In this document: piece by piece, positions 1-64,000 of the stretch
How positions within the stretch are numbered: position 1 is the first letter of the stretch
How the letters are laid out: each line of letters opens with the position of its first letter
Source: Amphiura filiformis
Taxonomy: Eukaryota > Echinodermata > Ophiuroidea > Amphilepidida > Amphiuridae
Length of the DNA stretch: 64,000 bases
Assembly (NCBI RefSeq): GCF_039555335.1
Contig: NC_092631.1
Coordinates: 5,857,501-5,921,500, forward strand
Reading direction: 5' to 3'
Translations under genes and position numbers: made by a program
The notes under the pieces: generated by a model
Seen by the model: the letters and a program-made list of their open reading frames with translations, nothing else
Told to the model about the DNA's origin: nothing
Databases searched by the model: none

Positions 1-14
1 AAATGGCTGGAGAA

Positions 15-382
15 GCTCATTTACATACTATTTTTGCCAATATTTTGCTAAAAATCCATGCATAAATGTTCAGGGTACTTTTATTTTGCATAATTTTGCC
101 CTGAGACTTGGTCAAAGTGTTTCTAATATGTTCTAATGTATTATATAGTGAAGCCGCCCCCTAATTTGCATATTTGCTTAATTAATTAGCATTTATGCAA
201 ATTAGCTCATTAATTATGCAAATATGCTAATTAGAGGGTGGGTTCACTATATGATACATTAGAACATATTAGAAACACATTTGACCAAGTTTCAGGGCAA
301 AAGTATGCAAAATAAAAGTACCCTGAACATTTATGCATTGATTTTTAGCAAAATATTGGCAAAAATTACATATTAATGAGCC
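15..382. mobile_element. foldback/MITE-like palindromic element
   Basis: A long imperfect inverted repeat centred near position 199. The left arm (about 15-175) is mirrored by the right arm (about 222-382). Examples are 'gttcagggtacttttatttt' on the left against 'aataaaagtaccctgaac' on the right, and matching 'ttctaatatgttctaatgta' words. There is no coding sequence inside. This is the structure of a hairpin-forming non-autonomous DNA transposon. The outer ends and a target-site duplication could not be fixed because the element starts near the window edge. Confidence 0.75.
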
Positions 383-567
383 TTTTCAGTCCTTTTAGCT
401 CATTAACTATATTGATTATTGACAAAAACAATAGGATACAAAGAAAATATAAATTGATGTATTATGGAACCCGTATGTCCGATTTGCTCCAAACAAAAGG
501 CACATTGATCAGTGTACTTTACCCTAGTCAATTAATCTGAAAGCATTACAATACCACCTTAAAGTTA

Positions 568-681
568 GTGGATTTCATATTATAGATGGCGCTATTTCAA
601 TCAGGTTGAACTGGTTGAAACCAGGCTATTGAAACTTATTGTGGACTTCACATTATAGATGGCGCTATTTCAATCAGGTTG
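568..681 (+). repeat. 41-bp direct repeat, two copies at 73-bp spacing
   Basis: The segment at 568-608 recurs at 641-681 with very few changes; both contain 'tatagatggcgctatttcaa'. The rest of 400-1178 shows no gene or further structure that I can recognise. Confidence 0.7.
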
Positions 682-1177
682 TCTGGCCAGACAACCGGCT
701 AGACTTGTATTCATGGCAGGCCTGGACAGGCCTGCATGGTATCAATAGCTACCGGTATCGATGTCCGGGATGCATGTGCCGTCAGCGTTTTCCTGGTACA
801 TTGAAGTCTTATGGAAGTCTTATAACCTCATTTAGGCCTATACATGCTTTAAGATTGGTGACACAATTGACAGCCTCCCCCTACACTTCACCTATAAAAA
901 CTGCCGATTATTATCCATAATACCCGCCATGATGTTATTTAAATGTTGACAAGACGGCATTTTGCAATTTTACAGTAAAATATGTCTTAAACTCTTTAAA
1001 GCTCTTTGCTATAACCCCGACACTTTAATAGTATTAAAACGTTTTCACTAAAACCAAACCCCAATGTATAACCCATTTAAAACGTTTTAAAACCGTTTGT
1101 ATTTGCTGGTACAGTCTATGCGCCAAGATGCTAGACGGACTCACAAATTAACATACCCCAATGGACAGCAGCCACGA

Positions 1178-2537
1178 CTGTTGATATTGCTGTTGATGAA
1201 GTATTGTAGCTATCTACTGTTGATATTGCTGTTGATGACGTATTGTAGCTATCTACTGTTGATATTGGTGTTGATGAAGTAGTGTAGTTATCTACTGTTG
1301 ATATTGGTGTTGATGAAGTAGTGTAGCTATCTACTGCTGATATTGGTGTTGATGAAGTAGTGTAGCTATCTACTGCTGATATTGGTGTTGATGAAGTAGT
1401 GTAGCTATCTACTGCTGATATTGGTGTTGACTAAGTAGTGTAGCTATCTACTGCTGATATGGGTGTTGATGAAGTAGTGTAGCTATCTACTGCTGATATT
1501 GGTGTTGATGAAGTAGTGTATCTATCTACTACTGATATTAGTATTGATGAAGTAGTGTAGCCATCTACTGCTGATATTGGTATTGATGAAGTAGTGTAGC
1601 TATCTACTGCTGATATTGATGTTGATGAATGAAGTAGTGAAGCTATCTACCGCTGATATTGGTGTTGATGAAGAAGTGTAGCTATCCACTGTTCATATTG
1701 GTATTGATAAAGCAGTGTAGCTATCTACTGCTGATATGGGTGTTGATGAAGTAGTGTAGCTATGTACTGCTTATATTGGTGTTGATGAAGTAGTGTAGCT
1801 ATATACTCCTGATATTAGTGTTGATGAAGTAGTGTAGTTATCTACTGTTGATATTGGTGTTGATGAAGTAGTGTAGCTATCTACTGCTGATATTGGTGTT
1901 GACGAAGTAGTGTAGCTATCTACTGCTGATATGGGTGTTGATGAAGTAGTGTAGCTATCTACTGCTGATATTGATGTTGATGAATGAAGTAGTGAAGCTA
2001 TCTACCGCTGATATTGGTGTTGATGAAGAAGTGTAGCTATCCACTGTTCATATTGGTATTGATAAAGCAGTGTAGCTATCTACTGCTGATATTGGTGTTG
2101 ATGAAGTAGTGTAGCTATGTACTGCTTATATTGGTGTTGATGAAGTAGTGTAGCTATATACTCCTGATATTAGTGTTGATGAAGTAGTGTAGCTATCTAC
2201 TGCTGATATTGGTGTTGATGAAGTAGTGTAGCTATCTATTGCTGATATTGGTGTTTATGAAGTAGTGTATCTATCTACCTGCTGATATTGGTATTGATGA
2301 AGTGTGTAGCTATCTACTGCTGATATTGGTGTTGATGAAGTAGTGTAGCTATCTACTGCTGATATTGGTGTTGATGAAGTAATGTATCTATCTACTGCTG
2401 ATATTGGTGTTGATGAAATAGTGCAGCTATCTATTGCTGATATTGGTGTTGATGAAGTAGTGTATATACTGCTGATATTGGTGTTGATGAAGTAGTGTAG
2501 CTATCTATTGCTGATAATGGTGTTGATGAAGTAGTGT
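1178..2537 (+). repeat. 39-bp minisatellite, array 1 (about 35 units)
   Basis: Tandem units of about 39 bp, consensus beginning 'ctactgctgatattggtgtt' followed by 'gatgaagtagtgtagctat'. Units vary in sequence and in length, including a 'gatgaatgaagtag' variant. A block of about nine units is itself duplicated, with the marker variant at 1621 recurring at 1976 (355-bp higher-order period). The same unit forms three further arrays in this window, all in the same orientation. Confidence 0.95.
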
Positions 2538-3140
2538 CGTTATGAATTCGGCAGAGTGACGAATCGAAAATTTTGAGCAAATTGAGTTTTTGTATGCTTA
2601 TGATTATGTTTCAGGTTATCTTTAATTTCCACCAAAGATTAATGGTAAATTACTTCCCGACGTAGTTATTGACATTTTGATTTGGACGAATCGCGCCTAT
2701 AGTGCGATAAATGAATTCGGCAGAGAGACGAATCGTATACTAAGCTGTACAAATTAGGTTGATCTAAAGTATTGTATAGCGGGAAACTCCGACTTTTCCA
2801 TATTACATGTCCTATACTGATATGCGAACGTATAGCTGTAGGTATCTTATATCCAGTGATACCAAAATAAGTGGGCCTACAAACATTTCCCACATGATAT
2901 TGCTGTGATTTAATAATGTGAGTGCGCCCCCGTGAAATTGGAAAATCCCGGAAAATCATACGCAAAATATAGGCCAATATTGTTATTTCTGCTTTAAAAT
3001 CCTCAAGATTTTGCTAAATATTACAGGGATGACTATTTATAACTTACATAGCAAGTTAAGTCTACATAGCCTTAGAAAAACCAGTGATTTCTATATACAC
3101 AAAAGCCCCAAATCAAGAATGCGTGCTATGGTTTAAACGT
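2538..3140. other. unique spacer between minisatellite arrays 1 and 2
   Basis: A 600-bp non-repetitive stretch splits arrays 1 and 2. It contains the word 'atgaattcggcagag' near 2549 and again near 2709, each followed by 'gacgaatcg', so it holds a short internal direct repeat. A minus-strand open frame (2666-2977) has no recognisable domain and I do not call it a gene. Confidence 0.5.
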
Positions 3141-3755
3141 TTGGTGTTGATGAAGTAGTGTAGCTATCTACTGATGATATTGGTGTTGATGAAATAGTGT
3201 ACCTATCTATTGCTAATATTGATGTTGATGAAGTAGTGTAGCTATCTACTGCTGATATGGGAGTTAATGAATGAAGAAGTGTAGCAATCTACTGCTGATC
3301 CCGACTGCTGATATGGGTGTTGATGAAGTAGTGTAGCTATCTACTGCTGATATGGGTGTTGATGAAGTAGTGTAGCTATCTACTGCTGATATGGGTGTTG
3401 ATGAAGTAGTGTAGCTATCTACTGCTGATATTGGTGTTGATGAAGTAGTGTATCTATCTATCGCTGATATTGGTGTTGATGAAGGTGTGTAGCTATCTAC
3501 TGTTGATATTGGTGTTGATGAAGTAGTGTAGCTATCTACTGCTGATATTGGTGTTGATGAAGTAGTATAGCTATCTACTGCTGATATTGGTGTTGATGAA
3601 GTGTGTCTATCTATTGCTGATATTGGCATTGATGAAGTAGTATAGTTATCTACTGCTGATATTGGTGTGTATCTAACATGTATCTATCTACTGCTGATAT
3701 TGGCATTGATGAAGTAGTATAGTTATCTACTGCTAATATTGGTGTTGACGAAGTA
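3141..3755 (+). repeat. 39-bp minisatellite, array 2 (about 16 units)
   Basis: Same unit and orientation as array 1. Because 39 is a multiple of three, the minus strand stays open over 3264-3629 and would read as repeats of TTSSTPISAVDSY. I treat this as a by-product of unit length, not a gene. The stretch 3756-4560 after it is AT-rich and shows nothing recognisable. Confidence 0.95.
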
Positions 3756-4564
3756 GTCCAAAAAGCACGTTTTAAAGTGTTCTAGTGCATAGCTATTAAC
3801 ATTATAGGTCTTTGTCATATAAATAGACTTAGGTAACAAAACCTATAATGTTGCGATGCATTTGTACATTTATAAACACCATAAAACATGCCACTTCATA
3901 CACTTGCTCATGAACATAATAAGAACTAATAGACTACTCTCAATTCAAGAAAAATATAATGCCTTATTTTACATAAAATATTGTAATCATGAAAATACTT
4001 CAATAATAAAACATAAGGCATCACTTGATGCATTTATACATTGATGCTGGTTTTTTATTTTCCGGTTTGGATCGCCCAAAAAATACATTTACACTGTTAT
4101 GTGCTACAAGCAATAACGTGTGTTAAAAGTAATAACAATGTTGATCTGACATTTGCGTTGCACTGCACTATCTATAACAAAATAATCACAATATATTTTC
4201 AAGAACCTCCCAAGTTCAAGGCAAAGGAATGTCATGGTCATCTTATTATTTTGCATACAATTGTCATTAGCAATCGGTATATAGACTTTTACTCTTCATA
4301 TACAACGATTTTATTACATTTCCGTCAATCTTTAAAGATCTACGCGTGTTTGTACATGGATCACGATAACTCGCTTCAAATGAAAATTGAATAGCATATT
4401 AGCTTTAAGACATACATTTTTCAACTATAGAATATGAAATACGGTAACACATTCTTTTTGTGGTTTAAACGAAGAGAAATCTTTTTCTTAATATGCAGAT
4501 CGATTGTCTCTGGGAAACTAACAAAGCAACTTAATTACTTTAGTTCGACATGTCCGATCACAAT

Positions 4565-5171
4565 GTAAACTGGCCTCAAAAAGAAACTTATAATTTTTCA
4601 TAAGGTCATATCTTAAAATCATCTCCATAAAAATGAACAAAAATTGCACACAGGATTACTTCAATACTCTACTCTAAACACTGGTCAGTAACCAAACAAT
4701 TGTCCAACTGACACAACAGCAAAATGCACTGACATGGAACACCTTCCTGGACTACATTCACAGCCCAACTGATTTCTTTTGCTGGGTTCCAATTATTCGC
4801 CTGTACATGAACAAAAATTACACCCACGACTACTTCAATACTCTACTCTAAACACATGTCAGTAACCAAGCAGTTGTCCAACTGACACAACAGTAAAATG
4901 CACTGACATGGAACAGCTTCCGGGACCACATTCACAGGCGAATAATTGGAACCCAGCAAAAGAAATCTGTTGGGCTGTGAATGTGGTCCAGGAAGGTGTT
5001 CCATGTCAGTGCATTTTGCTGTTGTGTCAGTTGGACAACTGCTTGGTTACTGACATGTGTTTAGAGTAGAGTATTGAAGTAGTCGTGGGTGTAATTTTGT
5101 GCATTTTATAGACATGATTTTAAGATATGGCCTTGTGAAAAATTATAAGTTTCTTTTTGAGGCCAGTTTAC
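4565..5171. mobile_element. 607-bp foldback element beside the GPCR 3' end
   Basis: A long inverted repeat: 'aaactggcctcaaaaagaaa' at 4567 is mirrored by 'tttctttttgaggccagttt' ending at 5170, and the arms continue inward for over 200 bp on each side. The left half also contains an internal direct repeat (about 4630-4770 against 4800-4930), so three related copies are present, one of them inverted. There is no coding content. It ends 57 bp beyond the stop codon of the minus-strand receptor gene, so it may lie in that gene's 3' untranslated region. Confidence 0.85.
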
Positions 5172-5227
5172 TTCCACATCTGAAGTGACCTTGAATTTTG
5201 GCATTGCATTTGCATCAGTTTGTTACG

Positions 5228-6247
5228 TCATTCCGTTGTTGTCCCATTAGTGTCTTGTTCAAGTGAACTCCCCGGTGCATGTGTGGCAGTTACAGTCATT
5301 GACTGTCCTTCATCTCCAAGATCCTCATTTTGAATTCCAACTCTATTTTTTCTACCAAACAAATGTTTCAATCCTTTTTTAAACAATCTATTTTTGATTC
5401 CATAAATCACTGGATTCGCGCACGAATTACCCAATGCAAGGAGTAAAAAATACGGATACACAGCCATTTCGAAATACGGTACATTACCAAGACTAAAAGA
5501 CAGGTACATGACTTGGTCAGGAGTCCAACACACAGCGAATGTTGCCACCACTATGAACAGAGTTTCGACCAAATTCCGTCTGGCGCGATGGTACGGTAAA
5601 TTGCGTTTTTTCGAATTTGAATTTGAATCTGAGGTGTTGAGTCTCTCCGCTTGAGCCTTCAGCGCAAATAGCATTCGTATGTACGCAACACACATAATGG
5701 TCAAGGGAATCAGATATGTTAACGCAAAAACTATAACGCCAACAATGGCTTGTGAAGTCTTATCGCTCCAAAGAAGCAGGCACCCTCCATCATCTCCTAA
5801 AATCACTACAAACATTGCAAAGAGGTTCATTAATATAGCGATAAGCCATACGATACCAACGGCGTAAAGCGCCTTTCGTTTGTTGAAATAACGTCTGTGT
5901 AAAATCGGATGACAAACTGCGAGATAACGCTCTAAAGTCACCGCGATAAGGTTGAAAATAGATGCTTTTACAGCAATCCAAAATATTACATTTGAAAACA
6001 CCAAGCGACAGTATAGCTCGCCTAATATCCCTTCTAAGTGAGATGGGTGCGGTAAAAGACTCGGCAATGTCGCAAGCGCCGCTAACACGTCGCTCAAAGC
6101 GAGACTAACTATGAATACTGTTGTGACTGTCCGAAGTTGGCGAATGCTGAGATACACAAAAATCACCAGTAAATTACCAAAAAAGGAGATGATGACGACT
6201 GTAGCTTTGCTGACGTAGAGCCACACTGGATCGTTAGTAAGAACCAT
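5228..6247 (-). CDS. rhodopsin-class (class A) G-protein-coupled receptor, single exon, orphan
   Basis: A seven-helix plasma-membrane receptor of 339 residues in one uninterrupted frame. Class A landmarks seen in order are GN in TM1 (GNLLVIFVYL), SLALSD with the TM2 aspartate, a Cys before TM3 (ELYCRL), ERYLAVCHP at the end of TM3 (ERY for DRY), W in TM4, a second loop Cys (DDGGCLLL) able to pair with the TM3 Cys, YLIP in TM5, CWTPDQ in TM6 and NSCANPVIYG (NPxxY) in TM7. The N-terminus is only about 8-10 residues before TM1 and has no signal peptide. The ATG at 6247 is the first in frame. The ligand is unknown; peptide or amine class A receptors are the nearest general match. Intronless lineage-expanded receptors of this kind are known from sea urchin. 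Confidence 0.9.
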   Translation of the reverse strand: MVLTNDPVWLYVSKATVVIISFFGNLLVIFVYLSIRQLRTVTTVFIVSLALSDVLAALATLPSLLPHPSHLEGILGELYCRLVFSNVIFWIAVKASIFNLIAVTLERYLAVCHPILHRRYFNKRKALYAVGIVWLIAILMNLFAMFVVILGDDGGCLLLWSDKTSQAIVGVIVFALTYLIPLTIMCVAYIRMLFALKAQAERLNTSDSNSNSKKRNLPYHRARRNLVETLFIVVATFAVCWTPDQVMYLSFSLGNVPYFEMAVYPYFLLLALGNSCANPVIYGIKNRLFKKGLKHLFGRKNRVGIQNEDLGDEGQSMTVTATHAPGSSLEQDTNGTTTE

Positions 6248-6821
6248 TATTACTAGTAGTTATTGCATGCAGTCATAAGAGTCCAGAGTACAGTGTATGT
6301 TCCAAGTTCAATCTTCTTTTATGGCCGACCAGCTTGGACAAGGCACTGTCTATTCATATATAGACTACAATAAGATATATAGCCTATTGAACATGTTGAA
6401 AGCATCGGGCTACTGATAGAAGCTATTAGTAGCTCGATGTTGAAAGTCTTGTTCCCAAGAGTCAATGGATGGAGATGATTGGCGGCTTCTGCGCGTGTCT
6501 TATATCACCGTGGTTTATATATTGAATCGCGGAAATCAATCAAATTTAATAAAATCAGCGCTTTAAGGTACTAAATCACTGTTTAACGGCAAGTCCTTTA
6601 AAAATATTAATTGTTTGTTTCTCTGTCATCAGGTCATAGTCTTTAACCATGAAAAAGTATCAAAATATACCCATTAGTGTTTGGTGTTTATTAACAATTT
6701 CAGCCTGAGCCAAAAACGTGTGTATTAAAATTACAGATTACAATACAATTTTTGTTGAACCATTCATGTTAAAGAAATGGTTAATAATGCAAGATTTTAA
6801 ACACATGTTCGCAAAGAACAA
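6248..6821. other. 5' flank of the receptor gene, nothing further recognised
   Basis: The receptor lies on the minus strand, so this is its upstream DNA. No clear TATA or initiator could be chosen with confidence, and no other gene is visible. Confidence 0.3.
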
Positions 6822-7605
6822 CCGCTGGTGATATTGGTGTTGATGAAGTAGTGATAGCTATCTATACTGATATTGGTGTTGATGAAGTATATAGTATAAC
6901 TATTAGTATATTAGTACTATCTACTGCTGGTATTGGCGTTGATGATGTAGTATAGCTATCTACTGCTGATATTGGTGTTAATGAAGTAGTGTAGCTATCT
7001 ACTGCTGATATTGGTGTTGATGAAGTAGTATAGCTATCTACTCCTGATATTGGTGTTGATGAAGTAGTATAGTTATCTACTGATGATATTGGTGTTGATG
7101 GTGTAGTGTAGCTATGTACTGCTGATATTGGTACTGATGAAGTCGTGTACTAGCTATCTACTGCTGATATTAGTGTTGATGATTTACTGTAGCTATCTAC
7201 TCCTGATATTGGTGTTGATGAAGTAGTGTAGCTATCTACTGCTGATGTTGGTAATGATGAAGTAATAGTGCAGCTATCTACTGATGATATTGGTGTTGAT
7301 GATGTAGTGTAGTTATCTACTGCTGATATTGGTGCTGATGAAGAAGTATAGCTATCTACTGCTGATATTAGTGTTGATGAAGTAGTATAGCTATCTACTG
7401 CTGATATTGGTGTTGATGAAGTAGTATAGCTATCTACTGTTGATATAGGTGCTGATGAAGTAGTGTAGCTATCTACTGCTGATATTGGTGTTGATGAAGT
7501 AGTGCAGCTATCTACTGCTGATATTGGTGTTGATGAAGTAGTGTAGCTATCTACTGTTGATATAGGTGCTGATGAAGTAGTGTAGCTATCTACTGCTGAT
7601 ATTGC
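6822..7605 (+). repeat. 39-bp minisatellite, array 3 (about 20 units)
   Basis: Same unit as arrays 1, 2 and 4, starting just after 'gcaaagaacaaccgctgg' and ending where a palindromic MITE begins. Minus-strand open frame 7150-7671 is again the 13-residue TTSSTPISAVDSY repeat and is not called as a gene. Confidence 0.95.
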
Positions 7606-7609
7606 AAAT

Positions 7610-7799
7610 TGGGTCATTCCAGTTAAAATCCATAAACCCCCTATGGAAGGCATAACCTTAATCTTCCACACAGGGTGTATAATTTTTAAATGGAGCCACC
7701 CATTCAGGTAACCCCATTTGAATTCACACTCCCTGTGTGGAAGATTAATGTCATGTCTTGTCTTCCATAGGGTGTATGTCTTTCAACTGAAATAGCCTA
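7610..7799. mobile_element. palindromic MITE, family 1, copy 1
   Basis: A nearly complete hairpin of about 190 bp. The arm contains 'ccccctatggaaggc' and 'cttccacacagggtgt'; the opposite arm contains 'cactccctgtgtggaag' and 'cttccatagggtgt'. Four further copies occur at 10677, 56857, 60565 and 62041. The following stretch 7800-8580 is AT-rich with no recognisable gene. Confidence 0.85.
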
Positions 7800-8589
7800 A
7801 GACAGTATACACCAATCCGAGAAGCGTTTACTGTATTTGGCCCTCTATTGACGGCAACACAGATGTACCAGAGCGGGAGATTTAATTCGTAATTCAATAC
7901 TCATGATTGTGTATTGAATATCACTGTTGTGTACAATTCCCGGGTACAATTCTGTATAGCACACAATAAATAATGGATGGAACCCCGACCTCGGGACACC
8001 GCAGTTTTACATCGGGGACACCGCAGTAATGGCGAAGTCGGATAGGTGTATAGAGTTAAATAAAAGCTGTTAATGTTATTTGAATGCAATATTTCAAACA
8101 CATTTTGTTAACATCATCATGGCATATGACATTGCATTTTTTCATGGGACTAAAGCTAAGATATTGTTTCTAATGCAATATTTTAAAAATACATTTTAAT
8201 TGGGCAATAGTTTTTGTTACTATACTGCACACATAAGAAAACAAAATGAAATAATGTTCCTATAAATGTCGTATTTTTAAAATTTGTAATGCATTAAGTT
8301 AATGTTGGCAACAATATCATTAAACAATGGACATTGCATTTTATATATAAGTATAATAAAATATTCTCGGTTGATGACCCTGAAAATTACGTTTAGTGTA
8401 AAATGAATGTTTCAATGTTACGATATAAAGTGCAATTATTCAAACAAATCTAATTGCCATTACAAGCCCACGCAGGTTGTCGACTGCAGACGACAAGTTT
8501 CTAATTTTGTTTAAAACTCAAACAAAAAAATTAAAAAAAACAAAAAAAAACAATCAGAACTTTAAATCTTCGACCATTTTTGGAATCAG

Positions 8590-8712
8590 CTTGAAAAATG
8601 CATTTAAATGAGTACAAACAAGCCTAGTATTGGTTCGGTGGTTCTTAAGATAGCTCTTGCTATTTTGAGAAAATATCTCAAAACTTGGGACTTTTAATGT
8701 TGAAGCCTATAT
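8590..8712 (-). repeat. dispersed repeat, copy also at 32213-32330
   Basis: Words such as 'gagtacaaacaagcctagta' and 'aatgttgaagcctat' recur in reverse complement at 32213-32330 inside an intron of the large gene. I recognise it only as a dispersed repeat; the family is unknown. Confidence 0.65.
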
Positions 8713-8764
8713 GGCTAGCACACAGAGCGTTAACATTTAATGAGACTTGTTCCCAAAAGGTATA

Positions 8765-9756
8765 CAGTGGCGTGCGCAAAGGGGGGCAGGGGGCCATGGC
8801 CCCCACTCTTGTTGGTTATTCGGGGGATTCGGCGAAAAAAAACGTTAAAAACGTCAAAATTTGCTCCTAATCAGACTCCATTCGGGGAACTGAACAACCT
8901 GGCCCCACCACTTTCAAGGGTTTTTTTTATCTTTTGACATAGTATGTCAGGCAAAATGCCTTTTATTCACATTAAATACACTATAAATATTATAACAACA
9001 AAAGTTATTGCACTGCACATAATCCATATATAATAGTAGATGTTATAAAACAAATTTACATACATGTATATAATAAGAAAATCAAACAAATAATTTAAGC
9101 AAAATGACAGAGCCAAGAACAGACACGGAAGTCATCCAAGTAACTGTTCATCTGCGATCAACTAGCTAAAGTCATCGCAGACCAAACCTCTCATACGAAG
9201 TTCCTGCCTAAAGAGGAACAGAAGACAAGGATGATCCCCGTATCTGTATTTGCCAATGCACATTTTGCCAACACATATAACATAATTGATATATTTTGAC
9301 CGATCACTGGTAATGTCATTATGATAATTAAATAAAACATTTTCAACAGAAAGCCTAAAGTTCTTACCAAGCCTTTGTGTAATAACCCTGTTAGCAAATT
9401 CCCAAATAGGAGTGGTCTTATTACAATGAAAAAAGAAGTGTTCTGGATGATCAACAGCATTACAGGAATTGCACAAATTTGTATCTTCTTTCCCCATTTT
9501 ACATAATAAAACTTTTGTAGGATAAATGTTATGAATAATTTTCCAATTAAGTGAAATAAGTCTGGCCTCACTGGTACAACATGGTATTGAACCCCAAATC
9601 TTTTCCCAATCAAAATTGTAATTGGTGGAACATAAATCTTATCAACCATGGCATGTCTAAAAAACTTTGAAGAACGGGCTTCTATATAGGGACTGCATTA
9701 AAGACAATTGATTCAGTCCTAATTTGGTCACTTTCAAGGTGCTGCGCACGCCACTG
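8765..9756. mobile_element. hAT-type non-autonomous element with 8-bp target-site duplication
   Basis: Terminal inverted repeats 'cagtggcgtgcgca' (8765) and 'tgcgcacgccactg' (ending 9756) are flanked by an exact 8-bp direct repeat, aaggtata, at 8757-8764 and 9757-9764. An 8-bp duplication and a CAGTGGCG-type end are characteristic of the hAT superfamily. The element is 992 bp, codes for no transposase, and its interior is largely a LINE 3' fragment in the opposite orientation. Confidence 0.85.
8940..9720 (-). mobile_element. LINE 3' fragment (reverse transcriptase C-terminal zinc region) inside the hAT-type element
   Basis: On the minus strand the frame at 9162-9497 reads MGKEDTNLCNSC, then HPEHFFFHC and PIWEFANRV. 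That is the CxxC...H...C pattern and following 'W' segment that closes many non-LTR reverse transcriptases. Sequence just upstream on the same strand in another frame reads like the preceding 'WKIIHNIYP' segment, so at least one frameshift separates the parts. Only the last portion of the element is present, as expected of a 5'-truncated LINE. The borders are approximate. Confidence 0.6.
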
Positions 9757-10004
9757 AAGGTATATCATCGTCGTTGGTTTTCCAAACGGACGAATAGTAG
9801 ATTGCTATTACATAAACTGTCCATTATAATCAGCGTGGATCGAGATGGTACATCGGACTGCTAAAAGTGTGATAACGTCACCCTTATCGTTTAACATTAA
9901 AACAAAGGAATGGTTTATACCATGGGTTTATACCAAATTTTGAATAAACAGCCCGACGATATTCCCATTGTTATACAGTAGATAAGTGATATTACTATAT
10001 CGTC

Positions 10005-10241
10005 GTAGTCGTCATCGTCGTCGATATCATTATCATTATCATTCATCATTGTCATCGTCGTCGTCATCATCATCACCATCATGATCATGATCATCATGAT
10101 GATCATCATCATCATCATCATCGTCGTCATCATCATCATCGTCGTCGTCGTCGTCATCATCATCATTATCATCATCATCATCATCATCAACATCATCATC
10201 ATTATCACCATCATCATCATCATCATCACCATCATCATCAC

Positions 10242-10300
<59 letters not shown>

Positions 10301-10302
10301 CC

Positions 10303-10334
<32 letters not shown>

Positions 10335-10482
10335 CACCATCATCACCATCATCATCATCATCATCATCACCATCATCATCATCCTCATCATCATCATCAT
10401 CATCATCATCACCATCATCACCATCATCATCATCATCATCATCACCATCATCACCATCATCATCATCATCAAATGTCATCGC
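10005..10482 (+). repeat. (ATC)n / (ATG)n trinucleotide tract
   Basis: About 470 bp of near-pure ATC repeats with ACC, GTC and ATT interruptions. Apparent open frames on both strands (poly-Ile, poly-Asp, poly-Met) are artefacts of the microsatellite. Confidence 0.97.
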
Positions 10483-10676
10483 CACCACCGTATCTGCATC
10501 ACCATTATCCTTTCACTTAGGTGAGGGACAGACAAAGGGACGGGAGAGATGGAAAGGAGGGGAGGGATGGGGAAAGAGTGGAATATATAGATTTGTAAAA
10601 CTTACATGATCAAATTTGTCACATAATATTTTGTTCCGTTTGGATCTGAACAAAATAGCTTTTATTTGTAACTGAC

Positions 10677-10850
10677 GAAATGGGCTACACACCTCCTATG
10701 GAAGACATTACCTCATCTTCCACACAGGAAGACGGGGGTCACCTGAATGGGTGACTCTATTTGAAATTCACACTCCCTGTGTGGGAGATTATAAGGTCAT
10801 GTCTTCCATAGGGGGTATGTGTATGGATTTAAAATGGAATAGCCCATTTC
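10677..10850. mobile_element. palindromic MITE, family 1, copy 2
   Basis: Ends 'gaaatgggct' and 'agcccatttc' are exact reverse complements. The arms carry 'cctatggaagaca' and 'catgtcttccatag'. About 174 bp, shorter on one arm than the other copies. The flank 10851-11280 is AT-rich without features. Confidence 0.85.
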
Positions 10851-11399
10851 AACTCAAACTTCAAAGCGGAAACAAAAGAGGAGTATGATTGTTTTATAAC
10901 AAGTGGTATAGAAAGATGAATTTATCTAATAAGTCTAGACCAAAATAATATATTTGTTGCCATCCTTGGGTGACGTCCATTCATCAACATTTAATGTTGG
11001 CAATCTAATATTCTGTGTAGATTTTGGTCAAAAATAGGATTCTAATCATTTTCAACATAATTATGGAAATATTGTATGTTTTGTTCCTTTTGTCAATAAA
11101 ATATTCAAAAAATAAATGAATCACAATCAATAGTTCCTTCTTATGTTGTATAGCTATAATAGTTTTAATATTGATGGGTCTATATACGAAATATTACATC
11201 GCAATTATATTACATTTACATTTCCCTTTGTAAACATAAAATTATTGACATGAAATTTTATTTTAAGTGAGTTTTATATGAAATTATTAATAATCGCTTT
11301 CTCGATGCTAGCTATTATAATGCTTTATTGTAAAGTAAATGCGTTTCCAAGGTTGTTTTACCGTTTTATGGGTCACTTGAAAGACTTTTAATATAATTT

Positions 11400-11790
11400 G
11401 AAGTAAAGAATGTGCGGGTTGGCGGGGTTGTTACTTCTGTAAGGGGTGCGTATTAATATGGGGTATAATGTATGGTTAAGGGTGCGCGAGTGTATAGGCG
11501 TAAATCCCGGGCGAATCCCCCCAATATTTTGATAAGAGGGGATGGTCCATACAATCATCAGCCCCAATGTTGATGCATTTATGTGGATTTCTGACCAAAT
11601 TAATCCCATATTTGGCCATTTTAGCCTAAACATTTTCAGTGCCAATTTTTGCGCTCTTCGCGCGAATTTGTTTCACTTTTGGACCATATTTGACCATTTT
11701 ATATCGCAAATATTTGCACCATAAACTTATTCTGTCGCCAACCCCACCCCCATGTCAAAAAGAAATCTACGCTATACTACGTGAGTTATG
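11400..11790. repeat. probable fossil dispersed repeat
   Basis: G/C-run-rich stretch ('cccgggcgaatcccccc', 'gccaaccccacccccatgtc') ending in 'aagaaatctacgc', resembling the degenerate ends of old hAT-type elements elsewhere in this window. No intact ends and no gene. Confidence 0.3.
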
Positions 11791-11940
11791 TTGCGAACTC
11801 GGCTACTTGTAATAAACAAAAAAACAAATAACACGACCAACTAACTGCCAAAAGGTATCGTGCTAAACAGCATAGAAGGTATGTATCAAGTTTATCCACT
11901 ATTAGCATGATTAGAATTAATTTAACATTTGTAATAAAAA

Positions 11941-12074
11941 TTAAAGGAGTATTTCGAGATCCCAGCATCCTCTTTTTATGACAATTTTCAGTAGATATCC
12001 ATAATAAAAGCTTATTCCCAAAATTTCAGTTGATTCCGATTTTGCGTTCGGGAGTTATGCATGATTATGTGTAT
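11941..12074 (+). repeat. dispersed repeat, copy also at 27268-27403
   Basis: About 134 bp beginning 'ttaaaggagtatttcg' and ending 'tgcatgattatgtgtat' recurs at 27268-27403 in the same orientation with few changes, including 'aaaatttcagttgattccga'. Family unknown. The stretch 12075-13105 shows no gene that I can support. Confidence 0.8.
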
Positions 12075-13109
12075 TACACTGCTTCATCATGTCCATAGAC
12101 AATGTGTTGTAATTTCGTTCTGGTATACCAAGAACTTTTTTGTACACAAACATTATGTTGCCAGAGGTCATGATATTAAAATCTCAACTTTTTTGAGAAA
12201 AGTGGCGGGATGATGCTGTGGATCACAAAATGCCCTTTTAATCGACGAATTCCCCGTCCATCCAAATATATTGATATTCACTCTATTTTTAATATCTACC
12301 CATTCTAAAACACTGTTGATGGGTCAAACGTGATTATGCAATGTTCATCATCAATTTGTAAATTAAACGCTGACCCGTCCAAATCATTTTATTTTTAAAA
12401 GCGTGAATGAATTGAATAGTTTATTTAATTTATATTGTCCATCTCCAGCATCGCAACCGATTACATCATCGTTACTCCATATGAAGCAAGGAAGAAATTT
12501 TGGAAAATAAGAATTACATAGCTGCCGGGTGCAATATTAGCAAGAAACCAATTGCAGTAACCATTGTTCCGATTCCGCAACTCAAGTGTAGTCCCCATCC
12601 ATGGAAATGCTCCATCAGTCACAGCCAGTGGCTGTCGATCCTGTTCGCGATTAAGCCACGTGCAGTCTGGGCTCGAGACTATACCCCATAAAAAAGCCAA
12701 ACAAGAGCCGGTGGACACCCCCCCAAAAAAAAAAAAAAAAAGAGGCTTGACAAAGCAGCTATTAAGGCACAAGATCGAATTAGAGCTTCATCTTTGAACA
12801 TCTCTCGTGAAAATCGGACTTTGATGCAGTTAAGTGCAGTGTTCAGGTGTTATTATTTTATGACACCCATTTTACCCGTCTCTGTGCCACATGAACGCTG
12901 TACGTGCTTAATGAGGAGTTTTAACCGGACGAGAAATAACAAGTTATGATAAATGATTTCATTTGATTACAAAATTCCCGTTGTTTAAACACTAATACCA
13001 TGTTCTTTACGGAGTACCGGTATTATGCAATATTTTTATGTGCATCACGGGCCAGATGAATGTTCAAAATGATCTTCAAAAATTCCCTCCACGCTCCTTG
13101 CGTTCATGA

Positions 13110-14313
13110 AGTATAGTTATTGCTGCTGATATTGGTGTTGATGAAGTAGTGTATCTATCTACTGCCGATATTGGTGTTGATAAAGTAGTGTACCGTAAAA
13201 CCTCGTCTATAAGCATATATAATGTTTTTTGATGAAAGCTTAATTAATACGAAACACGCGTAAATATACCAATAAAATAGATTGGTCTTACAATAATACT
13301 TGTTTGTATATGCTTGGATCTGTTATTTATTTGCTCAAACTCCATAATGGCGCCTGGAATAATTTAGCTTTCATCAGAAGCACTCTATATGCTTGTAGAC
13401 GAGGTTTTACGGTATCTATCTACTACTGATATTGGTGTTGATGAAGTAGTGTATGTAGCAATCTACTGCTGATATTGGTGTTGATGAAGTAGTGTATGTA
13501 GCAATCTACTGCTGATATTGGTGTTGATGAAGTAGTATAGCTATCTACTGCTGATATTGGGGTTGATGAAGTAGTGTATCTATCTACTGCTGATATTGGT
13601 GTTGACGAAGTAGTGTAGCTATCTACTGCTGATATTGGTGTTGATGAAGTAGTGTAGCAATCTACTGCTGATATTGGTGTTGATGAAGTAGTGTATGTAG
13701 CAATCTACTGCTGATATTGGTGTTGATGAAGTAGTGTATGTAGCAATCTACTGCTGATATTGGTGTTGATGAAGTAGTGTATCTATCTACTGCTGATATT
13801 GGTGTTGATGAAGTAGTGTAGCTATCTACTGCTGATGTTGGTGTTGATGAAGTAGTGTATCTATCTACTGCTGATATTGGTGTTGATGAAGTAGTGTATG
13901 TAGCAATCTACTGCTGATATTGGTGTTGATGAAGTAGTGTATCTATCTACTGCTGATATTGGTGTTGATGAAGTAGTGTAGCTATCTACTGCTAATATTG
14001 GTGTTGATGAAGTAGTGTATCTATCTACTGCTGATATTGGTGTTGACGAAGTAGTGTAACTATCTACTGCTGATATTGGTGTTGATGAAGTAGTGTATCT
14101 ATCTACTGCTGATATTGGTGTTGACGAAGTAGTGTAGCTATCTACTGCTGATATTGGTGTTGATGAAGTAGTGTAGCTATACTGCTGATATTGGTGTTGA
14201 TGAAGTAGTGTATGTAGCAATCTACTGCTGATATTGGTGTTGATGAAGTAGTGTAGTTATCTATTGCTGATATTGGTGTTGATGAAGTAGTGTATCTATC
14301 TACTGCTGATATA
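13110..14313 (+). repeat. 39-bp minisatellite, array 4, with a MITE inserted
   Basis: The most homogeneous of the four arrays. It mixes the standard 39-bp unit with a variant carrying 'gtatgtagcaatctactg'. A 220-bp transposon interrupts it at 13193-13412. Minus-strand open frame 13861-14220 is the same 13-residue repeat translation and is not called as a gene. Confidence 0.95.
13193..13412. mobile_element. Tc1/mariner-like MITE with TA duplication, inserted in the minisatellite
   Basis: Terminal inverted repeats 'ccgtaaaacctcgtctataa' and, at the other end, 'gtagacgaggttttacgg', are bounded by TA at 13191-13192 and 13413-13414. Deleting the element and one TA restores the minisatellite text 'gtagtgtatctatctact', which proves the insertion point. 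There is no coding sequence. Confidence 0.92.
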
Positions 14314-14689
14314 ATTTACTCATACTTATGTTTATATCAGGCTTGGCCCCAGCCGTTGTTTTAAAATTAAAATTTGCATTTTATGAAAGTTGAAAATCAA
14401 CCCTTGTTGGCTGGTGCTACATTCATTTTGAATCTGTACTTGTGTACAAAAACTGACCCGCTTTTCTGTGTTGGATATAAGCCTATACACCAAAGGGCGC
14501 AGGCGGTTATGCATTTTGACGTCCGCAACGTTTAAATGGGTTAAATTGTAGCGGCCATCCGCAACGACAAGAGCGCTGACAAGCATTAATGAACTTCACC
14601 CATTATAGGTCTATAAAGAAGAGTCTGAATATTTTATTGTATGGTTTCAATAGGTTAGACCTCTTCCTCTTCCTCCTCAGGTACCCGCA

Positions 14690-15470
14690 TCTCATCATGG
14701 GGGTGGGTTGTAGCCAGTCTTGTGATGAGCCTCCATTTGCAACTGTCTTGTGCGGCTTGGGTCGCAGTGTGTGTGGTCATTCCCGTCCAGGATTTGATGT
14801 TTGATTCCCATGATGTACGTGGACGTCCTCTGCCTCGGTTACCTGTGTTTTTCCTTGCAACATGAACAAGATTTCCTGCACTGCCTCAGTTCACTTTCTA
14901 CGTGACCAAAGTACTGGAGCTTGTGTGTTCTCACTGTTGTCAGGCGTCTTACTTTTGGATCAATCTGGCCAAGAACCCATTTAGGCCTATTGGTGTGTTT
15001 GTCTTGCCAAGTGACCGCAAGATACGACGGTAGCACCATACCACAGCTCAAAGGCTGAGATCTTTTTGGTGCCCGTCTTCAACATGAGTGCCTGAAGCAG
15101 TCTGGTTTTGACTTTGATTGTGAGTGACCGGTCTTTGAGTAGGTTTTGGATTTGACTGAATTTGTTTCTTGCTATTGCAAGGCGTCTTCGGATCTCCTTT
15201 GAGGTGTCATTGTTGTTGGAGCAGGTAGCACCTATGTGAAATCATTAATTTGTTCCACTGGTTCACCGGCTGCATGTCCATATTTATTTGCTGCTTGGAA
15301 CACACCAGGAGTTTGGTTTTCTTCACATTCATTTGGAGGTGGTATGTTTGACTCTCCTTGCAGACGTCTTGCAGTAGCATCTGCAGGTCATCATTATTTT
15401 CAGCAAGGAGAGCCACATTATCTGAGCTTACCTGCATGCTTCATTGTCAAATGCGGTGGTAGTATGAACG
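14690..15470 (-). mobile_element. LINE remnant (reverse transcriptase, C-terminal half)
   Basis: On the minus strand, 15207-15437 reads DNVALLAENNDDLQMLLQDV and then MNVKKTKLLVCSK, the segment following the RT catalytic aspartates. Downstream on the same strand come a 'TSKEIRRRLAIA' segment, then 'LQYFGHV' and 'RGRPRTSW'. These are the characteristic order of the C-terminal half of an APE-type LINE common in marine invertebrates. Stops and frameshifts interrupt it. The endonuclease and first RT half are absent, so it is 5'-truncated and dead. Confidence 0.7.
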
Positions 15471-15489
15471 GACCTTTAGAGTATTAATA

Positions 15490-16460
15490 TTATAATCTAA
15501 GGGCTGCAGACTCTGGCTGACGGATCGCTGGTTTTGGCTGGCGCCCTCAATAAAGAAATGACGTCATGCATATCGGGGATTCCCCACTTTCTCTCACGCC
15601 ATGAAAAAAATTATGGAGGTTGCGTCGTTCACAAATTGGGTTTTCTTTCGTAGAATTTGCAACATAGAAGCAAACTGAGCTGATGAAACACTCACCATTA
15701 GCAAGGTAAAAGGTTTAAGGATCAATATACAACGGATTGTAAAATTATAGTTTGAGAATACCAGTAAAAATATATGAAATATCTTGTCGTGCAATCAATC
15801 ATGCCAATGCCGATCATTGATTCACAATGCTTGTATTATACATGTAGGCTAGACTGCCTAACTGGCCTGTATCTCGTTTCGGCCAAAGTACGTCTGTAAT
15901 ACATACCTGTTTTTAATGACTTTGCAAGAATGTTTCTATTGTCAGCAATAACAGCTTGCATTCACACTTTTGAGTTCATATGGTGAATTTTCGTACACAT
16001 CATAAATAAGTGAAATCAGAATATCCTGAAAGGAATTTAGGTAACGAATTCAACGACACTGACCTCGCAACAGCTAATGTTTTCATGTAAACATGGCGTC
16101 ATTAGACATTTTTAGCCTACGTTTCGTATCCTACTATCGGATCGTTGAAACAACGAAACCTCAATCCCCGGCCTCATTCACGAATTCACTCACCTTCCTA
16201 CACCACCAGTTGAAATAAAACTCGAAACATCCCGTGTTATTCCTCAAAACTACATGCACCTTCATTAATAAAAATTGAAATCCTAGTAGAAATCCGTTAT
16301 CGAAAATTGTTTGATATAAAACGTCACCAAAAGTAATTTTTCTGAAGAGTAGATACGGCGTGTCAAAATGGCGGCCGCAGTCGCATCCCCCAGCTTTGTA
16401 TGCGTGTACCCAGGTCACGGTATGTCTACGTGACGAACAGTCAAGGTCAGAGAACAGCGC
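15490..16460. other. no gene recognised
   Basis: A minus-strand open frame at 16161-16502 (113 codons) overlaps the presumed promoter of the large plus-strand gene and has no recognisable domain. A bidirectional promoter with a short divergent transcript is possible but unsupported. Confidence 0.3.
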
Positions 16461-16476
16461 AACCTGTCTGCTGTCA

Positions 16477-16503
16477 TGACGTAATATAATGGCTCCGCCC
16501 AAT
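16477..16503 (+). promoter_or_regulatory. probable promoter of the large death-fold/helicase/RBR gene
   Basis: Within 27 bp lie a CRE/ATF-like TGACGTAA, a GC box (ctccgccc) and an overlapping CCAAT box. They sit in a locally GC-rich stretch ahead of two splice donors (after 16555 and after 16783) and upstream of the first in-frame coding exon. No TATA box is evident. The transcription start is inferred to lie at about 16520-16560. Confidence 0.45.
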
Positions 16504-16640
16504 GAACGGCGCTGTCAATCATCCTTATTGCCTTTGTCGAACAGACTTTTACGCAGGTAAGAGCTCACGCTGTCCACACTTTTAGGATCGACGAAGCGCC
16601 AGGCCGACACAATCTGGTTGTGTAGGAGACTATCATCGTG

Positions 16641-16783
16641 ATGCCCACGTTGGAACCATTGGATTACGGAAGAAATATTCATACCAGGACTGAAGCAAAT
16701 GTGGCCATTTCTATGTTTGTACCGGGCAAGTACCGGACATTTTTCAACACGGAGCTAGCGGAAAATACTGCAATTCGTCCAAG
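16641..16783 (+). other. probable 5' exon carrying an upstream reading frame
   Basis: From the ATG at 16641 a frame runs 47 codons plus 2 bases to a strong donor (ccaag|gtaagc). It starts MPTLEPLDYGRN and has no known domain. If spliced to the acceptor before 18798 it would end at once at TGA (18799-18801), which overlaps the ATG of the main frame as TGATG. It therefore reads as an upstream ORF in a leader exon, not as the protein's N-terminus. A different, unseen downstream exon could change this. Confidence 0.35.
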
Positions 16784-17094
16784 GTAAGCAAAGGGTTGGG
16801 GATCGATTTTTAACTTTGACTAAACTGTTTCGGAGTTAAGGCACGCTAAAAGTAGACCATTTCGGGGCTGTATTTGGTGTACATGTGACGTTTTGAAAAG
16901 AGTAAAAAACGACCACTTATTCGCTATTGCTGAAGTATACCCGCCGAATCATGTACCAATACACAAGGTATTGGTACATGAGATCAGGTATACATGTAGG
17001 CCTATTGCTATTCATGTATAGCGGAGCGGTCACCTGTCTTTCGTGGTTCGTAAAAGAATGCAATGTGCAATTTTTTTTTATTATTATTATAATT

Positions 17095-17260
17095 TTTTTA
17101 CACACACATTTTAAGCTGTAAATTCCGTATAATAAAAACTTTGAAACTTTTTTTGTAATTTTAATTTTGAAAATTTTTAAAATTATTTTTTTGTAAAAAA
17201 ATCAGAAAAAAAAATCTTAAGGTTGGGCCTATTTTTAGTGTCGGTCGGATTACGCCAATC
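17095..17260. repeat. dispersed repeat, inverted copy at 54535-54670
   Basis: Contains 'ttaagctgtaaattccgta' and 'gggcctatttttagtgtcgg'. The reverse complement of the same order of words appears at 54535-54670. Internally AT-rich; family unknown. Confidence 0.6.
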
Positions 17261-18797
17261 AAACACTTAGTGCCGTACTATTAGGCTGCCTTTCGTATTC
17301 GCAGAGGAGGACAATTTCGACCTCCTCGTTTGTTAACAAACAGAGAGGTATAGACAAAGGGCCTGTCAAAACTGTTCCGCTTGTCTAAATACTCAAGTAT
17401 CAAAAGGATGGTCCACAATAGAGTGATTCATTTCACGCAACATGAATAGGGGATTAAAAAACTGTGAAGTAGGACCATGTGCTTCTTTTGTCCAATTTGG
17501 CATCAAGATATCGAATGGAAACAGTTCAGACCCAGAACACGATCATGTCAGAAATTAATATTTTGTTCTGGGTATGATTATTCGGACTATCAAACACCAT
17601 GGCAATGATTCACCCAGGGCGATTCACAGAGTTTGGATTAGGTGCTCTATTTGGCGTAGGGACGCATTTACGATCAACACCAGTGTAGGCCTATAGGCTC
17701 AATCCTTCCGTTGTATGCAGGCTCCTGGTTTTGACGAGAATATATTTGATTCCATTCTCATTTTTTTCATTAGAAAAGATACTGCTGATGACCACTTTTG
17801 CAGAGCAATGTTGTTAGCATATAGACGAATCTCACAAGCCAAGTCATGGTCAGGATTTGGTCGGCCATGACTGGGTCCCCGCTACACCAAATAGGTGTTG
17901 TGACTGCCCAATTGGGTGAATTAAAGCTGCTTAAAAATTGATGTTTTATTGTATTGTGTTGTAAACTTTCATCATTCTTTTGTCTGCGTGTAACACAGGT
18001 GATGGAATGCAGTTTAGAATTCCAGCCAAGGCCGAATCATTTCACATTTTGGGTGTATTGTAGCCGACAGGGACCCAGTTAATGGCTGCCAGTGAGGTGT
18101 AGGAATGCGCGAAATGAGATTCGTCTATAGACTGTATTAACACCAAATAAAAGTTGTGGTGTCATAGGGACACAGGGGGCAAATGTCCACCCAATCAATT
18201 TGAAAATTTAGAAAATCCCATAGGAAAATTGCCATAAAATCCCTTGTGTTCCCCAATCAGGCCCGGTGCCCCCAATAATTAAAAAAAAAAAATTGTTTAC
18301 TGTAAAATGATCAAGCATTTATCAATACTAGCCTTTTCAAAATGGAGGGAAAATGGAGGAACAGCCTATGAAAAAAATTTTTTTAAATAACAACATACCA
18401 ACCCTCCACATTTTTGTCTTGGAAGGGCAACCAAACAATTAATTTTTTTGGGCCTTATGTTACAGTAAGTGGTAGAAATTACAAAACATACCATAACATA
18501 AATAAGCCTAAATTGTGTTTTGAAACATAGTTCTAAAAATTTTTTATCATGGGAATTACAACAGAAAAAGCAAATTAGTATTTTCCCTGTGGAGAAAATT
18601 GATTGGAAATAAAAGACCCGGCCTGCCATCCTGCAACAACAAACCAATAGAAATTTTCAGCGGATGTCCCCTTATAAGTACGATAGATGGAAAACCCCTG
18701 TCCAAGAGAATAGAAGGGCAATGGTCTGAGCCGCTGCATGCATTTTTAAACAATCTAATATTGTCCTTATTTCTGATTTATATAGGATGTATAACAG

Positions 18798-18999
18798 GTG
18801 ATGGCCTCTAATTACATCTTTGAACAGCGGCCAGATGGAGACATGGCTGCTGCTGTGATGGCCACTGACCTGTTAGAACAGGGACCACATGGAGACATGG
18901 CTACTGCCGCTGTGATGGCCACTGACCTGTTAGATCAGGGACCATGTGGAGACATGGCTACTGCTGCTGTAAACAATGACTTACACAATGGTCAATCAG
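18798..18999 (+). CDS. large gene, exon 1 of the coding region: N-terminal 19-residue repeats
   Basis: The acceptor 'ataacag' precedes 18798 and the donor 'tcag|gtaagc' follows 18999. From MASNYIFEQRPDGD the exon encodes three copies of a 19-residue unit of the form GPHGDMATAAVMATDLLDQ (57 bp at DNA level), the third partial. The frame upstream of 18798 is closed by TAA at 18792, so the start is the ATG at 18801. It ends in phase 1. No known domain; the repeat looks low-complexity and young. Confidence 0.65.
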
Positions 19000-21900
19000 G
19001 TAAGCCTATGCCTTCAAGATCATATGTGACCCCTCTGCACAACTGAGCCCGGATGTCGCCAGTGCCACTATTGAGATATGCTCCATCGAACTTAACAATA
19101 AACAATAGGAAACAAAGGATTTATTGACTGTTTTATTGATTTTTCACTACTTAAATGTCAAGTACTATAGACATGATATACATCATTTTAAAGCTAATTT
19201 CAAGCAGAATATTTTGGTTGAATATCTCAAAAATGATGATTGGCGACTTCAGGGCTCAGTTGTGCCGAGGGGTCACATATTGGCATTGTCGTTATTATCT
19301 TCATCCTCATAAGACAGAGAGGGAGGGGGGGAAAGGGGATGACGGAGGTAGAGAAATATAAACTTTCAGGATCGTTTCTCACATATAGGGCTGTCAATTT
19401 GCTTGTGTTAAATATATAAACGGTAAAAAAATCTGCTGTTTAAACTTTTAAATAAAAAAAAATGAAGTTTTTTATTTGATTTTTCGGGGGGCCAAATAAT
19501 AAATTATTGGAGGTCTGAAACACGTCAACATTTAACAATGGCTGATAGATAACAAAGGCTGGACCATGTTAAAATGATATGAAATTATTTTAAAAAATTG
19601 GACACAAAATTTGTCAAAAAAGACAGAAAGGTCCGGGTTGGGAGTTTCCTCTCAGGTGCTGCTTTGTTGCAGGTCTTGTTGTCTAGAATTTAAAGGCGAA
19701 TGGTTAATCCCTCACTAGCATCATGCTAGGCGAGTTGTCAAATTACTCTCTAGCATGATGCCAGGTGAGCTTTTAACATCGTAGTTGCGAGTGATGGAGC
19801 TGGATATCTGATGAAGACAACTGGTACACATGTATACTCAACAATCACAAAACACTGAAAGAAGTTTAAATACTTTTTTGAACTTTTGAATGTTAAAGTA
19901 TTAAATTGCTTGAAAAAGTGCTTTTTCTTTCTTTCTAGTCATGAAAAATTGGAGGACACAAGCAACCTTCAGAACTTAAACCTGTAAATCCAGTAAATTA
20001 TATGTGAAAAAGTTCCAAGCCCATATCTGTGTAGACTCTCTCAATACTATAATCCTGCCTCCATGCCACTAATTTACATGCGTCAATACTCGTATTTAGA
20101 TGGATGTATGACTTGTATGTGAAAACGTCTAGCAAGGGAGCAGTTTAGCCTCTTACCAATAATTGGATTCTTGAGTGATTCGCAATGAGCGATATTTAGT
20201 GTACCGTATATAGCGAGTAGAAAATTGCTCACTAGAAATCAAGTTTGAGTGAGCAGTGGCATGCGAGAGTGATCACTCGCCTTAAATGGCAAGGCCTGTT
20301 TAATGGACTGTTTTGTCTTCATTCACTCAAAACTCTGTGGCCACCAATTAAAACAAGACTACATCATCATCTTTAATAAGGAGAGGTGGTTTGAGAGGGG
20401 AGTTACAGAAGCCAACTGGGAAAAAGCCGAGCAGCGCCAGCACCGGGGCCAGCACTCAATAAGAAGGGGGGTTTCCGTTTCTTATTACCATCACATGACC
20501 AAACCATCATTCTAGTCTGTTCACAGTCTGATGAAGACTGGCAAATTTTATTCATATGTTTGTCTATTTCTTAGAGTGTTTCCCCTATCATTGAGTGACA
20601 TAATTATGTTGTCTTTATCTTTATTCAGGTGCATCAAATATTGTCAGTGAAATTATACAAGATAGCCAATGCACTGGTGCAAGTGGGTGTGCAAGTAATC
20701 ACCAAGCCATAGAGTGTAAGGATATGTACCAAGTGAATGGAAACAATACTAAAACAAGGGATTATTTCCAGATCTCTGGATCAGGACCAGTGACCATTTA
20801 TAATGGCACAGCTCCAATGTCACCAAATGGTAAGTTGAAATATTTACCTTGTCATCTGGATACATGCAGATTCAGTGGTGGCACTGTGGCCCCCCCCCCT
20901 GGAATTCACTTTTACCTCCCAATGCCCCTCTAAAAAAATTCCTGGTACTGCCACTGTGCAGATTAGGCCTACCTTGATGATAAAATTTGATGTTATGTTT
21001 CAAAATCATTTGTACCATCAAGATCTCCAACAGTATTTACAATTTTTCACCTTTTCCTGATTATCTTGTCTGTTAGCTTGTTCAGCATGTTCAGTTCTGA
21101 ATATTTTGTATCAACCATTTCACTGAGTTAACCTGCCAATGGTGCCAGTGATTGAAATCCGCATGATCAGAATAGAGAATTTGTAAGGAAAAAAGGTTTC
21201 CAAATTCTTAGCTACCAATTTTCTGGAGTACAAATCAAATAAATTTCATTTTTGCAACCAAAAATATGTTAAGGACAAGCAGAATCTATGTTTCTGTTGT
21301 CCACAGGACAACCTAAATTTTTGCTTTAATATCAAGTTTCTGACCCTGTACATAGATGCACTGTGTGTGTTATAATATGGAGCCCAATGCTGGAGCCCAT
21401 TACTCAAAGAATATCGTGAATTTTGCTGAATTTATCTTTAAAGTGTCCAATATTGGTAAAATATGGCTAAGTTTATAAGTTTCTGTAATTTGCCAACTCA
21501 AACTTGATCTACTAGCTGCAACCCTTACCCTGCTTATCATGCTTAGTATTATTGTAACTCATTGAAATCCTTCATGTGACCAAAATTCCGACGATAGATT
21601 CATACATCTGTACATCACATAATAAAATTTATAGGCATGAGCCATGCCCAAGAATATGCCAAGATCTTGCCAAGAACATGTCAAGAACATTCCCTTTGCT
21701 AGCAATGGGGATAAATTTTCATGAATTTGGGAATTTTTGATGGATTGTTCATGCTCACACATGAATATATTAATGCCTTTGCATGCTTTTTTTGTGTCAT
21801 GTGTTAGTGGTAGGTGCATTGACATGTTCAGGGCATGTTCATGGGTAACTCATGGGCATAAATCGCAGTCAATGTCAAATTCTCTCTACTTCCATGCCCA

Positions 21901-24900
21901 TGAATTCCTTATTCATGGGTAACTCATGTACACGAATTGTGGTCAAATTCTCTCTATTTCCATTCCCATGAATTCCATATTCAAGGGCATCAGTTATATT
22001 TTTCGCGGGTTGAAAATTCACCCCCTAATTTCATGCCCATGAATCCTTGATAGAGGATTTTATGGCATGTTTATGCCACATACAAAACAAAAGAATCGGA
22101 ATGTCTTGCCATGTTCATGGCATGATTTGCATAGCAACCAGTAGCAAATTTTGAGAATACCCAATTACCCATGATTTTTTTTGCCTGCTTATTGTTTGTC
22201 AACAGTGAAACAAAATTGTATTATTTATGATGATTCAATTACATGCAAATAAAAAATACAATTGTTTTATTTATTTGGTCTTCAGGAACAGAAGAAGATA
22301 ATATACAAGCAGAAAGAGATGAATCAAATGGTAGGTGTCCTGAAGTAAATAAAATAAATAGTTGGTGTGTCCAGGGAAATTTGAAAAGGTCATTTGTTAG
22401 CTTTTGTCTGATCAAGATTATATCGAGTGGTTCTATGAGATGTTCAATTTGTGATGGCCCTACCAGTCAAAGTCTTGTACCACTGTAGATCTCGACCAGT
22501 ACTCGGTCCTAATTTCTTGGACTTGAATCATTTATTTCCGATCCTTGCATATATTAATTGTGACTTGCATTGTCTTACGCCATGCTAGGGTGAAGCATAT
22601 ATATTCCGCCTCATTCTTCATTGTAAAATATTTCTGGCAAACATTTTTGCAAAATATTTTGTTTCATTATGCTAGAATGTTTTGCAACAAGTTCAAAAAT
22701 GTTTTTGAATGTTATTAAAACATTTATATATCCTTTATATAACCTGACATTTAAACATTTTCTGTACGTGTATAAGCACCTAGTTATGACAATTGAAATG
22801 AAACATGTAGTATTTTTTTTTGTCAAAATACATTTCGTGACTTTTCTCAAAGAACATATTGTATGTGGGAATCCTCTATCCATCTGGTTTTTATCAATAT
22901 ATATCTTCGGTTGCCGCACATAGTGGTGTAGAGTGAATTTTCCAAATTTTCCGTTTCACATAGTGATGTAAAGGTTTAGACTATAGAGCTAGCTATATTC
23001 TATAATAATTATTCCTTGTTAACTATTAAAGATACAGTTTAATAGTTTGAACCATAAACTTCTATTTCAAATGGAATTGGGCCACTGAGAAATAACAGTG
23101 GAGGAGTATTGACTGCATTATTTGTAACATATCCTTCAAACATGTTTTTCTCGGAAACATATTTTGTCCTTCAAGTTCATAAATGGAAAATTTATTTGGG
23201 CAATAGTGAATCAAATTGAACAGAGTTCTAGCTGGTCTTCAAAATGGTCTTTCTTGCGATCTGATTGTGATGATTCACCATGGCAGCGAAATTACAGCGC
23301 TTAGAACACTCTGTGATCTGTGGTAAGGCGCTATATAAATACAGAAATTTATTTATTATTATATTCTTTACTTTTTTTTCTCTTTTATAACCACTCGAGG
23401 GAGGGTATCAGGCGCATCCGTAAATTCACGTAAAAAGGGTATTTTTTCAGACTAGGGCACATAACTTGCGTAGCATGAAAAGTCGTGTAAAATTGGTGTG
23501 AAAGGGTGTGTTTTGAGCTCTTATGTACTTAGGGTAGTTTTCACTTACCTGTTCGTGGTGACATATTTTTCATGTTATTTGCCCGGTTATTTGACACAAA
23601 AGCGTGGTTTCCGAGCGATTTTACAAACCAGATTGAGATTTAAAAAAAATTTGGAGCTGATCTATTAAACTTTGTCCCGGGATCCCATACCAGACTGGCA
23701 AACATAAGCTAATGAACGTGACATATTGGTATTACACTATAGTTTAGCCAGTTATAGAACCTGTTTCGTGCATATATTATGACGTCAATGATGTCAGCTG
23801 GCTATGTATTTACATATGTACATCGAGATTGAGACAGTTGTTGGCAAAAATACGTAAAGCATGTGACTTTACTTGATTAATAAAAGTATCGGATTTCCAT
23901 AAGAATAAAATTGCCAAATTCGGCACTACTTACCATGAGGCCTGTGACTTCGTCGACAATTGTTGCTGGGAATAGGGGTAATTTTCGGGCAACCAATTTT
24001 TGACTTGCCTGTCCAATCGTCGCGGCCTGTTGGAGTTGATCATCACCCTAAAAACACATTTTTGGCCCAAGTTATTTCCAAAATTGACCAAGGCTGCAGC
24101 TTCTTATTTAGGGCTAAAAGCACAACTTCTGTGTGTTTACTTGTTTAGGGGTAATAATTACATCAACTACTTGTTTAGGGTTGGGAAAAAGACAACTACT
24201 TGTTAAGGGGTGCAAATTTCAGTCTCAGAAATACTTGTTTAGGGTGCATTTTGTGAGTCCATGAATGCACCTGATACCCCCACCCCCTTTTAAAACACTA
24301 TAGTGACCCCCAGGGAATAACAGTAATTGCTTGCAAATTAATCTGTTTGGTCAAGGATTTGGTGTCTGAAATAAATGCGGGATGACATATATCCCTGAGA
24401 TATAAGAGAGAGGATGAGAAGGGTTGATCATTGAAATAAATCCTTTTAAATCAAGATCAAGACATTCTTTGATTCCTTTTTGTGTTTGAATCAATCCATA
24501 TATTTAGTGGGATACCAGACCGATATCTCGGCAGTATTTTTAAGCTAGCATATACTTATAAAGGCTTATGTCATTTCATGGTTCAGCAAAAAGGAGAGGG
24601 AAAACTTATCATCATAAGGTTAAAAAATAAAAAACAAATATCTCTTGTTTCTTGTACATGTAGGTGGCCTAAAAACCAAAATGTAGTTTTTTATTTGTTT
24701 ATATTGAGTCAGGTTCTACATTGTATGGTAGTATACATATCTCTCAAATATTTATTGTCAAGTCAGTGTAGAGTAGGTTAGTTTGATATGCAGGAAAATT
24801 ACAGATTGATATCCATATAGGATTTTAATATTGAATTCATATTGCTTGTAAACAAAATGTATCAGTCTTTTGATGCATTTCTGTGGATTTCTCTAATAGA

Positions 24901-27900
24901 AAACCAAATGCAGTAAACTTGTGCTCCAAAAATGGAATACACACAGCCTTCAGGCAACCATTTCTTTTAGACTTACCATTTTATTTATTTAATTTTTCTA
25001 TTATATTAGAGTGTTTATTCTCTGAAAATACAGCAGATGGAATTCCACCAATGAACTACAATGAGCTACGTTTTGATGTTTGTTGCGACCTCACAGATAG
25101 GCAGTTTAAGTTGATGAGACTTTTATTAGAGAAAGGTATGTAATTTTAAACTCATTTAAAGTTTTTAATTATAAACTCATCAGACCATCATGAAAATCCA
25201 GACAGGAACAAAAGAATGTGTTTTACATTCTTCATTCCATCCAAGATATGATCTAGGCACAGCTGTAGTCTTCTATGCTGATGATTGGGTCCTAGTGGAA
25301 TCCTCACTAGTGGTTTAGTCCAATTTTGCCTTCAGAAGTCGATGATAGACTATCAGTTATGAATAGCGAACATTTACATGCTGTCAAGTTAACCCTGTTT
25401 TCTGTCAAAAGTCCTTGTTGTAATGTACGTAACAATTCCAACAAAAATTCAGTCGACATTTTCTGTTTATTCTCCAGGCTATTTCCCTGACCAGCAGACA
25501 AGCTTTTCAAATAAATTGCATTGTGATAAGTTCCCATTTGCTGCCACCATTTAAGCACCTGTCTTCCAAATGTGAATTTTGAAATGATGCATGTACATCC
25601 TCAGACAGAAATTCCACTTGGACCTACAATCCCCGAAATATGTCCTTGAAACGCTTTAGGCATCTTGAATGAAATCAAAAGTGTATTTTTAATGTGGATA
25701 AAAATGTTCAATATTTGGAATTAGAAGAAAGCTGGGCCATCAATTAACACTTTTCCCTTCCCCACCCCCATCATTCAATGTTGCGACACTTTGGAGACAC
25801 GCTGAACACATTTGCACGTTTCAACATTGCACGGGGGAGTGGGGGGACTTATTTCCCCTAAAGACGCTTTAATGTTTCAAGACATATTTCGGGGATTGTA
25901 GTAATTGTCAACACAACTCAGGCAGTGGCGTCTGCACAGGTCTCAATTCCTCCAACTGTCTAAAAATTCTTGGCTTGCTAGGCTTGCCGTAATAGGCAAA
26001 TCACAAATTTTCACCTGACTTGGTACATTTTCCTCGATTTTCCAGCAATAGTGGGGAGGGGGAGTGATGCCCAGGCCACCCCTTTGTGCATGCCACTCTA
26101 TTGTGCAAATTATAGCTCTGTATTGGGCATGGCAGTGTTCAGATTTTTTTAGGCAGGGAGTTAAGAAAACATCAGTCAGAAAGAAATACTATATGCAATT
26201 GTTTTTTGAAATAATTTTTTGGGCCTGTTGGTTATTTATTTATATATTTTTTTATTTATTAGACTCTATACACTGGTGATTGCACAATATTTGAGAACAG
26301 TAAAATATAAAAATACCAAAATTTGGAAAAAATTACAATAATATACATGTCTAAAATGGGTATAAAATACAAATTGATACCAGTGCAGAGAATGGGACGA
26401 ACAGGTGCGTATCACCTCTAAGACCATCCCACCTCTAGACCAAAAATAAGCCACCCTCACCCTCCCCCTCTAAGTAGACCTGCACATAGTGCAGTTATAT
26501 GAAGAAAACCATGTGCAAGTACTAGTGGCTTTGAAATTTGAATCAAATTATCAAACGTGTGTATTCAGATGGCCCCCTCTTTCTCTTTTTCACTGATATT
26601 TGATTACTTTATTTCAGGTGATAACAACTTTGGAATACCACGAAAGGACTTAAGAGGATTGAAAAGTACACTGGAACTTTTGGATTGCATTGAACATTAT
26701 AATTATCTGAGTTCAGCAAATACATGGCTTCTCCAATACATGTTGTATCGGGTAGGAAATATAGAACTGTACAAGAGGGTGTTTGAGTTTCTCACAGAAC
26801 AGTTAACCTCTTCAACAAAACTGTTTGTATGTGAGCCCAGAGAGATTCAAGGTATGTTGAATTCTACCTAATCAGCCCCACAGGGGTTGAACAAAATGGC
26901 AGTCTTCATTTTTAGGAGCTTTTATTATTTGGCATATTTTTAGGTAGGTTAGGTTTAGGTTTAGGCACTGGAATTAGGGTATGGATTAGGGTGAGGTTTG
27001 AGGTTATGGTTATAGCGTTTAAGCAAAATAATGAAAGCCCTAAAACTGAGGACTGCCTAACAAAATCCTTTGAAATCAAAGTGGACATTTTGAACAATTT
27101 TGAAATCACATAGCCATTGTAACTCAATGTTAAGACGAGTTTCCTGTGATGTAGTAAACAATTTTTTACTCTATGACATGCTAAAGAGCACTAAAAGGGG
27201 GCTATAGATGTGACAGATAGAAAAAGTGTGCATTAGAAAGGGGTGCTAATTAGGGAAAGGGCACTAATTAAAGGAGTATTTCGTGATCCTAGCATCCTCT
27301 TTTTATGACATTTTTCAGTACATATCCACGAAAAAAGCCTATTCCCAAAATTTCAGTTGATTCCGATTTTGCGTTTGCAAGTTATGCATGATTATGTGTA
27401 TATATATGTCATCCCGCATTTATTACACAAATGTTAAGTTTATTTGACTTTGAGGACTCGGATAGCGACATTTCCACATATTTTTTATCCCGGGGTGGGG
27501 GGTACTCAAGTTTGGTTTTGGTAGGGACGTGCCGCGAGAATTTGAAAGTGGACCCATAAATATACCAATTTTTCAAGAAATTTGGACCCATTGATATACC
27601 AAAAGTCAAAATTTTGGCCGAATTTAACCAAATTGTCCTAGTTTTTACAAATTTTCCCAAAATTTTGAAAATTTTAGCTAAATTAACGTAAAAAATTGGG
27701 CTATTTTCGAAAAAAATTGAGAAAATTTTGAAAAAGGACCCATTCATATACCAAAATAGGCTTTGAAAAAGGGGTCATTGATATACCAAGAGGCTGAAAA
27801 TGCTACCCATATTTGCGTGCACGTCCCGTATGGTCATTTGTACTGAGAACCCCCCCCCCCCTGTTTTTTATGGGATCTGAGAGCACATCAGACATATCGA

Positions 27901-30888
27901 ATTGCATTTTGAAAATGAGGAACGGCCTTCTGATATCAAATAATTTTAATTTTTTTTTGTAATTTGCAATATTATACACATTTTATGACAAATGATTGAA
28001 ATTGATATAGATGTTTCCCCCAAAACACAGTTTTTTTGCAGTAGAACATATTGAAGAAGCTGGGCCAGTAAATTTATTGCAGGGCCAGTAGGTTTGCCAT
28101 TTCACTGGCCCGGAGGGCCAGTAGAAAACTGAAACCTAAGTCTGTCCCTGGCAATACACATTTAACACTACTGTGCTGCATTGTAGTTTAGAATGGACAA
28201 AAAGAAATGAAGTAAAGCTGCGTACGAGTTAAAAAAAATCAACCAATCAATTAATCTCTCAAAGAATTTTTTTTCATACCTTTATCCTTGGGTTAACAAT
28301 ATGTGACAGTGTATCTTCTGAAAATGTTGTTCCAACATTTCTCAAGTAATAACAGGGCCATGGGGGTCACATAAGTTTCATAGTATACACATAAGTGACC
28401 AGAAAAACATGAAAAAATGTTTCTTTTCCAAGAATGAATCTCACAAATGGCGTTTAGGTGGTCAAAAATGCTAGTTGATGCACGACTAGCAATTTTCAAA
28501 ATATAGCCCAAAACAGGATTTACCCTTTTTAGCAAAAACAACTCTATATAGGAATTCAGCACATTTTTACAACAAATAAGTAGGATTTTTATTTAAACGT
28601 TACCACCAATACAGAATAATACATAAAAGAATACACCCTTTATATGTTTTTTTTTTGTAAAATCATTTTCCAATATTTAAAATGTTTGAATGATGGTCCT
28701 AATGCAAATCAGTCGAGGAAACTTTGCGAAATAGCAGTATCAATAAAATAACTCCCAAATGCAGTAGCGTTTTTGACCACCTAAACACGATTTGTGCGAT
28801 TCATTCTCTGAAAAATAACCCTTTTCCTGGTCATGCATGTGTACACTATGAAACTTAACCGACCCCCATGGCCCTGCTGTTGCTTAAGAAATGTATGAAC
28901 TCGTACCCAGCAAGACTGAGAGTTTATTTATTTCATATCTTTCATCCATTCTAAACTACAATGCAGCACATTATGTGTATTGCCCCCATTGGAAACGGTC
29001 CAAAAATGGGTCTAATTGTACAATATCCCAATTATCTCAGTGACGTGTGAACAGATTTTGATGATTTGTGCACCATTTTAAAGAAGAAACATCATGGTTC
29101 TTGAATCTACAAACAAGTTTTGATTTTACTGCCAACATTTTAAGTTAGTCCTCTATTCCATAATGCCTATTTTTATTGAGACACCCTGTATCTTAAATAT
29201 TTTGAAATTTGTTTTTCATCTACTTCTTATGAAATGTAATCACTGAAAAAAAAAATCACTAAAATCTGAAATACACATTGAAATGAGTGACACTGAAATT
29301 CACCGAGACACCACTGAAACACTGAAAAATTTCATTATCACTTCAACTAATTTCATTGTTCATTTCAGATTGCAGTATTTTTTTCAGTCATTATAATATT
29401 ATTTCATAGTGCATGTATATATTATACTTTTGTATAATTTGTGTACAGTTAAATAGAGCAAAGTTGTCTGATTTTAACATTTAAGAGTAACCCATAATAT
29501 ATCATAAAAGTAGACAAAGGTTCCAAAAAGTTGATTAATGTGTAGGTCATAATTAAAGGGCTTTGAGTGCAGATGGTGAAAATCCACTTTGCTTGCTCAT
29601 ATGTTACCTGTTGCCAAGGCAAAATTTTAACTCATTTCAGGCTGAAAACGGATGGACCATAGCTCCATTATTTGAGAAGATGGGAAAATGTAATTTGATC
29701 CTTATATTATAGGACCATCTTTGTACTTTACAATAAAAAACAAGAATAGCTATTTCAGTTCAAAACTAAATTGGTGAGTGTTGGTGTGCTTTTGTGTGTG
29801 CATGTTTTAATTTGTTGCTAATGGTTAAACAGAGTTGATTTGGAAAGGTCTTATAGTTGTGTGTTCATGCGTGCATTCGCCTGATTATTGTAGAATGTGT
29901 GAAAGACTGTTTTGCGAACTCCAATAAAATGCGTGTTTAATATTTATTAAAAGTTTGTTATTTATCCCAATACATGTAGGTAAGAGAAAAGCCCTGGTGA
30001 AATTAAGAGTCAGGGGTGACATAAAGCAGTTCAGGCAAATAGATGTTGAAGCATTCAGACAATTGCTGGCCAAGCAGTGTGGAAATGACATTATATATAT
30101 CTCTGAGAATGGTCAAGGCAAGGGCTCAGTACTCCTGTATTTTGAAGTCCCGTGTGAATCCAGAAACCACTTCTGTCAGGACTTAGCTGATTGGTGTGAG
30201 AAACATGGTATCATCCAAGTTTGGTTTGATGATGAAGAAATCATTTCACTACAACTTGAACAGATGTGTGAACCTATGTGTAAGTTCTTGAGTTCCAGTT
30301 GCATTATTAAAAGTACTTTTAAGTAAAATTATAGTCCGAAATGGGAGATATCATCAGTGGCATACACCTGTGTTTCTTAACCCTAACGGCCAAAGGGCTT
30401 TTTGGTGACTGGAATGTAAAGAAGGAAGGAATGAAAAAGAAAAAGAAAGAAAGAAGTTGTTTGCTCAGGATGGGATTCGAACCTGAGACCCCTCACTAGG
30501 CTAGGCTGGCGACACTTAGCCATGTGTCTTCTGCTTGCCTGACCAGCGAAAGCGTGCTTATATATATCACTTAGGGTGATTGCGTCATCACATCACATGG
30601 GATGCACACACGCGCAGTGCATATATCAAGTAGTATTTTGTAGTACCTGGTTTGTGCTTTGAATTATAAAATGTCCGCTTGAAAAAGGTGCATAGCCAGT
30701 GGGGTCCTGTTCCCCCAGAAATCATGGACCATTGGTACATCGCATGCTGACAGTACATGAATGTCCCGGGGAATAATTATATGGTCTTATTAACTTTTCG
30801 TGCAGTCCAAATCCATGCAGGACCACAAATGTCCAATAATTGGTCAATTGTTGAAGAATTTTTTTAACCTTCAAATGCAAGGGAGGGA

Positions 30889-30922
<34 letters not shown>

Positions 30923-33900
30923 AAAATTGTGTATACTATAGTTTTCCTGTGTTTTTTTTAGATGTGAAGATTGCTGATACAATTCTGGATGTTCTGAACA
31001 ACAGTGTTCAAAGTATTGAAGGAATTACTGCCACATCTGCCAAGTCCTTTCAGATAGTAAGTATCATCAGTTTTGTTCTTCCCCACCTGAGTAATGCTTA
31101 GTGCCATCGCTAACCGGCATCATTAAGGTGTCAAGGAAAGGCACTTGCCGGTCTTCATCTTCCTCTCTGGTGAATTGGATGTCACCAGGGAGAAGGGTGA
31201 AATCACAATTTAAATCAAATGATAGTTAAAAAAAATCATGATTTATATCAATTTTTAAAAATTTTGATTAAATATGGGCAATTCAATGTTGTTTTGGTTT
31301 AATAATCATCTGCATTAGCCCATTTTGATGTTCTTTATTCAAAATTAAAGAACCCTCTGAAAGTCTTTTACCAGTTTCATTTGATTAATTATGAACAATT
31401 CATGTTGTTTTGGTTTAATAATCAACTGCATTCTTTATTATATTAAATTAAAGAACACTTTGAAAATCTTTTACCAGTTAGGATTTTTTTTCAATGGAAA
31501 TCGCTTTGATTTATCTCTAATTTTCAAATAATTTTGTCAAGATTTTATATCAACAATATTTTGCAGTTGAGTGGCAATTTTAGGTTGCAAGTCAAGACCA
31601 CTTGACCAGACCAAGACCATCACCCTAAATTATACATGCATAGATATCACAATAAATGGTTTCTTTCCTTGGACCTTTCTCACTGGAATTATAGCATCCC
31701 TCAAAACAGCCTTGGCAACCCAAACCCAACATTTTTTTTCAGGGGGGAGCAAAAATTGACGAAAATTGGCAAGAAAAAAGGCTTAAAATCTAAAATATTA
31801 CAGGGGCCAGCATTCCACGAAGGGCAAGGGTGGTAGGAGTAAGACCATTATATAAAGACCATTAAAGGTCACAATCTGGACATTCATACGCAAGTGCCAC
31901 ATCAGAAATAAGTAGGAATTTGGGCCTCATCAAGTTGCTTTTCAACCTTTTTATCATGTATTTGATTGAGTCTAGTTGCACAGGCCAGTTGCAGCATTGA
32001 TTTTTGCTTGAATTTATATTTATAGGGTGCACTTTTTTAATCAATCATAAGGTGAATTTCACAATTTCTTTTCATTTTTCAGGGAGGTAAGCCTTTACTT
32101 CATCTGGCAACTGAATTAAACAACATAGAGATGGTGAAGTATCTCATATTGCAAGGAGCTGGAATCAAAGAGGTGGATGAGGTATGAATATGATGACTTT
32201 AATGCTATGCATGCTAGCCATAGGCTTCAACATTAAAAAAAATCCAAGTTTTGAGACATGCCCTCAAAATATCAAGCGCTATCTAAAGAACCACTGAACC
32301 AATACTAGGCTTGTTTGTACTCATTTGTAGGTCGTCCGAAGGAAAAGACCTTTTGGCATCACGAGTTGTGTGTCGGTCAGTGTGTCTGTCAGTCTGTGTG
32401 TCCGTCAGTCAGTGTGTCCGTCAACAATTATGACCATGTAAGGCTTTTTGCTTTTTGGTCTCATATGAACAGTTCAAATCCTATTGCAACCATTATTATG
32501 TTTGATGAATCCAAGTGTGTATAAATATTGGATCCAAAACATAATAATGATAAAATTGGATGCTTTGCGCCCAATATTTATTGGTCTCGCTATGAGTTTT
32601 AAAATATTGGACTCGACTATACGTCTCGTCCAATATTTTGAAACTCATAGCTCGACCAATAAATATGGGCTCAATCGATCCAATTTTATATAAAACTTGG
32701 GTCATATAGCTGAAATCCCACTGAAATTTGTTATTTGGTTGTATTAAGGTAGACAGATTTACCATGTTTAATCACACTGAAAGAAAAAGGAAATTCTTTC
32801 TAGTGCAGGGTCAGTCCACATTCATCTGTATTTTTTTAACACTCAAATGCGATGCATTTTGCAAACCCTGACTCTGACTACACTGCAGAAATAAATTTGT
32901 ATATATATAAAATGACCATTGTGGAGGGTATTCCATATATCATAATAAATTCCTTTGTTCAGTCATGTTTTTTATTCGTCTTACATGTTTCAGTCATATA
33001 CTCACACCTTTGTTCCAATGGACATTTTATTGAGAAATGTCATTGTACAAGGAATACATTTAAAAAAATTCCACATAGCCCCCTCATGAAAAGTATTTAA
33101 TTATCTTTGTAATCACTCAAAAAGCATTTTGTGTGAATTTTACATCCGAACTAGGTGCTATTACATTTTATGAGCCTTTTTATTTTACATGTAAAGTCTA
33201 TGGGGGTGACGATTAGAAATGGATGGCAATATTGAAAAACCCTCATTTTGGGCCATTTTAGACACTAAAATGCCCATAAAAAAAGAATAGCACTTAGTTC
33301 GGATGTAAAATTCACACACAATGCTACCTGAGTGAGTACAAACATAATTAAATACATTTCATTTGGGGGCTATATCAAAAACAAAAAATGTCCTATACCT
33401 TAATGGTTATGGAACAAAGGTGCTCAGTCATATTATTGTTGCATTTGATTAATTTTGCATGTGTATCCAAACAAATATTAATTTTGTTATCTTACAGGTG
33501 AAAGCAACAGCATTGCACATGGCTGTGTTTCTTAACCATTTTGAAATATGTGAGGAATTGCTCAAACACATTAACTACGAAGGCATCAATGTAGTTGATG
33601 AGGTAAAAATTAAGCATTTATTTATGTGAACAAGCATTTGGTGTGGTTAAATTAGAGTCCGAAGTTGACCGTTTTCTAAAATCCATTTTCCGTGTTGTAA
33701 TCCGTGTTGTAAAATGTGTAAATCCGTGTCATGAATAAAGCTTAAAATGTATAAACAATGATATTAATGTCACAATAAAGTGTTCAATATCGCGATCAAT
33801 ATGCTCTGATTTGAATATTCTCACGATAATAGGGCAACTATTACGATGTGTGGTGGGATATAAGGGGTTCATGCCTAGGTAATATACCTTTATTTAGGTA

Positions 33901-36900
33901 TTATTAAACAGTCATTTTATCATAAAAGCTGACAAACACATCTCATGATTGTTTTTAACATTTTTTTCTCTTATCTTTTAACAATTTTTGTCACATCATA
34001 CAAAAATGTCATTTTCCGTGTTGTACCTCCGATTCCGTGATTTTCTTCCGTTTTCCGTAAAACGGAAAACTTCGGACTCTAGGTTAAATGGCCAAATCAT
34101 CTGTGAAATTAAAAATGGCGAAAGTGCAACAAGAACTGTCAATATCACCCTTGCGAGTGAAAATACACATGGTGCCAATGGTTTGAATATTTTCCTAATA
34201 TTGGACTAACACCTCAGCTACATGTTTTTCACAATATAGCAGTAATGGAAAGGAAAGTGCAAATGTTCGTAGCATAAATAATATTGGCAAAATATGACCC
34301 TCCTGATTTGGTTACAGTTCGCTATCTCTAAGGACCACTATCTCTAAGGTTCGCTATCCCTAAGGTTTGTTATCACTAATTACGAAAAAGGTCCACTATA
34401 CCTAAGGTTTGATATCACTAATTTTGAAAAAGGTTCGGTATTCCTAAGGTTCGATATCACTAATTTTAAATAAGGTTCGCTATCTCTAATTTTAAATATG
34501 GTCCGCTATCACTAATTTATTGAAGGTTCGCTATCTCTAAGGTTCGCTATCACTAATTTAAAATAAGGTCCGCTATCTCTAATTTTAACAATCCCGGTAT
34601 CCCTAAGGTTCGCTATCCCTAATTAAATAAGGTCCGCTATCTCTAAGGTTCGCTATCTCTAATTTTAAATAAGGTATAGATAGCAGACCTTATTTGAAAT
34701 TAGAGATATCGGACCTTATTTAAAATTAGAGATAGCGGACCTTTTTTTAAATTAGAGATAGCGGACCTTATTTAAAATTAGAGATAGTGGACCTTATTTA
34801 AGATTAGTGATAACGAACCTTAGGTATAGTGCACCCTAACGTGATAGCGAACCTTGTAGATATCGATACTTTAATTAATTAGGGATAGCGAACCCTAAAC
34901 AAAACTAGTGATATCGAACCTTAGGTATAGCGGACCTTTATTGCAATTAGTGATAACGAACATTAGAGATATCGAACCTTCAATAAATTAGTGATAGCGG
35001 ACCTTATTCAAGATTAGTGATAGCGAACCTTATTTTAAATTAGTGATAGCAAACCTTATTTAAAATTAGTGATATCGAACCTTAGAAGTAGCGGACCTTT
35101 TTTTAGGTATATTTCTGTATTAGAGATAGCGGGATTCTGATCTCCATAGACTTTACACGTTAGTGATAGCGAACCTTAGAGATAGCGAACCTTAGAGATA
35201 GCGGTCCTTAGAGATAGCGGGATGTCACCCCTGATTTGCATGTAGCTGTCATTCCCTCAGCTGGCTTGTCCCATGATTGGTGCTTTAGCTATCTATACAT
35301 ATCTATATCCAGTTTGCTGGTGATTACACATAGGGGAGGGGGTGCACTGCACAGGCCATTAAATACCAGGTTAAATACTCTGATTAAATACTGTCCTTTT
35401 CATTATTTTTACCATCAGCTTGGCAATACTGCACTACATATAGCATGTTACCAGGGGAACAGTGAGTTGTGTGCATTGCTGATGGAACATCAGGCTAAAA
35501 CTGATGTATTTAATCAGGTTGGTGTTTGTAATTTATCAGAGAGATCTCTTGTTTTATCTGGTGTTTTGTTGTTTTTTATTTATTTTTTTAAAATTTTGTA
35601 ATGTTTTACACATAGCTCTCATTTTCATTAAACTTAGTATATCTTTCAGGGTCAGGTTTAGGCCTGGAAAATATGTTTATTTCCTGGCAAGGAGATTGCC
35701 GAATAGACAATTTTTTCCAGGGCTGGTTAGGTTTTAGAATCCTATCCACGCATTCCCCAAACCAAAATCTAGAATTTTTCTGGCTGTAAAAATTATGGTC
35801 AGTCTATTTGGACAGATCCCTGAATGGCCCATTGAGTATGATTAGAGTGCGAGTGTAAGCTGAATTTATTGCACGTCTGTTTCAGAGTGTCAAGCCAATT
35901 ACTTTTGCAAAAGCAACATGGTTTTTGCTAGTTAAACATTTTCAATCCCATCATTGGGAAGGATCGCTACACCTCCACAGTCTGTTAATACCTTTCCGGC
36001 ATAGAATAAAGCCGGTACCCATTTGTACACCTGGGTGGAGAGAGGCAAAAGGGGTGAAGAGACTTGCCTAAGTGCACAACACATGGGTGGAGAGAGGCAA
36101 AAGGGGTGAAGGGCCTTGCCTAACATGGAAAAACGGTGGCCTTACCTAAGTGCACAACATGTTGATACCACAGGGATTCGAACCCATGACCTGAAGCTAC
36201 CTCAATATTATGAGTCAAAATCTTAGACCCCTGGGTCACTGTCCCCTATAACAAAGGTATGTAAAGTAAAGAATATGCAAAAATGATTAATATTCATAAA
36301 TGTGTAAATAGCATGACACAAATGATACAGCACAAGATGTTATCATATTCTATTGCCCTAACAAGTTAGAAGAGTGAATTAATGGAATTTTCTGCAAAAT
36401 ATGCAAAAAGCTCATTAATATTCATAAATATGCAAATAACTTGACCAAAATCTATATACACACCATAAGAAGTGATCATACTCTATCATCCTACCAAGTT
36501 AGAAGTTAATTTTGTGTAGGCTACAGCGTGGATTAAAGGAATATCAGTCCAAATGTGCATGCAAATAAGCACATTAATATTCATAAATATGCAAATAACC
36601 TAACAAAAAAACTATACAGTGCAAGAGATGATAATACTCTATCACCAAGTTAGAAATTAATCAGTTATTTCATGTAAGCTGCAATGTTTGGGAATAAAGG
36701 AAATTCAGGCAAAATATGCATATAAGATCATTAATATTCATAAATAATCAAATAACTGGACACTTTTGAGGTCACCAGCATACTCTATCACCCTATCAAG
36801 ATAGAAGTTGATCAGTTGTTTGATAAAGCTGCAGAGTGGATTAATGATTTTGCTTCTGCCCAGACAGATGAGAGCTGACTGGACAGCCAACCAACCATCT

Positions 36901-39900
36901 ATATCATGACACAAGCCCCACACAACACATGTTGGGGGGAGGGAATGTGTGTTAATTATATTATTTCAATAAAAGTTAGAAAAAATATTGCCTGCCATTA
37001 ATTGCAGTGCAACATCAAGTTTGATTACTACGATTTGTGTAAATGCTGTATTATTTTGTTGAGAGAACTGTTTAAAATATTCATTCTAACATGCTGTATA
37101 TATTGATTTTTAATTATCTTATGTTACAGGATCATCAAACAGCAATTGATATAGCCAGAGCAAACCACCCGAAGCTCTTAAAATATATGACAGAAGAACA
37201 GGTTTGTTACAAATGTGTTAAGCTTCTTGATATATAAGTTCTGTTGATATGTATAAATTGACACATGTATTAGTGTGTCTAGTATTGTCTTACACCCTGC
37301 CAGGGTGAACCATATGCCCATTCACTAATAATTCTTATAAACATGCATGGCTGTGAGACACTTGAGGGAGAGATAATCATTAATTACCTGCCTAATTTTC
37401 CAAAGTAAATCATGAGTCGGTGAAATGGCAAGTGCATATTAAATGTCAAAGACAAGAAATCTATGAACTCACTTTCTACCTATTATATGTAAATTGAGTT
37501 ATTTTGAAACAAATTCATCAGGTTTGGTAATCAACAAATAAAGAGAGTTTTTCTTTTGTCAAAACCAATTTGAAGAAAACATACTAGTTTTTCTTGCTGA
37601 CAGTTTCGTCAGTGAGCCACTGACTTTATCAAAGCTTGGTGTTGTTGTGATGATCCAACAGCTGATGACTGGCGGGAAGTTATGTCACTTCCGGTGTTAG
37701 TCTTGCTAGCAGTCTTCAGAAGTGGATCGTACATGTGACAGGGGCGGATCCAGGAATTTTCAATAGAGGGGGCGACGAGCCACCACCGCCCCTGCTGCGG
37801 TTCGGTGCCCACACAAAGTCAGGCGCCGCTCTGCAAAAATACACAGAGTCAGGCGCCGGTCTGCAAAAAATAGAGGGGGCGCGCGCCGGGTGCGCCCCCT
37901 CTAAATCCGCCACTGCGTGACTAAGATTGTAAACCCCCTCGTCTCTGTTCATTACTCCTCGCCCCCTCTTTCTGATCTGTATTGATTCTTTAATCCATCT
38001 GGCTTTCCTATCACTCTCCCTCTCTAAGATTTTGGACTCCCCCCAGTTGATAATATGATTAGCCCTGGCTACGTGATCGCTTATGGCTGAGTTCTTAAAT
38101 TGGCTCTCTGATTCTTTCCTCTTTGACCTTGTATACTTTTGTTGACTTGCTTTCTCCGCCTCCCTCCTGTGTTCATCCAGACGCGTGCCGAAAGTTCTTT
38201 TAGTTTCACCAACATAAGTTAGCTCACAGCTACCGCAGGGAACTTCAGGGAAACACAATTAGGGGTTTTAACCGGATCTTGTTTATCTTTCGGAATGGAC
38301 CACCATTTTTTTGATCGTGGTATGGGGTCTCATAGCAGTCGCGATGTCGTGTTTTTTGAGAGTTCTACTTATTCTTTCCGACACTCCCGCTACGTAAGGT
38401 ATCACCACCAAACCTTTACTTTTTTGTTCAGATGTTGTGCTCTTACTTTTCTTTGTCTTTTCTTGTTGTTTGGCTTCCATTTGATTCTTGACTTATCAAT
38501 TGTCCACTTGGGATAACCACACTTAGCTAGAGGCTGTTGTATGTGTTCCTCCTCTTCGACTTTATCGTCCTCCTCCGTAACTATTCTGTCTTTCCTATCA
38601 AGTAACGTGCGCACAACTCCCATTTTCTGATGAAGAGGATGATGGGACGTGAAAGACAGATATTGGTCTGTATGGGTCTTTTTTCTGTAGACCATGAGTT
38701 TGATAGAATTGTCAGGTTTGCGGATTATTAGGGTGTCCAAAAAGGGAATTTGGTGGTCCTGTTCTTCCTCATACATGAACTTTATGCTAGAGGTAGTGTC
38801 GACCTGGTTCAGATGTTCTGTCAATGTTTCAGCTGAGTCTTTTGAACTATTTCTAAAAGCGTCGTCGACATAGCGTTTCAGAGGCGGGGTTTACACTGTA
38901 GTGGGGCAGTAAGGATGGCGCGCTGTTCTAACCATTCCATGAAGATGTTATGGGGGGAGTCCAAAAAACCCCATATTATCAACTAGGGGGAGTCCAAAAT
39001 CTTAGAGAGGGAGAGTGATAGGAAAGCCAGATGGATTAAAGAATCAATACAGATCAGAAAGAGGGGGCGAGGAGTAATGAACAGAGACAAGGGGGTTTAC
39101 AATCTTAGTCAGACCGGCGCCTGACTCTGTGTATTTTTGCAGAGCGGCGCCTGACTTTGTGTGGGCACCGAACCGCAGCAGGGGCGGTGGTGGCTCGTCG
39201 CCCCCTCTATTGAAAATTCCTGGATCCGCCCCTGTCACATGTACGATCCACTTCTGAAGACTGCTAGCAAGACTTACACCGGAAGTGACATAACTTCCCG
39301 CCAGTCATCAGCTGTTGGATCATCACAACAACACCAAGCTTTGATAAAGTCAGTGGCTCACTGACGAAACTGTCAGCAAGAAAAACTAGTAAGTTTTCTT
39401 CAAATTGGTTTTGACAAAAGAAAAACTCTCTTTATAAATTGAGTTATTCTTTACCCAAAATGCTGAAATAATATTAGAAATAACTATTAGGAAGGGTTTT
39501 TTGTCCATTTTTAACCGAAATAACGAGGTGATGTGAAAGCAACAACTGGCTATTTTGGCCGTTTAACATGGAGTTCGGGGGCTTAATGTTGTATGTCGAA
39601 ATTGCTCTGTTGAACTACAAACACAACAAATTTGGTTGATTCCATTTAAAGCCATATTATAACATTTGCTGAGGAGGACGCCCTCACTGATTTTTAAAAT
39701 TCATTTTTTACACGATTATATTGTACTTTATTAAACCAATATACCCTGCAAAAATCAAGACTCTAGGTGCTGTAGTTTTGTCAAAATCCGAGATTTTGAA
39801 TAAAGCGATGGAACCGACATTTTATTATTACGATGGAATTATTAGTCGAACGCACACGATGTTCATAACACACAGTACGTACACAGCGTGTGGGACGGTG

Positions 39901-42900
39901 ATCTACACAACAAAGGGTATTGGCGACATATGCGCTGGTAGTAAATTCCAATTTTCTTTGCTTTGCCGTAGTTGTTCAGCTCAAAAATAAAAGGGGATAT
40001 ATCTGACAGTAAAACCTAGCATTTTATGGCAAAGAAATGCTAATCTATTTTGTATGAAAATGTTATAATATGGCTTTAAGTGTAAGTTTGGACATGTGTA
40101 AACATTTATACAAATATAGGAAAGAAAAGGTTTGAAAAAAAAAATCATATTATAAGATAATTGTGTAGTTTAAGTTTGTACCTTTTGATACAAATTACTG
40201 TTGCAGATAAACTGGCCAGTTGAAAGTACAGTATGTGGGAAACAGAAATTTGAAAATTCACAAAAGCCATTATCTAAAGAAGAGGAGCAAAAGATTGTCG
40301 TTTCACAAGATCAACCGTCCAAAAATGAGAAGCAGAAAATGATTCAAACCAACCAAAGTAAGTGTACATGACAACATCACCACAGTCCATAATTTGGGAA
40401 TATTAACCCCAACCCTACCCGTGTTTTTTTTTTTGCTAATGGAAGGAAAAGAAGAAACAAAAAAGGAGAGAAGGTGAAGAAAGAAGTCACTTGGTACCCT
40501 CGGGATTCGAACCCGGGACCCATCGCATGCCACGCACACGATCAGCGACCTGTAGCTACCGAGGTTAGGCTGCCCTGGGCAGCAATTTCCTGGGTATATA
40601 TGACTTGGGCTGATTGCATCATCAAGTCACATGGAATGCATGCACGCAGAGTGGTTTTAATAGTGAGCTTTAGTTGTGGACTTTCATACGAATTTACACT
40701 CATAAGTGGTGGTGGACACACATAAACTGTCTATGTACACAGTTGTAAGCATAGCTATTTGAACTGACTGAACCCCGAGGGGCAGAGGTTTATGTTTTCA
40801 GGGTCAAATTTTGGACAGGCAGTTTTGGTGAACAGACACTTGTCAAATCCTAGCTCTGGTGGAGACTTGTGTTAAAACCATTTCTTATATTTCCCCTAGT
40901 TTTCAAGAGATGTTTCATGACTTCAAATGTTTTTCAGTGGGGAAAGTGGCCTTTTTCTTCCAAAATGGGTGTTTTTTTTTCAATACCCACAAAGTAGGAA
41001 AGTTTATATTATTATATAATACCCTCCCACAGCATCAGTGGAAAGAAACTGTCTGAGGTCAATACAGTGGCAGGGCTGCCAACTAGTGCGAATTTTCCGT
41101 ATTTAAATGCGGAAATTGGTCAAGAATCACGAGAATGCTGGTTTGTGTCCTAAAATACGTTTTTCAAAAAGTTTGATATATGTATTAAAAGTAAGGCTAT
41201 TCAGAGATTTTCACTGCTCGTATTTGGCAAAATACAGACCTGCCAACTGTCCCCAGTCCCGCATTCCAAAGTTTAAAACCGAAAATATGGAGCGTGCCAC
41301 ATTTCCGTCCATTAATAAATAATATAATGTGCATGCACGATCCGAAAGTCGGTAGGAAAACGATGTCGGAATACATCTTGTAGACCTATTCTTTTGCACA
41401 AATAAAGCTAAATAGTTAACTAAATACCTTCAGAAAGAAGACATAGCATAGTAGCAGTTGCATGTTTATAATGAAAAATATTAATGTGCATGCACAATCC
41501 GAAAGTCAGGAAAAATTGTGTTGAAACCATCTTGTAGGCCTATTAAATAATTTGTTTTATTTGTATTTTATTGGGTTTTTTTATTAACCATCTAACTGCT
41601 ACATCCCGTGCTACATTATGCTATGTCTTCTGAAGGTATTTAGTCAACTATTTAGCACTATTGGTGCAAAAGAATAGGCCTACAAGTTGGTTTCGACACC
41701 GTTTTTCTTTTCGACTTTCGGTTGATGCATGCACATTAAAATTAATAGTTAATAGGCCTACAAGAGTCATACCTCGAAATGGTGCATGCACATTATTATT
41801 TTTCATTAACCATTCAACTGCTATGACAGGTTACTAAGTATGTCTTCTGAAGGTATTTAGTTAACTCTGTAGCTCCATGATGAAAAGAATATTTAAGCCT
41901 ACAAGATGGTTTCCTACATTGTTTTTTGCTCATGACTTTGGCACATTGGGGTGGGTGTGGGTGGGTGGTCGGGGGGGGGGGGGGTCCACTTAAATCAATG
42001 AATTATTAGTTTTAAATTGGGCTTCACATATGTGTAAGTCAGATGCATAGGTCATGTAATAAAGCCATTGCAAAAGTTTAAAAATGCTTCATACATGGTT
42101 AAGTATAGGGAGTGGACATTTCAAAGTGCTGTAACTTGGAAATGGAAGCTCTTTGAAAATTAGTGTTTCTCATGAAAACATGCTGTTTTTAGGGTTTCAA
42201 ACAGGTTTGGGAATGATAAAAAGCTGGGGCTTGAACACCCACCCACCAGGGCGCTGCCCCTGTACTTTTTTACATGTGTCTAGTGACATCTGTGCAAAAG
42301 CGCCCACAACGGCGACCTCTTGTGATTTTTTTTTTTTTTGCGACTTTAAAAAAAAAAAATTTAATCCTTTCACTACAGTGCTGTGATTAAGCCAAAAAAG
42401 TTGTTTCTCAGGAATATTGATTCTGAGATATAGCCAGTAATCCCTTTCAACTTTCTTTGTATTTTATTGTTTTGAGTAACACTAAAATGCCTATATCTTG
42501 AGAACCGTAAGTATATTTTCAAAATACGGATTTTGTATGCAAAATACTGATTTTGAGGTTGAAAAATACTGAAATGTGTTTTTCAAAGTTGGCAGCCCTG
42601 CAGTGGTGACCAGGAACTCTTGCCAAAGTTTAAATGATGTGAATGATTGAGTCACAGATAAATTTTACAAAGGAGGAGAGACTAGCTAATATACTGATCG
42701 TATAGGGTTAGGGTTCAGATACAAATAAAGAAGAAGGCATCCCTTAAATGTTGCTTCACATGTGATTTACTTTGGATAGTGCATTAAGGTTAACCTTCAG
42801 AAACAACCCTAAACGTAAGATTGACTTTTTGTTACTTGTATGACAAGATATGTAAGAGTTGCATGCGAGTATAATACTAAAATCACCTTTTTGTTATTGT

Positions 42901-45900
42901 TTTCATTTTGTTAGATATAAAGCCAGAGGAAATACATACAGCAAGTGGCAAATTGCGGCTTTGCAACCTTAACTCCAAAGATGAGTTGCCTGACATCATC
43001 CTGGAAATTAACAACACTGAAGAAGAAAATTTAGTGACCATTGACCACAACTTGGATGGTGATACCAATTTAGCCCTGTCAACCTTTGATTCAGTAGAAG
43101 CTGCCGAGGATATTTCATCAATACTGAATGAAGAAGTGACCCTTGTCACCAATTCTGAGGACCTTAATGTGATGGAGAATTTAGAGTCGGTGCATGTGAA
43201 AGAACCTTGTGAAGATACTGAAGAAGATGATTTTTTTGTGGATTTTTCAAAGTTGCAACTGCATGAGCCTTCTAAACTTGACCAACCATTACATTCACCA
43301 TTGTCAGAGAAGCCAAAATATAAGCGTCAAGGAGGAAAGTTTAAGTTTGAACGTTCCAAAGCAGGAGCATTCGATGAATGGAAAGGAAAATCAAGTAAAA
43401 GGAAAGCAAATACTAAAACAAGTGGCTCATTGATATTACAGATTGGAGAAATTGATAGTGCTGTTGACATTGACACCTTCCTCAAATACCTCATGAAGAA
43501 GCAAGTCAAGTTTGCAAATATTGATTTTTTCAAGGCCTGTAATGATGATAGTGAAGAGACTAATGAAGCTACACTTTATTTCTCAAGCGAAGGTGATGCT
43601 CTCGCAGCTGAAGAGTCTCTACTAAACAAATGTGCAATTGGTGAAGAAGGTGCAGAAGCTGAAGTGATATTAGAAGAGATTGATGAGCCGTATCAGCGAG
43701 GTCCAGAAGTTGAGGCAAAGGATAAACGGGCAAAAGATCCGAAGACGGCAAAACAGAAACCTCGCCAAAGAAAGAAAAAAGAAAAGGAGAAAGATGGAGC
43801 AGAACAAATGTCTGGCCCGCCTTGTGGCAATCATGCTAATCTACCCAATCAGGGGTACATGTACCAAGCTCCGCCTCCAAATATGCCGCCAGGTCAGCAT
43901 CCGTATGGTGAGCAAGGATATATGAATCCACAACAACCTGGTGGTCAGTTCCATGGTCCACCAAACCAACACATGTTTACTCAACCGCCAAATAGATACC
44001 AATATCAACCCGGTCCACCTCCTCTCAATGTTACAGCAGAAGTACGTGAGGAAGGGAAAGCAAAATCTACTAGAAGGAAGGCAAAGACCAAGCCAAAGAC
44101 TAAAAGAAGTGGCTCCTTGATATTAAAAATCAGAAAAGTCGATAGTGCTGTGGACATTGCCACCTTCCGAATATACCTCAAGAAGAAGCAAGTAAAGTTT
44201 GCGAATATTGATTTCAAAGACTGTGATGACGATAGGTACGAGGAGACTAATGAAGCTACACTTTATTTCTCAAATGAAGGTGATGCTCTCGCAGCTGAAG
44301 AATCTCTACTGAACAAATGTGCAATTGGGGAAGAAGGTGCAGAAGCTGAAGTGATATTAGAAGAGATTGATGAGCCGTATCAACGAGGTCCAGAAGTTGA
44401 TGCAAAGGAAAAACAGACAAAAATTTCCAATCCTGGACAGCAGAAACATCATCAAAGAAAAGATAAAGAGAAAGATGGAGCAGATAATAATATGACCAGC
44501 AATGCCAAAACAAGTAAGAGGTTGCTGCTTCGCAACCTTAGCCCCAATGTCACCAAAGATGAGCTGCGTGATATCATCCTGGAAATTGATAATGTTGAAG
44601 AAGGAAATTTAGTGACCATTTCCCTTGACTTGGTCGGTGATACCAATTTAGCTTTGGTGACATTTGATTCTGTACAAGCCGCCGAGGACGTTTTAGCCAT
44701 CCTTAACGTGTTCCCCCTTGGACCCAAGTTTTCACCCATAGAAGTGACCTTTGTTGCCAATTCTGAGGGTTCATTTAATTATGGGATGCAACAACCAGCA
44801 ACTATGTCTGGAAATCTAAGGCCTCCGTTGAACATGAATTACATGGGACAGCCTCCAAACCAAGGTTATAGACAAATAGGCCCACCACAAAACCAGAGCT
44901 ATATGACACAACTGAATTATACTGTACCAATGTTTGGTTTAAACCCAAAGCAACTGATAGGAGATAACCAGCAACCACCAGACCAAATGTCCTGGCAGCC
45001 CGTAAAAGTCAAACCACCCAAGACCAAACAACACCGTTGCCAAAATCTGCGGCATCCAGGAGGAAATACTAAAGAAATACAGAACCCTGATCAACATGGA
45101 AAGAAATCATCCCATGGAAAACAAATGTGTGACAAATTGGATTGTAGTCGTGCAAGAAGCTTACTGCATGGAAAACCTTTAGCTATGAATGGAACCAATA
45201 TTATAGCCATGTATCGAAAACGTAAATCCATACAATCTGTTGCATATCACCTGGCGAAAGTCGTATGAAGCCACTGGTGTGGCACTAGGGAGAGGAACAG
45301 GAAGATCAGGGTCTTCCCATCAACATTGTCCACCAGATCAGCATTCAAATGGCAACCACGATCGAAAAAAGCAACATTTGAACACAAACCAAGAGCGGTG
45401 GTATGTGGAAGTCACTGCCATTGATGAATCTGTAGATGAAGAAGACTTCAAGCGATTTCTTCGCCGGAAGCGGATTAGACCAAATAATGTAAAGTGGTCG
45501 ACTGTCAAAGGACCAACACCTAGCAATCGAGCCAACCTCGATTTTGCCAACAATGAAGAGGCCACAGCGGCACAAAGTAACCTGAATGGCTGCTTACTTG
45601 GTGAAGGAGAAATGGTAGCTATAATTAAAATGTCCAAAGGACGCCTAAACCATAGAAGACCAAGACATAGCTTTAAAGGCATCGACAACGATGTGAATGA
45701 TGAGAAAATCAGGAGAAAACAGCGTCTTGGAACTTCAGTCAATGTGAGAAACATTGATCCAGATGTAGATGAAGATGACTTTCGTGAGTTTCTCTTATGC
45801 AATCTGGAGGATTTCAGCGAATTGCAGTTCTTCCTATCGAAACGCTGCAACAATGCCATCATAAAGTTTGATACGCTAGAAGAGGTGAGAATAGCGAAGG

Positions 45901-48900
45901 ATAAGATTCAGGGGAAACTGTTTGGCAAGGGTAGGAAGAGACATCTTCAAGCCTCTATAGTGGGTGAGTGCTCTATAAACCCAAGGTCTAATAAAGACAC
46001 AATGGCACAAAAGTCAACCGATATCGCCATGCCAGCACTCGAAGATAATGATAGTGCCAACGATAGTCCAGCAGATGCTGGAGAGCTAAAATCGCAGAAC
46101 GCTGGACGAGTTAATCGAAGAAGGCCGCATCCTCATCAGCAGAAAGGAAATCCAAATGATGTTGTGATCAAAGATATTGCTCGCTTTGTTGGTGAATCAG
46201 AGTTAGCTAAGTTGATAATAGAGTCTGACTGCAAGGGTTTTGTCAATGTTGTCATTATTGAAGATGAGGCTGCATCTTCCAAGCGATCAGCAGTGGTGAC
46301 ATTTGAATCAACAGCTAGTGCCATAGAAGCGACTACAAAACTCTTTGGAAAACGATTGGAAAGATTCACCTTGAATGCGAGCCTCGCACAAGAACAGGCA
46401 GGTATCAGTAGCTTGATTGCTAAGAAAAAAATTCAAGCTTTGTTAAACAAGATCGAATCTGAAGGAAACAAAGTTGTTGTTGAGCTAGATGCTAGAATGA
46501 GCGAGTTGGCGTTTCAAGTGAAAGAACTGGAGGAAAAACTTGAAGATTGTGATTCAATTAAAGAAGCCATCCAGCTTGATCAACAGAAAAATGCTGTCAA
46601 ACAACAGATTGAAGAGGTTCAGGGCTATCAAGCAGAATTTCAACAAGTGTCTGTGATGACAAAATCTCAGATGGATCAAATGCAACCTTTGACAGCTGAT
46701 AATGTAGATTTGACAGAGTTAGACAATCTGAGTCAGCGGTTTTTGAGAGAATGCCGGCGAACGCAGAGACCATTACCAATCTATGGATACAAAGCGTTTA
46801 TTTTAGAGACCATTACCGCCACTGATACAAATGCATGTGTTATTCGCGCCGAAACGGGCTCTGGAAAAAGTACACAAGTACCGCAGTATCTCATTGAAGA
46901 TACTAACTTTCTAACCAGTCCAGATGGCTCCAAGAAAACCGTCATCTGCACCCAACCGAGGCGAGTAGCGGCGATATCATTAGCCCGACGGGTTGCTGAG
47001 GAATATGGCTGTAAAGTTGGAGAGGAAATTGGGTATGTTGCAGGGCAGAGCAGAAAAGTGAGTTCCAGAACACTGGCAAAATTCATGACAGACAGGGCTT
47101 TGCTCAATATATGCCTGGCAGATAAGAGTGACCTAGCAGACTGCGCTTGCGTGATTATTGACGAGGCTCATGAAAGATCTGTTGATACGGATATATTGCT
47201 CGCGATGCTTAAGAAGATGCAACATCGACGTCCAGACCTCAAAGTTGTAATCATGTCGGCCACCATTGATGTTGACCTCTTCTCCAAATATCTGTACAAC
47301 TGTCCAGTTGTTGATGTATCTGGCAGAACATTTCCTGTTGATACAATCTGGTGTGGATTAGCAGAAGGGAAAGACGCCGTAGACTACATCAACAGAGCGG
47401 TTGAGAAAGCTGAACAGATTCATCATCAAGAAGACACTGGTGACATCCTAGTGTTTCTGACATCACAGAATGAAATAGAGCGAGCTTGCAATCACATAGC
47501 AAGGTCGTTGAAGAGTAAAGGTGTCATTATTTTGCCGCTTCACGGTAAATTGCAACCTGATGACCAGATGAAAGTCTTCAAAGATACGCCAGAGGGGAAC
47601 GCAAATAGTATTTGCTACCAATGTTGCAGAAACATCAGTCACCATTCCTGGTATCAAGTATGTCGTGGATTCTGGTATGGTGAAAGAATGTCAGTATGAT
47701 CCTCAGAGAAACATGAGTTTGTTGAAGGTAACTGGCATAACGCAAGCATCGGCGGATCAAAGGAAGGGTCGTGCAGGACGCACAGGACCAGGAGTCTGCT
47801 ATCGCTTGTATAATAAGTCAGACTTCGATGAGATGGATCAATCTATGAAGCCAGAAATCCTGAGAGTGCATTTAGGAATGGCAATGTTACAACTGATACA
47901 GATGGGTGTTCAGGATGTGGAGAAGTTTGATTTTGTAGAATCTCCTGAAAAAGGTGCTATCCAACAGGCCATGATGTCGTTGGTTCTTCTTGGCGCGGTG
48001 GATGATGAAAAAAGGCAGCTCACACCTCGAGGAGAAAAAATGGCACAGCTGCCGCTGGAACCGAGACTGACCAAACTTGTACTAACTGGAATCGAGAATA
48101 ATGTTGGCGATGAAGCCGTAGCACTTGCAGCTTTAGTCTCAGCACCAGGTAACATTATATTCAGAGGTAGTTCAGAAGCAGACCAGCGGAATTCGGAGAT
48201 GATGAAGTTGAAATACAGTTCTGAAGGTGGTGATATCCTCACTATGTTGAAGATCTACAAGACATGGTCAACTGTACCAGAAAAAGGCCGTAATGTATGG
48301 TGTAAGCGCAATAGTATGAATGCCAAGACATTGCGCACTGTGAAAGAGAATGTGGATGAGATAAAACAGATCTTGAAACGAAGCTTGAAGATTGAGATTG
48401 AGAAGACTGAAGTACCTGATACTGATGATGACAATGAAAATGGTAGTACTTTCTTAAGGAAGATTTTGATGTCCGTATACTTCGAGAATTTGAGTGTTTA
48501 CAACGGGCACCCAAAGGCAGGATATACCATCGTAGGACAGCAGAAGACTGCCGTGGTTCATCCTTCGTCAGTATTGAAATCGATGAAGTCGCAACCAAAA
48601 TGGCTCATTTATGGAGACCTCGGAAGAACCTCTCAAGATTTTGTATGCGATCTCACGCCAGTAGAAGCTGAATGGATTGATGAAGTGGTGCCACAATTAT
48701 TCAAAGACAAGATCGATATAGAGGCTCTTGAACGAAACATCATCAAAGAAGTGAAGATAACCAATGTGGGTACAGCACTGATGAAAACATTGGCCATGAA
48801 ACGGTTCGAGCGACTACGAGGACTTGAAGACAGAATCACAAAAGAAAGCAACACCCCTTGCATAATAGAATCAGATTGGGAAGCAGGTAGTCTCAATGTT

Positions 48901-51900
48901 TTTATAGCAAGTCACGGAGAGGTATGTGCTAGGGAAAGGATTGCTGAATACCTCAAAGATGAAAGAATCCGAGCACGACGTGAACAAAAAGAAGTACCCG
49001 TTGGATCTTCTGGTAATGTGAGACATGTAGTTGTCACTGGTGGTGAAACAGGTTTTGTTCTGATGGGGGATGAGTACAGATCGCTTGACATAAGCAGCAT
49101 TCCGAAAGGGTTGGGTGAGGAAGAAGTGCTTCATCTGTGCGGATGTCGACCTGATCAAGTGAAAGAAGTATTCAAGTTCCCAAGTCATTGGTCACAAGCA
49201 AAGAAAGGGGTATGGGGAAGAGTGACTTTCTTAGATCCGTCTGATGCGATACAGGTTAAGAATAATTTGGATGGCAGAGTGTTCCCTGGTGAGGAAGAAT
49301 CAATGTCTGCACAACCATCTTTGCCAAAGCAAAACATATTTGATCCTCGGAGGAAAACAGCCATTGAAACAACAGTCGAAGTTACCTGGTTTCTGGGACG
49401 GTCAAGAGGATTCGGATTCGTAACCTGTCAAACAACTGGAGACTCGGCAAGACTCATGGATGATATACAAGGACTCCCACTTCGCGGAAGACCAATAAAG
49501 TGTGACTTTAAGAAAGAGGATACTAGAGTAGTGTTCATAAGCAAGCTTGATTTTCACGTCACTCAAGAGGAACTTGAGAATGCTTTGAAGAGAGCTACCC
49601 GTGTATCATTTAATTCGGTTTCTATACCGCGAAACAAACCAACTACTATCATGAAAAATTCTACGGCAAAGAGGCACCTGCGTCCACTTTTCAACGTCGA
49701 CGGTATTGGACAACTTGATATTAACGTCTTGGAGCCAAAGTCAGAGAAGAGTCAAAGGAGAATAGCATTCGTGAACTTTGACCCGTCTTTTCACCAGCAA
49801 ATGAGCGAGAAAGTGAAAGGGCTGCAGACTGCACCAACGTACACGGAAAATCAAGAGATGTATCACGTACGCATGCGTGTGACAAGCTGCCTATTCTGTA
49901 TGGTACATATCTATAGACTCTTGAAAGATCAGATTGACGATTTTGTTGATGCTGTTGAAGGGAGTGGTGAAGACATTACGGTGAAGATTATGCAGATGAG
50001 GAACCGTGCTGATGGATGGCATCTACAAATAACAGGGACTGACTATCAGAAGGTGAGAATCATATTGTTTTTTCCAAATCATAGCAATATAACAATAAAA
50101 TAACAAGAGTTTAAGACAGACAGGTTTGGAAACTGCTACCTACTACCTATACTGGGCACCTCAATTAAGTGGATGACAGTGCATGTCAAACATCCTACAT
50201 GAAGGCTGTGTTTTGAAGTCCAAAACGCTGTGCACAATTGTTTATAAATTCATTCAAAATCAGTATCTCATCATTAACCTATTTCATTATGTAAATTTAA
50301 CTCTATAAGTCTAACTCGCTAACTCCAAACTCCAACTAAAACCAACTGTAACTCTAAAAGACAACAGTAACTCAATCTTAAATTACTTTTACTCTAAGAA
50401 CACTCGCATTTCAAATCAACCAATCACATAGAAATCATTCTCTGTCATCAGTGGTGCAGTTAGACAGATTATCGTAGTAAGCAGGGATGGATTAACGTTT
50501 CTGGTGCATATCAAAATCTTGGTTTATGAGAGGTGATAGATAGCATGCATATTCACAATTTTGTTGAAGTATAAGTCGTAGATTTCTAGAGAAAAATTTG
50601 ACAAATATTAGAACTACAAGATTATGGGTGCAAAAGTGTTGAAAAATTGCCTCGTTCTTTTTATAGGGGCGTCCAGAAATGAACTTTATTTTGCCTTGTC
50701 TGGTAATCGTGGTCAGTTTCACAACATATCCAGATACGCCTCAAGTTGCCAAACGTCATTATTTTTTGTTTTTATATCTTGCAGGTGTATGATGTCAGGA
50801 TAGCTTTGAAAACACTCCTCCATGGAGAAGAAATACCTATTGAAGACTTTGTCGGTGCTGACAAATCAAGTCAATGGGTGGAAAGAGCGCTTCAGAACCT
50901 CTCAGATGGCCGGTTAGAGGAACTTCTTGGTGATGCAAAATCTTCTTTCATCAACGTTGATAGACGTCGCCAAGTTATTCATATCTATGGTAAAGAGGAA
51001 TGCAGGGAAGAGTTCAAGATGCTGCTTCAAGGTTATTTCCTTTCGTTGATGGATACGCAACCGATTAAGATGCAAAACATCAAAGGTGCAATTTTGAGAG
51101 CGCTGGTTTTAAAGTTTGGTCCTTGGCTTGAGCAGCTGAAAGAAGAACCCGGAGTTGAAGATGTAACCATTGATACAAAGAGAGGACTGATGATGTTGAC
51201 GGTTTCGGAAGGTTCCAGAGAGACAATTCTGGAGATGATTCAGGAATGTTTGAAAGACGTCAACAAAGTGGAAGATGCAAATGAAGAAATTGAGTGTGGA
51301 ATTTGTTTCTGCCCAGCTGAGAAGACGTATCGTCTTCTTTCCTGTGGACACTACTTCTGCCTGAAGTGTCTTCAGAACCTTCTTCAACATAACATGACTG
51401 ACAAGATTTTTCCTGTTATTTGCCCCTGTGAAGGTTGCACGGAACCACTGACTCTTGTCGACATTCGCACTATTATACATGATGAAGAATCTCAGATCAA
51501 GTTGTTTCGGGCAGCACTGGAAGCATTTGTGTTGCAGAAGAAACATGGTGACTTGAAATTTTGCCCTTCGCCTGATTGCTGCATGATCTATCGTCGATCC
51601 GAATCCGCTGTAGCATGGACTTGCACAGAATGTGGACATCAGATTTGTTCTGGCTGCGGAGGAGACCCTCACCCTGGAAACATGACGTGCCAAGAGTACA
51701 AAGTTAGCAAGGAAAGCTCTGATTCAATTTGGCAATGGGCTCGCACGGCTGGTGCGAATGTGAAACAATGCCCCACGCCATATTGTGGCTTCATAGAAAA
51801 ATATGAAGGTTGCAATCGGGTGTCTTGTGTCAAGTGCAAGAAGCACATATGCTGGAACTGTCTGGACTCATTTGACACAAGTAACCAGTGCTATGCACAC

Positions 51901-51939
51901 CTCACAGAAAAGCATGGTGGATGTTTTGATTATAATTAG
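18801..51939 (+). CDS. death-fold / ankyrin / RRM / DEAH-box helicase / RBR E3 ubiquitin ligase, 14 exons
   Basis: Exons I can support: 18798-18999, 20629-20829, 22286-22330, 25010-25135, 26618-26851, 29980-30279, 30962-31056, 32083-32181, 33498-33602, 35419-35517, 37130-37201, 40207-40357, 42915-50052, 50785-51939. Every junction has GT...AG borders and matching phase, giving about 3,340 codons once two frame breaks in the 7-kb exon are allowed for. The combination DEAH helicase + RBR is established in plant DEAH11/DEAH12. The death-effector-like and ankyrin domains in front are the unusual part. The expected activities are RNA binding and remodelling plus ubiquitin transfer through a RING2 cysteine thioester. 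A role in RNA-triggered innate immunity or RNA quality control is inference. The ATG at 18801 has good context (G at -3 and +4). Additional phase-1 exons could have been missed. Confidence 0.85.
19022..19280. mobile_element. MITE family 2, copy 1 (29-bp terminal inverted repeats)
   Basis: Ends 'atatgtgacccctctgcaca' and 'tgccgaggggtcacatat' form inverted repeats of about 29 bp. A second copy with its own matching ends lies at 63022-63285. There is no coding content. It sits just inside the first intron. Confidence 0.85.
20629..20829 (+). CDS. large gene, exon 2: unassigned, beta-prone segment
   Basis: Phase 1 at both ends (ttattcag| and g|gtaagt). It encodes 67 residues from GASNIVSEIIQD to TAPMSPNG with no known domain. 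The stretch YFQISGSGPVTIYNGT is beta-strand-prone and Gly/Asn-rich. It faintly recalls the short amyloid-forming motifs (RHIM-like) found near death folds, but the RHIM core pattern is not met, so this is only a suggestion. Confidence 0.65.
21836..21985 (+). repeat. tandem direct repeat of about 75-80 bp
   Basis: 'catgggtaactcatg' followed by 'gtcaaattctctct' and 'catgaattcc' occurs twice in succession within an intron. The surrounding 21580-22140 is full of 'catgccaagaacat'-like words, probably an older degenerate repeat. Confidence 0.55.
22286..22330 (+). CDS. large gene, exon 3: 15-residue acidic linker
   Basis: A 45-bp micro-exon (acceptor gtcttcag|, donor g|gtaggt), phase 1 at both ends, encoding TEEDNIQAERDESN plus a junction glycine. 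It is too short to carry a domain. It is supported mainly by keeping frame and phase with both neighbours, and may be alternatively spliced because it can be skipped without frame change. Confidence 0.55.
22605..22990. repeat. AT-rich dispersed repeat in intron
   Basis: Runs of 'aatgttttgcaac', 'aaaatgtttttgaatgtta' and 'cctttatataacctgacatt' have the look of an old, internally repetitive MITE. Ends not resolved. Confidence 0.35.
23265..23362 (+). mobile_element. SINE/LINE 3' tail with (ATT)n end
   Basis: 'gtaaggcgctatataaata' followed by 'ttattattat' is the 3' tail typical of non-LTR-mobilised elements in marine invertebrates. Only the tail region is recognisable, in the same orientation as the host gene. 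Confidence 0.5.
23402..24287. mobile_element. non-autonomous DNA element with 'gggtatcaggygcat' ends
   Basis: 'gggtatcaggcgcatccgta' at 23402 is mirrored by 'gaatgcacctgatacccc' near 24287. The interior carries four copies of 'tacttgtttaggg' at 24137-24245. There is no coding sequence. No target-site duplication could be fixed. Confidence 0.55.
25010..25135 (+). CDS. large gene, exon 4: first part of the death-effector-like fold
   Basis: Acceptor ttatattag| and donor g|gtatgt, phase 1 at both ends. It encodes ECLFSENTADGIPPMN and then LRFDVCCDLTDRQFKLMRLL. The alternation of hydrophobic positions and the 'LTDRQFKLMRLLLEKG' segment match helices 1-2 of the death-effector domain (compare the 'L..EDLASLKFL' pattern of caspase-8 and FADD). 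The fold continues without interruption in the next exon. Confidence 0.75.
25624..25901. mobile_element. MITE family 3, copy 1
   Basis: Terminal inverted repeats 'ctacaatccccgaaatatgt' and 'acatatttcggggattgtag' enclose 278 bp. A related element of the same length with ends 'ctacaatcttgg' lies at 61290-61563; both share a central 'caatgttg.gacactttg' segment. Confidence 0.8.
26618..26851 (+). CDS. large gene, exon 5: second part of the death-effector-like fold
   Basis: Acceptor tttatttcag|, donor g|gtatgt, phase 1 at both ends. It encodes 78 residues. RKDLRGLKSTLELLDCIEHY, then SANTWLLQYMLYRVGNIELY matches helices 3-6 of a DED, including the 'L..LE........L..LL..i.r.dL' spacing. The RxDL signature of classical DEDs is changed to RVGNIEL, so a DED or a related death-fold subtype is the fair call. 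Confidence 0.75.
26935..27015 (+). repeat. degenerate telomere-like TTAGGG tract
   Basis: An 80-bp stretch of 'ttaggtttaggtttagg', 'attagggtatggattaggg' and similar words lies inside an intron. It is a short interstitial telomere-like or simple TAGGK repeat, not a chromosome end. Confidence 0.5.
27268..27403 (+). repeat. dispersed repeat, copy also at 11941-12074
   Basis: Second copy of the 135-bp repeat described at 11941. It is followed by a C/G-run-containing repeat with 'ggacccattgatataccaa' words (27480-27865) that is also an old dispersed element. Confidence 0.8.
28150..28984. mobile_element. 835-bp foldback element
   Basis: 'ggcaatacacatttaacac' at the left is mirrored by 'attatgtgtattgcc' at the right. 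The arms continue through 'gtagtttagaatgg' against 'ccattctaaactac' and 'gccatgggggtc' against 'gacccccatggc'. The centre is near 28590. There is no coding content. The stretch 28985-29970 up to the next exon holds only 'tcactgaaa'-rich sequence. Confidence 0.8.
29980..30279 (+). CDS. large gene, exon 6: uncharacterised alpha/beta domain
   Basis: Acceptor tacatgtag|, donor t|gtaagt, phase 1 at both ends, 100 residues. The segment starts KRKALVKLRVRGDIKQFRQ and contains GQGKGSVLLYFEVP and HGIIQVWFDDEEIISLQL. The order beta, helix, 'ISENGQGKGSVLLYFEVP' beta, helix, beta looks like a compact ferredoxin-like domain. I recall similar segments beside death folds in invertebrate multidomain proteins but cannot name a family. 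One complete domain per exon. Confidence 0.75.
30380..30640 (-). mobile_element. tRNA-derived SINE with polypyrimidine tail, copy 1
   Basis: On the minus strand an internal promoter B box (ggttcgaatccc) is followed by a long (C/T)-rich tail, seen on the plus strand as 'aaaaagaaaaagaaagaaag'. It shares 'gattgcgtcatca' and 'catgggatgcacacacgc' with the copy at 40390. A (GA)n tract at 30893-30922 lies just beyond. Confidence 0.7.
30962..31056 (+). CDS. large gene, exon 7: linker ahead of the ankyrin repeats
   Basis: Acceptor gttttttttag|, donor ata|gtaagt. It enters in phase 1 and leaves in phase 0, so it switches the gene from the phase-1 death-fold block to the phase-0 ankyrin block. It encodes VKIADTILDVLNNSVQSIEG and then ITATSAKSFQI, probably helical and possibly a capping helix for the ankyrin stack. 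Confidence 0.7.
31275..31485 (+). repeat. local direct repeat of about 110 bp in intron
   Basis: 'gttgttttggtttaataatc' occurs twice, each followed at similar spacing by 'attaaagaac' and 'tcttttaccagtt'. Confidence 0.6.
32083..32181 (+). CDS. large gene, exon 8: ankyrin repeat 1
   Basis: Exactly 99 bp, phase 0 at both ends (ttcag| and |gtatga), encoding one 33-residue ankyrin repeat. It has the LLHLA core (for TPLHLA), then NNIEMVKYLILQGA, matching the G-h-x-E-V-V-x-x-L-L-x-x-G-A consensus. Confidence 0.88.
32213..32330 (+). repeat. dispersed repeat, inverted copy at 8590-8712
   Basis: 'ataggcttcaacatta' and 'ccaatactaggcttgtttgt' match the reverse complement of 8590-8712. It is followed by a GTCAGTGT/GTCCGTC-rich stretch at 32360-32430. 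Confidence 0.65.
32549..32691. mobile_element. 142-bp hairpin MITE
   Basis: Arms 'ataaaattggat...aatatttattggtc' and 'gaccaataaatat...atccaattttat' are mirrored around 32620, with 'gagttttaaaatattgga' against 'tccaatattttgaaactc'. No coding content. Confidence 0.8.
32998..33435. mobile_element. foldback element of about 440 bp
   Basis: Inverted arms: 'cacctttgttcca' at left against 'tggaacaaaggtg' at right, and 'ttacatccgaactaggtgct' against 'agcacttagttcggatgtaa'. It ends about 60 bp before the acceptor of ankyrin exon 9. Confidence 0.8.
33498..33602 (+). CDS. large gene, exon 9: ankyrin repeat 2
   Basis: 105 bp, phase 0 at both ends (cttacag|, |gtaaaa), encoding a 35-residue ankyrin repeat: TALHMAVFLNHFEICEELLK, then INVVDE. 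The extra two residues fall in the loop between repeats. Confidence 0.88.
34316..35228. repeat. modular foldback array of 'GCTATCNCTAA' words (about 40 modules)
   Basis: The left part (34316-34672) repeats 'aaggttcgctatctctaa' and variants about 17 times. At about 34672 the orientation flips, and 34673-35228 repeats the reverse complement 'ttagagatagcgaacctt' about 24 times. Spacers are short and AT-rich ('ttttaaat'). The outer ends are also complementary. The whole behaves as a giant inverted repeat whose arms are themselves tandem arrays, as in foldback-type transposons. It lies in the intron between ankyrin exons 9 and 10. Confidence 0.9.
35419..35517 (+). CDS. large gene, exon 10: ankyrin repeat 3
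   Basis: 99 bp, phase 0 at both ends (accatcag|, cag|gttggt), encoding the 33-residue repeat LGNTALHIACYQGNSELCAL, then EHQAKTDVFNQ. It is a near-canonical ankyrin repeat. The donor GTTGGT is weaker than the others in the gene. Confidence 0.88.
35940..36245 (-). mobile_element. tRNA-derived SINE (CAT-anticodon-like head)
   Basis: On the minus strand 'gtgacccaggggtctaaga' resembles an A box and 'gggttcgaatccc' is a B box about 45 bp later, with 'gactcataat' in anticodon position. A duplicated 'catgggtggagagaggcaaa' unit follows at 36020-36120. It is not a functional tRNA because the arms do not pair fully. Confidence 0.6.
36270..36850 (+). repeat. four degenerate tandem copies of a unit of about 140 bp
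   Basis: Each copy contains 'cattaatattcataaatatg' (or a close variant), followed by 'tactctatca' and 'aagttagaagtt' at constant spacing. Copies begin near 36270, 36400, 36545 and 36720. Octamer-like ATGCAAAT words recur in it. Confidence 0.75.
37130..37201 (+). CDS. large gene, exon 11: ankyrin repeat 4 (short, capping)
   Basis: 72 bp, phase 0 at both ends (gttacag|, cag|gtttgt), encoding DHQTAIDIARANHPKLLKYM, then TEEQ. It matches the first two-thirds of an ankyrin repeat (TALDIA core) and probably caps the stack. Confidence 0.82.
37504..39435 (-). mobile_element. Penelope-like retroelement fossil (RT C-terminal part and GIY-YIG endonuclease)
   Basis: The antisense strand encodes pieces typical of Penelope-like elements: an RT segment with a YVDD box, FLDTLIIRKPDNSIKLMVYR and HTDQYLSF, then a GIY-YIG endonuclease with CELTYVGETKRTFGTRLDEH. 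The body is enclosed by long inverted copies of its own end (about 37540-38060 against 38975-39433), an arrangement this family is known to form. A 13-bp direct repeat (aaattgagttatt) at 37491-37503 and 39436-39448 looks like the target-site duplication. It is truncated and broken in several places. It lies in the intron between exons 11 and 12. Confidence 0.75.
37738..37916. mobile_element. hAT-type MITE nested in the Penelope-like terminal repeat
   Basis: Ends 'caggggcggatccagg' and 'aaatccgccactg' are of the hAT type. The interior has a duplicated 'gtcaggcgccg' segment and a G/C-rich 'gggggcgcgcgcc' palindrome. A shortened copy occupies the matching place in the other arm (39114-39234), so the insertion predates the duplication that made the arms. 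No clean target-site duplication was found. Confidence 0.65.
40207..40357 (+). CDS. large gene, exon 12: charged linker joining ankyrin and RNA-binding parts
   Basis: Acceptor ctgttgcag|, donor caaa|gtaagt, entering in phase 0 and leaving in phase 1. It encodes about 50 mostly charged residues, NWPVESTVCGKQKFENSQ then LSKEEEQKIVVSQDQ. The leftover base A joins AT at 42915 to make Asn, so the reading frame runs straight into the 7-kb exon. This exon is the physical evidence that the ankyrin and helicase parts belong to one gene. Confidence 0.75.
40390..40690 (-). mobile_element. tRNA-derived SINE with polypyrimidine tail, copy 2
   Basis: Minus-strand B box 'gggttcgaatcccgagg' and a pyrimidine-rich tail (plus strand 'aagaagaaacaaaaaaggag'). 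The shared segments 'gattgcatcatcaagtcaca' and 'ggaatgcatgcacgc' place it in the same family as the copy at 30380. Confidence 0.72.
41071..42600. mobile_element. 1.53-kb non-autonomous DNA transposon with internal inverted cluster
   Basis: Ends 'cagggctgccaact' (41071) and 'agttggcagccctg' (ending 42600) are inverted repeats. The hexamer cagtgg directly flanks both (41065-41070 and 42601-42606), compatible with a target-site duplication. Inside, 41325-41470 is mirrored at 41620-41740 ('gaatacatcttgtagaccta' type words, 'accttcagaa' against 'ttctgaaggt'), and a third copy follows at 41760-41910. Poly-G near 41970. No transposase. Confidence 0.7.
42915..45268 (+). CDS. large gene, exon 13 first segment: duplicated RRM-like domains and Pro/Gln-rich linkers
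   Basis: Acceptor ttttgttag|, phase 1. It has four RRM-like units in the order A1 (about 42944-43160), B1 (43421-43692), B2 (44110-44385) and A2 (44515-44770). A1 and A2 share LNSKDELPDIILEI/LSPNVTKDELRDIILEI-type sequence and NLALVTFDSVQAAED. B1 and B2 are nearly identical over KKQVKFANIDF, EETNEATLYFS and EGDALAAEESLLNKCAIGEE, indicating a recent internal duplication. Two Pro/Gln/Tyr-rich low-complexity linkers (43845-44025 and 44780-45010) could support phase separation or protein contacts. This frame closes at 45268; the protein continues in another frame from about 45207 (see the next segment). Confidence 0.8.
45207..47597 (+). CDS. large gene, exon 13 second segment: three RRM-like domains, coiled coil, DEAH helicase domain 1
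   Basis: Open from 45207. RRM-like units: WYVEVTAIDESVDEEDFKRF (about 45398-45630), TSVNVRNIDPDVDEDDFREF (45735-45960) and NDVVIKDIARFVGESELAKL (46155-46395). A charged coiled coil follows (46414-46670). The helicase domain then begins: Walker A AETGSGKST (46851-46875), motif Ia TQPRRVAA, Walker B DEAH at 47160-47171 followed by ERSVDTD, and SAT near 47256. These are diagnostic of DEAH/RHA-type ATP-dependent RNA helicases. The switch from the previous frame at about 45207-45268 may be an indel or a tiny unrecognised intron. This frame is left at a G-run at 47594-47597. Confidence 0.85.
47598..50052 (+). CDS. large gene, exon 13 third segment: helicase domain 2, HA2/OB region, RRM-like sequence
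   Basis: It starts with the motif IV-V region VFATNVAETSVTIPGIKYVV, then motif VI as QRKGRAGRTGPG with CYRLY. Next come the HA2 winged-helix/ratchet region (GAIQQAMMSLVLLGAVDDEK, LPLEPRLTKL, about 47930-48180) and an OB-like segment. RRM-like sequence with an RNP1 motif, RSRGFGFVTC, lies at 49340-49520. The order matches plant DEAH11/12 proteins. The exon ends in phase 0 at donor cagaag|gtgaga (after 50052). The intact motifs argue for a functional helicase despite the frame break just before this segment. Confidence 0.88.
50785..51939 (+). CDS. large gene, last exon: RBR (RING1-IBR-RING2) ubiquitin ligase module
   Basis: Acceptor atcttgcag|, phase 0, ending at TAG 51937-51939; 384 codons. 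After a helical lead-in, RING1 is CGICFCPAEKTYRLLSCGHY with FCLKC (from about 51293). The IBR is FCPSPDCCMIY, WTCTECGH and CSGCGGDPHPG. RING2 is QCPTPYCGFIEKYEGCNRVSC, split here as QCPTPYCGFIE and KYEGCNRVSC, then CWNCL. The Cys at 51811-51813 in EGCNR corresponds to the catalytic thioester-forming residue of RBR ligases such as parkin and HHARI. The His that usually follows (GCNHM) is Arg. ATTAAA words at 52090 and 52140 are possible poly(A) signals. Confidence 0.9.
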   Translation: MYDVRIALKTLLHGEEIPIEDFVGADKSSQWVERALQNLSDGRLEELLGDAKSSFINVDRRRQVIHIYGKEECREEFKMLLQGYFLSLMDTQPIKMQNIKGAILRALVLKFGPWLEQLKEEPGVEDVTIDTKRGLMMLTVSEGSRETILEMIQECLKDVNKVEDANEEIECGICFCPAEKTYRLLSCGHYFCLKCLQNLLQHNMTDKIFPVICPCEGCTEPLTLVDIRTIIHDEESQIKLFRAALEAFVLQKKHGDLKFCPSPDCCMIYRRSESAVAWTCTECGHQICSGCGGDPHPGNMTCQEYKVSKESSDSIWQWARTAGANVKQCPTPYCGFIEKYEGCNRVSCVKCKKHICWNCLDSFDTSNQCYAHLTEKHGGCFDYN

Positions 51940-52494
51940 TGCTGATACATTTTGACGTGACTGTTTTCGGATTGCTAAACCGGCACAAAGACAGTGTATG
52001 TATTGCACAATCAAGGCAAACAGATACTCAACAAGACACTGTGCCTTTTTCAGTTGACATTTCCGAAGTTACATTTGGGAGTTACTATGATTAAAATGAA
52101 ACTTTTCAATCGTTCAAATATTTATAGGTCATCATGTTTATTAAACATTCATGTTTTGAACATAATAATTATATTTAAAATGAGAATTCAACTATGTTAA
52201 CATCAAAACTTAGAAACATAAAGTTAAATTTCTGATTGGGACCTTTCATTTTAATATATGACTTTCTGCACTTGGCATATGTCTTCCGCTGTAGTCTTTA
52301 ATTTCTTGACTTCACATCTTTTTTGCACTTCGAAAAAATCCTGGACCATTTCCTTTGGGGAATATGTGGCTGAGATCAATGCCCCGTTTCCACCGCTTTT
52401 GCTGTGAATAACAGAGCCTCAATATACGTATACTGAAGTGTTCTAATTGCGACAAAAACCACACTTGGGCTACGAAAAAAAACATTCATAATTT

Positions 52495-52580
52495 TATGGT
52501 AAAATTCATACTTTTAGGGTAAAAGTCATAATTTTATGGTAAAATTCATAATTTTAAGGTACGTTTCATAATTTAAGGTA
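52495..52580 (+). repeat. short tandem repeat of about 22 bp
   Basis: 'cataattttatggtaaaatt' and variants repeat about four times. Confidence 0.65.
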
Positions 52581-52690
52581 CAATTCATGTAAATGCATGC
52601 ATTTTAAAAGCTTCCGCGCACATCCTCTCCGGCACCTACCCCCTCAGCATTTTGCGTTGATGTGCCCCTCCCCATATTAAGAATCACTTA

Positions 52691-52761
52691 ACCACTGACC
52701 TTCAGCTGGGTTGTGATGTTAAAAGGTGTTTAACATCACAGCCCAGCTGAAGGTCAGTGGT
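52691..52761. repeat. 71-bp near-perfect hairpin
   Basis: Arms of about 31 nt: 'accactgaccttcagctggg' continues to 'gttgtgatgtta' and is mirrored by 'taacatcacagcccagctga' to 'aggtcagtggt', with one mismatch and a 9-nt loop. It lies 750 bp beyond the stop of the large gene. Confidence 0.9.
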
Positions 52762-53514
52762 ACTGGCCGCAACGTTGGTTGCTCCAAGGTATGTTGGAAA
52801 ATCTGGTTGACTAGATTTAAGGTTACACAAAGAGACGTATAAAAAACGTATAAAAGACGTATAAAGTTGTTCTCTAAAACAGAGTTTTCTCAGTAATCAA
52901 ATATCGCAGCGAGTGAAATGTTGGTGCATTGGATGTAGCTTAACATTTTTTTTTTTTTTTTATACAAATTATTAGAATAAATTTGAAAATCCTTCGTTTA
53001 AAGCATTTTTACCTCCATGTTCACAAGATCAAAAACACGTTCCATGAGGTTTTTTTCAAATGTGCGCTCCGTATAAATCCACACCGAGCGATTGTTTTCT
53101 TCTTTTTCGTATTGTATTACAAATCGATCAAAGAAATAATGTTGCTATGGGGTAGAACCAAATACAGTACCGATTAAATTTTATAAGCCCGTTTTGGGGG
53201 AAAATTTTGGAGAATTTGCTTGAGAAAAAGCTGGTTTGTGAAATTATCGATATCTTGATTACGAGCGTTAATTTAGACATCTGAATACCTACATTATTTC
53301 TCAACATTCTGCCAATTGCTATTCCATTTGATTTTCACTCCAAATTGAAGCTAGTTTTGAAAAAAACGAGGTTTTCCTCCATCAGTTCGTTCAAAATTTC
53401 AGCGCCGACATGCGTGTTTATTCTAAGAGCCATAATGCGGACGCTTGATTGTAATCATATGTAATTGCATCCAATTATAGTTATATCATCCGCTTTGAGA
53501 ACAGTCAGTTGCGT

Positions 53515-53790
53515 AAGCTGATCCATGGCCGAGTGGATACAGCGCTGGACTGGGAATCTAATATGAACTATTTTTGTGGGTTCGAGTCTCCGTGTGGCTG
53601 AATTTTCTTTTTTTTTCTCTTTTCTCATTTTTACTTCCTTTCTTTCCTCTTTTCTTTCTCCCTTTCTTTTTTCATTTCTTTTTTTTCATTTCTTTCCTTC
53701 TTTCTTTTTCGTTCATTTTCTTTCTCTCTCTTTCTTTCTCTTTTTCACTATTTCTTTATTCTTTCTTGCTCCTTTCTTTTTAGATTTATT
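53515..53790 (+). mobile_element. tRNA-derived SINE with polypyrimidine tail, plus-strand copy
   Basis: An A box-like 'tggccgagtgg' (Ser/Leu-type) and a B box-like 'gggttcgagtctcc' about 55 bp apart are followed directly by 180 bp of almost pure C/T. It has the same architecture as the minus-strand copies at 30380 and 40390. The apparent Phe/Ser-rich open frames over the C/T tract are artefacts. Confidence 0.65.
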
Positions 53791-54534
53791 TGATTGATTC
53801 GCTGAGTGCAGTGAATCGTGATTGATTGTTTTTAACTTTGTAGGACTGATAAGTCTGTCTTGTTGATTTTCATCCCAAATTCGATTTACAAATAATTGCT
53901 TTTTGATATTGTTGTTGTTGCCTACCCTTACATTGTAATCAGGGAATAGCAGCATTGATTTCATCAAAGATATCAAGGCTATAAATTCAAAATCAACACA
54001 TTTTCCAGGCGTAGCTTGACTGAAGTGCCCCAATCAATTTTAAAATTTATAAAATCCTTGTGAAAATTGCTCGAAAAGCGGCTTGTGGCACCCCGGCATC
54101 CGAGCTCCGAGCACGAGCTAAGCCAAGTTTCATAGCCTTTTCATGTCTTGACCGTGGATCGATATTCTATTGTAAGTAGGCCTACGTCCCGGTATGCGCT
54201 TGTTCATTTTCTGCATGGCTGTTTCTGTTATGAACTTACGCCCCTCTGAAATCAAGCGCATGAAAAACTCTCGGCTAACCTTAATCTTATCTCTTGCCTT
54301 TACAATAATGCTCTTATAATATGTACTCTTTCAAGGACAGAACATTTAAAATATCAGGTCTTCCAGAGAGACGAATATAGATTAAATTATTAACGATCAA
54401 CTGAATTCAATTGTACAAGTTGTTGTGTGAGTTGGCGAAATTTTAGTTTTTGATGATTATGAAAGATTAGGTAAAATGCTGGTGAAAATGTCCATAGCTT
54501 AAATAATTATTAACTGAGGCCTAAAAAAAAGGTT

Positions 54535-54670
54535 TGATTGGCGTAACCCGACCGACCCTTAAAATAGGCACGACCCTAGACTTTTTTCTTATACTTTTGA
54601 CAAAAATATATTGACAAATTTTTTCAAAAGTTCCAATTTACACAATTTACAGCTTAAAATGTGTGTAAAA
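54535..54670. repeat. dispersed repeat, inverted copy of 17095-17260
   Basis: 'attggcgtaacccgaccgac' and 'cacaatttacagcttaaaat' mirror words in 17095-17260. Confidence 0.6.
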
Positions 54671-54773
54671 AATTATTTTAAAAAAATTGTCAAATGACCT
54701 ACCCTAATTTTTTTTTATCAAACCATTTTTTTAGGCCTTATGAAGGAAATAAGGTGCAAAAAGGGTCTTAAAG

Positions 54774-55322
54774 ATGGGTGACCTGATCGACAACCTAATC
54801 CCTCCACTTTTTCTTATCAAAATGGAGATTTTGGCATCAGTAGAAAGATCATATTTTTCTCATAGTCCTAGTGAAATTTTAGGGCTAAAATATATTTTAT
54901 TACATCAATATTTTCAAGATATATTTGTCAATTCGTTTTATATATTGCTATTATATTATACTGATGATGACGATTTCACTGATGCTATTGAAGGATCAGA
55001 TGCAAACTTTCATGTTAATGCTGATAATATTCATTGTTATGATCACTTGTGTTTCAATCCTCTAAGAGATGATGATGATCTCAATTCAAATGAAAGCGAG
55101 CAAAACACAAACTGTAACAGCACTTATTTCACCTATGATAGCTTTAACAGCTATGATAGCACCCGCATTTTCAGTAAAATAACTTTATATGGGAAGTCAT
55201 CAGGCCTTATATTAAGATTAAGTATGCCTGGACCAGGAGCTGGTCCCAAATATGGCTCCTGGTCCTATACATGTATAATTTGGTTCATCTCGAGTTTGGT
55301 AGTGACGTATGTGCGTATTTAG
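54774..55322 (+). CDS. hypothetical open frame, acidic, low confidence
   Basis: 182 codons including YTDDDDFTDAIEGSDANFHV, then LRDDDDLNSNESEQNTN. It is acidic and Asn/Ser-rich in the middle, with no recognisable domain. The last part runs into the MITE at 55274, so the annotated end cannot be original. It may be part of an exon or a chance frame; no splice sites or promoter could be tied to it. Confidence 0.2.
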   Translation: MGDLIDNLIPPLFLIKMEILASVERSYFSHSPSEILGLKYILLHQYFQDIFVNSFYILLLYYTDDDDFTDAIEGSDANFHVNADNIHCYDHLCFNPLRDDDDLNSNESEQNTNCNSTYFTYDSFNSYDSTRIFSKITLYGKSSGLILRLSMPGPGAGPKYGSWSYTCIIWFISSLVVTYVRI

Positions 55323-55475
55323 CTCGCAGGAGAGTATCAAATCGCTGGCGTGTAAAGTAAAAGCGCCCTGCGTGTACTGCGCACGCGCATACATGGGCGG
55401 TTTGTTGACACGCTTATGGCGCAACCACAAAGTAGCATTGACGTCACAACCAAACTTGAGATGAACCAAATTATA
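55274..55475. mobile_element. MITE family 4, copy 1
   Basis: Ends 'tataatttggttcatctcga' and 'gagatgaaccaaattata' are inverted repeats extending about 33 bp, with 'gtttggtagtgac' against 'gtcacaaccaaac'. A related element lies at 62663-62845. GC-rich interior ('gcgcacgcgcatac'). Confidence 0.85.
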
Positions 55476-56128
55476 GTTTGTAGCGTAAAATATTGGTCAC
55501 ACCAGGAGCCGAAAACTTGGCAACCACGGATAAAACAAACAAACCTGGGTGTCTGCTTAATATAAGCCTTGGAAGTCATGTTATTTGTTACATGTAAAGT
55601 TATTTGAAGTTTATACCCTAATGTATTTATAAGCATATGTATATACTACTTTTGAGGTCAGAAAAGGAATAGTTTGCACTGTGTAGAATGCAGCTTGGAA
55701 ACATCACAATCAACATCAAAATAGGTCAGCCCCATGTTGACCTATTGACAATGATTCATTCTAGACAGTGCAAAACTATTCCCTTTCCGACTTATTTTGC
55801 ATGACAAACGGGACCAGTTTCAGTTTAGTTCAGCACTTTTCATGAAGCATTAGGATGAAAGGAATACTTTGGTATGGTTTTTAACCCAAATTGACTAACT
55901 TGAGCCCTTCTGTTACCCTTTAATGTCAAATTTGAGGAATTAGAATTCTTTTATAAAAGTGAACATAAAAGATTCCTAATCAGTCCTAAATTGACAAAGA
56001 ACCATTATCAAACGTTCTATGGACCTCAGCGCCTCTTTCTTAGAGGCATTTTGTCAGTCTGTGTCCCTAATTAACTAATGTCATATAAAACACAAAAATT
56101 CTCCTTTAAAATGCTAAAAATGCAGATA

Positions 56129-56468
56129 CTGTATTTCCTCGAAAAGTCGCTTCCTTCAAATAAACGCCCCCACTACTTTTTTCAACCAAGTTGTTTCCAA
56201 AATACTGATATTTCCATGCTATCTTGTGTAGTAAGCTTACCAAGGTGCACACATGGTGTCGGTAGTTGGTGAAAATCTTATCATAAACCTGAAAGTGAAC
56301 TGGAAGTCATCGTTCCTAAGTTCATAGTTCATAATTTCAGTGCGAGTTTTATGTTTACCTAATGATTTTAACAGGAATTATTGTTCTAAAAATGACCTCT
56401 AATAAACACCCTCTTTCAACCCCCTTGAAAATGCAACGCCCCCAGAGCGACTATTCGAGGAAATACGG
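56129..56468. mobile_element. Tc1/mariner-like MITE with TA duplication
   Basis: Ends 'ctgtatttcctcgaaaagtc' and 'gactattcgaggaaatacgg' are flanked by TA at 56127-56128 and 56469-56470. 340 bp without coding sequence. The end sequence has the same general form as the element at 13193. Confidence 0.82.
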
Positions 56469-56856
56469 TATAACATTCTTGCACTTGAATGATGACAAAC
56501 TTATTTTATCAAATAGGTAAATTAGGCACAAAAAAAGGGTTTCAGAAACCTTTTTTTAGTTGTAAAAAAAAAAAAGTGGGGAAAAATGCAATAAAAAAAC
56601 CTTGGCTTTCTGACCAAATGTTTCTGAGACAACCCTTACCAAATAATTATTATGTACATAATATTTTTCTATTTGGGAAATCATCTGTTTTATGTTTCAA
56701 TGTTATATATTCTATGGCTTCTATTTATAGCATCTGCCTAACACTGATTGGGCAAAGGGTGAAAATTATCCAAATATTATGATGACTGCATAATAACTTT
56801 ATCTTTGGGAAATCTCATCCATTTTATATCAAAGGCTCAGAGCAACACTGCCCCAC

Positions 56857-57044
56857 TGGGCTATTCAGCAGTTGATCCACACACCCCCTATGGAAGACAT
56901 GACCTTAATCTTCCACACAGGGAGTGTCAATTTCAAATGGAGTTACCTGCATGGGTGACTCCATTTGAATTTCACACCCCCTGTGTGGGAGATTAAGGAC
57001 ATGTCTTCCATAGGGGGTGTATGGATGTCATCTGGAATAGCCCA
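56857..57044. mobile_element. palindromic MITE, family 1, copy 3
   Basis: 188-bp hairpin, ends 'tgggctattc' and 'gaatagccca', arms carrying 'ccccctatggaagacatgac' and 'catgtcttccatagggg'. It appears to be one of the best preserved of the five copies. Confidence 0.9.
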
Positions 57045-58235
57045 TCACCATTATGGGTGAAGATGGCGATTAGGCGTGTTACCCTGAGCTCTCAATATTT
57101 TAGTGTTTTTATATATCCTATGGTGTATCCAGGGCTTCTATTATAAAGTTTGTTCGGTTTATAATACGCAGACATTAGTTTGTTTTTTGTTGCTGCATGC
57201 ATCAGTCATGTCTCAACTTAAAGTCCCATTCAGTGATCCCAGGGAAAGTGTAAAAAAATTAAAATTGCTTATACACAGCTTTTGGCTGAACCACTAGCAT
57301 GCTATGTTAGCACATCTATGACAATAATGAAGGTACCAAAATCTGAATGTTGATGATTATTATGATCGTTTGGATGAGCAAATCACTGAATGGGCCTTTA
57401 AGTTTACATAAGTATAAGCGTGCAAAAGTCACACATTACGAAACGCGCAACTGGCGTAAGTGCTGCGCCTGTGTGCATGCCATTCTATATCAATACACCA
57501 TATTATGAGTCTAATATGAGTCTATTGTAAGCCGAACAAACTTAAACATGTGTCTAGCACTGATTGAACTATATACCCTGGTTAAAGAAGACTTCATAAA
57601 TAAATAAGAAATCAGCTATGCAGAGTTTACAAAGATTTATTTTGTCATTTTACTTCCAACATTCTTGCAGTTGCCAGATGAAATATTAATATATACGAGA
57701 CATGTATGTGACATGTTTTTGTAAAATCAGACAGGAATGGGCAAAGGGTGATATCAAGTTTTTGATGTCAAAATAAAGAGGAGTGGAATTCCTTCACATT
57801 GTTTAAGTACTTTTGAAATCTGTTATTCCTAAGCAAAGTTACATAATAATGAGAAAAAATCCTTAAAAAGGCCAAAAATGTATGTGCTTTGAATTTATTT
57901 TGACCTAAAAAGATATTGCAGATATGACAAGGAACCTCCCCATGGTAGCAGTATTTACCAACAATGGCGATGCCCATGATCCAATGTGTCAATGCAGTAA
58001 ATGCAATTCACGACTTGCACAGTTACACCATTATGTTCTATGTGCAAGGAGAGCCTCGAACTGACATCACATGAAAGGGATAATTACATAACTTTACACA
58101 CAATGTAATATGACTGGTTCGCTTCTCATTCATGTGTACTGCCAGTTCGAGGCTCTCATCGCACATTGTGCATCATGGCAGAACCATGCAAGTAGTGAAT
58201 GGGGAGGTTGCTCCTGTCCCCATCTCTTGGTACAG
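57045..58235. other. no gene recognised
   Basis: AT-rich DNA with scattered short open frames but no domain, splice pattern or repeat border that I can defend. A loose inverted pair, 'gagagcctcgaactg' (58049) and 'cagttcgaggctctc' (58142), marks a small degenerate foldback. Confidence 0.4.
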
Positions 58236-58239
58236 GCAT

Positions 58240-58462
58240 ACTGTATCAAAATGATTGGTAACCAGTAGTTTCCAGTGATTATAGACGAGACTGACGCATC
58301 AAAAAGTAATAGGAGCGGCCTTATTTATTGATGGATGTTATAAAATTCATAAAACTGTAAATCCTGCAAATTTCAAGAGGATCCAATTTTGCATATTGAA
58401 GAAGCATGATTTTCAATAATCACCAAATAGGTACGGTAAGGTACCAATCATTTGATACAGCC
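58240..58462. mobile_element. small inverted-repeat element (about 223 bp)
   Basis: 'ctgtatcaaaatgattggta' and 'taccaatcatttgatacag' are inverted ends. No coding content. Confidence 0.6.
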
Positions 58463-58744
58463 CGTGTTGATCCTGTCCTCATCTCTGTGTTGTGAAGGCA
58501 TAGGAGTTTCCAGGGCCTGTGAATATATGCATTCAATGCATATAACACCTCTTCATTACTTGCTCTATAACTATGGCTTGCCAGCTATGTCATAAAATCT
58601 ACTTTCATGGTACAATACTGACGATAGGATACCCATCCTTGCAGCTGGGTACAGAACTCTCAAAAGCACCACTATACACCACACGTTATGCTCTACCCAT
58701 ACTGTACACACATCACATCATGAATACATGGATTTTTTTTTTTT

Positions 58745-58922
58745 GGGTTTCTCTACTGGAAATCAATTGTGCCAAAATTCTTTCCCACAATGCAATGTAA
58801 TATGTGTGTATTGCATGACAAAGGAGATGGATTACCTCCAAACTGTATCTATTGTTATGCAATACACCTGTGGTATTGTGGGGAAGAATTTAGGCAAAAA
58901 TTGACTTCCAGTAGAGAAACCC
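58745..58922. mobile_element. hairpin MITE of about 178 bp
   Basis: Arms 'gggtttctctactggaaatc' and 'cttccagtagagaaaccc' continue through 'aattctttcccacaat' against 'attgtggggaagaatt'. Confidence 0.82.
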
Positions 58923-59242
58923 ACAATCTGTGTATAGAGGTTGTGCATATGACGTATCATATCATAAATATGGCGGACTACACAAATGCATTCAACAAAA
59001 GCATGATATTGGAATCTACCGCGACAGTTCGTCTCACACACATAACAAATGCACTACGATCAAACAGGTTGATGACAACATTTGAATGGACTGCACTGCG
59101 CTATGATTACGGTGAAGGACACCGGTTCAAATCCTTTGTTTGAAGCCAATCGATAAAAGCATGCAGGGCCTCTAATGCAGTTGCCTTCAACTGTGAATGT
59201 GCATTCTAATGCATGTAGTGCCAAACTTCCTTTGCTCTAAAT

Positions 59243-59554
59243 ATGGCGTGCCATCTATGTCATAATATCTACAATCATGGTACAATACTGATTGGCTTTC
59301 TTCATTTGGCTCAATATCACCTTTTACTTGCTGCTTGACACAGAGCTCTTACAGCCAATTTATGAGCTGTGTTACTGTCAATACGGCCGACTATTAATAT
59401 GGCGTGCCATCTATGTCATAATATGTACAACCATGGTACAATACTGATTGGCTTTCTTCATTTGGCTCAATATCACCTTTTACTTGCTGCTTGACACAGA
59501 GCTCTTACAGCCAATTTATGAGCGGTGTTACTGTCAATACGGCCAACTATCAAC
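59243..59554 (+). repeat. 156-bp tandem duplication
   Basis: The unit beginning 'atggcgtgccatctatgtca' at 59243 is repeated at 59399 with only a few changes, through 'gtgttactgtcaatacggcc'. A diverged partial copy of the start lies near 58573 ('atggcttgccagctatgtca'). Confidence 0.88.
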
Positions 59555-60560
59555 GCAAAGTTCTGTAAGAATTGGCCGCTTGATGTGTTCAATATCTGCG
59601 TGATCTGAAATGAACAAAAAGTAGCAAATACTTAAAATGTTGTACTGCAATCAATTATTTCAACTACAGATTTCAACCTAATTAGCACTCAAGTCACTTC
59701 TATTGGGTGCATATTATGTGGTATGTTCTGACAGTCAATGGTCATTTTCCATGTAAAACAGCATTGTCCATTCTAGAACTGACGGTTAACAAATTAGAGA
59801 ATAAACGATAGGAATTCTTATTTTGCCTATCCTCTACCGTGTGATAGACGACAGGCAGGTCCAATATTTTGAGTAGTGGATGCCGGCGCAGTCAGTTAAA
59901 TATTATTTTAATAACTGTAAACTATTTTTTAAAGCAAAAATTAAGTTACCGTCATAAAACTCCCTTTTTCTAAAATGAAGCGAAACTTGTTTACAACTTC
60001 ACATCTTTTGTTGTGCGTACTGCTACAGCGTGCGAGTATTCGCACTGCGTCTCACGCATACAACGCGATACATCGCGCACCTCTGTGAGCGTGTTATGCG
60101 TTATCAACACTCATGATGGCGTGGGGTCGTCTACAGCCTGATAGGCGACACCCAAAATCATGCGATTGTCCAATCAGATTATGTGTCTACTAATAGACCA
60201 CTCCCACTGACTAAGAACGCCATATACATTGAAATGCTTGATGTGCTCAACATCTTCCATATGAAATGGAAAAGTGGCAAACACTTTTGAATGTCCCTCT
60301 GTCATCAATAATTTCAGCTACTGTTTACAACCTATAATTAGCACCCTGGTCATTTCAAGAGGGTACTTATTATGTGGTATGTTTTGAAAGACAAAATTTT
60401 CATTTTCCATGAAAAACAGCATCGCCTTGTCTTGCAGTGACACCATCCAACGCCCCTTAGGATAAACAATGCGGATAGGGTTGGAATCGTTGATCCCAGA
60501 ATTGTTCACAAATACCACATGCATTGAAACTCATAAGTCCTGATGGTCTTCCTGTGATAA
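59555..60560. other. no gene recognised
   Basis: Two related segments ('ttgatgtgttcaatatctgc' near 59580 and 'cttgatgtgctcaacatctt' near 60238, each followed by 'ttatgtggtatgttctgaca'-type text) show an old duplication of about 180 bp. CpG-rich words near 60010-60080. No coding evidence. Confidence 0.4.
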
Positions 60561-60564
60561 GCAA

Positions 60565-60751
60565 TGGGCTATTCCAATTAAACTCCATACACCCCCTGTG
60601 GAAGACATGACCTTAATCTTTCACATAGGAAGTGTCAATTTCAAATGGGGTTACCTGAATGGGCGACTCCATTCGAAATTCACACTCCCTGTGTGGGAGA
60701 TAAGGTCATGTCTTCCATAGGGGGTGTATGGATTTCAACAGGAATAGCCCA
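60565..60751. mobile_element. palindromic MITE, family 1, copy 4
   Basis: 187-bp hairpin with ends 'tgggctattcc' and 'ggaatagccca' and the family's 'catgtcttccatagggg' arm. Confidence 0.9.
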
Positions 60752-61289
60752 ATTCTGTACCCAACTACATGCTAAAGGAGCACCAAAAGCTGGTACTTAC
60801 ACAGGGGCAAGCTAAGAAAGTTCATGGGGGAGGGGGGCTCTATATATAGTGGAAAGGCACCAAGTAGGGAGAATAAATAAAGGCACTCATTACCATCATA
60901 TTAATATCATGCGATCACACATTTGCATTATGTCTTTGTATATCCACAGTGGCAGTAGCAATCTGCAGTAAACATCATTTTGTTTGTTTATTTCTTTACC
61001 TAGGAATTTGATAGAATTTATTGCATTCCAAGTCAGGATCTTACCATGTTAATAGGTGCAAACTGCAGTACACTTGATGTGATGGTGTTGCCACAGTACA
61101 GTAATTCATGCATGAATGACTGCACAAACTGTGTCCTAGGGTCTATCAGACTACCGGATGTCAACGAAGAAAACAACTGGAATAGAGAGACTGTTCAAAG
61201 GGGTAGAAAGAAAACACAAATGGTTTTAATATATTTCATGTCTAAAATATGCGCCCATCCATGACAAAAGGGCTGCAAGGTCGGTAGAA

Positions 61290-61563
61290 CTACAATCTTG
61301 GAAAAAAAAAAGTACTTGGGACACTATGTTGTAATTCTGTGCAGAATTTGCACTGATCATGGAAATGATTTGTATTTTGTTTATGAACAAACACGACATC
61401 TACAACAATGATTTACTCTTTCCCCTCTCCCCATCAATCAATGTTGGAACACTTTGAAAAACTGCTGAAGACATCAGCATTTCCCAGTGTTGCCCGGGTA
61501 GAAGGGTGTCAGTTTTCCCTTCTTGACACAAAAGTGTTCCAAAACTTTTTTCCAAGATTGTAG
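61290..61563. mobile_element. MITE family 3, copy 2
   Basis: Ends 'ctacaatcttggaaaaaa' and 'ttttttccaagattgtag'. It shares interior words 'caatgttgg.acactttg' and length (274 bp) with the copy at 25624, though the outer arms have diverged. Confidence 0.78.
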
Positions 61564-61711
61564 TTCTGAGATACGGTTCATTGAACCTTAAACTGAACAA
61601 TAAAAAAAAAATTTCCCAACCTATTTATTGATATATTGCTGTAAAAAATTTGCCTGTCCAATATCTTGAAAAGTGAAAATGCAGATTTTACAGCCCATTT
61701 GTGGTGGATGG

Positions 61712-61967
61712 TTATATAGACCACTTGACATGTGACGTCATTGCCCGGCAGTATGCGCACGCATTATGGTATTTTCCATTGTTCTTTGCCCTGCAGTGTG
61801 CGTGCGCATCGTAGTCTGCTCAGGGCATGTGTATTTTAAATCTCCCACCACATTTCATATAGTACAAGAAAGCCATTGAACAGTGAAGCTGCTCGTTCGG
61901 GGCATATCGACAGACCAATCCTCGCCTTTGTTGATAAACAATAATGTAAAGTGGTCTATATATAACA
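61712..61967. mobile_element. element with 'tatatagaccactt' ends
   Basis: 'tatatagaccacttgacat' and 'gtaaagtggtctatata' form terminal inverted repeats of about 15 bp around 255 bp that includes 'gtgcgtgcgcatcgtag'. No coding content. Confidence 0.6.
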
Positions 61968-62040
61968 AAAATATGAATAAAAGTGTTATGTGGTCCACAC
62001 ATGTTTTCTACCATACATGGAGTCCCATCACCCAAACATG

Positions 62041-62231
62041 GGGGTTATTCCAGTTGAAATCTATACACCCCCTATGGAAGACATGACCTTAATCTCCTAC
62101 ATAGGGTGTGTAGATTTCAAATGGAGTCACCCATTCAGGTGTCCCAATTTGAAATTCACACTCTCTGTGTGAAAGATTAAGGTCCTGTTTTCCATAGAGG
62201 GTGTATATATGGATTTTAAATGTGGGCCTAA
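62041..62231. mobile_element. palindromic MITE, family 1, copy 5
   Basis: Family-1 hairpin with arms 'ccccctatggaagacatgac' and a more diverged opposite arm 'ccatagagggtgtat'. Confidence 0.85.
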
Positions 62232-62510
62232 TTGTGATACAATCCTGAGTACAAGAAGTAACAAAAAAATCACGCGGTGCTCAGTGTAAATGACCATACA
62301 GGATGTGCCGCAACATGGGTCGCATATTCGGCCATTCAGTATATATATTTTTGAAAAGTTTACAAAATTTTGGGAAAAGTTGTAAAAATACTTAAGGTAT
62401 AGTGATGGGTCAAAAGTTGTTGGAAAATTTGTTTCTGGATCAGTCCATTTTCAAATTCTCAGCAGCACCCTACCCACACCAAACTTGAGTACCCGCCTAG
62501 TCTTACTTAC

Positions 62511-62585
62511 CTAGAGCCTTGTTGATTGGTTCAACCAAAGCTTGCTGTGTCTGAGGAATCAGAAAGTTGCCTCCACTACCAACAG
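62511..62585 (-). CDS. orphan internal exon of an unidentified minus-strand gene
   Basis: On the minus strand an acceptor (tttatttag|) and a strong donor (ctctag|gtaagtaag) bound 75 bp. Only one frame is open, giving VGSGGNFLIPQTQQALVEPI, then NKAL, in phase 1 at both ends. The sequence looks protein-like rather than low-complexity. I do not recognise the family. The neighbouring exons must lie beyond the window or are too short to see. It suggests another gene reading leftwards through this end of the window. Confidence 0.5.
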
Positions 62586-62662
62586 CTAAATAAAAACACA
62601 TACAAAAGCAATTTATGCATTAAGTATTATAACAACTCTGGTATACGCTTACTCTTTATACA

Positions 62663-62845
62663 TTGGTCTGCCTCAAGTTTGGTAGTGACTTAGGTGCTTA
62701 TTTCAATGGTCGCAGCATTGAATCACACATGTAAAGTTAATCGCACAGAGTATTAACGTAGGCATACAAAGGTGGTTTGTCCGCACACTTGCAGCACAGC
62801 CGCGTTAAAGCACTGAAGTCACTTCCGAACTTGAGGTGAACCAAA
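62663..62845. mobile_element. MITE family 4, copy 2
   Basis: Ends 'ttggtctgcctcaagtttgg' and 'cgaacttgaggtgaaccaa', with 'ggtagtgact' against 'agtcacttcc'. Related to the element at 55274. Confidence 0.78.
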
Positions 62846-63021
62846 CAATAGATCTAGATGAAGGGTTCTCAATAGGTGATCTGCAGGCAAGATCTGGCCT
62901 GCTGACCGATTGTAGTTGGCCCTTGAACAGCTCTGAAATGTACAGTAAAACATAGCAAAACAAGGTGTATTTGGCCCTCAAATTTTTGAAATGATTTTGG
63001 CCTTCCATGGTCTGCAAGCAA

Positions 63022-63285
63022 ATATGTGACCATCCAGCACAACTGAGCCCGGATGTTGCCAGTGCCACTATTGAGATATGCTCCATTGAACTTAACAATA
63101 AACAATAGGAAACAAAGGATTTATTGACTGTTTTATTGATTTTTCACTACTTTAATGTCAAGTACTATAGACATGATACCGTATACATCATTTTAAAGCT
63201 AATTTCAAGCAGAATATTTTGGTTGAATATCTCAAAAATGATGATTGGCGACTTCAGGGCTCTGTTGTGCTGGATGGTCACATAT
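63022..63285. mobile_element. MITE family 2, copy 2
   Basis: Same interior as 19022-19280, nearly identical over 200 bp, but with terminal inverted repeats changed on both sides in a matched way ('gaccatccagcaca' and 'tgtgctggatggtc'). Carries a 5-bp insertion near 63178. Confidence 0.88.
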
Positions 63286-64000
63286 AATTGAAAACCCCTG
63301 ATAGGTTCTGCCTCAAAATATTGTGGGCTTATATCCAGGGATGGGCTAGCATGCGAGTTTTTCAAGAAGAAAGGTAATCTATTTATGATCTAAAATAAAT
63401 GATTCAATTGACCGTACCCAATCTCAGTAAAGTTATAGATTGGACATAACAATAGAGGGTCAATACACTTGACTCCCAAGTATAGCACCTTGTTTTTTGT
63501 TTTCTTTTTTTCTTCCTTTAAAAAAAAATGTTTAGCGCATCATCATGTCACTAGACTACCACTAACTCTCCATCAGATAACCATTCCTATGGCAATTTTC
63601 CAGGATTGCTGTGCACCAGGGTTCCCGTTAAGGTTTTAAAAATGTGCGTCCGTAATGACGCAAGTTTGCTGACGAGGTTGCAAAAACTTGCGTCCAGACA
63701 GATTTTTGTGCGTCCATCTGAAATTCACGATTATGACGATTCACACGTACCCCGGGTCTACACCTTATCAAATGTTGATTGTTAAAAAAAAATAAAAGTG
63801 CATTTTCGCCGTGATATTCCATCTCCATTCGCTATGATAATTTTTCTCATTTCTGTGTCAGTTTTGGTCCGAAACGTGGTCAAAAACAGGTGCAAAAACA
63901 TGAGCAAAGTCTGCCAATCTTGAGCAATTTTCGTTCGTACTTTCACTTCCGCGTTTCTATTTTTAAATTAACGCGCTGTTGATGCTACAAAAACTAAAAC
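63286..64000. other. no gene recognised at the window end
   Basis: A minus-strand open frame (63628-63828) includes WTQVFATSSANLRHYGRTF. The DNA contains two 'aacttgcgtcc/acgcaagtttgc' inverted words, so it may be part of a dispersed repeat or an exon. Unresolved. Confidence 0.3.

Follow-up and report, generated by a model that had tools for sequence, protein, structure and literature searches.

The Helicase RBR subfamily of ubiquitin ligases is one of three RBR subfamilies found in both unikonts and bikonts, and several animal lineages have lost it (PMC2904391). Animal helicase-RBR proteins have been little studied; DEAH12 has been named in work on clams and a fungus, and in clams it has served as a single-copy nuclear marker (PMC8765752). 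Heads that combine a DED with a TRADD-N domain, which is ACT-related and has an RRM-like fold, are joined in other proteins to ankyrin repeats, to KH/RRM and PARP14-like parts, to DDX60, Mov10, and RLR-like receptors, and to TRIM ligases (PMC8195603). Several of these DED-TRADD-N associations involve retrotransposons, and reverse transcription has been proposed as the origin of other fusions (PMC8195603). In lophotrochozoans, DED and other domains have been grafted onto the N terminus of RIG-I-like receptors (RLRs) (PMC8998645), and DED-NACHT and similar hybrids of amphioxus have been recovered as transcripts (PMC2575513). About 12 RLR-like genes, some with a CARD, have been described in the sea urchin, and the word "death" is absent from that text (PMC2686710).

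Here we describe a locus of Amphiura filiformis within a window of 64,000 nucleotides, the whole stretch of DNA that was analysed. In the reading that we set out, which we hold with about even confidence, the locus is one animal gene with a predicted product of about 3,340 residues that would work as an RNA-triggered, death-fold-coupled ubiquitin ligase. With the same reserve, the product would begin with a DED-like domain and an RRM/ACT-like domain, followed by ankyrin repeats and by several RRM or RRM-like stretches; then would come a DEAH/RHA helicase together with HA2 and OB, a DEAH11-type RRM and KH domain, and, at the C terminus, an RBR.

RESULTS

Exon chain of the locus

An earlier note on this DNA had described 14 exons with GT...AG borders whose phases chain without conflict. 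A 14-exon chain that fits every border given there was recovered on the plus strand, on which all exons and domains described below lie, from an ATG at 18801 to a stop at 51939; the borders absent from the note were added in the present analysis. Introns are GT...AG with concordant phases from the ATG into the 7-kb exon 13. When the 12 small exons are joined, the phases agree, the borders are AG/GT, and one base is left over, which is what exon 13 requires; the junction of exon 13 to exon 14 (50052/50785) is phase 0. Exon 1 (18801–18999) carries the ATG and a short tandem repeat with a 57-bp unit and has no Pfam domain. Exon 2 (20629–20829), also without a Pfam domain, and exon 3 (22286–22330) encode linkers, as does exon 7 (30962–31056), ahead of the ankyrin repeats.

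Exon scans were run with splice weights and with codon weights, the latter taken from exons 13 and 14, the helicase/RBR exons. Of the small internal exons, which number 11, the stricter scan recovered eight with exact borders; it also gave part of exon 6 and four segments outside the chain, and exons 10 (35419–35517) and 12 (40207–40357) were not among the segments listed. In the looser scan of 17.0–42.95 kb, 13, 17, and 25 plus-strand segments reached scores of at least 17, 13, and 10, respectively, against 4, 9, and 18 on the minus strand, which served as a control. A second control, 52.0–63.9 kb, gave 1, 2, and 4 segments on the plus strand and 1, 4, and 12 on the minus strand at the same thresholds. 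Because the top minus-strand segment (33.1) outscores every plus-strand one (30.5 at most), the exon scan is weak when taken alone and the protein matches weigh more. Acceptor scores were poor for exon 6 (−0.5) and exon 12 (1.7).

The window contains several further features. An open single-exon frame on the minus strand (5231–6259; 343 codons stop to stop) encodes a rhodopsin-type GPCR (7tm_1, 8.5e-49), for which somatostatin receptor 2 (4.6e-31) and then opioid receptors rank first among the best 60 of 791 solved matches. This nearby frame, the many introns of the gene, and its DED-like domain all suggest animal DNA. One 39-bp unit recurs in rotated form in four arrays (1177–2537, 3141–3757, 6917–7604, and 13412–14312), one minus-strand frame of which reads by eye as a Ser/Thr-rich 13-residue repeat. 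A weak minus-strand match to zf-RVT just under cut-off (9165–9638; 1.4e-5) is probably a retroelement remnant, and a long ATC trinucleotide run of 148 copies at 86% match occupies 10026–10471. At 34317–35219, within intron 9, diverged short tandem repeats are densely packed; their units measure 16, 26, and about 42 bp, and their orientation flips near 34.67 kb. Intron 11 holds an element of about 1.9 kb (37531–39442) with 333-nt inverted arms that are 98% complementary and an inner 140-nt inverted pair; its two minus-strand frames gave no Pfam match at E<=0.01. Rfam at gathering cut-offs gave zero matches over the whole window.

A DED-like domain, an RRM/ACT-like domain, and ankyrin repeats form the head

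A death fold had been claimed for 25010–26851, and a Pfam DED match, below the family cut-off, is indeed present there; the complete lack of such a match, which the earlier note had named as its own refutation, was thus not the outcome. It starts at about 25087 in exon 4 (25010–25135), which encodes the first part of the domain, and ends at about 26790 in exon 5 (26618–26851), which encodes the remainder. Scanned by itself, the piece gave an E value of 4.7e-7 and 30.4 bits, and within the joined N-terminal part, of 575 residues, the E value was 9.9e-6; in both scans the match stays under the cut-off of 35.9 bits. The second family for the piece, PYRIN, followed far behind DED (E 0.027). When the DED piece was compared with PDB sequences, the outcome was uninformative (nine rows, best E 0.0035); eight of the nine rows fall on the same 20 residues (58–77), in chains mostly named as armadillo-type or YIII constructs.

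Exon 6 (29980–30279), which has the weak acceptor, encodes a 99-residue RRM/ACT-like (ferredoxin-like) domain that the earlier note had missed, although the domains that it did list hold. Pfam assigns exon 6 to no family (best E 0.12) and lists no TRADD family for it, and a PDB sequence search was uninformative (best E 0.9). A low-confidence single-sequence model (mean pLDDT 56.2, pTM 0.47) has the order strand-helix-helix-strand-helix-strand. With this model, the best Foldseek match was a ferredoxin-like design (E 9.4e-3), and none was found at E<=0.001. Near the top were ferredoxin-like designs and regulatory domains of aspartokinases, which we take to be ACT domains; TRADD was absent among the best 50 of the 1001 rows. 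The domain stands where published DED-TRADD-N immune proteins have TRADD-N. The modelled fold agrees with exon 6 being a candidate TRADD-N, but it may instead be an ordinary RRM.

Four ankyrin exons had been proposed, and three of their repeats stand on their own, whereas the fourth is covered only in part. In the joined N-terminal part, Ank_2 was matched at E=3e-19, and three stretches passed singly with PF00023 (Ank). Exons 8 (32083–32181), 9 (33498–33602), and 10 each encode an ankyrin repeat; exon 11 (37130–37201) encodes a short ankyrin-like repeat that Ank_5, reaching residue 510, covers partially.

The helicase-RBR half has DEAH11-type domains

Exon 13 (42915–50052) encodes RRM and RRM-like stretches, the DEAH helicase, HA2, OB, and RRM_DEAH11, and exon 14 (50785–51939) encodes KH_DEAH11 and the RBR, with the stop at its end. 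Four stop-to-stop frames cover the two exons, of which the first three overlap (42881–45268, 45207–47699, and 47572–50103) and the fourth is 50707–51939. Pfam searches on the translated pieces confirmed the ankyrin, RRM, DEAH helicase, and RBR content claimed before, and added KH_DEAH11 and RRM_DEAH11, which had been overlooked.

RRM_1 was matched at about 44525–44707 and at 46161–46370, with a fragment at 49195–49293. Its E value was 1.5e-9 in the second frame, 6.7e-8 in the third, where no single stretch passed, and 0.003, below cut-off, in the first. When three RRM-like pieces were scanned on their own, one gave RRM_1 at 0.037 and the other two gave no Pfam match, so that such pieces are called RRM-like on visual inspection or on faint similarity within the exon. 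Exon 13 also holds a pair of closely similar units, each about 100 residues long, which differ at 32 of 309 bases. Between the internal copies, dN is 0.068–0.071 and dS 0.25–0.30 (dN/dS about 0.23–0.29), and this low dN relative to dS indicates constraint, which is past constraint only.

In the helicase (about 46824–47787), DEAD (3.7e-11) and, in its second half, Helicase_C (1.4e-6) were above the Pfam cut-offs, as was OB (48454–48696; 7.6e-14). Within HA2 (47971–48246), HA2_N was above cut-off (5.9e-6), and HA2_C (2.9e-4) was above it in one scan and just below it in another. Between OB and RBR, both RRM_DEAH11 (PF24637; 49399–49611; 3.5e-9) and KH_DEAH11 (PF24471; about 51082–51255; 1.6e-11) were above cut-off, while RBD_DEAH11 reached E=0.024 with 15.2 bits against a cut-off of 28.4. 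The RBR is an ARIH1-like stretch at about 51277–51885, in which IBR was above cut-off (4.3e-14) and the RING models were under theirs. The alignment of exon 14 with ARIH1 (E=1.4e-15) spans RING1 to RING2 and matches the GCn stretch of RING2, which presumably holds the active cysteine. The hallmarks RRM_DEAH11, KH_DEAH11, and RBR of the DEAH11/DEAH12 architecture, which had been described as one of plants, are thus present; helicase-RBR proteins are ancient and also known in animals. In pattern searches of viral contigs, 47602–50052 gave no match and exon 14 gave nine matches with no relative among them; exon 14 also gave 22 matches in prokaryote genome contigs, again with no relative.

Against solved chains, the best matches of the helicase halves were DHX8 (4.3e-63), a chain named RNA helicase (1.1e-61), and Prp43 (1.7e-61), and among the best 60 of the 64 rows for each half, most of these nearest solved relatives are DEAH proteins that act in splicing. 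Such relatives would suit an RNA quality-control ligase without an immune function, carrying a head that acts as a protein-binding adaptor with no role in death signalling, and the DED match below the Pfam cut-off points in the same direction. However, no other family comes near DED for its piece, PYRIN reaching only 0.027, and in surveyed invertebrates such heads mark proteins that are read as immune or cell-death proteins (PMC8195603). We therefore consider a quality-control ligase rather unlikely and prefer an immune role.

Two frame breaks interrupt exon 13

The earlier note had missed that the 7-kb exon consists of three overlapping frames with two changes between them. The best change point lies at 45205–45246 for the first and at 47594–47617, inside Helicase_C, for the second. 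Because of these two breaks, the DNA as given encodes no single full protein. Each zone has one run of four equal bases, although such runs are common anyway, and on both sides of the breaks the motifs of the helicase and the RBR look intact. Errors of assembly are our preferred account of the breaks, with a broken allele of a working gene as the alternative; a programmed frameshift at both is unlikely.

The same breaks, and the element of about 1.9 kb with its 333-nt inverted arms inside intron 11, would also fit a decaying gene, in which the fusion arose and the present copy is a pseudogene. Yet the coding sequence, about 10 kb long, has no more than two breaks, and the four-base runs in both zones, common as they are, are frequent sites of assembly error. 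The helicase and RBR motifs show no visible decay, and dN/dS between the internal copies speaks for constraint, if only in the past. Decay thus appears quite improbable to us, and a working gene with assembly errors remains the preferred reading.

One gene or two

The earlier note had treated the head and the helicase-RBR half as a single gene, and we judge that they probably are one. The link is exon 12 (40207–40357), a charged linker between the ankyrin part and exon 13 with an in-frame ATG at 40339. Its 44 codons before that ATG score 11.7 bits in frame, against −5.3 and −15.0 in the other two frames, which contain stops. Outside the exons, 26 of 36,947 plus-strand placements reach this score with an open frame (2,844 are open), a count that is not a p-value because the placements overlap and the exon is Lys/Gln-rich. 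The first 85 codons of exon 13 contain no ATG and carry, by eye, an RRM-like stretch, so a coding exon should precede them, and exon 12 has the right phase. The site at the end of exon 11, in turn, resembles a donor (6.1), and its phase is the one that exon 12 requires.

Phase, the coding signal of exon 12, and the start of exon 13 without ATG thus support the single gene, but the ATG at 40339 offers a rival start. It is in frame with exon 13 and has an A at −3, AATAAA occurs seven times within 37202–42914, and the ankyrin frame read past 37201 stops, by eye, after 11 codons, where a head protein could end. These features would fit two adjacent genes, a DED/RRM-like/ankyrin adaptor from 18801 to about 37.2 kb and a DEAH12-type helicase-RBR gene starting from or near exon 12; moreover, clams have DEAH12 as an ordinary nuclear gene in single copy, with no statement on whether it has a head there (PMC8765752). 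The coding look of the 44 codons ahead of the ATG and the in-phase donor of the last ankyrin exon speak against two genes, which we regard as unlikely. The single gene is the reading followed below.

DISCUSSION

The domains, their order on one strand, the exon phases, and the intact-looking motifs are seen in the DNA. From the families to which the domains belong, the product would be predicted to bind RNA through its RRMs, helicase, and KH domain, to transfer ubiquitin through its RBR, and to assemble with partners through its DED; that these three activities are coupled in one protein is our inference. In the mechanism that we propose, the RRMs, helicase, and KH domain would bind unusual RNA, of viral or transposon origin, and an ATP-driven rearrangement would gather copies of the protein on it. 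The DED part could then assemble with DED partners of the FADD/caspase-8-like kind, and the RBR would take ubiquitin from an E2 onto its active cysteine and hand it to proteins bound to the ankyrin repeats or the death fold. We suggest, tentatively and with some doubt, that an ancient helicase-RBR protein was captured by an immune head of the DED-TRADD-N type to give a complete RNA-triggered death-fold ubiquitin ligase. If so, this animal sensor could dispense both with a MAVS-like adaptor and with any separate TRAF or TRIM ligase. If real, the natural fusion to a death-fold head would also suggest that the animal helicase-RBR proteins act in immunity or cell death, and it would open the connection of RNA binding with ubiquitin transfer to experiment.

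Four known systems resemble the locus in part. The DED-bearing RIG-I-like receptors of lophotrochozoans likewise have a death fold grafted before an RNA helicase (PMC8998645). They have the RIG-I regulatory domain, however, whereas in the present locus a DEAH helicase with HA2 and OB precedes an RBR; no match to an RLR-type regulatory domain was listed in the Pfam scans of the helicase half. ANKIB1, an Ariadne-type protein without a helicase, also has ankyrin repeats and an RBR in one protein. In ANKIB1 and other Ariadne proteins, an Ariadne domain follows the RBR; exon 14 gave no Pfam match to it, and the frame ends soon after RING2.

The C-terminal half most resembles DEAH11 and DEAH12 (the "Plant I/Helicase" RBR subfamily), which share the DEAH core, HA2, OB, RRM_DEAH11, KH_DEAH11, and C-terminal RBR in the same order. 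What sets the present gene apart is its front part, with the DED-like and RRM/ACT-like domains, the ankyrin repeats, and additional RRM-like stretches, and the part of PMC2904391 used here mentions no such head for the Helicase RBR subfamily. The N-terminal half most resembles the DED-TRADD-N proteins of marine invertebrates, which have a DED, a domain with an RRM-like fold, and an ankyrin or other variable module, and for which RNA-related partners are known (PMC8195603). They differ in their ligase: the E3 named in sections 10 and 11 of PMC8195603 is TRIM, and the terms "RBR" and "ubiquitin ligase" are absent from the main text.

The earlier note knew of no described protein with the full set of domains. 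In agreement with this, the literature searched yielded no publication that places a DED head on a helicase-RBR protein, although the tables behind PMC8195603 could list one and each half is of a known kind. What would be new, if the locus yields one transcript, is the pairing of a known type of head with a known type of helicase-RBR protein, and such a fusion, if real, would add the RBR ligases to the partners published for DED-TRADD-N heads.
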